Part shown: piece by piece, positions 1 to 49,336 of the stretch
Layout of the letters: each line of letters begins with the position of its first letter
Position numbering within the stretch: position 1 is the stretch's first letter
Source of the DNA: a virus
Virus record (IMG/VR): IMGVR_UViG_3300023174_000243
Coordinates: 1 to 49,336 of that record
Strand: one strand, 5' to 3'
DNA: 49,336 bases
Position numbers and translations under genes: made by a program
The notes under the pieces: generated by a model
Databases searched by the model: none
What the model was told of the DNA's origin: nothing
Seen by the model: the letters and a program-made list of their open reading frames with translations, nothing else

Positions 1-26
1 AAATTAAGTGTCCTCTAAACCCCATT

Positions 27-500
27 ATGGTAAGTTTGAGTAGTTCAATTTCAGATAATGCTATTTTAAATTCTGATTATGTAGATTCTTCCGATCTTCC
101 ACAATGTTATCCACCTTATCCGGATGTTATTGGTTCTTATGATAATTTTGATTGGACTACTATGAAAGATTGGGCGAGTTTTAATCAAACCGATGAAATT
201 CCACCATATCCGGGTCACGAAGAAATTTCAGAAATTTCGCCAGAAAAGTTGGATAAAACAGAAAAAACAATAGAAAAAGATTTCGGTAAAATTATTTCCA
301 AGTTTAAAATTTTACATCATGAATGGGAAATGGATGGATATGGCTATATAGTTAGAGATCTAGAATATAATAAAAACGCAATTGTTACTAATCACGGTAA
401 ACCTATGGTAGTTAATAAGAGCTATTTAAACGATATTATATCTGGATATAGGGAAAGAATTCAAGAAACTCAAAGAGCTTTATTTTTAATAAATGAATAA
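27..500 (+). CDS. Hypothetical protein, 157 aa
   Basis: No family recognised. The first half is acidic and rich in Pro, Tyr and Ser, and looks disordered. From about residue 75 it becomes helical and charged and ends in a short amphipathic helix. The frame has no stop upstream within the window, so the true start could lie outside it. The last 8 nt overlap the next gene, which suggests translational coupling in a short operon with the 67-aa gene and the phosphatase. Confidence 0.65.
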   Translation: MVSLSSSISDNAILNSDYVDSSDLPQCYPPYPDVIGSYDNFDWTTMKDWASFNQTDEIPPYPGHEEISEISPEKLDKTEKTIEKDFGKIISKFKILHHEWEMDGYGYIVRDLEYNKNAIVTNHGKPMVVNKSYLNDIISGYRERIQETQRALFLINE

Positions 501-696
501 TTGGACAAACATTTTAGAGAATTTATCATTACAAGATAATGCAATAAAAGAAAGCGAAATTCTTTTTAATTTACCACGCGAACTACATAATGATTGGGAC
601 AATTTTATGAGAGGCAAAACATGTCCTTTTCTTAATAATGGAGATCATGGTGTGTATAAATGGGATCTTAATCAATTTTTAAATAGATTTCGATGA
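493..696 (+). CDS. Hypothetical protein, 67 aa
   Basis: Small soluble protein rich in Asn, Trp and acidic residues; no family recognised. Its ATG lies inside the end of the preceding gene and its TGA overlaps the start of the phosphatase gene in an ATGA arrangement. This tight packing is the main evidence that it is real. There is no signal peptide or membrane segment. Confidence 0.65.
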   Translation: MNNWTNILENLSLQDNAIKESEILFNLPRELHNDWDNFMRGKTCPFLNNGDHGVYKWDLNQFLNRFR

Positions 697-1235
697 TCGA
701 TAGTATAATAATAACAGATCTTTCGAGTGCAGTTTCAAATTCTTTTAAAGTAATTGAACAGAATGCTTGGATTTCAACTGTAGATGAAGCTGATGAGAAA
801 AAAATAAGAATGATGAGGAAAAATTTTTGTAAAAAAATGATTCCTTATTTTGCTCAATATTTTTATGATTGGTCTGATGAGGATGATGATGCATATATTC
901 AAAAAAATATAGAAGAACAAGGGCCGAGAGAACAGCATGTCAATAATATTATTTCTTTTTTACAAACAATTGTGGAGTCTAATAAAGTGTATCATCTTGG
1001 CGTTAATTGCTATGCTGGTGTTTCGCGTTCGACTGCAATAGGCATTATAGCTTGGGTCATGCAGGGTAAATCTCCACAAGAAGCACTGGATGACATTATT
1101 AAGGTTCGACCTATGGCATGGCCAAATTTACGAATTCTCAGGTTTGCTTCCGAAAGATTGAAAATAGATTTAATGACACCAGTGAAGGAGTGGAAACAAC
1201 TTAATAATGATGGAATTTATACAGGTGGATGGTAA
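693..1235 (+). CDS. Dual-specificity/tyrosine phosphatase-like protein
   Basis: Carries the Cys-x5-Arg phosphatase signature as CYAGVSRS with Cys106 and Arg112, followed by a helix and the RPMAWPN segment usual in small dual-specificity phosphatases. An acidic stretch around residues 60-67 could supply the general acid. The residue before the catalytic Cys is Asn instead of the usual His. The likely role is dephosphorylation of a host or phage phosphoprotein, or of RNA or nucleotide ends; the substrate cannot be told from sequence. It overlaps the upstream gene by 4 nt. Confidence 0.8.
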   Translation: MIDSIIITDLSSAVSNSFKVIEQNAWISTVDEADEKKIRMMRKNFCKKMIPYFAQYFYDWSDEDDDAYIQKNIEEQGPREQHVNNIISFLQTIVESNKVYHLGVNCYAGVSRSTAIGIIAWVMQGKSPQEALDDIIKVRPMAWPNLRILRFASERLKIDLMTPVKEWKQLNNDGIYTGGW

Positions 1236-1241
1236 AAAACA

Positions 1242-1270
1242 TTGACAATTACAAATTTTTAGATTAATAT
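1242..1270 (+). promoter_or_regulatory. Sigma70-like promoter of the 76-aa gene
   Basis: TTGACA at 1242-1247, a 17-nt spacer and TAATAT at 1265-1270. The ATG follows only 6 nt after the -10 box, so the transcript would be leaderless. Confidence 0.7.
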
Positions 1271-1276
1271 AATAAT

Positions 1277-1507
1277 ATGATAACAGCAATATGGGCATCA
1301 ACAAAGTCATCTCCAATGATGGCAGAAATTAGGCAAGCATTAAAGAAGAAATCGGGAAAGGGTGAACCTCCTATTTCAAATAAAGAAGCAAACCGAACAT
1401 GGAGAGAAGATATTTTGGGAATTCTCTCTGATGATCAAAAGAGACAGAGAAAACAACAAAGACAAGAAAAGAATAATCGTTCCAAAACAAGAGAAGTAGA
1501 GGAATAA
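1277..1507 (+). CDS. Basic hypothetical protein, 76 aa
   Basis: Short, strongly basic protein. Its C-terminal third is almost entirely Lys, Arg, Gln and Glu and likely forms a charged helix that could bind nucleic acid. No family is recognised. It has its own consensus promoter just upstream and no Shine-Dalgarno sequence. Confidence 0.65.
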   Translation: MITAIWASTKSSPMMAEIRQALKKKSGKGEPPISNKEANRTWREDILGILSDDQKRQRKQQRQEKNNRSKTREVEE

Positions 1508-1554
1508 ATAAAAATTTCCTCTACTCATATATTATATTCATGTAAATATTTCAA

Positions 1555-1812
1555 ATGAAAAAATTTGATTTATTAATAGAAAATATTCTAAATGGAATAG
1601 GTAAAAATAAAACGATAGCCGATATATGTAAAAAACATAATGTTTCTGAAGAAGATGTTAAAAAGTCTTTAAAGTTTGGAACAGATAAAGAATTAGAACA
1701 CTCTAAAAACGATCCAAAAACTGCAAAAACTATAGCAATGGATCATTTGTGGGAATTTGGTCCTGATTATTATTTGGGCTTGGATAAACTAGAAAAAACA
1801 TTAAAAAAATAA
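1555..1812 (+). CDS. DUF5661-like phage protein, 85 aa
   Basis: The N-terminal half resembles a small helix-turn-helix (IADICKKHNVSEEDVKKSL). The second half has the pattern K-E-L-E-H-S followed by A-x3-I-A-x-DHLWE and DYY-x2-L. I associate this with a small phage family annotated DUF5661; that match is from memory and should be searched. Function is unknown. The gene sits 3 nt upstream of the next ORF, so both are probably co-transcribed. Confidence 0.6.
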   Translation: MKKFDLLIENILNGIGKNKTIADICKKHNVSEEDVKKSLKFGTDKELEHSKNDPKTAKTIAMDHLWEFGPDYYLGLDKLEKTLKK

Positions 1813-1815
1813 TAT

Positions 1816-2214
1816 ATGGCAATTTATAAAAATTTTTCAATAACTCAAGAATTTCTAGATAATAATCCAAATGCATATTTTGTTTTTGGAGACAATCTCG
1901 AACGTTTTGGATATGGAGGAGCCGCAAAACTAAGAGATCATCCACATGCTATCGGATTTATAACAAAAAAATTTCCGGATAATAAAGACGCTTCTTTTTA
2001 TAGACCGGAAGAATATTCTTCTGTATTCTTCGAAGAGCTTTCGAAATTGGTAACAATCATTAAAAAAAGACCGGAAAAAAAATTCTATATCTCTCAATTA
2101 GGAGGCGGATTGGCAAACAAGTTTTTTATCTGGGAAAAAATTATACATCACAATCTAGTAAAAGAACTGGAAAATTTTGACAATGTAATCTTTTGTTGGG
2201 GAGATTGGAAATGA
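1816..2214 (+). CDS. Macro-like domain protein (FGDN motif)
   Basis: 132 aa with the motif VFGDNLERFGYGGAAKLRDH near residues 23-42 and a second glycine cluster, QLGGGLANKF, near residue 97. The glycine-rich loops and alternating beta/alpha pattern are those of phage proteins with a macro-domain-like fold, which bind ADP-ribose or related nucleotides. The assignment to a fold is inference. The TGA overlaps the start of the next gene (ATGA). Confidence 0.55.
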   Translation: MAIYKNFSITQEFLDNNPNAYFVFGDNLERFGYGGAAKLRDHPHAIGFITKKFPDNKDASFYRPEEYSSVFFEELSKLVTIIKKRPEKKFYISQLGGGLANKFFIWEKIIHHNLVKELENFDNVIFCWGDWK

Positions 2215-2478
2215 ATAAAATACAAGAAATGTTAAAACAGTATTCACCTGAATATGATGACGTTCAACTAGCGGATGGATTTGAAGATGCGTTTATTGGA
2301 ATAGGTGATAAATTTGGAGTTTTAAGTGCAGTCTACGATAAACAAAAATGTTTACAAATTCTCCAAAAAAGATATGAGTGGAGAAGAGGCAATCGAATAT
2401 TTTGAATATAATATATTAGGATCTTGGGTAGGTGATAATACACCTACATTTTTAGAATATATTTCTATATTAAATTAA
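2211..2478 (+). pseudogene. Frameshifted small phage gene, about 88 codons
   Basis: The ATG at 2211 overlaps the preceding stop. The first reading frame (MNKIQEMLKQYSPEYDDVQL...) runs about 50 codons and then continues out of frame to a TGA at 2403-2405. In the +1 frame after the A6 run at 2368-2373, translation goes on as DMSGEEAIEYFEYNILGSWV... to a TAA at 2476-2478. The second part looks like a genuine domain end rather than random sequence. One extra A in the homopolymer explains the shift; it could be a real mutation, a sequencing error or programmed frameshifting. Confidence 0.6.
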
Positions 2479-3086
2479 AAATCGAAATTTTTTAACAGGT
2501 CTTCGCGTTCAGGTCTGGAAGTAAGGTTATCTCTGAACTGTTTCTCTGTCATTTTTGTAACAGTATTGACGAGTTGATTATGTTTGTATCCTCCAGATGC
2601 AGATATGTCTTCTAATTTTTGCATTGGGAAAGAATTCAAGTCGAAATATTTAGTCTCTATTTTTATATAGATTGGATTATTCTTGTTGTCAAATGTAAAC
2701 AAAACTAACCATAGGTCTCCATTCCCTCCCTCATCTTTAAATATCAGAGCAAATAATAATGATCTACTTTTTTTATAATGATCCACTTTAATCTTTTCAA
2801 CTTTCCAACTTTCAATCGGTCCAGTATCCGGATGATCTGCACATATATTAAAGAAAATTCCTAATTTTTCTTTTGCGAAAGAAGCTAATCGATTTTTTAT
2901 AAATTCTTCTGTGGGCTTTGCACCTCTTGTTGCAATAGCTCTATTATTAAAATAATCTGCAACTGAAGGGGTAAACGTAACAACAGATGGGGATATGTCT
3001 TTTAATTGTCTACGAGTTGGGTTGAATGCATTTACTATGGGATCTGCATTTTCGACTTTTTTTATTGCTTCTTCTATGTTTTTCAT
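2475..3086 (-). CDS. Hypothetical protein, 203 aa, RP-x-RED C-terminal motif
   Basis: Soluble alpha/beta protein with no recognised domain. Beta-rich stretches such as LWLVLFTFD and IYIKIETKYF lie at residues 125-147. The last residues, SRPEREDLLKNFDF, closely match the end of the 159-aa protein at 43681-44160 (TRPGREDSWKSFEF), although the rest of the two proteins differs. It is convergent with, and overlaps by a few bases, the frameshifted gene to its left. Confidence 0.7.
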   Translation of the reverse strand: MKNIEEAIKKVENADPIVNAFNPTRRQLKDISPSVVTFTPSVADYFNNRAIATRGAKPTEEFIKNRLASFAKEKLGIFFNICADHPDTGPIESWKVEKIKVDHYKKSRSLLFALIFKDEGGNGDLWLVLFTFDNKNNPIYIKIETKYFDLNSFPMQKLEDISASGGYKHNQLVNTVTKMTEKQFRDNLTSRPEREDLLKNFDF

Positions 3087-3141
3087 CTTAATATATTAGA
3101 TATTTATCTATATTGTTATAATTATTTAGTAATTATATTTT

Positions 3142-4221
3142 ATGAGATACATTTTAGAGGATAATAATATTAGAAATATTTATAGTAGATATATTTTAAA
3201 TAAAAACCCATTTATAACAGAAAAAGTGAAGCGTTTTAACGAAAAAATGAATCCTGAGCTTTTTAAGAAATTTGATAAAAAAATAACATTAGCATTACAT
3301 TATATGAGTGTTTATCAAACATATTATTATAATATAGTTATGGGATTAAAAATATTACCTACTCTTGATGTAAAGACTATGGCTGTTAATGCTTTTGGAA
3401 ACCTTTATATAAATCCTGATTTTGTAGTAAATACATTAACAGATGATGGTGTAGTAGCGGTATTAGCACACGAAGCGGGGCATGTGGAATATTTATCATT
3501 TTTTAGAATGGAAGACAGAGACATTGAATTATGGAACGTTGCTACTGATTATGTAATAAATAAGTGGCTATTAAAAGATGGATTTGCACTTCCAAATTCA
3601 GATAAATTCCGAGCATTATTACCTGAGAAAATAAACAACAGATGGATAATTCCACATTATAATAATTTGGACATTACAAACATGAAAGCGGAAAGATTAT
3701 ATTGGGAATTAGAAAAATGGGAAGAGAAAGATCCGGAACAGGTAAAAAAGGATAAAAAAACATCACAAGAGTTTGGAGACAACCCAACAACACCCGGAGG
3801 TCAATACGGACCAACAGGACCCGGAGGTAAAAAAGGTGAAGAAGGCAATGATAAACCTGAAGACGGACCAACAGGACCCGGAGGTAAAAAAGGTGAAGAA
3901 GGCAATGATAAACCTGAAGACGGACCAACAGGACCCGGAGGTAAAAAAGGCGAAGAAGGCAATGATAAACCTGAAGACGGACCAACAGGACCCGGAGGTA
4001 AAAAAGGCGAAGAAGGCAATGATAAACCTGAAGACGGACCAACAGGACCCGGACGTAAAGGTGAAAAGGGTGGAGAATCTTCATTAAAAAAAGGAAATGT
4101 TATTTGGGATAATCGGAACAATACACATGGAATTGTAACTAATATAGATCCTGTTACTGGAAAAGTTGATTTTGATCCAATACGCGATGAAGACGTTAAT
4201 AAATATACAACACACAAATAA
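3142..4221 (+). CDS. DUF2201-type metallopeptidase domain protein with collagen-like repeats
   Basis: Residues 1-215 form a zincin-like domain with LAHEAGHVEYL (His110, Glu111, His114), followed by a conserved-looking helix with ELWNVATDYVIN. This is the N-terminal metallopeptidase-like domain normally fused to a VWA domain in DUF2201 proteins; here the VWA half is the next gene, joined by an ATGA-type overlap. Residues about 223-310 are four 19-residue copies of GPTGPGGKKGEEGNDKPED plus a partial copy, a collagen-like insertion rarely seen in such proteins. The C-terminal 50 residues form a small beta domain. It probably works with the downstream VWA and AAA+ proteins. Confidence 0.8.
   Translation: MRYILEDNNIRNIYSRYILNKNPFITEKVKRFNEKMNPELFKKFDKKITLALHYMSVYQTYYYNIVMGLKILPTLDVKTMAVNAFGNLYINPDFVVNTLTDDGVVAVLAHEAGHVEYLSFFRMEDRDIELWNVATDYVINKWLLKDGFALPNSDKFRALLPEKINNRWIIPHYNNLDITNMKAERLYWELEKWEEKDPEQVKKDKKTSQEFGDNPTTPGGQYGPTGPGGKKGEEGNDKPEDGPTGPGGKKGEEGNDKPEDGPTGPGGKKGEEGNDKPEDGPTGPGGKKGEEGNDKPEDGPTGPGRKGEKGGESSLKKGNVIWDNRNNTHGIVTNIDPVTGKVDFDPIRDEDVNKYTTHK
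3808..4071 (+). repeat. 57-bp tandem repeat array inside a coding region
   Basis: Four nearly identical 57-bp units start at 3808, 3865, 3922 and 3979, with a partial fifth from 4036. Units differ by single third-position changes (ggtgaa/ggcgaa), so the array is recent or is being homogenised. Each unit encodes one 19-residue collagen-like block, and copy-number changes stay in frame. Confidence 0.95.
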
Positions 4222-5147
4222 TGACAACACATATATCACAAGTAACTAAAATTATAAAAGCTGAGGAGAATCCACCAACAAACCCTACTCCACCCCAACC
4301 ATCAAAACCGAGGGTTTTGGATGTTCCTTCGAGAAATCCTAGATATACCCCGAATCCCGAATATGAAATACCTTCAACAGAAGAAGAAAGAAGAGAGCTA
4401 ATGAAGGAATTGGAAAGAAAAATGAAAGAAAATTTAGATCGCGCTCGAAAAGAAACAATGCAAGATAATATGGGATCTAAATTCGCAAGTTCAAATCCAT
4501 CAAATCAAGTAACAGGCACTCATATGTTTGATAAAAATCTTAACAGAACAAAATCAGATTGGAAATTTTTATTAGATAAATTCATTTCAGATATTCCGAG
4601 AATATCAAAAGATTGGGATCGACCCGATTCTAGAAATTGGGCAGGCTCCCGATTATATACTCCGAGTACTAAAAAAATTAAAGATGTTGTTGATATTGTA
4701 GCAGCAATAGATACTAGTGCCAGTATATCAACATCGACTATTCATAAATTTTTAAATGAAATTGCAACGATTGCAACTTCATATACAAACGTAAGAATAC
4801 GAATTTTATATTGGATGGATTCTGTGTATCAAGATGTTGAAATCGAATGTAATGATCTTTCAGTAGAAGAAATACAACAAGAAATAAAAAATATACCAAT
4901 CAGTCAAAACGGAGGAACGTATATGAGTTCTGTTGCAGAATATTTAAAAGCCAGAGGAGTGGATGAAATCGAAGGGGGTTTGATATACTTTACTGATGGA
5001 TATTTATCAGATGGTAACATAACAGTACCTGAAGTCACAAAGGACAGAATACTTTTTATAATAGACAATGGAGGAAATACAGACCGTTTGGAAAAATTCT
5101 GTCAAGAGAAAAATATAGGAGAAGTATATGAAATTGCTAAAATTTGA
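4221..5147 (+). CDS. VWA-domain protein (DUF2201 C-terminal half)
   Basis: A Pro-rich and then charged helical N-terminal region (residues 15-110) precedes a VWA-like domain. The MIDAS motif is DTSAS at 164-168, with the later elements GGTYMSS near 235 and YFTDG near 259. VWA proteins of this class pair with MoxR-type AAA+ ATPases, which matches the next gene. The start codon overlaps the stop of the upstream metallopeptidase gene, so the two halves of a normally single protein are translationally coupled. Confidence 0.85.
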   Translation: MTTHISQVTKIIKAEENPPTNPTPPQPSKPRVLDVPSRNPRYTPNPEYEIPSTEEERRELMKELERKMKENLDRARKETMQDNMGSKFASSNPSNQVTGTHMFDKNLNRTKSDWKFLLDKFISDIPRISKDWDRPDSRNWAGSRLYTPSTKKIKDVVDIVAAIDTSASISTSTIHKFLNEIATIATSYTNVRIRILYWMDSVYQDVEIECNDLSVEEIQQEIKNIPISQNGGTYMSSVAEYLKARGVDEIEGGLIYFTDGYLSDGNITVPEVTKDRILFIIDNGGNTDRLEKFCQEKNIGEVYEIAKI

Positions 5148-5170
5148 TGTAAATATAAATATAATAAAAT

Positions 5171-6904
5171 ATGAATATTAAAAATAAAGATCTTCAGTGT
5201 TTGATGGAAAGATATTTCCAAGTTGCTAAAAATAAAAATTCTAATTTAGTTTTAGAGGATATTGCAGATTCTATAGTAAACAGTATACAACCTGCTATAA
5301 ACAATCTGAATAAAATCGAAAACAAAGCAGAAATAGAAGCAATAGACATCCTCGATACTGATTACGATTTTGAAGCAAAATTGCCAGCAGCAGAAATACG
5401 CGAAGATGGAAGAGAGCAAATGAATTATAAAGCAGCAAGATTGGCATTTACGGATTCATTTATATCTAGAAAACCCATGTTAATATTCGGACATCCCGGA
5501 CTTGGAAAAACAAGTCTTGCCCGTGATGTATCACAATCTATGGCCGCTGTATCCGAAAAGGGAAAACTATTATATAATACTCAAAAAGACTTTAAAAACT
5601 ATTTAAAGGGAGCTGCGGGGTCTGATATAACAAGAAGAAACCCTGAAGCACAAGGCGGTCCCAGAGAGTTTGTAGAATGGATAAAAATAAGCGAAGATCA
5701 AAAGTATGAGGTGTTAAGAAATCCTCAAAATTATTTTGTATTGTTAACAATGACTGCTTCTAGGATGAGTAAATTTGATGTGACGGGAATGCCCCTAGCA
5801 CAGTCTAGAGCAGAATTCGAAGCCTCCGAATTTAAACAAACTGTATACTCAAAAAGCTTAGAGTTAATAGCACTCATAACACCGAACTTAGAAGGTTTCC
5901 TATTTTTAGATGAACTTAATTTAGCAGATGAAGATACTATAAGTGCGCTGTTAAATCTTATATTAGAGAGAGCAGTGGGAGAAACACCAATGTCGGATGG
6001 GTTTTCAATAGTAGCAGCAGGAAATATTCCGGGACAAGGAACAGACGCTAAAGATTTATCAACAGCTGCACTAGGTAGATTTTCACAAATAGCAACACTA
6101 ATAGTAGACCCTGAAGGATGGTGTGATTGGGCGGAAAAAGGAGGAATACATCCTTTAATAGTTGGATTTATAAGAAGCAATGCGACACCGGAAGGTTTGA
6201 AATTTTTTTATGGAGGTGAAACATTTGCATCCAGTAATCAAAAAGAAATAAGAAAAAAACAAGTAAACTATATGTCGCCTAGGTTGTTAGAAGCAATTTC
6301 TGACGAAATTCATGATGTATTTAAAGCAGATATAGAACGAAAAAAAGCAGGATTGCAAAGAGATGAGCCGTTAAAAGACACACTATTTAAACAAATACGT
6401 TCTAAGACAAATGACACTTGGGCAAGAGAATTTGTAACGTGGGTTGATGAGGTCCAACAATATACAGTAGATAAAGTACTGGCCGAAGACCTTACCAAGC
6501 AAAGTGCTAGACAATTAATGCAAATTCAAAGATTCTTAGTATCAAAATTAAAAACAGCAAGTAATGCAGTATTACAAAATTTAAATAGAAAGGGAGAGTC
6601 GCTGGATATGGAAACAAACGAACTTGAATTTATAAAAAAGCATATAACTCCCATCGACACAGAAAAAGTGTTCGAAGCAACAGCACTTGTGTTGAAGAAA
6701 TTAAAAGATGACGTTGATGAAGAATTTCAAGTCACTTTAATTTCAAGAATATCACAAGCATTAAATGCAGAACAAAAAAAGGTTTTTTTGGCATTTTTAT
6801 ATCATCATCCCGATGATAGTATTAGTAATGCTGCTAAGGAGGCATTTGGATCAAGAAAAAACGTTATGACTGCTATGTCAAAATTTACACCTCCAAAACG
6901 TTGA
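5171..6904 (+). CDS. MoxR-type AAA+ ATPase
   Basis: 577 aa. The Walker A motif is GHPGLGKT at 107-114, Walker B is FLFLDELN near 243-250 (with the aspartate-glutamate pair), and sensor 1 is AAGNIPGQG near 283. The N-terminal 75 residues are helical. The C-terminal 200 residues are helical and contain many charged repeats. In known MoxR-VWA pairs the ATPase and the VWA protein act together as a chaperone that remodels or activates target proteins, here possibly metal-dependent ones. The target in the phage is unknown. The gene starts 23 nt after the VWA gene without a Shine-Dalgarno sequence. Confidence 0.85.
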   Translation: MNIKNKDLQCLMERYFQVAKNKNSNLVLEDIADSIVNSIQPAINNLNKIENKAEIEAIDILDTDYDFEAKLPAAEIREDGREQMNYKAARLAFTDSFISRKPMLIFGHPGLGKTSLARDVSQSMAAVSEKGKLLYNTQKDFKNYLKGAAGSDITRRNPEAQGGPREFVEWIKISEDQKYEVLRNPQNYFVLLTMTASRMSKFDVTGMPLAQSRAEFEASEFKQTVYSKSLELIALITPNLEGFLFLDELNLADEDTISALLNLILERAVGETPMSDGFSIVAAGNIPGQGTDAKDLSTAALGRFSQIATLIVDPEGWCDWAEKGGIHPLIVGFIRSNATPEGLKFFYGGETFASSNQKEIRKKQVNYMSPRLLEAISDEIHDVFKADIERKKAGLQRDEPLKDTLFKQIRSKTNDTWAREFVTWVDEVQQYTVDKVLAEDLTKQSARQLMQIQRFLVSKLKTASNAVLQNLNRKGESLDMETNELEFIKKHITPIDTEKVFEATALVLKKLKDDVDEEFQVTLISRISQALNAEQKKVFLAFLYHHPDDSISNAAKEAFGSRKNVMTAMSKFTPPKR

Positions 6905-6915
6905 TAACAAATAAA

Positions 6916-7413
6916 ATGAAAACACTAAATACTAAAATAAAAAAAGAAAAACAACTTAAAAAAATAGCAGAAAAGCATTATTATAGAAAAGTGCCATTGA
7001 CGCTAAATGAATTCAATTTATTAAAAAATTCTAAATATTCTAATATAATAGACGAAAATAATATAAAAACATTTAATACTATTTTAGAAAGATCTTTTAA
7101 AGATGATAAAGATTTTATGGAAAGACCGAAGGTAGATTTTAAAAAATCTTATCTCTATATGGGACTCGATAAAGCTGGAATAGCAGATTTAGTAGATGAG
7201 ATAGAAATTGAATTTGATTTGGGAGTTAGTAACCAATCTCCGTTTAAATTTAGACAAGTAGATGCTTATGATATAAGAAAATTTATAGCTAAATACATGA
7301 AATTTAATATAGCAAATAAAAATACTAAAAAGTTTTTGGAAAGCATCATTAATAATGAAGAATTATCAACGACTAATATAATGTTTAGATTATATCATTC
7401 GATTGAACATTAA
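6916..7413 (+). CDS. Hypothetical protein, 165 aa
   Basis: Lys- and Asn-rich, mostly helical protein without a recognised domain. The ATG at 6916 is preferred to an in-frame TTG at 6901, which overlaps the end of the ATPase gene. Its position directly after the MoxR gene suggests it belongs to that operon. It converges with the dCMP deaminase gene, overlapping by 4 nt. Confidence 0.65.
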   Translation: MKTLNTKIKKEKQLKKIAEKHYYRKVPLTLNEFNLLKNSKYSNIIDENNIKTFNTILERSFKDDKDFMERPKVDFKKSYLYMGLDKAGIADLVDEIEIEFDLGVSNQSPFKFRQVDAYDIRKFIAKYMKFNIANKNTKKFLESIINNEELSTTNIMFRLYHSIEH

Positions 7414-7814
7414 ATTTGATGTATAATAATTCCACTCTTTGCTAAGAAGAGTAGACCGGAATCGTCCCTATAGCTGTTTCTAAAATAAACTTCTTTTATA
7501 CCAGATCCTTGTATGGATTTTGCACATTCCATACAAGGAGAATGTGTAATAAACATTATAGAATTTTCTCCGGATTCGTGATTTCTTGCTAACTTGTTTA
7601 TACAATTCATCTCCGCATGTATAACTTCTGGTTTGGTTTTATTGTTTTCATCCTCACAACAATTATCCCATCCTTCTGGAGTTCCATTATATCCAATAGA
7701 TATAATTCTATCCTTTTTAACAATAATACAACCAACCTTCAATCTGTTTGCATATGAAAGTTTTGCAAATCTTTCTGCAACATCCATATACGCATCTATC
7801 CACTTTTTCTTCAT
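7410..7814 (-). CDS. dCMP deaminase
   Basis: 134-aa zinc-dependent deaminase. The active-site motif is HAEMN (His66, Glu68), and the zinc ligands PCMEC have Cys94 and Cys97. The N-terminal GYNGTPEGWDNC segment is also typical of deoxycytidylate deaminases. It converts dCMP to dUMP and so feeds thymidylate synthesis for phage DNA. The length fits the phage family. Confidence 0.92.
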   Translation of the reverse strand: MKKKWIDAYMDVAERFAKLSYANRLKVGCIIVKKDRIISIGYNGTPEGWDNCCEDENNKTKPEVIHAEMNCINKLARNHESGENSIMFITHSPCMECAKSIQGSGIKEVYFRNSYRDDSGLLFLAKSGIIIHQI

Positions 7815-7815
7815 A

Positions 7816-8406
7816 TCAATTATAAAAATCCTTTAGAAATATATCCCATTCTTTAATTTCATATTTGTTTTTTATATATAAACTAATTGGAATATTTCTA
7901 GGTTCTTTGGGTACTTTAAGTAGCTTCAAACCAGATTCTTCCGGTGTTCTATCCGCTTTCTTGGCATTGATTTCTTTATGTGCCAATACACAATTACTCC
8001 AATTCGATTTACCTCCACGGCTTTTTGGTATGATGTGATCAACATTTCCTGTATTTGAGGTAAGTTTTTTTCCGGAATATTGACAAATTCCATCATCTCT
8101 AATCCAAAGATTTTTCATTGTAAACTTTGGTCTCTTCATAGGAACTTTATCGAAATTACACAATACTATAACTTTGGGAATTCTTATACTAAGACTTATT
8201 GTATGTATATGAAGATATTCCTCTTCATATGGAAGCGCAATCCATTCTTCCCATTTAAGAGGAGTCATCTGATTGTTGTTTATATCAATAGCAGTTACAG
8301 ACCCATCATACATCATCGATATGGCTTCTGTTGGAGTTTTAATACCAATAGCTTGCCAGCATCTATTTAAAACAAGCACTGTATGTCTTTTTAATTCTAG
8401 TCTCAT
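7816..8406 (-). CDS. HNH endonuclease
   Basis: The C-terminal HNH domain includes CQYSGKKL (zinc-ribbon-like), DHIIPKSRGGKSNWSN (residues 123-138) and the final H143/N147 pair. The N-terminal 100 residues (VLVLNRCWQAIG..., TPTEAISMM) match the lead domain of a common bacterial and phage HNH family, so this may be a resident nuclease instead of a homing enzyme. The ATG lies 8 nt from the 3' end of tRNA-Val on the same strand. Confidence 0.85.
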   Translation of the reverse strand: MRLELKRHTVLVLNRCWQAIGIKTPTEAISMMYDGSVTAIDINNNQMTPLKWEEWIALPYEEEYLHIHTISLSIRIPKVIVLCNFDKVPMKRPKFTMKNLWIRDDGICQYSGKKLTSNTGNVDHIIPKSRGGKSNWSNCVLAHKEINAKKADRTPEESGLKLLKVPKEPRNIPISLYIKNKYEIKEWDIFLKDFYN

Positions 8407-8413
8407 AAAAAAA

Positions 8414-8487
8414 TGGTAGGGGATGACGGTACTGCCCCGCCGAATCCTGCGTGTAAAGCAGGTGTTTTACTTTTAAACTAATCCCCC
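8414..8487 (-). tRNA. tRNA-Val (anticodon TAC), atypical T-loop
   Basis: The acceptor stem GGGGGAT/ATCCCCT pairs over 7 bp (one G-U), the D-stem is GTTT/AAAC and the anticodon stem CCTGC/GCAGG is perfect with loop TTTACAC. A CCA end is encoded. The T-stem GGCGG/CCGTC forms, but its loop is GGCAGTA instead of TTCRANN, and the D-loop AAAAGTA has a single G. The usual D-loop/T-loop contacts are therefore absent. Confidence 0.75.
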
Positions 8488-8498
8488 GCTTCTAATAT

Positions 8499-8690
8499 TT
8501 ATTTTTTTATTCCAAAGGTTGCATTTGCATGTATTTTAATTTGCTCGGAAGAAAAATGCAATATTTTTCCGGTTTCACATAATGTTACAGTAAAAACATC
8601 ATTTTCAAATGTTCCTCCGTTTGTAACATAAATTGCATATCCATCCCCCAGTGGGGTAACTACAGGGATTGGAGTTTTAAATTCTAACAT
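8499..8690 (-). CDS. Hypothetical protein, 63 aa
   Basis: Small, probably all-beta protein (PLGDGYAIYVTNGG, VFTVTLCETGKILHF) that could form an SH3- or OB-like barrel. No family recognised. It lies between two tRNA genes on the same strand. Confidence 0.6.
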   Translation of the reverse strand: MLEFKTPIPVVTPLGDGYAIYVTNGGTFENDVFTVTLCETGKILHFSSEQIKIHANATFGIKK

Positions 8691-8790
8691 ATAGAAATAA
8701 AACTGAAAATGATAATAAAAATAATTTTTTCATATATTATGTCCAAATTGCCATTACACTCATCATTATGGTTATGGAAAATGGAAAATT

Positions 8791-8874
8791 CGGAGGACTG
8801 AGGTATCGATCCCCATGCCTTTCAGCACCGCTAGTTTTCAAGACTAGGTTTGACGCCAGTCAAATTAATCCTCC
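8791..8874 (-). tRNA. tRNA-Ser (anticodon TGA)
   Basis: The acceptor is GGAGGAT/GTCCTCC, the anticodon stem CTAGT/ACTAG is perfect with loop CTTGAAA, a long variable arm is present, and the T-stem TGGGG/CCTCA has loop ATCGATA. The discriminator is G, as expected for Ser. No CCA is encoded. Confidence 0.88.
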
Positions 8875-8882
8875 ATTAATAT

Positions 8883-9074
8883 TTATTGTATATCCTCAAT
8901 CTTTTGAAATTCTTTTTCCAAATCTTGTAATTCCATATTTATTTTTAACAATTCTTTTAAAAGAGTCTTACATTTTTCGGGATTGATTTTATATAAATCT
9001 AAAATATCATCATTCATCGTTACTAATTTATCCTGTAAAATACCAACCTCTAAAAGTTGCTTATACGCAATCAT
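8883..9074 (-). CDS. Hypothetical helical protein, 63 aa
   Basis: Almost entirely helical, with heptad-like Leu/Ile spacing through residues 25-60, so probably a short coiled coil. It overlaps the end of the 59-aa gene upstream by 4 nt, which suggests co-translation. Confidence 0.55.
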   Translation of the reverse strand: MIAYKQLLEVGILQDKLVTMNDDILDLYKINPEKCKTLLKELLKINMELQDLEKEFQKIEDIQ

Positions 9075-9250
9075 CGAATCGCTTTCATTCCTCTAGTCTC
9101 TAGATTGGTTACGCGATACATAGTATTTGTATTTGGGTAGTATTTGCTATACTCTGCGTGATATGCTTTAATCTCTTCTCTAGTTTTAAATGGAGAGAGC
9201 ATAACTTCATACCACATGCCTTCGTTTTCTTTTCTTTCGAGTTTATACAT
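9071..9250 (-). CDS. Hypothetical protein, 59 aa
   Basis: Small soluble protein beginning MYKLERKENEGMW. The ATG at 9250 is chosen because a longer frame to 9292 would overlap the RNA ligase gene; with this start the gap to the ligase is 4 nt. No family recognised. It appears to be the second gene of the RNA ligase operon. Confidence 0.6.
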   Translation of the reverse strand: MYKLERKENEGMWYEVMLSPFKTREEIKAYHAEYSKYYPNTNTMYRVTNLETRGMKAIR

Positions 9251-9254
9251 ATTA

Positions 9255-10268
9255 TTAATCTTTATAGTTTCGGTTGATGAGTTTAAATCCAAGTGGGCGA
9301 CGAGATGAATACCCTTTTGGATAAGTTGATGGTCTTATTACAATTCCTTCTCCTTCTAAACCACTTGGATATTTTTGTTTATCTGCTAGTTCTTGGAGTT
9401 TTTGCAATGGATTTACCCAAAGTTTTATAGTAGACTCAATTTCTAGTTTACATACTAACGGAACAACATCACAATGTAAAGAATTTTTGCAAAAATCTTT
9501 CATCTCTTCGTAGGTCATGTATTTTTTGTTTTCGCTAATTTGAAAGACGAAAATCTTAACGTCTTCTAGTTTAAGCTGATTTCTTTGGATTCCATTACCA
9601 CAAAGTTCTCCCTGTATAACGCCCGTCCAATTTTCTGGAATAGTAAGCTTACGAGCAGCTTTCCAAAATGTGTTATTTTCCGTTTCCTTTTTAGAAAGGT
9701 TTCTAGTACAAACTTGTGTAAGCACACCATCTTCAACAATTAACGTTATAGAGCTTCCATCCAGCTTTTGTGTTACTGTAACATATGGTTCGTGATTGAG
9801 AACCTTTTCGACTAAATTTGGATCATTCAATCCATTGTCCTCATCGGTTTTTGAGGTAAGATGAGTAGGAAAATCTCCCAATGTTTCTCCAGAAAGATTA
9901 GCAGGAATTTCCTTTATGTATTTTTGAATACCAAGTAGAGTGGTTAAATCCTCTCCAACCACAGTAGTTTCTGTAAATTGATCAGGAAATTCACTCAAAG
10001 GAATAACCAATCCAGAACTATACTCTCCACGAAGTTTAATATTTTTCAATCTAATGGGTTTATCTGGATTTTTTTGATCAACCAAAAATTCTGACCATTC
10101 GCAACGAGGAACGATGGTATCAATCGTAATAAATACAACCTTATCTCCTTCTTTATGGATTCCTTTTTTTACTACCGTTTGCCATCCCAAAACTTCACAA
10201 AGTTCTAAGGAATCAGCATTATCGTGATTTTTTATAGATTTGATAACTTCTATTGACGCGAGTTTCAT
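9255..10268 (-). CDS. RNA ligase, DRB0094/Rnl5-like
   Basis: 337 aa. An N-terminal OB-type domain (residues 1-115) precedes the nucleotidyltransferase core: motif I is KLDGSS with the adenylated lysine Lys168, then ELCGNGIQRN near 222, motif IV EGIVIR near 307 and motif V FKLIN near 328. This order matches the Deinococcus DRB0094 (Rnl5) class, which seals nicked RNA duplexes. In phages such enzymes commonly repair tRNAs cut by host defence nucleases, and tRNA genes lie close by. Confidence 0.88.
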   Translation of the reverse strand: MKLASIEVIKSIKNHDNADSLELCEVLGWQTVVKKGIHKEGDKVVFITIDTIVPRCEWSEFLVDQKNPDKPIRLKNIKLRGEYSSGLVIPLSEFPDQFTETTVVGEDLTTLLGIQKYIKEIPANLSGETLGDFPTHLTSKTDEDNGLNDPNLVEKVLNHEPYVTVTQKLDGSSITLIVEDGVLTQVCTRNLSKKETENNTFWKAARKLTIPENWTGVIQGELCGNGIQRNQLKLEDVKIFVFQISENKKYMTYEEMKDFCKNSLHCDVVPLVCKLEIESTIKLWVNPLQKLQELADKQKYPSGLEGEGIVIRPSTYPKGYSSRRPLGFKLINRNYKD

Positions 10269-10275
10269 ACACCGA

Positions 10276-10304
10276 ATAATATATCATATACTCTAATCTG
10301 TCAA
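10276..10304 (-). promoter_or_regulatory. Sigma70-like promoter of the RNA ligase operon
   Basis: TTGACA (10299-10304), a 17-nt spacer, TATTAT (10276-10281). The ligase ATG follows 7 nt after the -10 box. Confidence 0.75.
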
Positions 10305-10314
10305 TAATATTTTA

Positions 10315-11241
10315 TTATGATTTTTCGTTTTGAGATTGTGGCAGCTTTTTATCCGATGTCATATCTGCCAATCCAAGTTCAGAACCAATTCTTTTCAATT
10401 CTCTGACATTCAAATTCGGATGTCTATTGATAAAAGCATCATAAGCAATTTTAACCATATGATTATAAAATCTTTTTGATATGGTTTTGAATACTTTAAA
10501 TACGGAACTTGCAATGGGAATCTTGATATTACCTTTCAATACATCATAAAAAAACTTCTTCTTTTCCGTTTCCCATTTAGTTGGAGAATTTTCATCATAT
10601 TCATAGTCTGGATAGTATCTAGAAAAATCGAATTCCATTTGTCGTATAGACGATAAGAGGTCTGGATAATATTCAGTTGGAATTAGACTATGATCGGAGT
10701 CCATTGGCACTCCATGCTTATCGAGTATTTTTTTTGGAGGCAATCCCCCTAAAGAACCTTTTGTTGTACTGTATATCGGATTGATTTCTCCTCTTTTTAT
10801 TCTTGTGTATTTTTTAATATAATCTTGAATGTAATGTGAAATCTCATGTTCAATTATATCAATAACAACTCTGTACGGATTTGATAAATCAATTTGAATA
10901 AATCCTTTATTTTTCTTATAGCTGGGATCACTTTTTAATTTTTTACTCGGAATGAGAGAAAAATAAGAACCGCCACCTAATGCATATCTTACTCTTATGG
11001 ATGGTTTGGGGTCAAGTGTATTTAAAAATTCAAAATTTGTTCCGGAAAAATCGAGATCAAAATCCTTTGTCGGAAGTGATTCTGGCGTTATATTGTCTAT
11101 GCCGTTAGATTGGACAATACGCCATACTTCATAATAATCATCGAGTATGTGTTGAAATACTTGTTTAGGTACATGAAAATATCCTTCTCGCAAAACCACA
11201 TATTCATTTAATATTTTTTTTATTGATGTATTAAATCTCAC
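10315..11241 (-). CDS. Putative zinc metalloprotease, HExxH
   Basis: 308 aa with IIEHEISHYIQD (His132, Glu133, His136), the zincin metal site. A downstream segment, LIPTEYYPDLL near 208, could give the third ligand from Glu. There is no signal peptide or membrane segment. The C-terminal third is basic and helical. Similar HExxH proteins occur in large phages without known function. It differs from the metallopeptidase at 3142, so the window carries two unrelated zincin-like proteins. Confidence 0.65.
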   Translation of the reverse strand: MRFNTSIKKILNEYVVLREGYFHVPKQVFQHILDDYYEVWRIVQSNGIDNITPESLPTKDFDLDFSGTNFEFLNTLDPKPSIRVRYALGGGSYFSLIPSKKLKSDPSYKKNKGFIQIDLSNPYRVVIDIIEHEISHYIQDYIKKYTRIKRGEINPIYSTTKGSLGGLPPKKILDKHGVPMDSDHSLIPTEYYPDLLSSIRQMEFDFSRYYPDYEYDENSPTKWETEKKKFFYDVLKGNIKIPIASSVFKVFKTISKRFYNHMVKIAYDAFINRHPNLNVRELKRIGSELGLADMTSDKKLPQSQNEKS

Positions 11242-11383
11242 TATAATATTTAGTTGTCTATAATGCTAAAGAATATTAGTTCACTTTAATTTTTATATTA
11301 AATGTTTTATTCACAAAAATCTATCTATATATGTAGATTTAAGCACTAAGGCTAGTAACAATTTATCTCAGCAGAATATCAAA

Positions 11384-11557
11384 TCAAGAAATAAATAAAA
11401 ATTTCTTTTCTATTTCTTCTACAAAGGAAGAGTTAAATGCTTTAACTTTACACCTATGACCAATTTCTTCTACTATATATACTATTTGACCATATAATAG
11501 ATTGGGATGGCTTGTTGTTTTAACTACTCCCTGTTTAAAAGAACAATTTCTTTTCAT
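11384..11557 (-). CDS. Small SH3-like hypothetical protein, 57 aa
   Basis: Begins MKRNCSFKQGVVKTTSHP and has a beta-rich middle (YGQIVYIVEEIGHRCKVKAF) that suggests a KOW/SH3-like barrel. It starts 7 nt after the stop of the upstream membrane protein gene, on the same strand as the lysis genes, and may be the last gene of that unit. The remaining bases up to 11241 show nothing recognisable. Confidence 0.55.
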   Translation of the reverse strand: MKRNCSFKQGVVKTTSHPNLLYGQIVYIVEEIGHRCKVKAFNSSFVEEIEKKFLFIS

Positions 11558-11564
11558 AAAAATA

Positions 11565-11972
11565 TTAATTATTATTTTTATTTCTTTCTAAATACATTAA
11601 TCTACTATCTATCTGATCTATTTGTTTTTGAAATCCTGATAATAACTGATTATATGCTTTTAATTGTTCAGTATATGCAATTTGTTGGTTTATTATAGTT
11701 TCCAGTTTTGTTTGCGTTATTTCAAATCTCGCTTTGGTTAATTGATCTTGTTCTTTATCAGATATTAATTGTTTTTCTATATACGAATTAAAGTTATCAG
11801 ATTTGACATAATTCGTTGACATCCACATGGTATAATAACCAACAGACAAAAACACCAACAATGTAAGCATTGGCTTTAATATAACATTGATAAAAGGACG
11901 GTGTCTATCCTCAAACTCTCCAAGTTTATCTGTTATGGAGATTGCTTTATTGACTGTATTATTGTTAGCCAT
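11565..11972 (-). CDS. Membrane-anchored coiled-coil protein (i-spanin-like topology)
   Basis: The 135-aa protein starts at MANNNTVNK. A single transmembrane helix lies at about residues 26-52 (VILKPMLTLLVFLSVGYY), followed by a long coiled coil (residues 65-130). N-terminal anchor plus extended helix is the topology of inner-membrane spanins, and the gene is in the lysis cluster. A structural or scaffold role is also possible. Confidence 0.6.
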   Translation of the reverse strand: MANNNTVNKAISITDKLGEFEDRHRPFINVILKPMLTLLVFLSVGYYTMWMSTNYVKSDNFNSYIEKQLISDKEQDQLTKARFEITQTKLETIINQQIAYTEQLKAYNQLLSGFQKQIDQIDSRLMYLERNKNNN

Positions 11973-12008
11973 GGATGTAATAATACTTATCCAAAACACA
12001 ATACACAC

Positions 12009-12254
12009 TTATATATTTTTACTTTTTGTAATTGCAAGTAATTCTTTTATAGCATCTTCTACTGAGTTATTTTTTATGTTAATATTGACAGGTTCAGACT
12101 TTACGGATGGATCTATTTCCGATATTTTTTTATATAAATCTAATTCCAAACTATTTATTGTAGGGTCTCTTTCTATAGGAGGTAGGGGAAAGCTTCCAAT
12201 ATTAATTCTTCTGCTATTTTGTATTTGATTAAGATATACTTGTTGTAGACTCAT
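12009..12254 (-). CDS. Hypothetical protein, 81 aa
   Basis: Soluble, partly disordered protein (FPLPPIERDPTINS) with a helical C-terminus. The ATG at 12254 overlaps the TGA of the endolysin gene (ATGA), so it is translationally coupled to it. No family recognised. Confidence 0.6.
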   Translation of the reverse strand: MSLQQVYLNQIQNSRRINIGSFPLPPIERDPTINSLELDLYKKISEIDPSVKSEPVNINIKNNSVEDAIKELLAITKSKNI

Positions 12255-12862
12255 ATACAAGAACGCACCAGATCGGCTTCAGCATCTCTTCTTTTTAATA
12301 ACCCATCCAATCCCTTACCCTGCCAAATTCTTTTCATTTTTACAAATTCATTTGCAATTTTTCCATAATCTTTAGTAGGAATTATATTTTTTAAATTTTG
12401 CATTTCGATTCTACTATTACCTTTCAATGAAGTTCCCCTGTTGAACACTAGAGATACTATTGCACCATATGCATTATCACATAATTTATCCAAATCCGGA
12501 AATGTTTTTTCTGCCAAGGTAGAAAACTTCTTCCAAGTCAAAGACTCAAATATATTCATTGCTTGATCCCAAGAAACCGTTATACCAGCATTTCTCAAAA
12601 CTTTTGTATATTCTTTTCCCGCCTGTCCGGTTTTTCCTGAAGCTCCTTGTATGAGTTTAATATCTTCATCATTCAAAAAACTAAAAATTTTGGATATTTC
12701 TTCCTTTGAATAAAAAGCGCAATCTATTCCTATTCCAATTGTAGGACCACTTTCTCCCCCCGGAAATGTAAATTTTGATAAATATTTATCGTAATATGAT
12801 TTACCACCACCAACTTCATATTCCAACAATAATTTTAATGTATCATCTGAGGGAGTTTTCAT
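12251..12862 (-). CDS. Endolysin, pesticin/T4-lysozyme-like muramidase
   Basis: 203 aa. The active-site region starts with LLLEYEVGGG (Glu14/Glu16), then FPGGESGPTIGIGID (residues 33-47). This pattern is shared by pesticin-like and T4-type lysozymes, with Glu, Thr and Asp as probable catalytic residues. The C-terminal half is helical (YGAIVSLVFNRGTS). It would cleave peptidoglycan glycan strands. There is no signal peptide, so release needs the adjacent holin-like protein. The start overlaps the stop of that gene. Confidence 0.8.
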   Translation of the reverse strand: MKTPSDDTLKLLLEYEVGGGKSYYDKYLSKFTFPGGESGPTIGIGIDCAFYSKEEISKIFSFLNDEDIKLIQGASGKTGQAGKEYTKVLRNAGITVSWDQAMNIFESLTWKKFSTLAEKTFPDLDKLCDNAYGAIVSLVFNRGTSLKGNSRIEMQNLKNIIPTKDYGKIANEFVKMKRIWQGKGLDGLLKRRDAEADLVRSCI

Positions 12863-13281
12863 TCCAATGTATAATCCTCCTCTTTCGCATTTGTAGTTAA
12901 ATTTTCAAATTTATTTTCTGTTACTGTTTTAGATTCCAATGAGGTGTTAGAATTGCTATTGTATTTAAGATCCACAAATCCTTGTATGCCAATATAACTA
13001 GCAATTATAACTGCAAAAATTTCCATGCATTTGGAAAACATTGTAACATATCCTGTTATATATTCGGCCTTATCGGGCATTGCAAATAATATAAAAACGC
13101 TTGAAAAATAAAAAAACGCAAGCATTAATGCAGCACTGAATACTATAAAAAACTTTTTAGATGCGAAATGATTCATATTATCAAATAAATGTTTTTGATA
13201 ATCAGGAGTATTAGGAGGACTTTTCCCATTTTGGAGAAAAGCAATTGCGCTTTTGGTAGTATCTAAAATGCCTTTCCACAT
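12859..13281 (-). CDS. Holin-like protein, two membrane helices
   Basis: 140 aa with two clear hydrophobic segments, about residues 44-68 (FFIVFSAALMLAFFYFSSVF) and 84-104 (EIFAVIIASYIGIQGFV). The N-terminus and C-terminal tail are charged. It sits directly upstream of, and overlaps, the endolysin gene, which is the usual position of a holin. Assignment rests on topology and context only. Confidence 0.6.
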   Translation of the reverse strand: MWKGILDTTKSAIAFLQNGKSPPNTPDYQKHLFDNMNHFASKKFFIVFSAALMLAFFYFSSVFILFAMPDKAEYITGYVTMFSKCMEIFAVIIASYIGIQGFVDLKYNSNSNTSLESKTVTENKFENLTTNAKEEDYTLE

Positions 13282-13307
13282 ATTAGATACTTATCTTTTA
13301 TTTTGTA

Positions 13308-13883
13308 TTAAAATACCAAACCGCCCTTAAATCTTAAATACACTCCGATTCCTATGAGAAGAGATAGTACGAGGATTATTACATTTCTTTGTAAAATAGC
13401 TAAATCTTTCTCTGCAAGTTTTCTTTGCATGATATTCAAATCTCTAACCATTTGTTCTCTATATTCGATTTGTTTCTGAAGCTCTTCATCAACAAATTTC
13501 TTTTGAGTTAATATGTTTACATTATCCTGTTTTAATTGTTCTGAAACTGCTTTATTTTTAAGCAATTCATCATATTCCGAAGTGTTTACAATTACTATTT
13601 TATCGTTTTTATATTCTTGTGGAACAAAAGCAACTCGTCTTTTATCAATTGTTTCTGGAGAATTTTTAATATATACAGGTTGTATATCTATTCTAGTTTT
13701 TGGAGGTTTTACCAAGCGAATGGTTTCATTTGCATATTGAGAAGCCAAATCGACTCTGGCAAAATCTATAGAATCTTTGGTTGCATATACGTTCCTAGAA
13801 AGAGCTTCTGATTGCTTTTCTGTATATACAGTACATCCATTTAATATACAAATGAATGTAATAATAAATACTATACGATTCAT
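13308..13883 (-). CDS. Candidate unimolecular spanin (lipoprotein with C-terminal TM)
   Basis: 191 aa. The N-terminus is a lipoprotein signal (IVFIITFICILNGC, lipobox Cys17). The middle is a periplasmic region with a coiled coil (about 105-160), and the C-terminus has one strong membrane helix (NVIILVLSLLIGIGVYL). A lipid anchor at one end and an inner-membrane helix at the other is the hallmark of u-spanins, which fuse the outer and inner membranes at lysis. A GGAGG Shine-Dalgarno sequence precedes the ATG, unlike most genes here. Confidence 0.65.
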   Translation of the reverse strand: MNRIVFIITFICILNGCTVYTEKQSEALSRNVYATKDSIDFARVDLASQYANETIRLVKPPKTRIDIQPVYIKNSPETIDKRRVAFVPQEYKNDKIVIVNTSEYDELLKNKAVSEQLKQDNVNILTQKKFVDEELQKQIEYREQMVRDLNIMQRKLAEKDLAILQRNVIILVLSLLIGIGVYLRFKGGLVF

Positions 13884-14032
13884 TATTCCTCCAATAATAC
13901 TTGAATATTGGAATCGGAATCTAAATTTTCTGTCTCTAGTTCATCTTTATTTTTTTTATGTAAAACATCAACTATGTCGGAAAGTTTTCTATCTATACTA
14001 GTTAATAAAATAAGTTCGTTTATGTCATTCAT
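13883..14032 (-). CDS. Small hypothetical protein, 49 aa
   Basis: Short acidic, helical protein (MNDINELILLTSIDRKLSDI...) whose TAA overlaps the ATG of the spanin-like gene, and whose last codons supply that gene's Shine-Dalgarno. A second ATG lies 4 nt downstream in another frame and is not used. No family recognised. Confidence 0.6.
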   Translation of the reverse strand: MNDINELILLTSIDRKLSDIVDVLHKKNKDELETENLDSDSNIQVLLEE

Positions 14033-14041
14033 TAACTATAC

Positions 14042-15151
14042 TTACACTCGTATAGTTTTATTTAAAGAACAAATAGTTGCCTTGTTTCCATAAACAACAA
14101 CTTGCTCAACGCCAATGCTATCTTCGATGTAATTGACAATTGCAAAACCATTTTGCCAATTTGCATTCTGAACATAGTCAACATCAAATCTACATGCACA
14201 TGCGTTTTCATAGTTTACAAATGTTTGTTCTTGTCGATTTCCAGCAGATGGAAAACGTTGCGAAGAACATCCAAATCGATGAGTGTGATTCGTAAGGGTA
14301 GAGGCTAGAATCTTTTCAAATTCTCCTCTAGCAGACATGCCACCATGCTTTCGCACAACAGTTCCATGTTGAATAATAAAATTGGTAGGAAGAATAACAT
14401 TATCTACCAACTGAATTCGACACCAATCTTCTGGAGGGAAAAAAACATTTTGATAACTAAGAAGCTCTTGAACTCTCGGCAATGCTGCTAATGTTCCGAT
14501 TCCTTGACTGATATAACGCCAATACCTACCTTCTTGACTGTTTCCTGAATGATTGGCATTTGTTTCGAAAATTTCACAATCCCAATCAACCACAATATCA
14601 TGAAGAATTTTCAGAAACTTATGATATCGAACCTTTTCATCGGCAAGTGTTTGATGATGTCTGGCATCTTTAGGATATTTAGAAATTGCAAACATATCCA
14701 GAGTATCTCCATTCAAAATAACCTTATTGGGTTTCAATTCCGAAACCACTTGGAAAAAGATATCAAGTGTCGGTTGATGTTCCATTCCAAAATGCAAATC
14801 TCCAATGACAACCGCAATATCATTCGAATCTTTTTTTACCTTGCCTCTAGTTGGAGCAGGATATTTGATAGGAGCAAGGTTTTCAATAAACTCCAAAATC
14901 TCATTTTCTTGTTTAAAATGAGAGTTTGTAGAAATAGCCTTGAGCGAATTTACATCAAACAAATCATTCTCATCACTGGTAATAGTTTCCTCGATGATTA
15001 TTTTTTTTGTACTACCACCAATCCAACCAAAAATTGTAGAACGAGGAACATTCAACAATCGAGAGATTTCGGTATTTGTTTTTCCCTTTTTACGAAGAGA
15101 ACGTGCGGCTTGTACAATTTTTTGTTTTTCTTTTTCGGATATGGTTGCCAT
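14042..15151 (-). CDS. HTH plus calcineurin-like metallophosphoesterase
   Basis: 369 aa from the ATG at 15151. Residues 5-50 form a helix-turn-helix (TEISRLLNVPRSTIFGWIGG). The rest is a metallophosphoesterase with GDLHFG (near 117), NGDTLD (near 148), NANHSGN, a later IQHGTV, and NHTHRFG, the full set of metal ligands. The HTH-phosphoesterase fusion suggests action on DNA or a role in DNA metabolism, but the substrate is unknown. The longer frame to 15196 is rejected because its TTG start is the -35 box. Confidence 0.85.
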   Translation of the reverse strand: MATISEKEKQKIVQAARSLRKKGKTNTEISRLLNVPRSTIFGWIGGSTKKIIIEETITSDENDLFDVNSLKAISTNSHFKQENEILEFIENLAPIKYPAPTRGKVKKDSNDIAVVIGDLHFGMEHQPTLDIFFQVVSELKPNKVILNGDTLDMFAISKYPKDARHHQTLADEKVRYHKFLKILHDIVVDWDCEIFETNANHSGNSQEGRYWRYISQGIGTLAALPRVQELLSYQNVFFPPEDWCRIQLVDNVILPTNFIIQHGTVVRKHGGMSARGEFEKILASTLTNHTHRFGCSSQRFPSAGNRQEQTFVNYENACACRFDVDYVQNANWQNGFAIVNYIEDSIGVEQVVVYGNKATICSLNKTIRV

Positions 15152-15167
15152 ATGTTTTAGGGTCGCA

Positions 15168-15196
15168 ATAATAGTACCCCATTTACCATATGTCAA
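15168..15196 (-). promoter_or_regulatory. Consensus promoter of the phosphoesterase gene
   Basis: TTGACA (15191-15196), 17-nt spacer, TATTAT (15168-15173), and 16 nt to the ATG. Confidence 0.8.
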
Positions 15197-15246
15197 CTAT
15201 TTTTTTATGGTTGGAATCAAAAAGCTCAATATCAACGGTCGTGTTA

Positions 15247-15456
15247 TTATTTATTTCGATTATAATATTTCTCTAACATTTTTGTTCCGACTTGAATTGT
15301 TTTTATATAGATTATATAAGTTATTAATATTCCTATAAAAACAGAGTATAAAACATTTCCATATTGTTGACTCTCTCCTGTCATTGTATAAACATAAAGA
15401 CTGGAAGATAATATAGTGAATAATATTGCAAAAATATATTTTATACTAATTATCAT
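15247..15456 (-). CDS. Small membrane protein, 69 aa
   Basis: Two hydrophobic helices, about residues 5-23 and 35-52, with a basic C-terminal tail. No family recognised. It stands alone between the phosphoesterase and the divergently transcribed nucleotidyltransferase. Confidence 0.6.
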   Translation of the reverse strand: MIISIKYIFAILFTILSSSLYVYTMTGESQQYGNVLYSVFIGILITYIIYIKTIQVGTKMLEKYYNRNK

Positions 15457-15506
15457 TTTATAATATTTAATGTATTGTAGGATATTTTAGTAAATATTTT
15501 TTAATA

Positions 15507-16193
15507 ATGGAAAGAAAAACTTTAAATCCATATATTTGGGATAGAAATAAAAAATTGTATGAACCCATAAGAAAAAAACTTTTGGAGATTTCCGAAGATT
15601 TTCTAGATGGGATATTATTGAAATCTAAAATAGAAAATATATTTTTAACAGGTTCCATATGCTCGTATCAATGGACAGAAGAAAGTGACATAGATATTCA
15701 TATAATAGCAAAACCAGAAGATGAAAGTGAATTTAGTGCAGATTATTTTGATACAAAATCAAAATTATATAACAAAGAACACAATATTTATATAAAAGGT
15801 TTTAAAGTAGAACTTAATATAAAATTTAAAGAAGTATTTTTGAAGGGAAAGGCAGTGTATGATTTAAAATCCAACAAATGGATAAAATCTCCAATTCATT
15901 CAGAATATACATTGACAGACATGGACGTTTTAACAAAAGTTAAAAAATATCAGAACATAATTGACGATGCAATTGAAACCCAATCTTCCATGAATGAATT
16001 AAAGAAAATACGAGATGAAATTAAAGCATTGCGAGTCGATGGATTAAAAAAAGACGGAGAGTATTCAATTGAAAATCTGACCTTTAAAAAACTAAGACAC
16101 ACTGGATATATCAAAAAATTATACGATTATAAAGCAAAGATAAAAGATAAGTCTTTATCTTTAGAGTCTTTCTACAAATATTTTAATCTGTAG
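15507..16193 (+). CDS. Nucleotidyltransferase-fold protein
   Basis: 228 aa. The motif LTGSICSYQWTEESDIDIHI (Gly49-Ser50, Asp61, Asp63) is the GS-x10-DxD signature of the polymerase-beta-like nucleotidyltransferase fold, and ELNIKF near residue 98 could hold the third carboxylate. Length and lone domain resemble minimal phage nucleotidyltransferases that add a nucleotide to a protein, an RNA or a small molecule. The target is unknown. Confidence 0.75.
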   Translation: MERKTLNPYIWDRNKKLYEPIRKKLLEISEDFLDGILLKSKIENIFLTGSICSYQWTEESDIDIHIIAKPEDESEFSADYFDTKSKLYNKEHNIYIKGFKVELNIKFKEVFLKGKAVYDLKSNKWIKSPIHSEYTLTDMDVLTKVKKYQNIIDDAIETQSSMNELKKIRDEIKALRVDGLKKDGEYSIENLTFKKLRHTGYIKKLYDYKAKIKDKSLSLESFYKYFNL

Positions 16194-16416
16194 AAGCCGC
16201 AAATATCAATAAAAGTTTTCCGAAGTCCTCCGGATATTCCAACTCTTCTATAAACAAATCTCCCAAAATGTCCGATTCCATTCCTTCTTTGTATATTTTG
16301 TTTACATATTTTATCAATTCATCTTCTTTTGGATATCTATCATATTCATTTTTAAAATTTTCTATCAAGAGTTGACGAGCTTCCTCGACAATTTCTTTTA
16401 TTTCTTTTATTGTCAT
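16183..16416 (-). CDS. Hypothetical acidic protein, 77 aa
   Basis: Helical, acidic and small; no family recognised. It converges with the nucleotidyltransferase gene and overlaps its last 11 nt. Confidence 0.6.
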   Translation of the reverse strand: MTIKEIKEIVEEARQLLIENFKNEYDRYPKEDELIKYVNKIYKEGMESDILGDLFIEELEYPEDFGKLLLIFAASTD

Positions 16417-16508
16417 ATGCTAAAACTTATCAAACCGATATACTCTTTTTATAAAATAAAAAAAAATATTTGATTTTACATCCAATTTTGTAAGTATAAT
16501 TTAAATAT

Positions 16509-18332
16509 ATGAAAAATAATGATACTGTTTTACTTGAAGATGCTTATAATACTATTTCAGAAATGGCTACTCGAAAATCGGGATATAGATTATCAAAAGC
16601 AGGATTTTCAAACCTTCCTAGTGCGCTCGGAGCATCTAAAATAAATCAAGCTTCTGTAGGAAAAGGAGAGGCGAATAAAATAATAGATGACCGAGCAGTC
16701 TCAGGAGCATCTATTATTTTTAATTATTTAAATGATGTACGAAACAATCCGAATGATTTGGAAAGTGCTAGTGAAATAATTAAAACTATTGCAGCATATC
16801 CATCGGATAGAGAAGAATTTAATGTAGAAAATCCGGAAACGGGAGAAATGGAAGAAGTTAAATTTTCAGATATATATGAAGAGCTTTTAAATTTGTTGAC
16901 AACTGATGAAAACGATCCCAATTTATTATTAAAACACACAGATCCTAAAACCCTTCAAACAACTCCCGGTCTTACTATAAATGAGTATATATACGGAGGA
17001 GAACGTTCTGGTAAATACAAAGGCGAAAAAAAACCAATCCAAGGAAGAACAGAAGCACACTACAATCTTTTTAGAGCAATATTGGAAGCTCTTGGTAAAA
17101 ACGTTACAGGACTCGGTACGGAGGCAAAGGAAAAGGGACTCGCAACATTGTTTTTTTATTTTTCAAAAAGATATAAAGTAGAAGAAAATGGAGAACACAT
17201 AGGATACTACCAAGGAGGATTATTTTGGGCAACAGACATAGGCAAAGAGCGTGGATATTATAATGAAGAGATATTAAACAAAACCGGATGTTACGGATTT
17301 TCAGAAAAAGGATCTTCAAAACTTTTGTCAAATTTAGGATTATATAATAAACCTAAAAGAGGTGCCAATACTTCAATTGAATTCAATACTAAAGACATAA
17401 AAACCAAATCGCCTAATGCGAGATTATATGATGAACAAATGTTTGTTTATTGTAAAACCATTTATGTTACTGATGACGGAATTATAACACAAAAAATGTT
17501 CGATAAGTCTGCCAGAAGATGCCCTCGTTATGATGGAGAGCCACTATTTATGTCTATTCCATATGGAATGAATAAGTTTGATGATTGTACAGAATTTACA
17601 GGATCAGACATTACATCTATTAAACATCGATTATTTTCAGATGAAGCAAAGGATGCTTTTGAAAGTATTTACCCAAGAGAAGAATACCCTCAGCTTTATA
17701 AAAAAGGAAAAATTCCGGCAGAAATATCTGGAGAAAGACCAGACAGCGCGGAAGTAAGTCCTCCAACCGAAACCGCACAACAAGAGCCACCGAAACTCGA
17801 AGAATCTTTCAACAATTTCTATTACAAAAAAGGAATGCCCAACTTCGCATCCTTCTTTGAGGAATATGATGATATGGGAGGATTTGACACAGAATCGGAA
17901 AGCGATTTAGATTCCACTTCAGAATCCGAAGCAGGAGAAGGAGAGGAGGAGTCTTCATCAGAAGAGGGGGGAGAAGAAGGTGGGGAGATTTCAGAAAACT
18001 TCAGAAGTGCCTTGGCAGGAGCCGCCATGACCGGATTGGCAGCTGTAGGAGGATTACAAGGAGCTGATACAGAAGTAAAAGCCCCTGTCGAAAATACAGA
18101 CAATGCAATTAAACACTTCTTTCCAGCAAGAGTTGCTATTCATAATGCCATTGCAAAAAGAGAACAGCCACCGGAACAAGCTTTAAACACTGTTTTAAGA
18201 GTGGATAAATCAGAAGCTCGTTACATGGCAATAACTATGTTACAAGTAGGTATGCCGCTTCCAAAGATTTTAAAAGCAGCATTTCCTACCTTGGAAAAGG
18301 AATGGAAAGAAGCTTCTAGAAATCCTATCTAG
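16509..18332 (+). CDS. Large protein with head-tag-like N-terminus, 607 aa
   Basis: The start MKNNDTVLLEDAYNTISE resembles the N-terminal segment shared by a family of proteins in this window. The body has no recognised domain. Residues about 405-495 are a Ser/Glu/Gly-rich acidic linker. After it comes a Gly/Ala-rich hydrophobic stretch (ALAGAAMTGLAAVGGL near 505) and a helical C-terminal domain. Two or three soluble domains joined by an acidic linker fit a virion-packaged protein, but that is inference. Confidence 0.7.
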   Translation: MKNNDTVLLEDAYNTISEMATRKSGYRLSKAGFSNLPSALGASKINQASVGKGEANKIIDDRAVSGASIIFNYLNDVRNNPNDLESASEIIKTIAAYPSDREEFNVENPETGEMEEVKFSDIYEELLNLLTTDENDPNLLLKHTDPKTLQTTPGLTINEYIYGGERSGKYKGEKKPIQGRTEAHYNLFRAILEALGKNVTGLGTEAKEKGLATLFFYFSKRYKVEENGEHIGYYQGGLFWATDIGKERGYYNEEILNKTGCYGFSEKGSSKLLSNLGLYNKPKRGANTSIEFNTKDIKTKSPNARLYDEQMFVYCKTIYVTDDGIITQKMFDKSARRCPRYDGEPLFMSIPYGMNKFDDCTEFTGSDITSIKHRLFSDEAKDAFESIYPREEYPQLYKKGKIPAEISGERPDSAEVSPPTETAQQEPPKLEESFNNFYYKKGMPNFASFFEEYDDMGGFDTESESDLDSTSESEAGEGEEESSSEEGGEEGGEISENFRSALAGAAMTGLAAVGGLQGADTEVKAPVENTDNAIKHFFPARVAIHNAIAKREQPPEQALNTVLRVDKSEARYMAITMLQVGMPLPKILKAAFPTLEKEWKEASRNPI

Positions 18333-18349
18333 GACTTCACTTATCTTAA

Positions 18350-19003
18350 TTAAGAGTCTAGTATTACTCTCTTATTCCAAGAGTATGTAATAAGATTATT
18401 TTCATATCTAACATATCTTTGAATGGTTTCGTTTATTTTTATAAATTTTGGATAAATAATATCACAATTTTTTGGAACCCCTTGTAATTTATTCTTGAGA
18501 TGTTCCATTATAAAAATTTTCTTTGCTTTTTCTGCATAGATATGACCACACATATACAAATTTGGTAAATGTATTTCTTCTGCTCTGGTCATAATATCTC
18601 CACAAGTAGTTAATTTAGGAAGGTCCAATATTTTCACATTATCCAATTCTAGATGTTCAGTATGATGTAATTCCGGTAAATTTACTGTAATAGCACTTCC
18701 ACCAACAATCGAAACCGCTTCTTGCAAATCTGGAAGATTTATTTCTTTGGTTTTTTCCGCATAAATACGAGCCGCTTTTCGTAGTGTTGGCAAGTTAAAC
18801 GGAGCTTTGTATTTATAGTCAATATTATTATAGGCATGTCCGAGCTTTATTTCATCCGAAAGAAGGTTTTCTATATACCATTCACTGTCTTCCAAATCTT
18901 TTTGTTCTGGTGATATTTCACCATCTTCCAGAGTTGTGTCCTCTTCTTTTAAAAGAATTTTAGAATAAAGACTTTCTAGGAGTATTTGATCTTTGTTTTT
19001 CAT
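18350..19003 (-). CDS. Tagged protein with leucine-rich-like repeats, 217 aa
   Basis: N-terminal tag MKNKDQILLESLYSKILLKE. The middle (residues 60-190) contains degenerate 20-24-residue repeats of the type LPxL-x3-x-I-x-A-x2-I-x-LPxL, like bacterial and phage leucine-rich repeats. The C-terminus TYSWNKRVILDS is the shared second tag. The ATG at 19003 overlaps the TGA of the next tagged gene. It is one of three consecutive genes with nearly identical 5' ends. Confidence 0.7.
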   Translation of the reverse strand: MKNKDQILLESLYSKILLKEEDTTLEDGEISPEQKDLEDSEWYIENLLSDEIKLGHAYNNIDYKYKAPFNLPTLRKAARIYAEKTKEINLPDLQEAVSIVGGSAITVNLPELHHTEHLELDNVKILDLPKLTTCGDIMTRAEEIHLPNLYMCGHIYAEKAKKIFIMEHLKNKLQGVPKNCDIIYPKFIKINETIQRYVRYENNLITYSWNKRVILDS

Positions 19004-19791
19004 GTGTCGGATATCATTCTTCTTTTCCAATTATATTTAAGCCAAGAATTATTATATACCAGATTATCCTCGATATTTTCTCCTTTGTATATACGCCTTT
19101 CACGAACAATAACTCCCCTTTCATCATAAATTGAAAAATTTTCTCTATTATTATCGTTTAAATATACTGTTAATCTGCCTTCTTTTGGGTGGTGTATAAA
19201 TCGAGTGACATCATCACCTTCTTTGTAATATATAGGATTTCCATCCTCATCATATTCATATTTTTTTTCGATATCTTTTCCGGAAAATTCATCATATTCC
19301 TTGTTATAAATTATCTGTCCTTCTTTATTCCATTTTTTTAAACTTTCGAATCCGTGTATATCCTTTGTATACTTTTCTTTAAGAATCCCATCAATATCGG
19401 ATTTATCAATATCATTCCAGTATTCCATATATGAAATACTCTCCGACCCATCATGGTATTTGTAAAAATATTTTACAGAATTATTTGTAAATGTTTTAAA
19501 CATTTCCTTTCCATATTCATCTAGGTGATATATAAGAACATTATCATCGTCATATTCCCATTTTTCCTCATCCCCCCATTTGTCTCTTTTATATATTAAA
19601 TTTTGTCTATCGTCATATGCCCATGTAGTACCATCCGGAAGTTCGGTTTGATATGTCACTCTTCCCTTAGAATCGACTATTTTTTCGAATTCCGTTTTTT
19701 TATCAGGAGGATTTGATTCTATATTTTCTTCCTCTTTTAAAAGAATTTTAGAATAAAGACTTTCTAGGAGTATTTGATCTTTGGTTCGCAT
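19000..19791 (-). CDS. Tagged YD-repeat protein, 263 aa
   Basis: Tag MRTKDQILLESLYSKILLKE, then about eight imperfect repeats of 18-22 residues with the core YDDxxxLIYxxDxxGxE (for example KWEYDDDNVLIYHLDEYG), a beta-hairpin type pattern similar to YD or MORN-like repeats. The C-terminus is KYNWKRRMISDT. Paralogues are at 19796-20479, 39883-40701 and 42919-43653. No enzymatic motif is visible. Confidence 0.7.
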   Translation of the reverse strand: MRTKDQILLESLYSKILLKEEENIESNPPDKKTEFEKIVDSKGRVTYQTELPDGTTWAYDDRQNLIYKRDKWGDEEKWEYDDDNVLIYHLDEYGKEMFKTFTNNSVKYFYKYHDGSESISYMEYWNDIDKSDIDGILKEKYTKDIHGFESLKKWNKEGQIIYNKEYDEFSGKDIEKKYEYDEDGNPIYYKEGDDVTRFIHHPKEGRLTVYLNDNNRENFSIYDERGVIVRERRIYKGENIEDNLVYNNSWLKYNWKRRMISDT

Positions 19792-19795
19792 CGTA

Positions 19796-20479
19796 TCAGT
19801 CCTTCATTCGTATTCTTTTCCAAGAGTATTTTAAAGAATTATTATGGTATTTAGAATGCATTTCCAATCCAGCTGTTGTTGTTCTAACTATTGTATATTC
19901 TTTTGGGTTGCTTCCGGGCAAAGTACTACTTTCCGTACCATCAACTCCTTTATAATATACCAATATACCATTTTCATCATATGTGTGTATTTCTTCCCTT
20001 CCATCTGGAAGTTTATGATATATTAACATATCCCTATTATCATATTTCCATTCTTCTATGCTTCCTGCACTATTTTTCCAAAAAATAAGATGCCGGTTTT
20101 CATCATATCTCCAAAAATTTTCATTGCCCATTTGGTCTTTATGATAAATTAAAAACCTGTCATCGTCCTCATCGTCCCCATCTTCTCTATCATAAAACCG
20201 ATCATCCCATTCCTTTATTTCTTCTGTCCCATCTGGATATTTTATCGTTAATTTGTATGGTTCTGCGAAATATTCCGCTCCGTTCAATCCTTTGCTATAT
20301 ATTAATTCTCCATTATCATCATATCTATATTCCGCTCCGCTTGGATATTTATGATATATTTTTACTCCTTTATCATTATACCTTATTATTGATCCATTTT
20401 CTAATTTTTCTTCTCTCTCCTCTTTTAAAAAAATTTTAGAATAAAGACTTTCTAGGAGTATTTGATCTTTGGTTCGCAT
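19796..20479 (-). CDS. Tagged YD-repeat protein, 227 aa
   Basis: Same plan as its downstream neighbour: tag MRTKDQILLESLYSKIFLKE, repeats such as YDDNGELIYSKGLNGAEYF and YDENGILVYYKGVDGTES, and C-terminus KYSWKRIRMKD. An acidic insert (DREDGDDEDDDR) interrupts the repeats near residue 95. Stop and next start are 4 nt apart, so the three tagged genes form an operon. Confidence 0.7.
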   Translation of the reverse strand: MRTKDQILLESLYSKIFLKEEREEKLENGSIIRYNDKGVKIYHKYPSGAEYRYDDNGELIYSKGLNGAEYFAEPYKLTIKYPDGTEEIKEWDDRFYDREDGDDEDDDRFLIYHKDQMGNENFWRYDENRHLIFWKNSAGSIEEWKYDNRDMLIYHKLPDGREEIHTYDENGILVYYKGVDGTESSTLPGSNPKEYTIVRTTTAGLEMHSKYHNNSLKYSWKRIRMKD

Positions 20480-20501
20480 TATATTATTTTAATATTTATG
20501 C

Positions 20502-20530
20502 TTGACTGAAAGGTTTTCTCAATGTAATCT
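20502..20530 (+). promoter_or_regulatory. Sigma70-like promoter of the invaded gene
   Basis: TTGACT (20502-20507), 17-nt spacer, TAATCT (20525-20530), then CCCCCT and the ATG at 20537, only 6 nt after the -10 box. Confidence 0.7.
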
Positions 20531-20536
20531 CCCCCT

Positions 20537-21085
20537 ATGAATATTTTTATTCTTGATAACTGCCCAATCAAAGCTGCTCAATATCACTGTGATAAACATT
20601 CTTCAAAAATGGTAGTTGAACTTTTTCAACAGCTTGGAAGTGCTGTAATTAGACATGGGGCAACAAGTGATATGATGCCATTAACAGCAAAAGGAACACC
20701 ACTAAAAGGGGGATATCACAATCATCCATGTACAAGATGGTGTGGTGATTCAAGAGAAAATTTTAATTGGGCGTCTATTCATGCTCTTGAGCTTTGTAAT
20801 GAATACACAAGAAGGTATTGTAAAATTCATTCATGTCAGAAGGGAATTGAAAAATTATGTAATATGGATTATCTTATTCCAGATGGGAAGTTTACAGATC
20901 AACCTTGTGCTATGCCTGATCAATATAAATCAAAAAATATAGTAGAGTCATATAGAACTTATTATATTAAAGAAAAATCAAATTTTGCAAAATGGGAAAA
21001 AGGACGACCCACACCATCTTGGTTTATTGGGGGTATTTCCCGTTTTTCTTCAAATTATCAACAGCCCACAATGGTTGAAGGTTAG
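20537..21085 (+). CDS. Conserved phage protein (CDKH motif), 3' end reshaped by HNH insertion
   Basis: The start MNIFILDNCPIKAAQYHCDKH, the middle NHPCTRWCGDSRENFNWA and the end SYRTYYIKEKSNFAKWEKG belong to a widespread phage protein of unknown function. The natural protein should end near TPSWFI. The last 20 or so codons here run into the 3' end of the oppositely oriented HNH gene and are its antisense. A second, diverged copy of the C-terminal segment lies beyond the HNH gene at 21622-21750. Confidence 0.75.
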   Translation: MNIFILDNCPIKAAQYHCDKHSSKMVVELFQQLGSAVIRHGATSDMMPLTAKGTPLKGGYHNHPCTRWCGDSRENFNWASIHALELCNEYTRRYCKIHSCQKGIEKLCNMDYLIPDGKFTDQPCAMPDQYKSKNIVESYRTYYIKEKSNFAKWEKGRPTPSWFIGGISRFSSNYQQPTMVEG

Positions 21086-21608
21086 AATAATGAAAACACT
21101 CTCTTTGTTGTTCTGGATCAGTAAGATCAAAAGCACAACAGGGTTTGATATGGTCTATATGCCATTCACCATGATTTTCCCATGTCATTCCATCTGAAAA
21201 TTTTGATTCTATGTATAAACATAACTCTTCAATAGAACATCCAAATTCCATAGAAGATTGATATTTATTAATAACAACATCATAAAATCTACGTCTCAAT
21301 ATTTGTTTCATTTTATATTTTGGATCATTATGATATCTCTTTCTTCTTTTTTCGTTTAATCTTTTTTTATTTTTTTGAGCGTAATCTTTTATATAAGATA
21401 CTCTTTTGTCTTTATATTTTTCTCTAAAAAATTTATCTTTCAATAATGCTTTTTCTGGATTTTTCTTTCTTCTTTCCGTTTCTAATAATTTCTTACATGA
21501 TTTACATCTACTATGAAGTCCGCATTTGGAGGTATTAGATTTATGAAAATATTCAGTAGTTGCTGGAAATATATTTTGACATATAGTACATTGTCTTTTA
21601 TTATTCAT
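21024..21608 (-). CDS. HNH homing endonuclease
   Basis: 194 aa from the ATG at 21608. The N-terminal part has a zinc-ribbon (CTICQNIF ... CKSCKK), the middle is a Lys/Arg-rich helical DNA-binding stretch, and the C-terminal HNH has GEWHIDHIKPCCAFDL followed by HYSNLQPLWAVDNLKK. This is the free-standing H-N-H type common in phages. It is inserted, in antisense, into the 3' part of a conserved phage gene. Confidence 0.88.
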   Translation of the reverse strand: MNNKRQCTICQNIFPATTEYFHKSNTSKCGLHSRCKSCKKLLETERRKKNPEKALLKDKFFREKYKDKRVSYIKDYAQKNKKRLNEKRRKRYHNDPKYKMKQILRRRFYDVVINKYQSSMEFGCSIEELCLYIESKFSDGMTWENHGEWHIDHIKPCCAFDLTDPEQQRECFHYSNLQPLWAVDNLKKNGKYPQ

Positions 21609-21621
21609 AATAATATTTACC

Positions 21622-21750
21622 TCACAAGCCATGCCAGAGGAATACAAAGACCAAGATCCGGTAAAAGCATATCGAACATACTATATCAAGGATAAGAAAG
21701 ACTTTTCCAAATGGAAGATGGGTAATACCCCCGATTGGTGGATTATTTAA
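21622..21750 (+). pseudogene. Orphan 3' fragment of the invaded phage gene
   Basis: The frame SQAMPEEYKDQDPVKAYRTY continues to KDFSKWKMGNTPDWWII and a TAA at 21748. It aligns with the C-terminus of the gene at 20537 (AMPDQYKSKNIVESYRTYYI ... WEKGRPTPSWFI) with about half the residues identical. It has no start of its own beyond an internal ATG and is probably the old 3' end left behind when the HNH element arrived with a donor version. Confidence 0.75.
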
Positions 21751-21756
21751 AATATT

Positions 21757-22230
21757 ATGAAAGAAATCGAAATTAAAAAAGAATGGATAGAAGAAGCAGA
21801 AAGAAAGTCCAAAGAAATGGGACATCTGAGAAATTCCATAACAAAAGGACAGGGGAATGTTGTCGGATTTCTAGGAGAAATAGTAGCGGCTCATCATATT
21901 AAAGCCAAAATAGAAAATACACATGATTACGATATTATTAAAAATAATATCAAAATAGATGTAAAAACAAAAAAATGTTCCTCCAAACCAAAAGATTTTT
22001 ATGAATGCTCTATAAGCGAATATAATACAAAACAAAAATGTGACGTATATTTGTTTGTACGAATTCTAAATGATAATTCCAAAGCATGGTTATGTGGAAT
22101 GATATCAAAAAACGATTTCTTTAAAAATGCTAAATTCTATCCCAAGGGATTTATAGACGAGTCAAACAATATGAAATTTCATTGCGATACTCATAATATG
22201 AAGATTAAAGATTTGGTACAATTTAAATGA
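21757..22230 (+). CDS. PD-(D/E)XK nuclease-like protein
   Basis: 157 aa. GFLGEIVAAHH (Glu41), then HDYDIIKNNIKIDVKTKK (Asp59 ... Asp68-Val-Lys70) form the E / D-x8-(D)xK pattern of restriction-endonuclease-like folds. Similar small phage proteins are annotated only as hypothetical nucleases. It may act on host DNA or in phage DNA processing. Confidence 0.65.
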   Translation: MKEIEIKKEWIEEAERKSKEMGHLRNSITKGQGNVVGFLGEIVAAHHIKAKIENTHDYDIIKNNIKIDVKTKKCSSKPKDFYECSISEYNTKQKCDVYLFVRILNDNSKAWLCGMISKNDFFKNAKFYPKGFIDESNNMKFHCDTHNMKIKDLVQFK

Positions 22231-22232
22231 TA

Positions 22233-22478
22233 CTATTTCAACTTCAATAACTTTTCCAATTTCGCATTCATTCTAAGAGCATCGGCAACAGAGAGTATTA
22301 TTACTATACCATCAAAACTAAAACGAATAACAGTATCCTCCAAGACTTCTCCACTCTCATCAAGAATTTCTTCTATCTTTACATTTTTAACTGTAAATCC
22401 TTGATTCTTTTTCTTAATTGGCTTATCGTCAATAGATTTTTTAATTCTATCGTTCCAATTTGATTTTCTATTTGCCAT
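22233..22478 (-). CDS. Hypothetical protein, 81 aa
   Basis: Basic N-terminal 30 residues (NRKSNWNDRIKKSIDDK), then a small beta-rich domain and a C-terminal helix. No family recognised. It converges with the nuclease-like gene. Confidence 0.6.
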   Translation of the reverse strand: MANRKSNWNDRIKKSIDDKPIKKKNQGFTVKNVKIEEILDESGEVLEDTVIRFSFDGIVIILSVADALRMNAKLEKLLKLK

Positions 22479-22525
22479 ATATAATACTTATTTTTTAGGA
22501 AGGGATAAAAAAAGAAAAAAAGATA

Positions 22526-22554
22526 TTGACTATCTATCACAGATATTATATAGT
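22526..22554 (+). promoter_or_regulatory. Sigma70-like promoter of the 63-aa gene
   Basis: TTGACT (22526-22531), 17-nt spacer, TATAGT (22549-22554), then ATCCGCCTT and the ATG. This repeats on the + strand the 9-nt geometry of the - strand cassettes. Confidence 0.75.
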
Positions 22555-22563
22555 ATCCGCCTT

Positions 22564-22755
22564 ATGAACAAAAACACAAAACATGTATGGGTAATCAAGA
22601 ACAAGAAAACTGGACAATTCTTCAACAAGAACACCCGATATATGTATACTAGCAAAATTACAAATGCCTATATGTTTCCTACTCGACATATTGCTCGATG
22701 TCTGAAGGAAGAGGATGAAATGGTATTCAAGTATAACATTCCAACAGCAGTCTAA
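22564..22755 (+). CDS. Hypothetical protein, 63 aa, monocistronic
   Basis: Small basic protein with aromatic residues (HVWVIKNKKTGQFFNKNTRY). No family recognised. It is a complete expression unit with its own promoter, an ATG 9 nt from the -10 box, and a strong terminator right after the stop. Confidence 0.7.
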   Translation: MNKNTKHVWVIKNKKTGQFFNKNTRYMYTSKITNAYMFPTRHIARCLKEEDEMVFKYNIPTAV

Positions 22756-22757
22756 TA

Positions 22758-22788
22758 GGAGAGGGGGAGAAATCCCCCTCTTTTTTTA
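22758..22788 (+). terminator. Rho-independent terminator
   Basis: Stem GAGGGGG/CCCCCTC (22761-22767 and 22774-22780) followed by seven T. Confidence 0.9.
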
Positions 22789-22797
22789 TATTAAAAT

Positions 22798-23406
22798 TTA
22801 TTGGTTTTCTGGTAAATTTGAATTAGCAGCAAATCTTGTAGCAGATGATCTTTGCGGCTGAACCGTTCTGTACGCAGAAGAAGCCTTAGAGTTGTCTATT
22901 TTATTAGGAATAGATATCGATCTGTTTTCATAATTAGATTTTAAATATCTATTGAGTTCTTTGGTCATATCCCAATCATCCGGAATCGGTTCATTAGGAT
23001 CGTACTTTTGAATTAAATCTGTTATATATTTAAGAAAAGCATTTTCAATATTATCATCAATAATTAAAGAAGTTTGATCATCAACATCTAATCTATCCAA
23101 AACCGTATTTGTTTTTTTATCATCAGGTTTTGAATAACACGCTTTGAAAAATTCATAAGCAGTCTTTGCTGTTGATGCTCCGGGTATAAGCCCAAGTGCT
23201 GCATCAATACCAGCATTAATAGCACCCTTAGCAATTTTTTTTCCAGTAGCCTTTAATTGTATGCTTTTTAATAGTTCAAAAAGCTGTCCAAAGGTTTGTA
23301 TTGACTGTTCTTTTGTTTTTAATTCTTCAGAAGAAATATCAGAAGTTTGCTCTTTTACTATCGTATAGTATAAATTTTCAAGAATTATCGAATCTTTGTC
23401 TCTCAT
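22798..23406 (-). CDS. Tagged hypothetical protein with hydrophobic core, 202 aa
   Basis: Tag MRDKDSIILENLYYTIVKEQ. Residues about 52-88 form a Gly/Ala-rich amphipathic or membrane-active segment (KGAINAGIDAALGLIPGAST). The rest is polar, and the last 40 residues are probably disordered. The C-terminal tag seen in other family members is absent. Confidence 0.65.
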   Translation of the reverse strand: MRDKDSIILENLYYTIVKEQTSDISSEELKTKEQSIQTFGQLFELLKSIQLKATGKKIAKGAINAGIDAALGLIPGASTAKTAYEFFKACYSKPDDKKTNTVLDRLDVDDQTSLIIDDNIENAFLKYITDLIQKYDPNEPIPDDWDMTKELNRYLKSNYENRSISIPNKIDNSKASSAYRTVQPQRSSATRFAANSNLPENQ

Positions 23407-23661
23407 TTATTATATTTACAAATATAAAGTATTTTTTTAATATATTATATTATTTTCCCTATTTTCCCCTTTATTTAAAGAGATTGGAAAGAACCTTTCT
23501 TATATTGGGGGAGGGGGTATATATAGATGGGGGGGGGGTGGCATTGCCCCCTTAATTAACACTTAATTAAATCTTAATTAATACTTATTTTAACAGACCC
23601 TCTCGGTTAATGCCATGTTCGTCTCATTGCCGTGTTTTAAACGACCCTCTTGTTTTACACG

Positions 23662-23706
23662 CATATTTGTAAGATACAACTTTGGTTTTATTATCTTACA
23701 AATGTG
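23662..23706. repeat. Cassette palindrome, copy 1
   Basis: Arms ATTTGTAAGAT and ATCTTACAAAT, extended outward by CAT and GTG, spaced 17 nt. It lies 5' of the tandem repeat and is the left-most member of the family. Confidence 0.85.
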
Positions 23707-23761
23707 GAGAACATGGATGTGTATTTTTAAGTAAGTCTTTAATTAAAAGGTATTTAAACAT

Positions 23762-23805
23762 ACTGCTACCCTGTAACAGACTGCTACCCCGCAACAGACT
23801 GCTAC
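23762..23805 (+). repeat. 18-nt tandem repeat, 2.5 copies
   Basis: ACTGCTACCCTGTAACAG, then ACTGCTACCCCGCAACAG, then ACTGCTAC. The two differences between the full copies are C/T changes. Confidence 0.9.
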
Positions 23806-23838
23806 AAAAAAACCCTATCCTCTTTCGAGGATAGGGTT
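23804..23838 (-). terminator. Terminator of the 188-aa gene
   Basis: Stem AACCCTATCCTC/GAGGATAGGGTT with a TTTC-type tetraloop and a T run on the minus strand. Confidence 0.9.
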
Positions 23839-23863
23839 GGGTTGGGTCGAGACCGGACGGCTA

Positions 23864-24430
23864 TCAGCAAGGGACTATTCGCAAGTCACAGCCATGACCT
23901 TCCAGTTGGTTTCTATCGATGAACTCCTCTGCCTCTTTGCGCGAGGTGAATAGTCGAGTGCGAAGAGGTGGAGCGTCGATATCGATGCTGTCGGAGCTAT
24001 CTAAAACATTGAACCATCCAAGAGAGGGGCAGGTATCCGAAAGCATCTCGATCTTGTACGTTCGTTCAAGCGTCACCGGAGTAACTTCACGCAGAACCTT
24101 GAGGGTTGCTTTGGCAGACTTCTTCAATCCTTCCAAGCCTTCAGCATCGGGGCCGTAAGGATCGGTGTAGAACTCTGCATCACTCACTAAATCTCTCCAA
24201 CCATCGCAGTCGATAGCGGCAATGAAGTAGTGCTGTTTGGTTTCTCTCACGATGAATGGAGAGGGACATTCTCTCCCAATCATGTGATCGTAGAGAAATT
24301 TTTCTGGAACGCGAATAACAGGATATTCCGTAGTTGTTCGCTTGAGGACTTCCCCCTCTTTGATTTCGTTGGTGGCGATGAGATCGCCGTTAGTCGTTAG
24401 GACAATACAGACAGGTGGATTTTTTATCAT
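23864..24430 (-). CDS. Hypothetical cassette protein, 188 aa
   Basis: Starts MIKNPPVCIVLTTNGDL at 24430. A longer frame upstream reads through the promoter and is rejected. No family recognised; soluble and acidic, with Cys residues scattered. The sequence is clearly richer in G and C than the flanking regions, which hints at a different origin. It is a complete cassette with promoter, ATG 9 nt after the -10 box and terminator. Confidence 0.7.
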   Translation of the reverse strand: MIKNPPVCIVLTTNGDLIATNEIKEGEVLKRTTTEYPVIRVPEKFLYDHMIGRECPSPFIVRETKQHYFIAAIDCDGWRDLVSDAEFYTDPYGPDAEGLEGLKKSAKATLKVLREVTPVTLERTYKIEMLSDTCPSLGWFNVLDSSDSIDIDAPPLRTRLFTSRKEAEEFIDRNQLEGHGCDLRIVPC

Positions 24431-24439
24431 AGGACAAAT

Positions 24440-24468
24440 AGTATCGCATTTATTTCCGGTAAAGTCAA
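24440..24468 (-). promoter_or_regulatory. Cassette promoter P1
   Basis: TTGACT, spacer TTACCGGAAATAAATGC (17), GATACT; ATG 9 nt downstream. Confidence 0.85.
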
Positions 24469-24511
24469 TAACTTTTTTTCTAATTAGAAAGAAAGTTTTC
24501 TTCCTGCCTCT

Positions 24512-24556
24512 CATATTTGTAAGATTCATTATCCTTTTTAATATCTTACAATTATG
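24512..24556. repeat. Cassette palindrome, copy 2
   Basis: CATATTTGTAAGAT ... ATCTTACAATTATG between the terminator of the 99-aa gene and P1. Confidence 0.85.
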
Positions 24557-24578
24557 TAAGAAAGCAAGACCCTCGGAA

Positions 24579-24614
24579 TAAAAAAACCCCACACCCTTTT
24601 CAGAGTGTGGGGTT
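24579..24614 (-). terminator. Terminator of the 99-aa gene
   Basis: Stem AACCCCACAC/GTGTGGGGTT followed by T6 on the minus strand. Confidence 0.9.
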
Positions 24615-24631
24615 GGTTGAGGTTAGTTTGA

Positions 24632-24931
24632 TTACTCTTCCGCAATCTGCATTGCCGCTTCTTTTAGAATGCAGACAATTCCAGATAATGTGCAATAGTC
24701 ACCACACGCTTGAATCTTGTTTGAGATTTCGTATGGAACAACTGGCATGAAGTTGTCCCAAAAGTGAAGTGGGATATTGTTGAAGTGATTATCTATTCCA
24801 TCCTTGAGAGCAGAAAGCTTGAGAGTTGAGCGGAGTCTTTGCTTTGTTCCCTTTGTCACGAACTGCGAATAGTATTCGCGGTGGGTGCATTCGTTGTTTA
24901 GATATTGTTGACGAGTGAATGTGGTATTCAT
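24632..24931 (-). CDS. Hypothetical cassette protein, 99 aa
   Basis: Starts MNTTFTRQQYLNNECTHREY. The pattern of a QYLN, a HREYYSQFV and a later HFWDNFMP suggests a small helical protein that phages often carry as an early gene; no function is known. The ATG lies 9 nt after the -10 box of P2. Confidence 0.65.
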   Translation of the reverse strand: MNTTFTRQQYLNNECTHREYYSQFVTKGTKQRLRSTLKLSALKDGIDNHFNNIPLHFWDNFMPVVPYEISNKIQACGDYCTLSGIVCILKEAAMQIAEE

Positions 24932-24940
24932 GAGACAAAA

Positions 24941-24969
24941 AGTATCGCATTTATTTCTGGTAAAGTAAA
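24941..24969 (-). promoter_or_regulatory. Cassette promoter P2
   Basis: TTTACT, spacer TTACCAGAAATAAATGC (17), GATACT; then TTTTGTCTC and ATG. Confidence 0.85.
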
Positions 24970-25012
24970 GAAAAATATTTTGAATCTGAACAAAATATTT
25001 GAGCATGGCTCT

Positions 25013-25057
25013 CATATTTGTAAGATTCAATATCCTTTTTAATATCTTACAATTATG
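25013..25057. repeat. Cassette palindrome, copy 3
   Basis: CATATTTGTAAGAT ... ATCTTACAATTATG upstream of P2. Confidence 0.85.
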
Positions 25058-25078
25058 GAAGAAAGCAATACCATCGGA

Positions 25079-25118
25079 ATAAAAAAAATCCCACCACCCT
25101 TTCGAGTGATGGGATTTT
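25079..25118 (-). terminator. Terminator of the 179-aa gene
   Basis: Stem ATCCCACCAC/GTGATGGGAT (one G-U) with a long T run on the minus strand. Confidence 0.88.
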
Positions 25119-25144
25119 TGGGTTGTCCTCTTTTCGTTTTCTCT

Positions 25145-25684
25145 TTAGTGAATCTCGATCACTTCCCCACGGGTGACAATGCCACCGATATTTTCGGGGT
25201 TGATAATGAATGATCCGAAGCGGGTGCGTTTGAAGTCGCAAGCCTTTTCAATCGCTTTCTTTGCAAGCGTGAGAGGGCGGGAATTGACTGGTTTCTTTGG
25301 ATTGGTTGGAGGCTCCACTTGCTTCTTGCTTTGAACAAATCCGTAGATATAGATTTCCCCAGTTTCCCGGTGCTGACGGATGCCTTTTCCGATAGACTCA
25401 AAAGTATCTTTCTGAGTATAGGATGAAGAAACGCCTTCAGTTAGGGTTTCCGTAAGGGACTGAAGCATTTCCGCTTTTGCGGTCTCTTCCAAGGTATCCT
25501 TGGGAGTGTAGGATTCCAAAGCATCCTTGTCCGTTTTGCAAGCCTTGTGATAGTCGATCCCAAAGTTGATCTGATATTTGCTGGTTTCCCCAGTGCCTTT
25601 TGAGCGATAGAGGAATGTCATAAAAGAACATCCTTTTTGGGTTGCTTCTCGGAGGGAATCAATGGCTTTGATTTTTATATTCAT
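25145..25684 (-). CDS. Hypothetical cassette protein, 179 aa
   Basis: Soluble protein with a beta-rich start (CSFMTFLYRSKGTGETSKYQ) and a basic C-terminal half. No family recognised. Unlike most cassettes it has a leader of about 58 nt that begins with a hairpin shared with the DUF932 gene, so its translation or mRNA stability is probably controlled separately. Confidence 0.65.
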   Translation of the reverse strand: MNIKIKAIDSLREATQKGCSFMTFLYRSKGTGETSKYQINFGIDYHKACKTDKDALESYTPKDTLEETAKAEMLQSLTETLTEGVSSSYTQKDTFESIGKGIRQHRETGEIYIYGFVQSKKQVEPPTNPKKPVNSRPLTLAKKAIEKACDFKRTRFGSFIINPENIGGIVTRGEVIEIH

Positions 25685-25713
25685 AGTTGGCTATTTTTGA
25701 TTTTTGTTTTGAG

Positions 25714-25742
25714 TGTCGAACAAGAACCTTTCTTAATCGACA
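25714..25742 (-). promoter_or_regulatory. 5'-terminal mRNA hairpin of the 179-aa gene
   Basis: TGTCGA/TCGACA outer stem, one mismatch, TAAGAA/TTCTTG inner stem and AGG loop. It begins 7 nt after the -10 box, that is, at the expected transcription start. Confidence 0.75.
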
Positions 25743-25748
25743 AGTAAG

Positions 25749-25777
25749 AGTATCGCATTTATTTCTGGTAAAGTAAA
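25749..25777 (-). promoter_or_regulatory. Cassette promoter P3
   Basis: TTTACT, spacer TTACCAGAAATAAATGC (17), GATACT. Confidence 0.85.
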
Positions 25778-25810
25778 GAACTATTTTCAAAAATTTTTAG
25801 GGGGGTCTTC

Positions 25811-25855
25811 CATATTTGTAAGATTATCTGATTTATATTTTATCTTACAAAAATG
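25811..25855. repeat. Cassette palindrome, copy 4
   Basis: CATATTTGTAAGAT ... ATCTTACAAAAATG upstream of P3. Confidence 0.85.
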
Positions 25856-25877
25856 AACGCTGATGTCGGTCTCGGAA

Positions 25878-25917
25878 TAAAAAAAATCCCACCACCCTTT
25901 CGAGTGATGGGATTTTT
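25878..25917 (-). terminator. Terminator of the 81-aa gene
   Basis: Almost the same sequence as the terminator at 25079 (ATCCCACCAC/GTGATGGGAT), which shows that terminators are copied along with cassettes. Confidence 0.88.
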
Positions 25918-25931
25918 GGGTTAGTATTTAA

Positions 25932-26177
25932 TTATGCTGGTATGATGGACTCCAGCCCGGTGAACCCAAATGCGCGGTCGTATTGCACCGAACCCTTTTT
26001 CACGAACTTATTAAGATCGATTTTGAGAATATGAGTAAAGTATCCGCTCACAAACTGAATAGTTGCATAGCGACTCCCGGAGCGAGTTGTAATGGATTCT
26101 ATTGTTTCAAGATTCTCATAGCCCGGAGAGCCGTGTTTCACTTGTGTTCCAATGAGGTGTTTGAGTAGTAGTTTCAT
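25932..26177 (-). CDS. Hypothetical cassette protein, 81 aa
   Basis: Small beta-rich protein (MKLLLKHLIGTQVKHGSPGY; SRYATIQFVSGYFTHILKID). No family recognised. The ATG is 9 nt after the -10 box and no Shine-Dalgarno is possible in the 2-3 nt leader. Confidence 0.65.
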   Translation of the reverse strand: MKLLLKHLIGTQVKHGSPGYENLETIESITTRSGSRYATIQFVSGYFTHILKIDLNKFVKKGSVQYDRAFGFTGLESIIPA

Positions 26178-26186
26178 GAGGTAAAG

Positions 26187-26215
26187 AATATCTCAAAAAT
26201 TTCTGGTAAAGTAAA
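26187..26215 (-). promoter_or_regulatory. Cassette promoter P4
   Basis: TTTACT, spacer TTACCAGAAATTTTTGA (17), GATATT; ATG 9 nt downstream. Confidence 0.85.
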
Positions 26216-26258
26216 GAAAAATCTTTTGAATCTGAAAAAAATTTTCCCTCCAATCTTC

Positions 26259-26304
26259 CATAATTGTAAGATCAAATATCCTTTTCCATATCTTACAAAA
26301 ATGG
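26259..26304. repeat. Cassette palindrome, copy 5
   Basis: CATAATTGTAAGAT ... ATCTTACAAAAATG upstream of P4. Confidence 0.82.
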
Positions 26305-26324
26305 ATGCTGGTGTCAGCCTCGGA

Positions 26325-26363
26325 ATAAAAAAAATCCCGCCACCCTTTCGAGTGGCGGGATTT
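26325..26363 (-). terminator. Terminator of the gp88-like gene
   Basis: Stem ATCCCGCCAC/GTGGCGGGAT with T7 on the minus strand. Relative to the 25079 terminator, both strands changed together (A-T to G-C pairs). Confidence 0.9.
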
Positions 26364-26376
26364 CTCCTCATTTTCC

Positions 26377-27045
26377 CTATCTTATTACAAATCCTGAAGT
26401 GTCATGTTTACCCTTTCCTTTTGCTTTTAGTCCGACGATAATGCCGCGAGGGTCGAGAAAACGTAGGTCGGTTTCATCCCCATCAATCACACGCTTGCTC
26501 AAATAGGTGTCTGGAAGTTTATCAAATACGGCAGCAATGTTTCCCCCCATTGAGGCGATCAATTCGACCATTTTCTGATTATTTTCTTTCCGAGAAAATG
26601 TCAGATGATAGTTCGACGGCAATCCCCCACGTAAAAATTGAATCATGCGCTTAGGGTTTGGAGTATAGTCATAAAAATTGATAAGAGGAAAAGACTCCAT
26701 ATCAATCAAATTATGCCACGGAAGATCCGATAAGACATTCAAGCGCACCGCAATTTTTTGGCCTTTGGTTGCTCGTTTGTGTAGGTTAGTAAGCTCCTTT
26801 TCAAGTTGAGCGAGAAACTCGTTTCGATTTTCGATGAGGAACTTGCTCTTATTGATTCTTACTTCCTGAACATTGGAGAATACGCCCATGCCAGCGGTAT
26901 TGAGGCAGGAAAATTCACAGCCCGGTGAACGATGAGGGCAGAGTTGTTTTCCTGAGAGATTAGCGGGAGCGAGGGAAAGCCCGAGAGTTTTCCATGATTT
27001 TTTGATGCCTTTTTCAAGTTTGGTGTTAGTAGCTAGTAGTTTCAT
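26377..27045 (-). CDS. gp88-like phage protein (DUF7227 type)
   Basis: 222 aa. The N-terminal LGLSLAPANLSGKQLCPHRS, then PGCEFSCLNTAG (a Cys cluster), the central VRLNVLSDLPWHN and NFYDYTPNPKRM, and YHLTFSRKEN are the conserved blocks of a phage family often called gene product 88. The Cys cluster may bind metal. Function is unknown. It is expressed from its own early-type cassette. Confidence 0.8.
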   Translation of the reverse strand: MKLLATNTKLEKGIKKSWKTLGLSLAPANLSGKQLCPHRSPGCEFSCLNTAGMGVFSNVQEVRINKSKFLIENRNEFLAQLEKELTNLHKRATKGQKIAVRLNVLSDLPWHNLIDMESFPLINFYDYTPNPKRMIQFLRGGLPSNYHLTFSRKENNQKMVELIASMGGNIAAVFDKLPDTYLSKRVIDGDETDLRFLDPRGIIVGLKAKGKGKHDTSGFVIR

Positions 27046-27054
27046 GAGGGAAAA

Positions 27055-27083
27055 ACTATCTCATTTATTTCTGGTAAAGTAAA
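27055..27083 (-). promoter_or_regulatory. Cassette promoter P5
   Basis: TTTACT, spacer TTACCAGAAATAAATGA (17), GATAGT; then TTTTCCCTC and ATG. Confidence 0.85.
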
Positions 27084-27123
27084 GAAAAATCTTTTCAATC
27101 CGAAAAAAAATTTTTCATGCGCC

Positions 27124-27169
27124 CATATTTGTAAGATCAAATATATTTTTCCATATCTTACAATTATGG
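27124..27169. repeat. Cassette palindrome, copy 6
   Basis: CATATTTGTAAGAT ... ATCTTACAATTATGG; first of two copies in a row upstream of P5. Confidence 0.85.
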
Positions 27170-27194
27170 AAAAAAATTCTGCCATCAAACGGTT

Positions 27195-27240
27195 CAAATT
27201 TGTAAGATTAAATATTTTTTTTGGTATCTTACAAATATGA
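27195..27240. repeat. Cassette palindrome, copy 7
   Basis: AAATTTGTAAGATT ... TATCTTACAAATATGA, 26 nt from copy 6. Confidence 0.82.
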
Positions 27241-27248
27241 AAGGCATA

Positions 27249-27290
27249 ATAGGCAATTTTTGCCTATAGGTAAATTATGCCTATAGGCAA
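27249..27290. repeat. TTGCCTATAGG repeat element
   Basis: TAGGCAATTTTTGCCTATAGG, then a second inverted CCTATAGGCAAA. The first 21 nt recur at 34323-34343, also between a terminator and a palindrome. Confidence 0.75.
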
Positions 27291-27327
27291 AAAAATCCCC
27301 ATACTCCTCGATGAAGAGTATGGGGAT
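27288..27327 (-). terminator. Terminator of the 102-aa gene
   Basis: Stem ATCCCCATACTC/GAGTATGGGGAT with T7 on the minus strand. Confidence 0.9.
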
Positions 27328-27352
27328 AAAGGGACGAATTGTTTCTTATTAT

Positions 27353-27661
27353 TTAAAACTTGAAAATGGTTGTCTTATGTTCGGGGAATAGTTCTTGCAC
27401 TCCCAAAACGGCAGAATCATCAACCCCTCCAATGTGCCAGTTATATGGAGAAAGCGGTGTGGTTTTTGTTTTCCAATCATACAAGGTTGCAACATTTCCG
27501 TCTTCATTCTTCAATATCCACCCACAAGTTGTTTTATTATCCCCCGAAGGTCCACAGGTAGGTTCTCCCAAGATTTTAACAATAGTATCATAGGTAGCTT
27601 GAAGATACCCTTGAAGAGTTGTTCCGTTTACAAGATTTTTATTTGTAGTAATTGTCATCAT
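27353..27661 (-). CDS. Conserved hypothetical protein, 102 aa
   Basis: Starts MMTITTNKNLVNGTTLQGYL. The blocks LQGYLQATYDTIVKILGEP, CGWILKNEDGNVATLYDWK and NWHIGG are a conserved pattern I know from bacterial and phage proteins of unknown function. One domain, soluble. Two adjacent ATG codons are possible starts; the first is 9 nt from the -10 box. Confidence 0.7.
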   Translation of the reverse strand: MMTITTNKNLVNGTTLQGYLQATYDTIVKILGEPTCGPSGDNKTTCGWILKNEDGNVATLYDWKTKTTPLSPYNWHIGGVDDSAVLGVQELFPEHKTTIFKF

Positions 27662-27670
27662 AGAAATATG

Positions 27671-27699
27671 AATGTATTCGATATTACCGGTAAAGTCAA
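27671..27699 (-). promoter_or_regulatory. Cassette promoter P6
   Basis: TTGACT, spacer TTACCGGTAATATCGAA (17), TACATT; ATG 9 nt downstream. Confidence 0.82.
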
Positions 27700-27731
27700 G
27701 AAGTATTTTAAAATTTTTTTTAGTGTCATTG

Positions 27732-27773
27732 ATATTTGTAAGATTATTTGATTTATATTTTATCTTACAGAAT
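27732..27773. repeat. Cassette palindrome, copy 8
   Basis: ATATTTGTAAGATT ... TATCTTACAGAAT upstream of P6; the outer pairs are weaker than in other copies. Confidence 0.78.
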
Positions 27774-27793
27774 TGCAATGGGATATGGAACAT

Positions 27794-27862
27794 GATGCAG
27801 CATTACAACACCATGTTACATTACAACACCATGTTACACCATGTTACATTACAACACTATGC
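27794..27862. repeat. Short repeat array, CATTACAACACCATGTTA type
   Basis: Three to four imperfect copies of CATTACAACACCATGTTA. Related sequence recurs in the inverted repeat at 30476 and the direct repeats at 38030 and 38161. Confidence 0.75.
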
Positions 27863-27901
27863 AAAAATAAAAATCCCCACCCTCTTTTGGAGAGTGGGGA
27901 T
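27863..27901 (-). terminator. Terminator of the DUF932 gene
   Basis: Stem ATCCCCACCCTC/GAGAGTGGGGAT followed by a T-rich tract on the minus strand. Confidence 0.88.
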
Positions 27902-27924
27902 AGTGTTTGTTTTTTCCTTATGTC

Positions 27925-28971
27925 TTAATTGGCAAGAGACAAAGCCAGTGCTTCCTTACCCTTCTCGAAAACTTCCGAGCGATGGTTCTCGTTTGCGAGC
28001 ATTGCGATGAAGTTTGATTTGTGATCCGCCGCTCCACCGATTGCAGAACGATAGGAACGATCAGAGGCAGATGCTCCGCTTTGACCAGTTCCCTTACCGC
28101 TTGTCCAGTATTCAGTTACGGCATTCGCCAAGTCGTAAAGGCTTTGACCATGACATTCGATTCCGCGAGTAAAAAGAGTGGAAATCTCATTAACCGCATT
28201 CATGGAACGAGTGGAAAGTTCCTTTGTTCCAGTATTTTCCACAAAGTATCCTGCTGCCATTGCGATGGCATCATTGGAATCCACCTTGCAGGTTTCCAAG
28301 TATTCCATAACATCCTTCAGTTCTGCTCGACCCTTCATAATCGAATTGATAAGTTCGGGAAGGTTTGTCAAAGCCAGAGAAGCATTTTTAGTATGGGTGA
28401 CTCGAAAGTTCAAAGCCCCCTTGTTTTGATTGTTCATGCTCCAACGCAAGGTATTCATGCAGACGATTCGCATTGCAGAATCATAGACAACCATAGTGAT
28501 AGTTCCATCATGGGAGGTGACAAAGTTCAAAAAGAATTTGAATTTGTCTTTATTGATAATCATTTCCGAGTCTCCAATAGTGACCGAAATGAAAAACTTC
28601 TTTCCACCCTCCAGAGTTCCGACTGAAGTAATGGTAGCGTCCAAGTCTTTCAAGGACTCTTCCATGCACTTCCAAACTTCTGGATTGGAAATGACTTTAT
28701 ATCCGCTTTTAGGAATGTGAAGCGGATGAATATGTCCACCAAGTTCGGAGATTTCCGCTTCAGTGCGAAGACCTTCCAAGTTAGCGGCAAGAATCTTGTA
28801 GTTAGGAACTACGATATTGTTTGCCAAATAGACGGGAGATTCAATAATATCCCAGAGAATATCAGTAATTTCTTCCAGAAGGATTTTCTGTTTTGGAATA
28901 GCACAACGATGCCATTCAGTTCCTTCGTTTGAGTAGATGCGGTCGATGATAGGGACGATTCCAGATGCCAT
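27925..28971 (-). CDS. DUF932-family phage/plasmid protein
   Basis: 348 aa. The central SHDGTITMVVYDSAMRIVCM, NTLRWSMN and FRVTHTKNAS blocks match the DUF932 family found in phages and plasmids, where function is still unknown. The C-terminal part has SLYDLANAVTEYWTSGKG. Its leader of about 61 nt starts with the conserved hairpin at 29004-29032, which it shares only with the 179-aa gene. Confidence 0.85.
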   Translation of the reverse strand: MASGIVPIIDRIYSNEGTEWHRCAIPKQKILLEEITDILWDIIESPVYLANNIVVPNYKILAANLEGLRTEAEISELGGHIHPLHIPKSGYKVISNPEVWKCMEESLKDLDATITSVGTLEGGKKFFISVTIGDSEMIINKDKFKFFLNFVTSHDGTITMVVYDSAMRIVCMNTLRWSMNNQNKGALNFRVTHTKNASLALTNLPELINSIMKGRAELKDVMEYLETCKVDSNDAIAMAAGYFVENTGTKELSTRSMNAVNEISTLFTRGIECHGQSLYDLANAVTEYWTSGKGTGQSGASASDRSYRSAIGGAADHKSNFIAMLANENHRSEVFEKGKEALALSLAN

Positions 28972-29003
28972 AGTATTTTGTAGTTTGTATTTTGTGGTTT
29001 AGT

Positions 29004-29032
29004 TGTCGAGTGAGAACCTTTCCCAATCGACA
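29004..29032 (-). promoter_or_regulatory. 5'-terminal mRNA hairpin of the DUF932 gene
   Basis: TGTCGA/TCGACA outer stem, one mismatch, TGGGAA/TTCTCA inner stem, AGG loop; it starts 7 nt after the -10 box. The inner stem differs from the copy at 25714 but still pairs. Confidence 0.78.
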
Positions 29033-29038
29033 TGAAAG

Positions 29039-29067
29039 ATACTACATTTTATTTCTGGTAAAGTCGA
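29039..29067 (-). promoter_or_regulatory. Cassette promoter P7
   Basis: TCGACT, spacer TTACCAGAAATAAAATG (17), TAGTAT. Confidence 0.82.
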
Positions 29068-29125
29068 GAATTATTTTTCAGATTTGAAATATTTTTTTTG
29101 GGAGAACACCGAGTCCGAGAAGTCC

Positions 29126-29170
29126 CATATTTGTAAGATTATTTAAATTATTTGATATCTTACAAATATG
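29126..29170. repeat. Cassette palindrome, copy 9
   Basis: CATATTTGTAAGAT ... ATCTTACAAATATG upstream of P7; perfect outer arms. Confidence 0.87.
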
Positions 29171-29194
29171 AAGGATGAGCAAGGTTCAAAGACA

Positions 29195-29229
29195 CAAAAA
29201 AACCCGACCTTTTCAGATCGGGTTTTTCT
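29195..29229. terminator. Bidirectional terminator
   Basis: Stem AACCCGACCT/AGATCGGGTT with A7 before and T5 after on the + strand. It serves the 114-aa gene on the minus strand. Confidence 0.82.
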
Positions 29230-29262
29230 TTTTGTTATTAGCGCATTGTTCCTCCTATTCTA

Positions 29263-29607
29263 TTATTTGTAAGTTATTCCAAGTTGGGGGCAGAGTTGTT
29301 TGGTTAATTCTTCGGTTGTTTCTGGAACGAATTGTTGCATTGCTTTTAGAGTCGTTCCCTTTGACCATTTCGCTCTCTTCAATTCTTCTCCATATTCTCC
29401 AGAATTAAATTCGATTGTTGGTTCCCCTTTTTTGTTTGTTGTTAGATTTGTCGTGATATGTATTCCTCCGTCTCCGTATGGAACTTCAAAAATCTTTGCT
29501 TTAATAGGATCGGCTTCTGTATCCAATTTCCAGAATAGATCTGTTTTGTCTTCTGCATCTACTATTGTGATAGTGCCATCTGGCCATTGTGCAATATATG
29601 TTTTCAT
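29263..29607 (-). CDS. Hypothetical cassette protein, 114 aa
   Basis: Starts MKTYIAQWPDGTITIVDAED, a beta-strand followed by a helix with LFWKLDTEADPIKAKIFEV. This looks like a small conserved phage protein, but no function is known. It follows the 45-aa gene after 17 nt and shares its promoter P8. Confidence 0.65.
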   Translation of the reverse strand: MKTYIAQWPDGTITIVDAEDKTDLFWKLDTEADPIKAKIFEVPYGDGGIHITTNLTTNKKGEPTIEFNSGEYGEELKRAKWSKGTTLKAMQQFVPETTEELTKQLCPQLGITYK

Positions 29608-29624
29608 TTTTATTATATTAAAAA

Positions 29625-29762
29625 TTATTTAGAAAGATAGTCGAATATCCGCCCTTGGCGAAAGATTTGACCAATATGATTCTCATTGTTGAATGCCCAA
29701 ATGCTCAAAGCGAGGTTGGATGGTTGGGGTTTTTTGAATAGGAGTTGAAGTAGTTTTTTCAT
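29625..29762 (-). CDS. Small basic protein, 45 aa
   Basis: MKKLLQLLFKKPQPSNLALS ... FDYLSK. It starts 9 nt after the -10 box of P8. The longer upstream frame would read through the promoter. No family recognised. Confidence 0.55.
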   Translation of the reverse strand: MKKLLQLLFKKPQPSNLALSIWAFNNENHIGQIFRQGRIFDYLSK

Positions 29763-29771
29763 CGGACAACC

Positions 29772-29800
29772 AGCATCGCATTTATTTCTGGTAAAGTCCA
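29772..29800 (-). promoter_or_regulatory. Cassette promoter P8
   Basis: TGGACT, spacer TTACCAGAAATAAATGC (17), GATGCT; ATG 9 nt downstream. Confidence 0.8.
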
Positions 29801-29832
29801 GAACTATTTTCAAAAATCTTTAGGAGGTCTTT

Positions 29833-29876
29833 GATTTTTGTAAGATCCAATATTTTTTTTGGTATCTTACAAATAT
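29833..29876. repeat. Cassette palindrome, copy 10
   Basis: ATTTTTGTAAGATC ... GTATCTTACAAATAT upstream of P8. Confidence 0.82.
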
Positions 29877-29900
29877 GAATGGCACTCGAAACAATTTATC

Positions 29901-29946
29901 CATATTTGTAAGATCGAATATTTTTTTTGATATCTTACAAATATGG
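29901..29946. repeat. Cassette palindrome, copy 11
   Basis: CATATTTGTAAGATC ... GATATCTTACAAATATGG; tandem with copy 10. Confidence 0.85.
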
Positions 29947-29991
29947 ATGGTAAGTTTCACTGAAAAATGAAAATTCAAAATAAAATGAAAT

Positions 29992-30024
29992 AAAAAAAAG
30001 AGTATGGAAAAAATCCAAACTCTT
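29992..30024 (-). terminator. Rho-independent terminator
   Basis: Stem AAGAGTATGGA/TCCAAACTCTT (10 of 11 pairs) and T8 on the minus strand. No gene ends close by; the nearest upstream stop is at 30534. Confidence 0.72.
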
Positions 30025-30027
30025 CTC

Positions 30028-30475
30028 GGATATGAATACTTTTTTTGTGAGAGTATTCTGTTAGTTATTAAAAATCAAATAATTTTAAACTTTGGGATTG
30101 TTATATTTTTTTTCTTTTATGTTAAAATTTTAAATATTTTACACAAATATTACAAATATTCTCGATTCTTTTATTTTCTTTTTAAATCATAGTGTTTTAA
30201 TTTCTTTTATATTTTTATATATTAATAATATTTCCAAATCTTTTTTTTCTTTTATATTATATATTCTTAATCTTTTATAATATTTTTATTTTTTATATAT
30301 TATATATTATTAATATTCTATAACATTTATTTTTCTTTTATATTATAGTTTCTTAATATTATTAATATTAGTAGAAAAGATTTTCTGGAATATTCCCAGA
30401 AATAATTATCTTTGACATTTTTATTGTCAATAGAAAAAAAGAAAGGTTTTTAAAAAAGTTTTGTTTTTTTAAAGA
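30028..30475. other. Extremely AT-rich non-coding block
   Basis: Apart from the first 80 nt it is nearly all A and T, with repeated TCTTTTATATTATA-like motifs and TATTAATATT runs. Near 30385-30405 lies an imperfect palindrome TTCTGG-AATATT-CCCAGAA, and near 30415 TTGACA...TGTCAA. An open frame at 30004-30192 is low-complexity and not accepted as a gene. It could be an unwinding element, but nothing proves that. Confidence 0.55.
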
Positions 30476-30518
30476 GTAATGCAACATAGTGTTGTATTCT
30501 AACACTATGTTGCATTAC
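30476..30518. repeat. Perfect 18-bp inverted repeat
   Basis: Arms GTAATGCAACATAGTGTT and AACACTATGTTGCATTAC with a 7-nt loop, 15 nt after the stop of the 56-aa gene. No T run follows on the minus strand, so it may act as an RNA 3' structure or protein site. Confidence 0.88.
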
Positions 30519-30533
30519 AGCACTATGTAAAAA

Positions 30534-30704
30534 CTATCGTTCTGGTGCGTGATACTCTTGACTCTTACCTTCGTATTTCTTTTGCAGATATACAATATCC
30601 TTCTTGTCTGCTATTCCATCCAAGGATGATTCGATGAAATCATCCCATGAGGAATTTAAATGTTGAAGGGCATATGCGATGAGTTGTGCTTCTTGTGTTG
30701 ACAT
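30534..30704 (-). CDS. Small hypothetical protein, 56 aa
   Basis: Begins MSTQEAQLIAYALQHLNSSW, a helical acidic protein. It starts 1 nt after the TAA of the 54-aa gene. No family recognised. The 4-gene chain 31046 to 30534 with overlapping or abutting ends supports it as real. Confidence 0.65.
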   Translation of the reverse strand: MSTQEAQLIAYALQHLNSSWDDFIESSLDGIADKKDIVYLQKKYEGKSQEYHAPER

Positions 30705-30705
30705 A

Positions 30706-30870
30706 TTAACAGATGATATTCCAGTTTAGAGTTTTGATTGCAGTTTCAAATGATCCTGTAGATTGAATGATTGGATTCAAAAGCCACCCAAAGGTTTTGA
30801 TAATTGTTTCCTGTGGGTTGTCTCCTTGAAGGACGATTTCTTTCTGTTTGGATTTAATAACAATTTTCAT
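30706..30870 (-). CDS. Small hypothetical protein, 54 aa
   Basis: Begins MKIVIKSKQKEIVLQGDNPQ. A beta hairpin followed by an amphipathic helix is likely. Its ATG overlaps the TGA of the 59-aa gene. No family recognised. Confidence 0.65.
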   Translation of the reverse strand: MKIVIKSKQKEIVLQGDNPQETIIKTFGWLLNPIIQSTGSFETAIKTLNWNIIC

Positions 30871-31046
30871 ACCAGTTGAATAATTCGATATACTTCTCCG
30901 TTTTCGTCTTTCTTGAAATGTTTTCCAAGTTCGACATCTTCTCCTTCAATGTCATAGTCGTTAATGATGATTTGTGTATCATCATTCTCTCTTACAACAT
31001 CTTGAATGGTTCCTCCTTTAACAACAATCGTGATTCGTTTTTTCAT
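30867..31046 (-). CDS. Small hypothetical protein, 59 aa
   Basis: Begins MKKRITIVVKGGTIQDVVRE, a pattern of beta strand, glycine turn and acidic segment (NDYDIEGEDVELGKHF). An in-frame ATG at 31088 would lie only 5 nt from the -10 box of P9 and is less likely. Similar short proteins occur in phages and archaea without known function. Confidence 0.62.
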   Translation of the reverse strand: MKKRITIVVKGGTIQDVVRENDDTQIIINDYDIEGEDVELGKHFKKDENGEVYRIIQLV

Positions 31047-31093
31047 GTGATTTGTTACGCAACTATGAATGAAGAATGGTTTCTTCATAGTGC

Positions 31094-31122
31094 AATGTAT
31101 GCAAATTTTCTGGTAAAGTCAA
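31094..31122 (-). promoter_or_regulatory. Cassette promoter P9
   Basis: TTGACT, spacer TTACCAGAAAATTTGCA (17), TACATT. It overlaps the 3' end of the 64-aa gene. Confidence 0.8.
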
Positions 31123-31313
31123 GAAAAATTTTCATCAATACTGGTGTTTTGAAAGCTTCGACAAACACGGGCAAGTTCTTGAACAAAGTCATCCATAGTT
31201 CGTTTCATAGGAATATAGTTTCCTTCTTCTGTCATAACCATATTGCTATTAACAACAATGGCAAGTTTTCGTTCCAAGGTTCCGATATATTTGTTATCAG
31301 TTAGTATTTTCAT
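31119..31313 (-). CDS. Hypothetical protein, 64 aa
   Basis: MKILTDNKYIGTLERKLAIV..., small and mixed alpha/beta. Its stop codon lies within the -35 region of P9. It follows the 113-aa gene after 3 nt, so it shares its transcript. No family recognised. Confidence 0.6.
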   Translation of the reverse strand: MKILTDNKYIGTLERKLAIVVNSNMVMTEEGNYIPMKRTMDDFVQELARVCRSFQNTSIDENFS

Positions 31314-31316
31314 ATA

Positions 31317-31658
31317 TTATTCAAAATCTTCTCCAGTGTAACCATTGGGGAGTTCTTCATTGTTCTCATCCCAAACAACTTTTGCTTCGGAAATAAGCTC
31401 CAGACAATCATCGGTTCCATCGGCGTCGGATTTCTCCAGAAGGTCGATAAGTTCTTTAAGCTTCTTTCCAATAGATGGAGTGGGAATAGAATCCTCCACA
31501 TCCCATACTTTGCATTCCAGTTCGTCAAACTTCTTTGCAAAGTATTCCACGCTTTCAGATTCTCCTCCACTACAATCCTCTGCGAGGGTGATTGATTTGC
31601 TCGCCAGTTCCATAGCTTCTGAAAGAAGCTCCTTTAGGGTTTCTGTTGTATTATTCAT
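31317..31658 (-). CDS. Acidic helical protein, 113 aa
   Basis: Strongly acidic and helical; the Ser/Glu/Asp-rich composition and Leu spacing resemble small DNA-mimic or coiled-coil proteins, but no family is recognised. It lies 58 nt after the -10 position of P10. The leader contains a stop-terminated remnant frame. Confidence 0.6.
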   Translation of the reverse strand: MNNTTETLKELLSEAMELASKSITLAEDCSGGESESVEYFAKKFDELECKVWDVEDSIPTPSIGKKLKELIDLLEKSDADGTDDCLELISEAKVVWDENNEELPNGYTGEDFE

Positions 31659-31716
31659 AATAAATTAGTAATCAATTTCGACATAGATGAGTTTGCCTTC
31701 TCGGGCAAGGTTTTTA

Positions 31717-31745
31717 TATTTCTCTTTAATTTCTGGTAAAGTCAA
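31717..31745 (-). promoter_or_regulatory. Cassette promoter P10 (weak -10)
   Basis: TTGACT and spacer TTACCAGAAATTAAAGA are conserved but the -10 position reads GAAATA. The leader frame PEIKEKYKNLAREGKLIYVE ends at a TAA 16 nt before the next ATG and may be the tail of a lost gene. Confidence 0.6.
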
Positions 31746-31753
31746 GAATTATT

Positions 31754-32209
31754 TTAAAGATTTGCTTCAAGGTATCGAAGAAACTCTTTTCCTTCCTTTG
31801 GTGATCGAACCCATGCCCGATCATATAAAACATTTTGATTCCCTTTATCTGCTCGTCTTCCTTCCAAGTCATGTTCCAGATAATATACAGAACCATCTTC
31901 TTTCACCTCATGGGCTATGTGGTAAGAAACCATATCCTTGAAATCTTCTGATCCAAACTCTTTCTTGTCGATGATGACTGCTGAATATGCTTTCGTTCCA
32001 CAGAGAGAACGAATGTTGTATTCAATCACATACTCATTGAAATTAGCATAGTATCTATTTTCCAGATGAGTTGCGAAATCGTGCATATCGGTTTCGTCCA
32101 TCCAAGACTCTAAAAGGTCTGGAAGTTCGGTTACATCGAATCTTTTTGCAATTCGATTGAATTTTTCTACAACTTTAGGGTTGTGTCCTTTGTCTCCGTA
32201 AAATTTCAT
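31754..32209 (-). CDS. Hypothetical cassette protein, 151 aa
   Basis: Soluble, mixed alpha/beta, acidic; no recognised domain. The first residues MKFYGDKGHNPKVVEKFNRI are followed by helices, and beta strands (YSAVIIDKKEF, SVYYLEHDLEG) lie near residues 80-115. It has a leader of about 46 nt after P11 without a clear Shine-Dalgarno. Confidence 0.62.
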   Translation of the reverse strand: MKFYGDKGHNPKVVEKFNRIAKRFDVTELPDLLESWMDETDMHDFATHLENRYYANFNEYVIEYNIRSLCGTKAYSAVIIDKKEFGSEDFKDMVSYHIAHEVKEDGSVYYLEHDLEGRRADKGNQNVLYDRAWVRSPKEGKEFLRYLEANL

Positions 32210-32255
32210 TTGATTTATTATGGTTGATGTTTAGTGGTGATTTGATTGAGGAAAC

Positions 32256-32284
32256 ATTCTTTCAGAAATTTCTGGTAAAGTCCA
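32256..32284 (-). promoter_or_regulatory. Cassette promoter P11
   Basis: TGGACT, spacer TTACCAGAAATTTCTGA (17), AAGAAT. Confidence 0.7.
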
Positions 32285-32311
32285 GAATTATTTTTCGGAA
32301 AGTGAAACTTT

Positions 32312-32929
32312 TTATTTTCCGTATTGATTTGCAATAGCTTTTGCAATTCCCAAATAGGTCTTGCTTCTGATTCTGCTACGATCTGGGGATGGTGCAGTCT
32401 TGTCGTGACCATAGTTTGAGCATTGATTCGACCAACGCTCCACAACTTTTCCAGAAGGAGTCGTAACCATTCTTCCAACTACTCGACAAGTTTCAATCAA
32501 AACAGGAAGACCCTTCAGCCACAGGCAGGTGCTTTTGCTGGCATCTTCTCCGAATTGATATGGTTGAATGATTTGGTCGGGCTTGCGATAAATCTTGGAC
32601 ATAATTCCAATTGGATTTTCAATCAATACTTTGGGAACATGATCAAGTTTGGTGAACTCCAGAAAGAAATCAATACCTTGCTGTTGCCTACCATCTGCTC
32701 GTTTAGCCGCAAAATGTGCCGCTCCACTTACTGCCAGATGGGTGCAAGGAGGGAATGCCAGAACCATATCCCAATCCTTTTTCAATTCATTTAAAACATC
32801 TCCTTGAATGTGCCATTCAGGATGACCCCCACTACAATCCAAAATATCACAGGAATATGCTTCATGCCCCAAAGCACGGAACTCTTTAGTGACAACTTGA
32901 CTTTCTTCACAGGCGACAAGAATTTTCAT
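32312..32929 (-). CDS. DNA cytosine-methyltransferase-like protein
   Basis: 205 aa. MKILVACEESQVVTKEF with GHEAYSCDILDC is the SAM-binding start, LAFPPCTHLAVSGA holds the Pro-Cys motif with Cys62, and VLIENPIGIMSKIYRKPDQI and CLWLKGLPVL follow. This is a common compact phage protein related to C5 cytosine methyltransferases. It is shorter than true enzymes, so activity is not certain. It starts 1 nt after the glycosylase stop and shares its transcript. Confidence 0.8.
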   Translation of the reverse strand: MKILVACEESQVVTKEFRALGHEAYSCDILDCSGGHPEWHIQGDVLNELKKDWDMVLAFPPCTHLAVSGAAHFAAKRADGRQQQGIDFFLEFTKLDHVPKVLIENPIGIMSKIYRKPDQIIQPYQFGEDASKSTCLWLKGLPVLIETCRVVGRMVTTPSGKVVERWSNQCSNYGHDKTAPSPDRSRIRSKTYLGIAKAIANQYGK

Positions 32930-32930
32930 A

Positions 32931-33506
32931 TTAGTTGTTTGCGTATTGTTTCCAAATGGTTAAGTCTAAATCTGCTACTGACATTTTTTGATCTTCTGCA
33001 ATTTGCAGAAATTGTTGTTCGATAATACCATATCGGTGTTTTGGTGGTGTTGCTTTTGGAACATCATATCCTTGAGCATACATATACTTGAGAATGTGAG
33101 TATCCAATACTGCTATTTTCTGATTGGGTCGGGAATGAAGAACAAAGAATCGCGCAGTCTTTGATCCAATCCCACGAACAGATTCCAATTCCTTCACAGA
33201 AACATTCTTGAGATTCCCCTTGAACTTGAGAATACCAATGAAAGCAAAGGTAAGTCTTTTATATTGTCCAATCTTATGCTTCATCATAAGAGACGAAAGC
33301 ATATTCCCACGAATTAGATATTCAAGAAACTCCAAGGGAGTCGTATCTTCTGGAAGTCCAAGAGTATTCTTTGCTGAAAGAAACTCTTCTAATTTCTTTG
33401 CCTGTTGCTTTGCCGTCTTTCCTGCTACGAGGATGGCAAACATTAGGAACTCTTCCAGTTCTGATTCGGTGCGATTGTAGTTTGTGATTTGATTTGGATT
33501 TATCAT
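32931..33506 (-). CDS. HhH-GPD DNA glycosylase-like protein
   Basis: 191 aa. ESVRGIGSKTARFFVLHSR is the helix-hairpin-helix with Lys116, and IAVLDTHILKYM carries the catalytic Asp135. Lys plus Asp in this arrangement fits bifunctional glycosylase/lyases of the endonuclease III / OGG type. The iron-sulfur Cys cluster of Nth is absent. Together with the methyltransferase-like gene next to it, it suggests base modification or repair. Confidence 0.78.
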   Translation of the reverse strand: MINPNQITNYNRTESELEEFLMFAILVAGKTAKQQAKKLEEFLSAKNTLGLPEDTTPLEFLEYLIRGNMLSSLMMKHKIGQYKRLTFAFIGILKFKGNLKNVSVKELESVRGIGSKTARFFVLHSRPNQKIAVLDTHILKYMYAQGYDVPKATPPKHRYGIIEQQFLQIAEDQKMSVADLDLTIWKQYANN

Positions 33507-33515
33507 GGAAGGAAA

Positions 33516-33544
33516 ACTCTATACAGAATTTCTGGTAAAGTCAA
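33516..33544 (-). promoter_or_regulatory. Cassette promoter P12
   Basis: TTGACT, spacer TTACCAGAAATTCTGTA (17), TAGAGT; then TTTCCTTCC and ATG. Confidence 0.85.
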
Positions 33545-33552
33545 GAATTATT

Positions 33553-33681
33553 TTAAAGATTGTAAGAAACAATCGCAAGCATCGCAAGGAATATAATATT
33601 TCCAAATGCTACTATCATCCAGAAATATCGTAAAGCCTTCTTACTCTCTTTTTTACGAATTCGAATTTCTTGAAGAGTCAT
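33553..33681 (-). CDS. Small membrane protein, 42 aa
   Basis: MTLQEIRIRKKESKKALRYF followed by one hydrophobic helix (IVAFGNIIFLAMLAIVSY). The ATG overlaps the TGA of the LysM gene. It probably accompanies that protein in the membrane. Confidence 0.65.
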   Translation of the reverse strand: MTLQEIRIRKKESKKALRYFWMIVAFGNIIFLAMLAIVSYNL

Positions 33682-34184
33682 GGGATAATGAGTTTTTTTC
33701 CATCAACAATGACATTGATGTCTTTGATCTTGTTGATCTCTTGGAACTTTTTGACATCCTTTATTTTATATTGTTTTACAATGCCATAAAAGGTGTCGGT
33801 GGATTTAACGACATAATGTTTCGGTCGTGGCCAATCCTTAGTTGTATCGTCAACTCCTACATATTCTGGAATTGGCTTAGTGAGGAAATCTTTATCATTT
33901 TCCTTCTTTCGTTTGGTTTCGCTTGAAGAGAATGCCAAACCTGCTACTGCTAACAGGTGGACTCCCACTACTATTAATACTGCTGTTTTCATAGATATTG
34001 ATTTAAGATTTTTTTTAGGTTCTTCGTCTTCTATTTCCTCCATCTCTGACAATACTTGAAATGCCTTCATAGCATTACAGAGACTTTCCATTTGCTCACT
34101 CAAAGATTTATCTGCTTTGTAATAAACAATCGGGTTGGATGATGGAGGAAGTCCATTGCTGATTCTTATCATGTCAGATTCCAT
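33678..34184 (-). CDS. LysM-domain membrane protein, 168 aa
   Basis: The cytoplasmic N-terminal 65 residues precede a membrane helix (about 67-88, TAVLIVVGVHLLAVAGLAF). After a linker, a C-terminal LysM domain (KHYVVKSTDTFYGIVKQYKI ... VDGKKLIIP) follows. LysM binds peptidoglycan, so the protein is likely anchored in the inner membrane with the domain in the periplasm. The ATG at 34184 is 8 nt from the -10 box. Confidence 0.8.
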   Translation of the reverse strand: MESDMIRISNGLPPSSNPIVYYKADKSLSEQMESLCNAMKAFQVLSEMEEIEDEEPKKNLKSISMKTAVLIVVGVHLLAVAGLAFSSSETKRKKENDKDFLTKPIPEYVGVDDTTKDWPRPKHYVVKSTDTFYGIVKQYKIKDVKKFQEINKIKDINVIVDGKKLIIP

Positions 34185-34192
34185 CACTATCA

Positions 34193-34221
34193 ACTCTATT
34201 CTTTATTTCTGGTAAAGTCGA
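34193..34221 (-). promoter_or_regulatory. Cassette promoter P13
   Basis: TCGACT, spacer TTACCAGAAATAAAGAA (17), TAGAGT; ATG 8 nt downstream. Confidence 0.83.
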
Positions 34222-34265
34222 GAAGTTTTTTACAGAAGTTTCCAGACCGAGAAATTCGCCCTCTT

Positions 34266-34310
34266 AAAATTGTAAGATCATTTAATTTTTTCTATATCTT
34301 ACAATTTTGG
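34266..34310. repeat. Cassette palindrome, copy 12
   Basis: AAAATTGTAAGATC ... ATATCTTACAATTTTGG upstream of P13. Both outer arms changed to AAAATTG/CAATTTT, keeping the pairing. Confidence 0.85.
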
Positions 34311-34358
34311 GATACAAGAAGGTAGGCAATTTTTGCCTATAGGAAAATAATTCCAAAC

Positions 34359-34394
34359 GAAAAAACCCACACTCCTTTCAGAGTGTGGGTTTTC
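34359..34394. terminator. Terminator of the rIIB-like gene
   Basis: Stem AACCCACACTC/GAGTGTGGGTT with a T run on the minus strand and a shorter one on the plus strand. Confidence 0.88.
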
Positions 34395-34440
34395 CCCATG
34401 ACGGAGAATCCTCCCAGATTCCCCTTATCCACCACCACTA

Positions 34441-35298
34441 CTAAACCTTCTTCACAAACTTTCCATTCGATCCACGGACATTGTAAAACCGATCACCATT
34501 TGGCTTGACCCCAAACTCTCCCCCATCGGAGGAATAGAGGGGGAAGTCGAAACCATTGTCTCCCTGTTCGATCTTGGAACGCCAGTCCTCCTTGTATTCT
34601 GCTACAACTTCATAGCGAGCGCAACGACCTTTGGTGTTGTTGTAATCCTTTGGAATAGAAACAACATCAGCAGGATTGATCTTAACGATCATGGTATGAC
34701 CATTACAATCGGCAAAGTGTGGAAGGTATGCAATAGAACAGAAGTGCAGACCAGATGAACAAGTGAGTTCCCGATCATCACAGACTTTGTTTCGAGGCAT
34801 GGAGCAAACATCCCCAATCTGATTGCGGAATGTTCCAGAGTGAATGTCCATGTAATTCTCCCGAACATTCTTGTATGCGAGGAAATGACCATCTTCAGTA
34901 ATGGGAAGCTCTCCCACTTCCAAAAAGTCATAGAGTTCATCAATGGCAGACTTGGAAGGATTCTGCATGATGTTTTGCAGGAATGCAATCAATGGCTCAA
35001 AGGGAAGTCCCTCTTCCATGAAGGAGACGATTCGGGTCGCCAGAGTATTGTGGACAACTTCTCCTTGATAGAAGACCTGTCCATCGTCAATGGAGACTTC
35101 CCCAGAGTTCTGGACATATTGTTTAACCTTGCTGGAAATATCAACAAGGTCGATGAAGACATCCCACTCTTTCGACTTGATAGACTCAATAATGAGTGAG
35201 TAGTTTGGGTGATCGGAAGTAACCGAATAAGGTTTGCCGTCAATGACTGCAACGACTTTTCCGCTTCCTGTGATGGTGACTGCTGTAGTAGTGTTCAT
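34441..35298 (-). CDS. rIIB: rIIB-like protein
   Basis: 285 aa from the ATG at 35298. The conserved core HFLAYKNVRENYMDIHSGTF, then NKVCDDRELTCSSGLHFCS, KINPADVVSIPKDYNNTKGR and the end GVKPNGDRFYNVRGSNGKF are those of phage rIIB proteins. In T4, rIIA and rIIB protect against exclusion by a prophage and act at the membrane. It is downstream of rIIA but has its own promoter P14 and an ATG 9 nt after the -10 box. Confidence 0.88.
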   Translation of the reverse strand: MNTTTAVTITGSGKVVAVIDGKPYSVTSDHPNYSLIIESIKSKEWDVFIDLVDISSKVKQYVQNSGEVSIDDGQVFYQGEVVHNTLATRIVSFMEEGLPFEPLIAFLQNIMQNPSKSAIDELYDFLEVGELPITEDGHFLAYKNVRENYMDIHSGTFRNQIGDVCSMPRNKVCDDRELTCSSGLHFCSIAYLPHFADCNGHTMIVKINPADVVSIPKDYNNTKGRCARYEVVAEYKEDWRSKIEQGDNGFDFPLYSSDGGEFGVKPNGDRFYNVRGSNGKFVKKV

Positions 35299-35307
35299 AA
35301 GAGCTAT

Positions 35308-35336
35308 AATGTATAATTTATTTCTGGTAAAGTCGA
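35308..35336 (-). promoter_or_regulatory. Cassette promoter P14
   Basis: TCGACT, spacer TTACCAGAAATAAATTA (17), TACATT; then ATAGCTCTT and ATG. Confidence 0.84.
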
Positions 35337-35345
35337 GAACTATTT

Positions 35346-37325
35346 TCAAATTTCTTTTGCAAGGATCATAACCTCATCGAGAGAAAGATTGGAGTATCTT
35401 TCGTTCAACAATTTAAGAATAATCTGATTCTTCTTTTCTTTAGCTTGAACATAGGATTCTCTGTTATAGGAAACGAATCGCTTCATGCTTTGATTGGCAG
35501 GGCAATTCATTTTATTCTGAATTGCCGCAATCTTCTTAATTGTTTTGACCAGATCGGATTCTTGATCGAGTTTGGAAAATTCTGTATGCTCGGAAAACTC
35601 CGCAATTTGACAAGACCAATGAGAATCCGTAGAAACATCCTCCGGGGTGATTCTGATTTTAACATTAGCCTTTGCATAATCTTCCAATGATTGAGAGAAT
35701 GGGGCAATCTTCTTAACATTCTGAGAAGCAACCATTACAACATCATCAAAAGAAATCTTCAAGACGGAGCAAAGAGATTTCAAATCGCTTTTATCTTGGA
35801 ATGCAATCAGATCGGGAAGTTTGATATTGAAGTTCCAACTATCATTATTCTTTACCACATAGAATTTCGGAGGATTAGAAGGATCAAAGGGTTTTCCATC
35901 CCAAGAGGTTCTGTATGATTGTCCTTGTTGATAGACATTGAATCCTGCCACTACTTTATTCTTTCCACGAACAGAAGGCATTTGAATCTTAACAGGTTTT
36001 GCAAGTTCAGAAGTCTTTGAGAACAAAGAGGAATCGAATGTCATATTCGAGTCTGTATTGTTCACCAAAGCATCATAAGCCTCTTTAGAGAAGAGAGTAA
36101 TAACATCATCCATGTTTTCTTTCAAATGGTTTTTAAGCCGAACCATACATCCCTTCTCCAGATCATTCACATACCACTTGGAATCAAGGGCAATGGTAGC
36201 AGATTGACGATACTTGGAACGACCAAACTTTGCGTAGGAATGTGTAAGAACTTCCCCTCCCTTGGAAATGGTATGAATCACATGGGAAGGATTGGAAATA
36301 TCAATTCCCTTCCATTTCATATTATCAAAGGCGGGAAGGTTCAGATGAGAAAACTTTTTACGAATACTATAACCCGCTTTCAGAGCTTCCAAAAGATTCT
36401 TTGAATTGGAAATGTTTTCAGAAAACTTTTCCCCGAAGTCTTTTATGATAAATTCTACTTTCTTATTAAGGGCATCAATAGTGGAATGATCGTAGGAAAG
36501 TGCTTCACGCGAAGGAGCAACATCAAGTTCTCCAATTTCAAAATACATGACAATTCCTGCTTTGGCAATGAATGATTGATTCTTATGATCAATCTTATAG
36601 TGATCAATGGGATAGGAAACCCCTCCCATGATTGCAAAGGATTGACCATATTCCAAACCATTATATGATTCCCAACCAGTTCCAGAGAAGAGTAGATCAT
36701 GCTTATTCCAATCAATTTGACCCCCAGTAATAGTGGGCTTAATAGAATAGAAACGGAATGCTTTCTTGATAGCTTGCAAAAAATTTCCAATATCATTCTT
36801 ATTCACAGGAATTTGAATGGCAACTCCATTGTCTTGATCAGTGTTTTCAGCCGATAGAAGAGAGATGGCAGGAGTTTGATTGGAATTGAAGAAGGCATTG
36901 TAAATGCGTTTGACTCCATTGTGAACGGAAGTAACCAAAAAATTATCCGTATAGCAAAAGGGGCTTTTGCTTCCAAGTCCAAGGCATCCAACGAAATCAT
37001 TGGATTCAGACTTTGTAGATTCAAAGTATGTGGCATAGACATTGTAAATATCCTCATGGGAAATGCCAGTTCCTTTGTCTTCGATAATGATCCAAGGTTC
37101 GACGATATTAGGGACTTTAACATGGAAGGGTTGATTCCCCTTTCCAGCAGCAGTCATCGCATCACGAGCATTTGCTCCAAGTTCCCGAACGATTGCAAGA
37201 GGCTTGTCACTATACAAATCAGAAAGAATCTGGAATGCTTTTCGGGATGCTTTCATCCGAAATTGGGATTCCTCAGAGATGTTTCCGATTTGTTCGATGG
37301 TATGTGTAGTGGATTGAATTTTCAT
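35346..37325 (-). CDS. rIIA: rIIA-like GHKL ATPase
   Basis: 659 aa from the ATG at 37325. The GHKL ATP-binding motifs are clear: VRELGANARDAM near 47, EDKGTGIS near 82 and GLGSKSPF near 110. GEL-DVAPSREALSY near 240 is also typical of rIIA. The C-terminal 350 residues are specific to the family. Reading further upstream would cross the promoter, so the short start is used. rIIA acts with rIIB. Confidence 0.9.
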   Translation of the reverse strand: MKIQSTTHTIEQIGNISEESQFRMKASRKAFQILSDLYSDKPLAIVRELGANARDAMTAAGKGNQPFHVKVPNIVEPWIIIEDKGTGISHEDIYNVYATYFESTKSESNDFVGCLGLGSKSPFCYTDNFLVTSVHNGVKRIYNAFFNSNQTPAISLLSAENTDQDNGVAIQIPVNKNDIGNFLQAIKKAFRFYSIKPTITGGQIDWNKHDLLFSGTGWESYNGLEYGQSFAIMGGVSYPIDHYKIDHKNQSFIAKAGIVMYFEIGELDVAPSREALSYDHSTIDALNKKVEFIIKDFGEKFSENISNSKNLLEALKAGYSIRKKFSHLNLPAFDNMKWKGIDISNPSHVIHTISKGGEVLTHSYAKFGRSKYRQSATIALDSKWYVNDLEKGCMVRLKNHLKENMDDVITLFSKEAYDALVNNTDSNMTFDSSLFSKTSELAKPVKIQMPSVRGKNKVVAGFNVYQQGQSYRTSWDGKPFDPSNPPKFYVVKNNDSWNFNIKLPDLIAFQDKSDLKSLCSVLKISFDDVVMVASQNVKKIAPFSQSLEDYAKANVKIRITPEDVSTDSHWSCQIAEFSEHTEFSKLDQESDLVKTIKKIAAIQNKMNCPANQSMKRFVSYNRESYVQAKEKKNQIILKLLNERYSNLSLDEVMILAKEI

Positions 37326-37334
37326 TGGACACCC

Positions 37335-37363
37335 ACCATACGATTTATTTCTGGTAAAGTCGA
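37335..37363 (-). promoter_or_regulatory. Cassette promoter P15
   Basis: TCGACT, spacer TTACCAGAAATAAATCG (17), TATGGT; then GGGTGTCCA and ATG. Confidence 0.82.
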
Positions 37364-37395
37364 GAACTATTTTCAAAAATTTTTCAAGATCATTC

Positions 37396-37440
37396 CATTT
37401 TTGTAAGATCATAAAAAAAAATTGGTATCTTACAAAAATG
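37396..37440. repeat. Cassette palindrome, copy 13
   Basis: CATTTTTGTAAGAT ... GTATCTTACAAAAATG upstream of P15; outer arms changed together to ATTTTTG/CAAAAAT. Confidence 0.86.
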
Positions 37441-37464
37441 AAAAAAATCCCGCCCAAATTTTTT

Positions 37465-37509
37465 GATTTTTGTAAGATCATAAAAAAATTTGAGTATCTT
37501 ACAAAAATC
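37465..37509. repeat. Cassette palindrome, copy 14
   Basis: GATTTTTGTAAGATC ... GTATCTTACAAAAATC, the last full copy. A half site (GATATCTTACAAATTTC) follows at 37648. Confidence 0.86.
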
Positions 37510-38029
37510 AAAATTTTTCAAAAAAAATTGAAGGGGGAGGGGACTTCATTTTTTGAAAAAAACGTCTTTACCAAGGGTAGGGGAGGGCATAATATAGTCT
37601 TTTCAATGATTTCAAAAATTTCTGAAAATATTATTACCAGTAATTCGATATCTTACAAATTTCAATAATATCCCCCTAGAGGAAAATATTACTCCCCTCC
37701 CCTATTACTGGTAATTCTGCAAATTTTCTCCTAGAGGATTTTTATACCCAATATATCATATATAGGGAATAATTCCCAAAATTTACCCCCAAGGGGGTAT
37801 AATAGGGAATATACCCAATATAGGAATAAAAATGCTCGCACGGGGCGTATAGGATTAAACAGGAGGGTATATAATAAAGGATTCCCAAAGTATTAGATAA
37901 TATTCCCAAAGTATTAGATAATATTCCTAAAATATTTTCAAATATAAACAAACTTCTTCAATTTTCCCCTAGAGGGAAATTATTGAATCCCCTTTTAAAT
38001 GGAAGAAATGATTTTGTATTATTGCAAAC

Positions 38030-38209
38030 CTTGCGGTAATGCTACACCATGTTCTATTTTTACACGATGTTGTATAAAATCAGACAATAGGAAATATTAA
38101 ACAGTATTTTATATTTTCCCCCTAGGGGAAATATTTAATATATATGATAGAAGGGGAAATCTTGCGGTAATGCTACACCATGTTCTATTTTTACACGATG
38201 TTATATAAA
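38030..38209 (+). repeat. 49-nt direct repeat, two copies
   Basis: 38030-38078 and 38161-38209 share CTTGCGGTAATGCTACACCA and then TGTTCTATTTTTACACGATG, differing at one base near the end. The GTAATG-ACA-ATGTT core links it to the inverted repeat at 30476. Confidence 0.88.
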
Positions 38210-38380
38210 TTCATGATTATTAAGACATTATGCAATATGCAGATTTTTCTTGACATTTTTATGAAAATTTTATAAAATTTTTTGTAAAATTTTTAAAAAA
38301 AACTGAGTGTAATAAAATAAAAAAATCATTTATAAATTATAAAAATCATTTATAATCTTCTAGATAACTAGAAATATAAT

Positions 38381-38434
38381 AAAATCTTTTAATATGATAA
38401 AATCTTTTAATATGATAAAATCTTTTAATATGAT
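38381..38434 (+). repeat. 18-nt tandem repeat, three copies
   Basis: AAAATCTTTTAATATGAT three times without change, in the AT-rich end of the non-coding region; iteron-like. Confidence 0.92.
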
Positions 38435-38498
38435 AAAGAATTTAAATCTTTCCCCAATACTTCTTATATCTTATATGAAGAATACAAGGGAATACTGT

Positions 38499-38762
38499 TT
38501 ACATATATATAACAGTTCTAACCGCTCGGTATTGATAAGATGAGGTTAGGTGGGAATTTTTTTGTATATTATAATCTGAAAGGGTATTATTGTTCTGTAA
38601 TTCTTCTCCATTAAAGAATAGTTTAATTTTATTAGGATCGTAATTAGCAGGGAGTTCGCTATCTTGAATCTTTTGTTTCACACCTTCTATAATATCAGAT
38701 GATTCTACATCAAGTGTCCATTCTTCTAATGGGTTGGAAAGTTTTTGTGCGTATATTGTCAT
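38499..38762 (-). CDS. Ubiquitin-like protein, 87 aa
   Basis: From the ATG at 38762 the protein begins [10 protein letters not shown], matching the first strand of ubiquitin (MQIFVKTLTG). [20 protein letters not shown] (residues 15-34) follows the ubiquitin pattern TLEVEPSDTIENVKAKIQD, and [10 protein letters not shown] matches [19 protein letters not shown] at 60-68 is identical to ubiquitin 55-63. The Lys63 equivalent is kept; the Lys48 equivalent is Glu and Ile44 is Phe. The C-terminal tail ([14 protein letters not shown]) lacks Gly-Gly, so ordinary conjugation is unlikely unless the tail is processed. An alternative ATG two codons upstream exists. Inferred role: a decoy or binding module. 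Confidence 0.88.
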
Positions 38763-38859
38763 GCCCATGATTATAATAATCTAATTATAAAAAATACTTA
38801 GCAGTTTTATAAGGTTTTTTATAAATATATCATATGCGCGGAAAAGGAAAAAAATAACA

Positions 38860-38982
38860 ATGAAAACATTTAAACAATATTTTTTAGAAGCTTGTTGGAA
38901 AAACTATAAACAAGTTGGTATGAAGAAAAAGGGACAGAAGATGGTTCCTAATTGTGTAGCAAAAAAGAAAAAGAAGAAATGA
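38860..38982 (+). CDS. Small cationic protein with head-tag-like start, 40 aa
   Basis: MKTFKQYFLEACWKNYKQVG then MKKKGQKMVPNCV and a Lys-rich tail. The first ten residues closely resemble the T4 internal-protein targeting peptide MKTYQEFIAEA. The WKxYKQxGMKKKG-x3-VPNC pattern is one I know from many large-phage proteins. TGA overlaps the next ATG. Confidence 0.75.
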   Translation: MKTFKQYFLEACWKNYKQVGMKKKGQKMVPNCVAKKKKKK

Positions 38983-39206
38983 AAACAAAAGATAAAATAT
39001 TACTGGAACCTTCTTCTTATAAGGGACAATTGAAAGATTCTTATATTCCGTCTTTTAAAGAATATTTTGAATTGGTAGAAAAAAAGGAAAAAAGAGATCG
39101 TTGTTTGAAAAAAGCGGATTCTGTTTATGGCAAGAAGACAAGTGCATATAAAAGTGGTGCTGTCGTAAAATGTAGACAGGGAAAAATTTGGAAAAAGAAA
39201 AAATGA
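38979..39206 (+). CDS. Small cationic protein, DUF6321-like, 75 aa
   Basis: Starts MKTKDKILLEPSSYKGQLKD, then a second tag-like SFKEYFELVE. The basic end CLKKADSVYGKKTSAYKSGA then VVKCRQGKIWKKKK fits the YGKKTSAYKSGAxVKCR pattern of a phage family I recall as DUF6321. Probably DNA-binding. It overlaps both neighbours by ATGA. Confidence 0.7.
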   Translation: MKTKDKILLEPSSYKGQLKDSYIPSFKEYFELVEKKEKRDRCLKKADSVYGKKTSAYKSGAVVKCRQGKIWKKKK

Positions 39207-39466
39207 AAACATTTAATGAAACATTTAAAATGTTGATGGAAGGTTTCGACAAAGAAAAGAAAGAAGGATTGCATGGTTGGTTTTCAAGAAATAAAGGTAA
39301 GGGTTGGATAGACTGTAAGACTGGAAAGCCGTGTGGCAGACAAAAAGGTGAAAAAAGAAAAGGATATCCTGCTTGCAGACCAACAAAGTCTGCATGTAAT
39401 TCCAGAAAGAGACATAAAAAAGGATCAAAGAGAATATCTTGGAAAAAAGGTGATAAGGTTAAATGA
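39203..39466 (+). CDS. Small cationic protein, DUF5872-like, 87 aa
   Basis: Starts MKTFNETFKMLMEGFDKEKK. The core GKGWIDCKTGKPCGRQKGEK then GYPACRPTKSAC matches the W-x-D...GKPCGR...YPxCRP pattern of a phage family I recall as DUF5872. Cys and Lys/Arg content suggests a small metal- or DNA-binding protein. It is the third of three overlapping cationic genes. Confidence 0.7.
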   Translation: MKTFNETFKMLMEGFDKEKKEGLHGWFSRNKGKGWIDCKTGKPCGRQKGEKRKGYPACRPTKSACNSRKRHKKGSKRISWKKGDKVK

Positions 39467-39864
39467 GAAACAACGATCAAATATTACTGGAGAATTTATA
39501 TACTACCATATTAGAAGAAAACAGTCTCTATGCATGGATGGATTCCAGTGGTCGAGTTATTACAAACAAATACGGAGAAGGTCATTTTCAAGCAGCAAAA
39601 AGAATATTAAATCAAAAGTATGGGGTTCCTGTAGATAAAATCATGTTTGCAGGAAATGCATATGAGATGCTTTTTGATAAACAATGGTTGCGCCTTACTT
39701 ATATTGGGGCAGATTTGTTTTGTCACAATAATAAAACTCTTCCTAACCAAAAGCAAATGAAAGAATTAAAAGATTTGGGCATAGAAAATAATATGAATCG
39801 AGTTATTTTTGACAATGAAGAGGATGATTATAAAATTCTTTGGACATCCGGAGATGCTTTTTAG
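39463..39864 (+). CDS. Tagged hypothetical protein, 133 aa
   Basis: Tag MRNNDQILLENLYTTILEEN, then AWMDSSGRVITNKYGEGHFQ, and later AYEMLFDKQWLRLTYIGADL. The order 'W-x-D-x2-G', a GHF/HxxA helix and a 'xLxxxxWxR' strand recalls a set of tagged phage proteins of unknown function. It lacks the shared C-terminal tag. The start overlaps the previous stop. Confidence 0.68.
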   Translation: MRNNDQILLENLYTTILEENSLYAWMDSSGRVITNKYGEGHFQAAKRILNQKYGVPVDKIMFAGNAYEMLFDKQWLRLTYIGADLFCHNNKTLPNQKQMKELKDLGIENNMNRVIFDNEEDDYKILWTSGDAF

Positions 39865-39882
39865 TTATAAATATATTATAAA

Positions 39883-40701
39883 ATGAAAACAAAAGATCAA
39901 ATACTTCTAGAAAATCTCTATTCTAACATTATTTTAAAAGAAATGGAAGAAAATGATTTTTTTAAGGGAAATGTTATTGGGAAAAAACTATATGATTCCG
40001 AAGGAAGAATAACATTTGATGGATATGATACTTATTATGAATATCCGGACAATGGAGATAAAGTCCGATATGATCAATTTAATAAATACATTTGGAATAA
40101 AAACAGAACTCTTATATATAAATCATCACAAAGATCCACAAAAGGAGAAGAAGTAATGAAATTTAATGAATATGGTAAAATAATATACCATAAACATCCC
40201 AATGGAAGTGAAGAAATAACTAAATACGATGATAAGGGAAAAATAGTATATTATAAAGTTACAGGGGAAAACGAATCGAAAAGAGAACGCGAAGAGTTTT
40301 ATGAATACAAGGATGATGGAGCAAAGAATAAAACAATTCGATTTCCAGATGGAACAGAAGCAGTTGAAAAATATAAACACGGAAGCTTAATATATAGTAA
40401 AGCACCCGATGGAACGGAAGAGTTTCGAGAATATTATACCAATGATTCTTATATTAGACCCGTAAAAACAATTACAACTATAACTCCTGATGGTAAAGAA
40501 CGTATCGCCCATTACTTTGAAGGCGGTGCTCTTAAAGGTATTGAAGATGAAAAGGGAATAACCAATTTTGAATATTTCAATGGAAAGAGTCGAGTAGCAT
40601 TTTCAAAAACAAAAAACGACGATAAAGAACAAAATATTAGAACTTCTGGAAAAAATTTATATGTTTGGAATAAAAGAATACTATCAGACACTTCCGTATA
40701 A
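39883..40701 (+). CDS. Tagged YD-repeat protein, 272 aa
   Basis: Tag MKTKDQILLENLYSNIILKE, repeats such as FNEYGKIIYHKHPNGSEEIT and YDDKGKIVYYKVTGENES, C-terminus LYVWNKRILSDTSV. It is a paralogue of the 19-20 kb genes and of 42919-43653, although it is on the other strand from the former, so the family has spread within the genome. Confidence 0.7.
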   Translation: MKTKDQILLENLYSNIILKEMEENDFFKGNVIGKKLYDSEGRITFDGYDTYYEYPDNGDKVRYDQFNKYIWNKNRTLIYKSSQRSTKGEEVMKFNEYGKIIYHKHPNGSEEITKYDDKGKIVYYKVTGENESKREREEFYEYKDDGAKNKTIRFPDGTEAVEKYKHGSLIYSKAPDGTEEFREYYTNDSYIRPVKTITTITPDGKERIAHYFEGGALKGIEDEKGITNFEYFNGKSRVAFSKTKNDDKEQNIRTSGKNLYVWNKRILSDTSV

Positions 40702-40703
40702 AT

Positions 40704-42581
40704 TTATTTACTTCCCGGTTTCCATGTATCCTTATGCTCTGGAGTATTTAATTCTTTGAACTTATGGGTTATAAATCTACAAAGTTCCGATCTTACGATA
40801 TCTTCTTCTGTTAATTCCATACAGAATATACCATTCTCTTTTGATTCTTCGGTATTGAATAAATCATAGACTTTAGAGAAACCAGACTTTCCATGAGGAA
40901 GATCACTTTGTTCTGGATCTCCACATAGAAATACTTTTGAGAATTCTCCGATTCTACTCATAATTGTCTGTATTTCTCTTGTTGAGAAGTTCTGTATTTC
41001 ATCTGCACAGATAAACTTTGCAGAGAAGTGCAGACCTCTTGCAAAGTTAATGGGACAAATTGTTAATCTATTATCCTTTTGAAGTTTATCAATAGTTGGT
41101 TTGCTTAATAGCTCAGAGAACTTGTCATGGAACGGTGTTAGATACACATTGAATTTTTCCATTATATCCCCCGGAAGGAATCCTAATTTTGAATCGGAAG
41201 ATTCTACTGCGGATCTAACCAAAACCAAATCTGAAACTCTTTTTTTGTTTAAAAGTGTTAAACCACAATACATTGACAAAATTGTATTATGTGTTACGAT
41301 ATAATTATCAGTAATATATAAATGTTTTGGATGATCTATTAATATACATTGACATTCTTTTTTTCCGATTAATTCTACATTTGTTATATATCGTATTGGT
41401 TTATATTTTGTTTTTGGTTTAACTAAACTATTTTTTCTTTTTATAAAAAATGGATTTATATCATTTGGTAACGAGATATGACAACAATAAGAATCTAGTC
41501 CCTGTTTTTCTTCATTTTTATATGTAAAATAATTTTTATGTTTTGATGTTTTGACTGTACCGCCAAGAGAATTTACGAGTTCAATAAAATTATTTTTTAA
41601 TAATTCCGAAGTTGTTGTGAATACACATGAATATCCTTTATTGGACACATGACCATCTGTATCCATCAACCCCCTCAATAATTCTATTCTAGACTCTATA
41701 TCTGAATATAAATATTCTTTTGGTATAAATTTTTCATCAGAATATTTTCCAAATAAATCATAATCTTTAATTTTATTTAAAATTAAATTTGTATTAGATT
41801 CTCCGATTATTCTATAATCATATTTATCAACGTGTTTTATACTATGTTTTTTTGGTAAAATATTTTTTATTTTATTAATTATTTCATCATCACCAGATGA
41901 TATCATAACTGATGTTCTTAATCCGCCATCACCTAAAAGAACTCCCATTAAATATGGGTGAATTAAAAAATCTTGTTTTTTGAAAGATACTGGGTTTACT
42001 ATAGGTATGCTATAATTTTTTCTACCTCCTCTACCTATTAAGTTATTTTTTATTTCTTTTAGAGGTAAAACGATTCCATCGTGATTTGCTTTTATTTTTT
42101 TACCATTCTTTTTTATTCTATAATTTCTATGGGTTTCTGTTTTTACAGACCATAAATGATCATCACAGCATTCGGTAAAAGACCCATCCGAAAATGTTAT
42201 TTTGAAAACATCTTTTTCGCCTTGTGGATGTATTGATATAATTTTTGTTGGTGTTCCGTCTACTGATATGACTTCATCGTTTTCTTTTAAATTTCCCATA
42301 GTTGTCCAACCATTAGGAGTTAAAATTTTAGAATCGAGAGGTTGTGCTTTACTGGTTCCTGCTGGGCCTTTTAATAAAAGAACTTTTGTTTTCTTATCTA
42401 GAAATATATTTATTATTTCCTTTTGTTTATCTGTCCAAGGCAATTCTTTTATTTGCAATTCAAAATTTATCTTTTCTTTTTGAAAGACATATGGAGAATT
42501 ATCTTCCGAGGATTTCTGCACCTTTGCGTTATTTAGTTCCTGAGAACTAACCGACTTTTGACGGCGGATTTTTTGTTTCAT
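40704..42581 (-). CDS. phoH: PhoH-like ATPase interrupted by an intein
   Basis: 625 aa: N-extein 1-78, intein 79-432, C-extein 433-625. The joined exteins (271 aa) form a PhoH protein with Walker A GPAGTSKT (split by the intein after Lys78) and Walker B FICADEIQNF, plus CGDPEQSDLP. PhoH proteins are ATPases, possibly RNA helicase or ribonuclease related, and common in large phages. Splicing is needed to rebuild the P-loop, so the unspliced protein should be inactive. The gene abuts the stop of the 89-aa gene upstream. Confidence 0.9.
   Translation of the reverse strand: MKQKIRRQKSVSSQELNNAKVQKSSEDNSPYVFQKEKINFELQIKELPWTDKQKEIINIFLDKKTKVLLLKGPAGTSKAQPLDSKILTPNGWTTMGNLKENDEVISVDGTPTKIISIHPQGEKDVFKITFSDGSFTECCDDHLWSVKTETHRNYRIKKNGKKIKANHDGIVLPLKEIKNNLIGRGGRKNYSIPIVNPVSFKKQDFLIHPYLMGVLLGDGGLRTSVMISSGDDEIINKIKNILPKKHSIKHVDKYDYRIIGESNTNLILNKIKDYDLFGKYSDEKFIPKEYLYSDIESRIELLRGLMDTDGHVSNKGYSCVFTTTSELLKNNFIELVNSLGGTVKTSKHKNYFTYKNEEKQGLDSYCCHISLPNDINPFFIKRKNSLVKPKTKYKPIRYITNVELIGKKECQCILIDHPKHLYITDNYIVTHNTILSMYCGLTLLNKKRVSDLVLVRSAVESSDSKLGFLPGDIMEKFNVYLTPFHDKFSELLSKPTIDKLQKDNRLTICPINFARGLHFSAKFICADEIQNFSTREIQTIMSRIGEFSKVFLCGDPEQSDLPHGKSGFSKVYDLFNTEESKENGIFCMELTEEDIVRSELCRFITHKFKELNTPEHKDTWKPGSK
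41286..42347 (-). other. Intein, class 3-type, with LAGLIDADG endonuclease
   Basis: 354 residues starting AQPLDSKILTPNGW and ending ITDNYIVTHN, followed by Thr. The first residue is Ala, so standard N-S shift is impossible. Trp in CCDDHLW, Cys in KECQCILIDHPKHLY and the +1 Thr form the W-C-T set of class 3 inteins. LMGVLLGDGGL and LLRGLMDTDGHV are the two LAGLIDADG helices of a homing endonuclease. Confidence 0.85.
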
Positions 42582-42851
42582 TTAAATGTTTGGTTCTTTT
42601 ACTGCTGAAAACAGATGTCGAATCAAATTATCTTTTAGAACCCAATTTTGTTCATCTTCTTCTCCTATCATGTTTAGATGGTTTATTAATTCATCTATAC
42701 CTTCTTTTGACATATTTTGGAGATTGCTCAAATGATTTATTGAAGGATTCCATCCTCTTCCCAATCCAATTTCTATTTGTTGAAATTTGTTTTCTTGAGG
42801 ATCATTCTCTTCATAGAGTTTTTGTAGAAGTTCTATATCTTTTTTTGTCAT
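42582..42851 (-). CDS. Hypothetical protein, 89 aa
   Basis: Helical, acidic, soluble protein (MTKKDIELLQKLYEENDPQE...); the first 15 residues have some likeness to the tag but lack LLE. Its TAA directly precedes the PhoH ATG. No family recognised. Confidence 0.6.
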   Translation of the reverse strand: MTKKDIELLQKLYEENDPQENKFQQIEIGLGRGWNPSINHLSNLQNMSKEGIDELINHLNMIGEEDEQNWVLKDNLIRHLFSAVKEPNI

Positions 42852-42918
42852 ATAATTATTTATGTGTTATACTCGTAAAAGTAGTAAAAAAGTTTTATTT
42901 TTTACTAAATATTTGAAT

Positions 42919-43653
42919 ATGATGAGATCAAAAGACCATATACTTTTGGAAACCCTTTATAATAAAATTTTTTTAAAAGAAAATGTAAATGAAGATGAAT
43001 ATGATGATACTCATGTAAAAATACGAGACTCTAATGGTAAAATAATATCAATAGAGGATTCCAAAGGTAGGTTGGTTTATAAGAAATATGTCGGGGGTCG
43101 AGAAGAGAAAATCAAATACGATGATAAGGGAAAAATAGTATATCATAAACACTTCAATGGCACAGAAGAAGAGTTTAAATATGATGATGATGGGCGGACG
43201 ATTTATTATAAGTATCCGGATGGAACTCAATATTTTACGGACAGAACTACGAATACAGATACTACAATATTTCCGAGCGGGAAGAAAGACATTAAAAAAT
43301 TTAACGGAGGAGATGAAGACAAAATCGCTAATTTAATATATCATAAAGATACAGAAGGCACGGAAAGATTTTGGGAATATGATGATAAGGGAAACAAATT
43401 ATCATACAGAGATTCCAATGGCACTAAACATGAATGGAAATATGATGATAAGGGAAATATAATATATAAAGATGACGAGTTCGGAAGCGATCGTTATTTA
43501 TATGATAAACGTGGAAATAGACATTTAATGGAATCTAAAGGAAGAAATGGTGGTGTGTTGTATTGTAGATATGACGATGAGGGGAATTCCAAATATAATT
43601 GGAAAAGAAGAATGATACTACCAAAAGAACCCAAAGAAGAGCCTCCCTTTTGA
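42919..43653 (+). CDS. Tagged YD-repeat protein, 244 aa
   Basis: From MMRSKDHILLETLYNKIFLK. Repeats include YDDKGKIVYHKHFNGTEEEF, YDDDGRTIYYKYPDGTQ and YDDKGNIIYKDDEFG. Near the end is KYNWKRRMILPKEPKEEP, the shared C-terminal tag with a short Pro/Glu extension. A longer frame upstream starts inside the opposite gene's region and is not used. Confidence 0.7.
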   Translation: MMRSKDHILLETLYNKIFLKENVNEDEYDDTHVKIRDSNGKIISIEDSKGRLVYKKYVGGREEKIKYDDKGKIVYHKHFNGTEEEFKYDDDGRTIYYKYPDGTQYFTDRTTNTDTTIFPSGKKDIKKFNGGDEDKIANLIYHKDTEGTERFWEYDDKGNKLSYRDSNGTKHEWKYDDKGNIIYKDDEFGSDRYLYDKRGNRHLMESKGRNGGVLYCRYDDEGNSKYNWKRRMILPKEPKEEPPF

Positions 43654-43680
43654 TATAACAAACTACAAAATTAAATAATT

Positions 43681-44160
43681 TTAAAATTCAAAGCTTTTCC
43701 AAGAATCTTCGCGTCCGGGGCGGGTGGGTAATGTATATTTGAAAGTACTATCTTTATTTATAGATTTTCCATTAGCATAGTAATAGGAATCTGTACTTTT
43801 GCCATTTGTTACAACTTCCATAATAAAATCGTCTCTATTTGGTCGTTTCTCTTCAACTACTTCAATATTATTATCCTCTTTAGATTTGTAATATGTATAT
43901 ATTATTTCACCATTTTTAAAAGAATAATAATCATTGAGATCTGTGTTTTCCGCATAATTTTCAGGATTTGATTCGTCTTGGAATTTTACTCCATATTTAT
44001 TTTCAGTAACGTTCCATCCTGCTTGTTCGGCTTCTTCTTTTGATTTGGGAAAAGAATATGATAATACTTTGTTTTTAAGATGGTTAAACATCTTGGAATC
44101 ATTTGTATTAACTTCAGAATTTTCTTTTAAAAGACTTTCACATATTTTATTATAGCTCAT
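43681..44160 (-). CDS. Tagged hypothetical protein, 159 aa
   Basis: N-terminus MSYNKICESLLKENSEVNTN is a shortened tag. The VLSYSFPKSKEEAEQAGWNV block is shared with the next gene, which makes them paralogues. The C-terminus PTRPGREDSWKSFEF matches the protein at 2475-3086. Beta-rich middle. No enzymatic motif is seen. Confidence 0.65.
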   Translation of the reverse strand: MSYNKICESLLKENSEVNTNDSKMFNHLKNKVLSYSFPKSKEEAEQAGWNVTENKYGVKFQDESNPENYAENTDLNDYYSFKNGEIIYTYYKSKEDNNIEVVEEKRPNRDDFIMEVVTNGKSTDSYYYANGKSINKDSTFKYTLPTRPGREDSWKSFEF

Positions 44161-44169
44161 AATATATAT

Positions 44170-44733
44170 TTACATCTCATCTTGTATTATTCTTCTAGTC
44201 CAAGAATATTTTTCACTTCCCGTATTATTATCATATCTATGATATTGTTGTCTATTATTTGAAAGTTGCGATTGAATTGTTTTTTGTTTTCCTCCAATTT
44301 CCCTTTCTTGTTTGCTCATTGGAATAGGATTTTCTTTAATAGTTTTATAGTTTACTAACCAGCGTTCTTCGTAGGTATCTTTGTATAAGTCTATTTCATA
44401 AATAATATTTCGATCAGATATAACGGATTCACTTACTGAAGAAGATGTATCGCTTTTATAGAAAACATAATTTTGAATACTTGAATCATATGACATATAT
44501 ACAGAATTTGGAAAAAATCTTATGAATAAACGAGAATCTTCTAACTTTATAGAAGCTGCGAAATCTTTCGAGGATTCTATGATTTCCCATCCCATTTCTC
44601 TTGCTTCTTCTTCATTCTTGGGGTATTTATGAGATAAAACAATATCCTTAATCCTATCAAAGTCTTGTTTAAGTTCTTCCTGACTTCTAGAATTTTCTTG
44701 TAAAATAGTTTTATATAAACGATTAAAAATCAC
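44170..44733 (-). CDS. Tagged hypothetical protein, 187 aa
   Basis: N-terminus MIFNRLYKTILQENSRSQEE, then VLSHKYPKNEEEAREMGWEI as in its neighbour, and the C-terminus KYSWTRRIIQDEM, the second shared tag. It therefore links the two groups: its body is related to 43681 and its tail to the YD-repeat proteins. Gap to the next gene is 9 nt. Confidence 0.65.
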   Translation of the reverse strand: MIFNRLYKTILQENSRSQEELKQDFDRIKDIVLSHKYPKNEEEAREMGWEIIESSKDFAASIKLEDSRLFIRFFPNSVYMSYDSSIQNYVFYKSDTSSSVSESVISDRNIIYEIDLYKDTYEERWLVNYKTIKENPIPMSKQEREIGGKQKTIQSQLSNNRQQYHRYDNNTGSEKYSWTRRIIQDEM

Positions 44734-44759
44734 ATTTATATTTACTATATATTTTTGTT

Positions 44760-44954
44760 TTATTTAAAAGAAACACTACCCCGAAGTAAAAGCATAATGA
44801 TAAATGCATAAAACCAATTTGTCCACGTAAAAGGAATTGTTAAACTAAACAATCCATTTACAGACCAAATCAACAGAAATGGAGTGATAAGTAGAAGTCC
44901 AATTACAATTAGGATTAATCCTAATCCAGCGAAAAGCATTTCGTTATTTTTCAT
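44760..44954 (-). CDS. Small membrane protein, 64 aa
   Basis: Two hydrophobic segments, residues 6-30 (LFAGLGLILIVIGLLLITPF) and 44-58. The ATG overlaps the stop of the 55-aa gene. Last gene of a five-gene operon from the promoter at 45618. No family recognised. Confidence 0.6.
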   Translation of the reverse strand: MKNNEMLFAGLGLILIVIGLLLITPFLLIWSVNGLFSLTIPFTWTNWFYAFIIMLLLRGSVSFK

Positions 44955-45118
44955 AATGGTATTCCTCCGATTGTAATCGTATAGTTAAAGAAGTATAGTG
45001 CAATTGCTTTGACGATTACCATTGTCAGCCCCAACAAACAGGCTCCAAAATATATGCAACCAAATCCTAAAATTGCCAGTACTGGCCCATCTGGTATTTC
45101 AATGTCTTTTAGTTTCAT
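44951..45118 (-). CDS. Small membrane protein, 55 aa
   Basis: MKLKDIEIPDGPVLAILGFG then a hydrophobic stretch through residue 45. The ATG at 45118 fits the overlap-type spacing from the 54-aa gene's stop (ATAGTATG). It forms a pair of small membrane proteins with the next gene. Confidence 0.58.
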   Translation of the reverse strand: MKLKDIEIPDGPVLAILGFGCIYFGACLLGLTMVIVKAIALYFFNYTITIGGIPL

Positions 45119-45119
45119 A

Positions 45120-45284
45120 CTATTCGTTAATCCATTCCTCCAGAGTATTGAATTGATATCCAATAGCTTTCAAGAAGCATTCCAAAGTCGATACCATTTC
45201 TGTCATGTCAATGTCGGGATCAATTGTGAATTCCACTTTTTGATTTCCGTATTTGCTTATTAGTTTTATGTAGTTTTCTTCCAT
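45120..45284 (-). CDS. Small hypothetical protein, 54 aa
   Basis: MEENYIKLISKYGNQKVEFT, then IDPDIDMTEMVSTLECFLKA; a beta hairpin and helix. A short phage-type protein; no function known. Confidence 0.62.
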   Translation of the reverse strand: MEENYIKLISKYGNQKVEFTIDPDIDMTEMVSTLECFLKAIGYQFNTLEEWINE

Positions 45285-45292
45285 ATGTTTAT

Positions 45293-45433
45293 TTAATCCT
45301 CATCTTCTTCTGTTTCGATAAGATACCATCCAAGATTAGAAAGCAATTTTTCTCTAGCTTCTTCCAAGGTATTTGCTTCAATTAAAAAGGATTCTTCATC
45401 TAAGTCTCCGGTAACACCCATGTATGTTTTCAT
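45293..45433 (-). CDS. Small hypothetical protein, 46 aa
   Basis: MKTYMGVTGDLDEESFLIEA, then NTLEEAREKLLSNLGWYLIE; beta-beta-alpha plan. The ATG overlaps the TGA of the 58-aa gene. Confidence 0.62.
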   Translation of the reverse strand: MKTYMGVTGDLDEESFLIEANTLEEAREKLLSNLGWYLIETEEDED

Positions 45434-45606
45434 GCTTCCATCCACCCTTCTGTTTTTAAATAGTAATCTAAGATAGTCAACTCAGAAGATTCAGGGATCA
45501 TTCCATCCAATCTCCTAATAAAGAATTGAAAATCTTCTTTATAAAAACCATATTTAATGCCGCTGAACTCGATTATGGTTTCTTTTCTATTCTTATATGA
45601 TTTCAT
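45430..45606 (-). CDS. Small hypothetical protein, 58 aa
   Basis: MKSYKNRKETIIEFSGIKYG, then FYKEDFQFFIRRLDGMIPES. First gene of the five-gene operon. Soluble, mixed alpha/beta; no family recognised. Confidence 0.62.
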   Translation of the reverse strand: MKSYKNRKETIIEFSGIKYGFYKEDFQFFIRRLDGMIPESSELTILDYYLKTEGWMEA

Positions 45607-45617
45607 GTCGTGCGGAT

Positions 45618-45646
45618 ATATTATAGATTTTTTTTGAAAGTGTCAA
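45618..45646 (-). promoter_or_regulatory. Promoter of the small-protein operon
   Basis: TTGACA (45641-45646), 17-nt spacer, TAATAT (45618-45623), and 11 nt to the ATG. Confidence 0.78.
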
Positions 45647-45677
45647 GGGGATTTTTGTTTTTTATAGAAAAAATATA

Positions 45678-46337
45678 TCAATCTTTTACAATCTCGTCAA
45701 GATGTTTTTTCATCTTTTTGAATACTACCTTATGAAGTCCTTTGTATTTTTCTTCGATCATTGGAAGTATAACACTTCTGCTCCAATTACGCATCAACGA
45801 TAAATCGGAATTTAGTTCGTCTTCCATTGCATATTTTGTGAGATTGTGATGTTTTAAATAATTAAGGAAGTCAACTTTCTTGTTCAACAGGAAAGGACGA
45901 AATACGGAAACTTCTGGATACTTGCAATAAAATTGAATTGGAATATATTCGGGTGTTCCTTTGAGGAAATTGAGGAAATATGATTCCACACAATCATCCA
46001 AATGATGAGCAGTGCAAATATAATGGTAATCATATTTCCTTGCGAAGTTCCGAAGCAAATCATATCTTACTTTCCTACAAAAATCTTCCTTGCTACCTTT
46101 CTCATATTTTTCCTTGGTTGTCAGAATACTATAAGGAATCGAAATATGTTTGCAGAAATTTTCCACCTTGGTTGCGATCTCATCATCTTGTGGAATGAAT
46201 TTGTTATTCACATGAACAACAACAAAGGGGAATCTTTTTTCCGTCAAGAATTTACAAGCTGCGATACTATCCACTCCACCAGAAAGAGCCAGAATGAATT
46301 TATAATTTGGAAAGTATTTTTTGTTGTAGGTTAGCAT
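45678..46337 (-). CDS. tilS: TilS-like tRNA(Ile)-lysidine synthase (PP-loop ATPase)
   Basis: 219 aa. LALSGGVDSIAACKF is the PP-loop (Ser19-Ser24), and CTAHHLDDCVESYFLNFLKG and LMRNWSRSVILP follow in the order seen in TilS. It lacks the C-terminal domains of the bacterial enzyme, so it is a minimal form. TilS makes lysidine at C34 of tRNA-Ile2(CAT) so that it reads ATA. The gene lies 23 nt downstream of a tRNA cluster that contains a CAT-anticodon tRNA and is probably on the same transcript. Confidence 0.82.
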   Translation of the reverse strand: MLTYNKKYFPNYKFILALSGGVDSIAACKFLTEKRFPFVVVHVNNKFIPQDDEIATKVENFCKHISIPYSILTTKEKYEKGSKEDFCRKVRYDLLRNFARKYDYHYICTAHHLDDCVESYFLNFLKGTPEYIPIQFYCKYPEVSVFRPFLLNKKVDFLNYLKHHNLTKYAMEDELNSDLSLMRNWSRSVILPMIEEKYKGLHKVVFKKMKKHLDEIVKD

Positions 46338-46359
46338 TTGTGTTAATTAAAAAAAAAAA

Positions 46360-46434
46360 TGGTGTCCCTGCCAGAATTTGAATCTGGACGAAAACTTTAG
46401 AAGAGTTCTATGCTATCCGTTACATCACAGGGAC
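46360..46434 (-). tRNA. tRNA-Arg (anticodon TCT)
   Basis: Acceptor GTCCCTG/CAGGGAC, anticodon loop CTTCTAA, T-arm CCAGA-TTCAAAT-TCTGG, encoded CCA. Reads AGA, a common codon in this AT-rich genome. Confidence 0.93.
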
Positions 46435-46440
46435 TTTAAA

Positions 46441-46515
46441 TGGTGGGCCAGCCGGTAATCGAAACCGGATTGAGAATTTATGAGATTCCTATTTTAACCA
46501 TTAAATTACAAGCCC
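46441..46515 (-). tRNA. tRNA with CAT anticodon: candidate tRNA-Ile2 (or Met)
   Basis: Acceptor GGGCTTG/CTGGCCC with one mismatch, anticodon loop CTCATAA, T-arm CCGGT-TTCGATT-ACCGG, encoded CCA. C4-G69 is present, as in E. coli tRNA-Ile2 and unlike its elongator Met. With a TilS gene just downstream this favours tRNA-Ile2, but Met cannot be excluded. Confidence 0.85.
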
Positions 46516-46525
46516 TTATAAAAAT

Positions 46526-46607
46526 TACCCCTACCCGGACTCGAACCGGGAAGCCAAAAGGCATTCGATCTTAAATCGAATGTGTTTGCCAATTTCACCA
46601 TAGGGGC
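46526..46607 (-). tRNA. tRNA-Leu (anticodon TAA)
   Basis: Acceptor GCCCCTA/TAGGGGT, anticodon stem TTCGA/TCGAA with loop TTTAAGA, variable arm GCCTTTTGGC, T-arm CCCGG-TTCGAGT-CCGGG. No CCA encoded. Confidence 0.93.
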
Positions 46608-46624
46608 TTAAATTCTATTCTATC

Positions 46625-46666
46625 AAAAATCTTTTCTGATTTTTTTAAAAGGTTCAGATAACCTTT
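46625..46666 (-). promoter_or_regulatory. tRNA leader double hairpin, unit 1
   Basis: AAAGGTT/AACCTTT and then AAAAATC/GATTTTT in the leader ahead of tRNA-Leu; same sequence as unit 3. Confidence 0.7.
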
Positions 46667-46680
46667 ACTAATCTTCAAAT

Positions 46681-46709
46681 ACTTTATCAATTTTTTCTGA
46701 AAAGGTCAA
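46681..46709 (-). promoter_or_regulatory. Promoter of tRNA unit 1 (Leu-CAT-Arg-tilS)
   Basis: TTGACC (46704-46709), 17-nt spacer, TAAAGT (46681-46686). Confidence 0.72.
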
Positions 46710-46768
46710 GAAGTATTTTCGATTTTTTTATCCGGATCATCGAGAACCTTTTTATATTTTGTAATATG

Positions 46769-46851
46769 CTCCTCGTCTTGGACTTGAACCAAGAATGCAT
46801 TTCTGCGCGGGATTAACAGTCCCGTGAATTTACCAATTCTTCTAACGAGGA
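46769..46851 (-). tRNA. tRNA-Asn (anticodon GTT) with long variable arm
   Basis: Acceptor TCCTCGT/ACGAGGA, anticodon stem CGGGA/TCCCG with loop CTGTTAA, T-arm CTTGG-TTCAAGT-CCAAG, discriminator G. Between anticodon and T arms lie 14 nt (CGCAGAAATGCATT) able to form GCA/TGC, a class II feature not expected in Asn. Confidence 0.85.
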
Positions 46852-46880
46852 ATATATAAAATTTACTTATATCTGTTCTA

Positions 46881-46921
46881 TCAAAAATTTATTCCAATTT
46901 TATAAGGTTTGGATAACCTTT
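46881..46921 (-). promoter_or_regulatory. tRNA leader hairpin, unit 2
   Basis: AAGGTT/AACCTT stem in the leader ahead of tRNA-Asn; a diverged version of the unit 1 leader. Confidence 0.6.
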
Positions 46922-46937
46922 CATCTAATCTTCTAAG

Positions 46938-46966
46938 AAATTATCAAATGTTCATCATATAGTCAA
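46938..46966 (-). promoter_or_regulatory. Promoter of tRNA unit 2 (Asn)
   Basis: TTGACT (46961-46966), 17-nt spacer, TAATTT (46938-46943). Confidence 0.7.
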
Positions 46967-46982
46967 TAACATTTTTCAAAAA

Positions 46983-47002
46983 TAGCGAGAAAAAGAATCG
47001 AA
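46983..47002 (-). pseudogene. Truncated tRNA 3' remnant
   Basis: T-loop TTCGATT, 3' T-stem CTTTT, acceptor TCTCGCT and A remain; the stem partners are missing, replaced by ACAGG at the junction with the homing endonuclease gene. Confidence 0.6.
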
Positions 47003-47019
47003 CCTGTATAAGTATTTAC

Positions 47020-47928
47020 ATGAAATATAACACAGAACAATATGAAAAATCAAAATCAAAAGAATTTATAGATTGTGAATGTGATTATTGTAAAATATCC
47101 TTTAAAAGAACGAAACATCTTTTATATGTATCATTAAAAAGAAACCAAACTGAACTTTTTTGTTCTAAACGATGTAGTTATGATTTCATATCAAAAAAAT
47201 ACAATTACGATGCAATATGTAAAACTTGTAGTAATAAAGTCGAATATCCTAAATTTTTTTGTAATCATAAATGCTCTGCTGTTTTTAATAATAAGAGAAG
47301 GGAAAGTGTAAAAGGAATTAAAAAAATATCAAATTGTATTTTATGTAATGATAGTGTAGAAGTTTCTCGGCATTGTTCAAAAAATAATACTTTATGTGAT
47401 AAATGTAAAGTTCCAAAAAAAGAACATCATCATTTAGAGAAAAAAATTAAAAAAAGCAAGTGTATTGTTTGTGAAATTGAATTTGAGCATATCCAAAGAA
47501 GAAAGAAAACTTGTAGTGTTTTTTGTAAAAAAATAGCCACGAATAGGGGTGCTGTTAAAGGAGGAAGAAAGTCTGTTGTTTCTCAACAAAAAAGAAGTAA
47601 AAATGAAATTTATTTCTACGATCTTTGTAAAGATAAATTTTCAAATGTTTTACATAACGAGCAAATGTTTAATGGATGGGATGCAGATGTTATCTTACCC
47701 GATCTAAAAATTGCTATTCTTTGGAATGGAGTTTGGCATTATAAAAAAGTCCATAAAAAACATTCTTTAACGCGACAAAGATTCAGAGATAAGATTAAAA
47801 TAAAAGAAATAAAAAAATTAAATTTTATACCTTATGTGATAAAAGATTTAGGAAGTTTTGATGTTAAAAAAGTAGAAATAGAATTTCAATTTTTTTGTAA
47901 ATGGCTCAGAGATAATAAGTTACTATAG
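47020..47928 (+). CDS. EDxHD-type homing endonuclease with zinc fingers
   Basis: 302 aa. Residues 18-170 contain about five CxxC/CxxxC pairs (CDYC, CSKRC, CKTC, CNHKC, CIVC) that look like zinc ribbons. The C-terminal domain has RSKNEIYFYDLC, DADVILPDLKIAILWNGVWH and RDKIKIKEI, the Vsr-like EDxHD arrangement of phage homing enzymes such as I-Bth0305I. It is on the strand opposite to the tRNAs; its stop lies at the 3' end of the next tRNA, and a truncated tRNA flanks its 5' side. Confidence 0.75.
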   Translation: MKYNTEQYEKSKSKEFIDCECDYCKISFKRTKHLLYVSLKRNQTELFCSKRCSYDFISKKYNYDAICKTCSNKVEYPKFFCNHKCSAVFNNKRRESVKGIKKISNCILCNDSVEVSRHCSKNNTLCDKCKVPKKEHHHLEKKIKKSKCIVCEIEFEHIQRRKKTCSVFCKKIATNRGAVKGGRKSVVSQQKRSKNEIYFYDLCKDKFSNVLHNEQMFNGWDADVILPDLKIAILWNGVWHYKKVHKKHSLTRQRFRDKIKIKEIKKLNFIPYVIKDLGSFDVKKVEIEFQFFCKWLRDNKLL

Positions 47929-48006
47929 CAGAGGCAGGGATCGAACCTGCGAGGCACAAGGGCGGGTGATTATGAGCCACCTGAGATACCACTTCTCACA
48001 CTCTGC
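47926..48006 (-). tRNA. tRNA-like, anticodon CAT (Met?), unusual shape
   Basis: GCAGAG/CTCTGC acceptor (6 bp), D-stem GAG/CTC, anticodon stem GGTGG/TCACC with loop CTCATAA, a 14-nt variable region, T-arm GCAGG-TTCGATC-CCTGC. If extended to 7 bp the 1-72 pair is T-T. The class is uncertain. Confidence 0.65.
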
Positions 48007-48034
48007 AATATAAACTATTTAACCTAAAATTTTC

Positions 48035-48076
48035 AAAAATCTTTTCTGATTTTTTTAAAAGGTTCAGATAACCTTT
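48035..48076 (-). promoter_or_regulatory. tRNA leader double hairpin, unit 3
   Basis: Same AAAGGTT/AACCTTT and AAAAATC/GATTTTT hairpins as unit 1, ahead of the CAT tRNA at 47926. Confidence 0.7.
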
Positions 48077-48087
48077 ATTGTTTTTAT

Positions 48088-48116
48088 ATATTACCAAAGA
48101 TTCCTCAAATGGTCAA
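48088..48116 (-). promoter_or_regulatory. Promoter of tRNA unit 3
   Basis: TTGACC (48111-48116), 17-nt spacer, TAATAT (48088-48093). Confidence 0.74.
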
Positions 48117-48234
48117 TACTTTTTTTAAAAAATATTATAATTTCTTTAATCGAATACAAACATCTTGTTTGTAATAAATTTTTAAAACAATATAAAATTG
48201 ATTATAAATAGTTTAAACTAAAATCAAATGTAAA

Positions 48235-48280
48235 TGGCATCTCTAAGGGGATTTGAACCCCCACTAAATCGATGATTCAA
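48235..48280 (-). pseudogene. Truncated tRNA 3' half
   Basis: T-arm GGGGG-TTCAAAT-CCCCT, acceptor 3' strand TAGAGAT, G and an encoded CCA are intact. The 5' half is missing; the sequence ends near what would be the anticodon loop, next to the start of a homing endonuclease gene. Confidence 0.72.
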
Positions 48281-48293
48281 GATAAGTATTATT

Positions 48294-49049
48294 ATGAAGA
48301 AACAAACTAATTTTACAAGACCAATAGAATTTATAAATAAAAATTGTCCAGTGTGTGATAATTTATTTAAAATATCCAAACATTCAAAAGAAATGCAAAA
48401 TAGAAAGTTTTGTTCGAGTTCATGTAGTGCAAAATTTAATAATAAAAATAGAATAGTTTCAGATGAGCAAAAAATAAAAACTAGAAATTCTCTTTTGAAA
48501 TCAATATTACCTAATATTTGTATGGTGTGTGGAAAAGATTTTTTACCTCCACGCAAAAACAAAAAAAGAAAAACATGTTCGCATAATTGTTTATATGAAC
48601 ATAGAATTAAAAACATTCCAATACCTAAAAATATAGGAGGTTATAGAGAAGGTTCTGGTAGAAGCAAACATGGTTATTATAAAGGAATATATTGCGGTTC
48701 TACTTATGAATTATGTTGGGTTATCTATAGTTTAGATCATAAAATTAAATTTAAAAGATTCCCTAGTTTTTTAGAAAAGGATGGATTAAAGTATTATCCA
48801 GATTTTTTATTAGATGATGGAAAAACAATTATAGAAACTAAAGGATATGAAAGAGAAGAATCTGTTCGAAAAAAAACCAAACTAGCAGAAAGTTTTGGAT
48901 ACACTGTAAAGGTTTTAAGAAAAAATGACCTTAAATATATTTTTGATTATGTTATACTAACATACAAAACTAAAAAATTTGAAACTTTGTACGATGATAA
49001 GAATATAAAAACAGCCCCACTGGTATTTGAAACCAGCATTTCAGGTTGA
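48294..49049 (+). CDS. PD-(D/E)XK homing endonuclease with zinc fingers
   Basis: 251 aa. Two Cys-rich zinc-binding segments (CPVCDNLF ... CSSSC; CMVCGKDF ... CSHNC) precede GYYKGIYCGSTYELCWVIYS and the nuclease motif YYPDFLLDDGKTIIETKGYE (PD-x7-ExK). This matches phage homing endonucleases of the PDDEXK type. The last 12 codons are the antisense of tRNA-Glu, so the ORF end was probably formed at insertion. Confidence 0.82.
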   Translation: MKKQTNFTRPIEFINKNCPVCDNLFKISKHSKEMQNRKFCSSSCSAKFNNKNRIVSDEQKIKTRNSLLKSILPNICMVCGKDFLPPRKNKKRKTCSHNCLYEHRIKNIPIPKNIGGYREGSGRSKHGYYKGIYCGSTYELCWVIYSLDHKIKFKRFPSFLEKDGLKYYPDFLLDDGKTIIETKGYEREESVRKKTKLAESFGYTVKVLRKNDLKYIFDYVILTYKTKKFETLYDDKNIKTAPLVFETSISG

Positions 49050-49084
49050 AAACCTAACGTGTTAAACCACTACACTATGAGGCC
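49012..49084 (-). tRNA. tRNA-Glu (anticodon TTC)
   Basis: Acceptor GGCCTCA/TGGGGCT with wobbles, anticodon stem TTAGG/CCTGA with loop TTTTCAA, T-arm CTGGT-TTCAAAT-ACCAG, discriminator G. No CCA encoded. It overlaps the end of the homing endonuclease ORF on the other strand. Confidence 0.92.
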
Positions 49085-49089
49085 AAAAT

Positions 49090-49192
49090 CAGCCTGAGAT
49101 CGAATTCGAATCGATGACCGACGGTTTACGTTAATCGTCCGAATTTCTGAAAACTAACAAAACCGTTGCTCTACCACTGAGCTACTCAGGCT
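49090..49192 (-). tRNA. tRNA-Thr (anticodon TGT) with 29-nt anticodon-loop insertion
   Basis: Acceptor AGCCTGA/TCAGGCT, standard D-arm AGCTCAGTGGTAGAGC, anticodon stem ACGGT/ACCGT, variable loop CGGTC, T-arm ATCGA-TTCGAAT-TCGAT. The loop between the anticodon stem strands is 36 nt. TTTGT...AA would restore a 7-nt loop if 49128-49156 were removed. The insert can form GTTAGT/ATTAAC. Confidence 0.75.
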
Positions 49193-49201
49193 TTTAAAAA
49201 A

Positions 49202-49286
49202 TGGTGGGTTATCTAAGTAACGATCCTAGCCATGCAATGCAACTTCTTTTACAGAGAAGCCTGTGTCCTTAACAGTATACTAACCC
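49202..49286 (-). tRNA. tRNA-Tyr (anticodon GTA)
   Basis: Acceptor GGGTTA/TAACCC, anticodon stem CTTCT/AGAAG with loop CTGTAAA, long variable arm TTGCATTGCATGG, T-stem CTAGG/CTTAG, encoded CCA. G7-A66 is a mismatch. Confidence 0.85.
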
Positions 49287-49330
49287 ATATACTTAATTTA
49301 CCATATCAAGTAAATAATGCAATAATAAAT

Positions 49331-49336
49331 TGGTGG
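49331..49336 (-). tRNA. Possible 3' end of another tRNA, cut by window edge
   Basis: The window ends in TGGTGG, which on the minus strand reads CCACCA, like the acceptor end plus CCA of the other CCA-bearing tRNAs in this cluster. Confidence 0.4.

Follow-up and report, generated by a model that had tools for sequence, protein, structure and literature searches.

The uncultured virus record IMGVR_UViG_3300023174_000243 comprises 49 kb of DNA with 33% GC; all 49,336 nucleotides were analysed and are called the window in the following. Besides rIIA and rIIB, it encodes an RNA ligase, as well as a PhoH-like protein that contains a homing-endonuclease domain. Judged by rIIA and rIIB, this uncultured virus of bacteria is a member of the T4 superfamily. 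The nearest isolated phages are remote; identity to them does not exceed about 47% over rIIB and is below 40% over the RNA ligase. The chief relative is another uncultured record, G002 (203 kb), whose rIIA is 56% identical to that of the window, and a search with the RNA ligase yielded some 30 uncultured contigs of the same clade. In both the window and the clade, the genomes are fragmentary and the genes were called mechanically. Rfam matches consist of tRNAs only. Comparison of the RNA ligase with one genome per bacterial species returned a sole relative (37%, in a Cytophagales bin), and this route to a host assignment was rejected.

The rII region harbours a special promoter family, with 15 copies of ACTTTACC[A/G]G[A/T]A between 24465 and 37360, every one on the minus strand. 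Below, coordinates span the −35 to the −10 element, and 'gap' denotes the number of nucleotides between the −10 element and the ATG.

24440..24468, minus strand: family promoter; ATG 24430, gap 9; G002 ortholog, gap 9
24941..24969, minus strand: family promoter; ATG 24931, gap 9
25749..25777, minus strand: family promoter; ATG 25684, behind a leader with a 5′-proximal hairpin
26187..26215, minus strand: family promoter; ATG 26177, gap 9
27055..27083, minus strand: family promoter; ATG 27045, gap 9; G002 ortholog, gap 9
27671..27699, minus strand: family promoter; ATG 27661, gap 9
29039..29067, minus strand: family promoter; ATG 28971, behind a leader with a 5′-proximal hairpin
29772..29800, minus strand: family promoter; ATG 29762, gap 9; G002 ortholog, gap 10
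31094..31122, minus strand: family promoter; probable ATG 31088, gap 5 (alternative 31044)
31717..31745, minus strand: family promoter with leader; ATG 31658
32256..32284, minus strand: family promoter with leader; ATG 32209
33516..33544, minus strand: family promoter; ATG 33506, gap 9
34193..34221, minus strand: family promoter; ATG 34184, gap 8; G002 ortholog, gap 8
35308..35336, minus strand: family promoter of rIIB; ATG 35298, gap 9; G002 ortholog, gap 10
37335..37363, minus strand: family promoter of rIIA; ATG 37325, gap 9; G002 rIIA, gap 9

The layout is common to the family: an UP A-tract, a TTGACT-like −35 element, the near-invariant ACTTTACCAGAA, a spacer whose length is always 17 bp, and a −10 element of the form nAnnnT, with A at the second base in 15 of 15 copies and T at the sixth in 14. 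The first-pass annotation had placed ten starts at 9 nt (one at 8 nt) from the −10 element. All ten distances are exact, and all ten starts fall within this family; the gap is 9 nt in nine copies and 8 nt in one (34184). The other five copies, like the diverged one mentioned below, are absent from that annotation. For the eleventh copy (31119), the ATG is probably 31088, 5 nt past the −10 element; this is favoured over the alternative at 31044 because homology to G002 extends upstream of 31044. In the remaining four copies (25774, 29064, 31742 and 32281), the ATG lies 46–67 nt past the −10 element, and a diverged copy at 46706 heads a tRNA cluster. Since the family also drives genes with leaders, the promoter is conserved without needing an adjacent ATG, which is set on about two thirds of the copies. 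The module also includes an inverted repeat, TTGTAAGAT-N17-ATCTTACAA, and ends at the ATG; from 24 to 30 kb, most cassettes have a terminator ahead of them.

The same geometry had been reported for four further starts (1277, 10268, 20537 and 22564). Promoter elements are indeed present at each, consisting of TTGAC[A/T], a spacer of 17 bp and a −10 element.

1242..1270, plus strand: generic σ70 promoter; ATG 1277, gap 6; G002 counterpart, gap 7
10276..10304, minus strand: generic σ70 promoter of the RNA ligase; ATG 10268, gap 7
20502..20530, plus strand: generic σ70 promoter; ATG 20537, gap 6; G002 ortholog, gap 6
22526..22554, plus strand: generic σ70 promoter; ATG 22564, gap 9 (read by eye)

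A count of −10-to-ATG spacings, proposed in the first-pass annotation, bears out the preference for short gaps. A plain σ70 model, whose training did not involve the family, was scanned upstream of each mechanically called start. In the window, this generic scan finds only 4 starts at gap 6–9, against 0.4 expected. In G002, a strong promoter stands at this distance from 27 of 231 starts, compared with 1.0 in dinucleotide shuffles and 1.3 for scaled internal ATGs; the figure for 26 further clade contigs is 48 of 445 starts, against 1.2 expected. At all longer gaps combined, the excess over chance is smaller than at 6–9 nt. The same scan returns zero starts at gap 6–9 in T4 (74 kb) and RB49 (50 kb), and 9.1% of starts in the Thermus phage phiYS40 (50 kb), against 10.6–11.7% in the clade; it thus recovers a known positive and rejects negatives. 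A strong −10 element without a −35 element gave too low a signal for use as a criterion.

The second shared property concerns Shine–Dalgarno (SD) sequences. SD cores precede 6–10% of starts in the window, G002 and the 26 contigs, versus 7–12% of internal ATGs; the same count gives 53% of starts in T4, 59% in RB49 and 33% in phiYS40. The clade as a whole apparently makes no detectable use of SD sequences.

Taken together, these data make it highly probable that σ70-type promoters in this clade set the start of the RNA on the ATG or no more than about 3 nt away from it, and that the resulting mRNAs are leaderless or nearly so, lack an SD sequence and are bound by ribosomes at a 5′-AUG. The host σ70 polymerase, or a phage-modified form of it, would initiate at or just ahead of the ATG, and ribosomes would load directly on the 5′-terminal AUG. 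Two promoter sets would be involved: generic TTGACA/TATAAT promoters throughout the clade, with the ATG 6–9 nt past the −10 element, and, in the rII region, the ACTTTACCAGAA family, whose ATG is mostly 8–10 nt past it. The latter would also serve a few genes whose leaders are longer and in some cases begin with a hairpin. The leaders observed are A-rich and mostly unpaired, and both leadered and operon-internal genes would need another SD-less route of initiation. The tRNA-Met of the window (46441) was rejected as an initiator tRNA that might aid leaderless translation, as its first base is paired, unlike that of an initiator; a search for a phage IF3 found none.

The first-pass annotation had proposed leaderless translation as a genome-wide strategy. 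The clade-wide gap peak, its absence from T4 and RB49 and presence in phiYS40, the conserved geometry, the lack of SD enrichment and the pyrimidine run before the ATG all support this as an arrangement of the whole clade. Its reach is to be qualified: the geometry applies to about 11% of mechanically called starts and to 10–11 of the 15 family copies, and for most genes no promoter of their own lies close enough.

The geometry is conserved where the sequence is not. The RNA ligase gene is preceded by 25 distinct sequences across the clade, 20 of which have a −10 element 6–9 nt from the ATG; of the other five, three have gaps of 10–15 nt and two lack a clear promoter. The median identity over these 36 upstream bases is only 36%. 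Between family copies, identity is 95% in the core, and the −10-to-ATG stretch has diverged to 38%, close to background, with its length fixed. Comparison with G002, in which start codons of orthologs align at residue 1, shows that leader status is also kept gene by gene: rIIA, rIIB, 27045, 29762, 34184 and 24430 are near-leaderless in both genomes, and 25684 and 28971 are leadered in both. When the viral collection was scanned for the pattern, most matches were due to chance; real new members occur only in contigs L085, L098 and L117, where 8 of 10 family promoters have the ATG 9–10 nt past the −10 element. Matches to TTACCAGAAAT in 20 other clade contigs are merely single and sporadic, so the leaderless habit is more widespread than the special family.

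These observations bear on the idea that the constant spacing is merely a by-product of copying one cassette (terminator, inverted repeat and promoter) and has no meaning for translation. In its favour, the upstream parts of four cassettes (24465, 24966, 26212 and 27080) are evidently akin, with 68–82% identity. The divergence of the −10-to-ATG stretch at constant length, the ortholog-by-ortholog status and the promoters in L085, L098 and L117 argue against a mere copying artefact. Furthermore, unrelated generic promoters of the clade show the same geometry, and the family serves leadered genes and tRNAs as well. Copying as the sole explanation is therefore considered highly unlikely.

A second possibility is that the called start codons are wrong, the true ones being later ATGs behind a normal leader. 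Gene calls are mechanical, and for 34184 another in-frame ATG does follow 12 nt later. However, not only do the G002 orthologs align from residue 1, the RNA ligase alignment likewise begins at the first methionine in nearly all clade contigs, and no SD sequences are found upstream of internal ATGs. Systematic misassignment is extremely improbable.

Long leaders could also arise by read-through from promoters farther upstream, with the ATG-adjacent promoter minor or active at another time. This would suit cassettes 33506 and 35298, ahead of which there is no clear terminator, but strong terminators lie directly upstream of several others (24614, 25119, 27327 and 27901). Moreover, such longer leaders would be SD-less too, and read-through leaves the clade-wide gap peak unexplained. 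It is very unlikely to be the main route, though it may occur where no terminator intervenes.

Near-leaderless transcription thus being the preferred reading, the exact position of the RNA start deserves closer attention. At a gap of 6 nt, the A of the ATG is the seventh base past the −10 element, the usual +1. The larger gaps of the family require a different consideration. σ70 start-site choice normally favours a purine. Pyrimidines occupy positions −1, −2, −3 and −4 before the ATG in 15, 18, 17 and 16 of 18 family promoters, respectively, and at gap 9 this run makes the A of the ATG the first well-placed purine. In the generic clade promoters with gaps of 6–9 nt, the pyrimidine bias is modest (69% vs 55% at −1, and 59% vs 40% at −2). 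Those with gaps of 8–9 nt often have purines at nt 7–8 past the −10 element, so a leader of 1–3 nt is possible there.

It may be, then, that leaders are very short (1–5 nt) rather than absent, and that transcription starts at a fixed 7–8 nt past the −10 element wherever the ATG lies. Two leadered family copies open with a strong hairpin, and in the clearest hairpin-leader copies the stem seems to start about 7–8 nt past the −10 element; if this start were common to all copies, it would fall 2–3 nt ahead of the ATG position. The range of ortholog gaps, from 6 to 9 nt, points the same way. On the other hand, nt 7–9 of the family are nearly always pyrimidines when the ATG is at nt 10, and the pyrimidine enrichment at −1 and −2 extends to generic cases. 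A fixed start is regarded as a fair possibility, though less likely than not. The hairpin and ATG-adjacent copies may be reconciled if, in an SD-free clade, one family encompasses two designs, namely a start forced onto the ATG by pyrimidines and a start 2 nt earlier that gives a 5′ hairpin and an A-rich leader, with the purine or pyrimidine at nt 8 as the switch; this model is tentative, with a little under an even chance of being correct. Leaders of 0–3 nt without an SD sequence, as originally suggested, are supported by the gap peak, the conserved geometry, the pyrimidine run and the lack of SD enrichment. On this evidence, 0–3 nt is the safe statement, and zero length is likely for the predicted transcripts.

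Bacteria and some phages are well known to make leaderless mRNAs; the rII and early genes of T4 are textbook SD genes. Unlike the clade, T4 and RB49 have no strong promoter at gap 6–9, and most of their starts carry an SD sequence. The closest parallel is phiYS40, for which most middle and late mRNAs have been reported to be leaderless (PMC3594737). Like the present virus, it is a tailed dsDNA phage with promoters just ahead of the ATG. It differs in not being T4-type, in having SD sequences at about a third of its starts, and in that its leaderless class is middle and late (PMC3594737); in the window clade, SD use is undetectable and rII-region genes are included. The accepted sequence mark of leaderless mRNAs is a −10 element about 10 bp ahead of the start codon; in a survey of cellular genomes, a TANNNT motif about 10–12 bp before the start codon was taken to mark 'TA-led' leaderless genes, which form a minority in most groups (Zheng et al. 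2011, PMC3160421). The clade starts share these features, with a −10 element about 6–9 nt ahead above chance and no SD sequence. What is new here is the extension to a T4-superfamily clade as a group, with an apparent lack of SD sequences and with rIIA and rIIB included, and the use of one promoter family for both near-leaderless and hairpin-leader messages.

If this is true, a large phage could base much of its expression on 5′-AUG initiation, and an SD-free T4-related clade would probably indicate a host whose ribosomes work likewise. The geometry also serves as a working rule by which starts and promoters can be annotated in an uncultured phage group, and it opens the control of leaderless translation to tests in the course of an infection.

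The family resembles T4-type early promoters. Those of T4, RB49, RB69 and 44RR have an A-rich UP tract, a σ70-like −35 element, A at −11 and T at −7; several prefer C just before the start, and they are used upstream of early and tRNA genes (PMC1524935). The family shares the UP A-tract, the σ70 −35 element, A −11, T −7 and the pre-start pyrimidine. From this likeness and from the rII neighbourhood we infer early timing, by analogy. The TGn of an extended −10 element, found in T4-type early promoters (PMC2988021), is lacking in most family copies. The T4 middle promoter has a MotA box, TGCTTtA, 12 ± 1 bp before the −10 element in place of the −35 element (PMC2988021). Assignment of the family to this class was rejected: its ACTTTA ends 14 bp before the −10 element, a −35 element is present, and the G002 copies read TTGC[A/T][A/T]TTACC. 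Searches for MotA and AsiA gave no matches in these possibly incomplete records, and were equally silent in control genomes.

Arbiol et al. (in 2010) reportedly described mobile regulatory cassettes in T4-type phages, composed of stem-loop and promoter modules between early genes. Compared with these, the present module adds the inverted repeat and ends at the ATG. A further distinguishing feature is the invariant ACCAGAA block in the spacer past the −35 element, which has no mention in the available part of the T4-type early promoter description (PMC1524935); its invariance suggests an extra contact by the polymerase or a phage factor.

An inverted repeat, TTGTAAGAT-N17-ATCTTACAA, occurs in 13 copies across 23667–37504 of the window, with a spacer of exactly 17 in all copies and with arms that are frequently lengthened to CATATTTGTAAGAT. 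Examples are:
24517–24551: inverted repeat
37470–37504: inverted repeat
The repeat is usually placed with a terminator on one side and a family promoter on the other. In most cases the ACTTTACC block follows 58–59 or 69 bp downstream of the repeat's centre; these two classes are about one helical turn apart, with the caveat that the cassettes are partly duplicated. The repeat, which was not found in the uncultured relative G002, looks like an operator or another DNA-level site.

Leadered family members carry hairpins that differ in sequence and are similarly located near the 5′ end, each followed by an A-rich unpaired stretch; these hairpins are possibly mRNA-stabilising.
25774, window: leadered member with 5′ hairpin
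29064, window: leadered member with 5′ hairpin
L027:12637, L027:14909 and L027:15810 (outside the window): leadered members with 5′ hairpin

Two further features have counterparts in G002.
46706, minus strand: diverged promoter-family member inside the tRNA cluster 46851–46360
40704–42581, minus strand: PhoH-like protein with a central LAGLIDADG homing-endonuclease domain
The promoter is near-identical to its counterpart (L026:15294), and the PhoH-like protein is matched in its C-terminal part only; its LAGLIDADG domain is probably an intein.

Next to a terminator, short ACACCATGTTACATTACA-type tandem repeats occupy 27790–27860, and motifs like them reappear near 30490–30530 and 38040–38200. 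The stretches 30060–30480 and 37500–38500 have little coding and are very AT-rich, the latter also containing repeats around CCCCTAGAGGGAAA and CCCCTAGGGGAAA.
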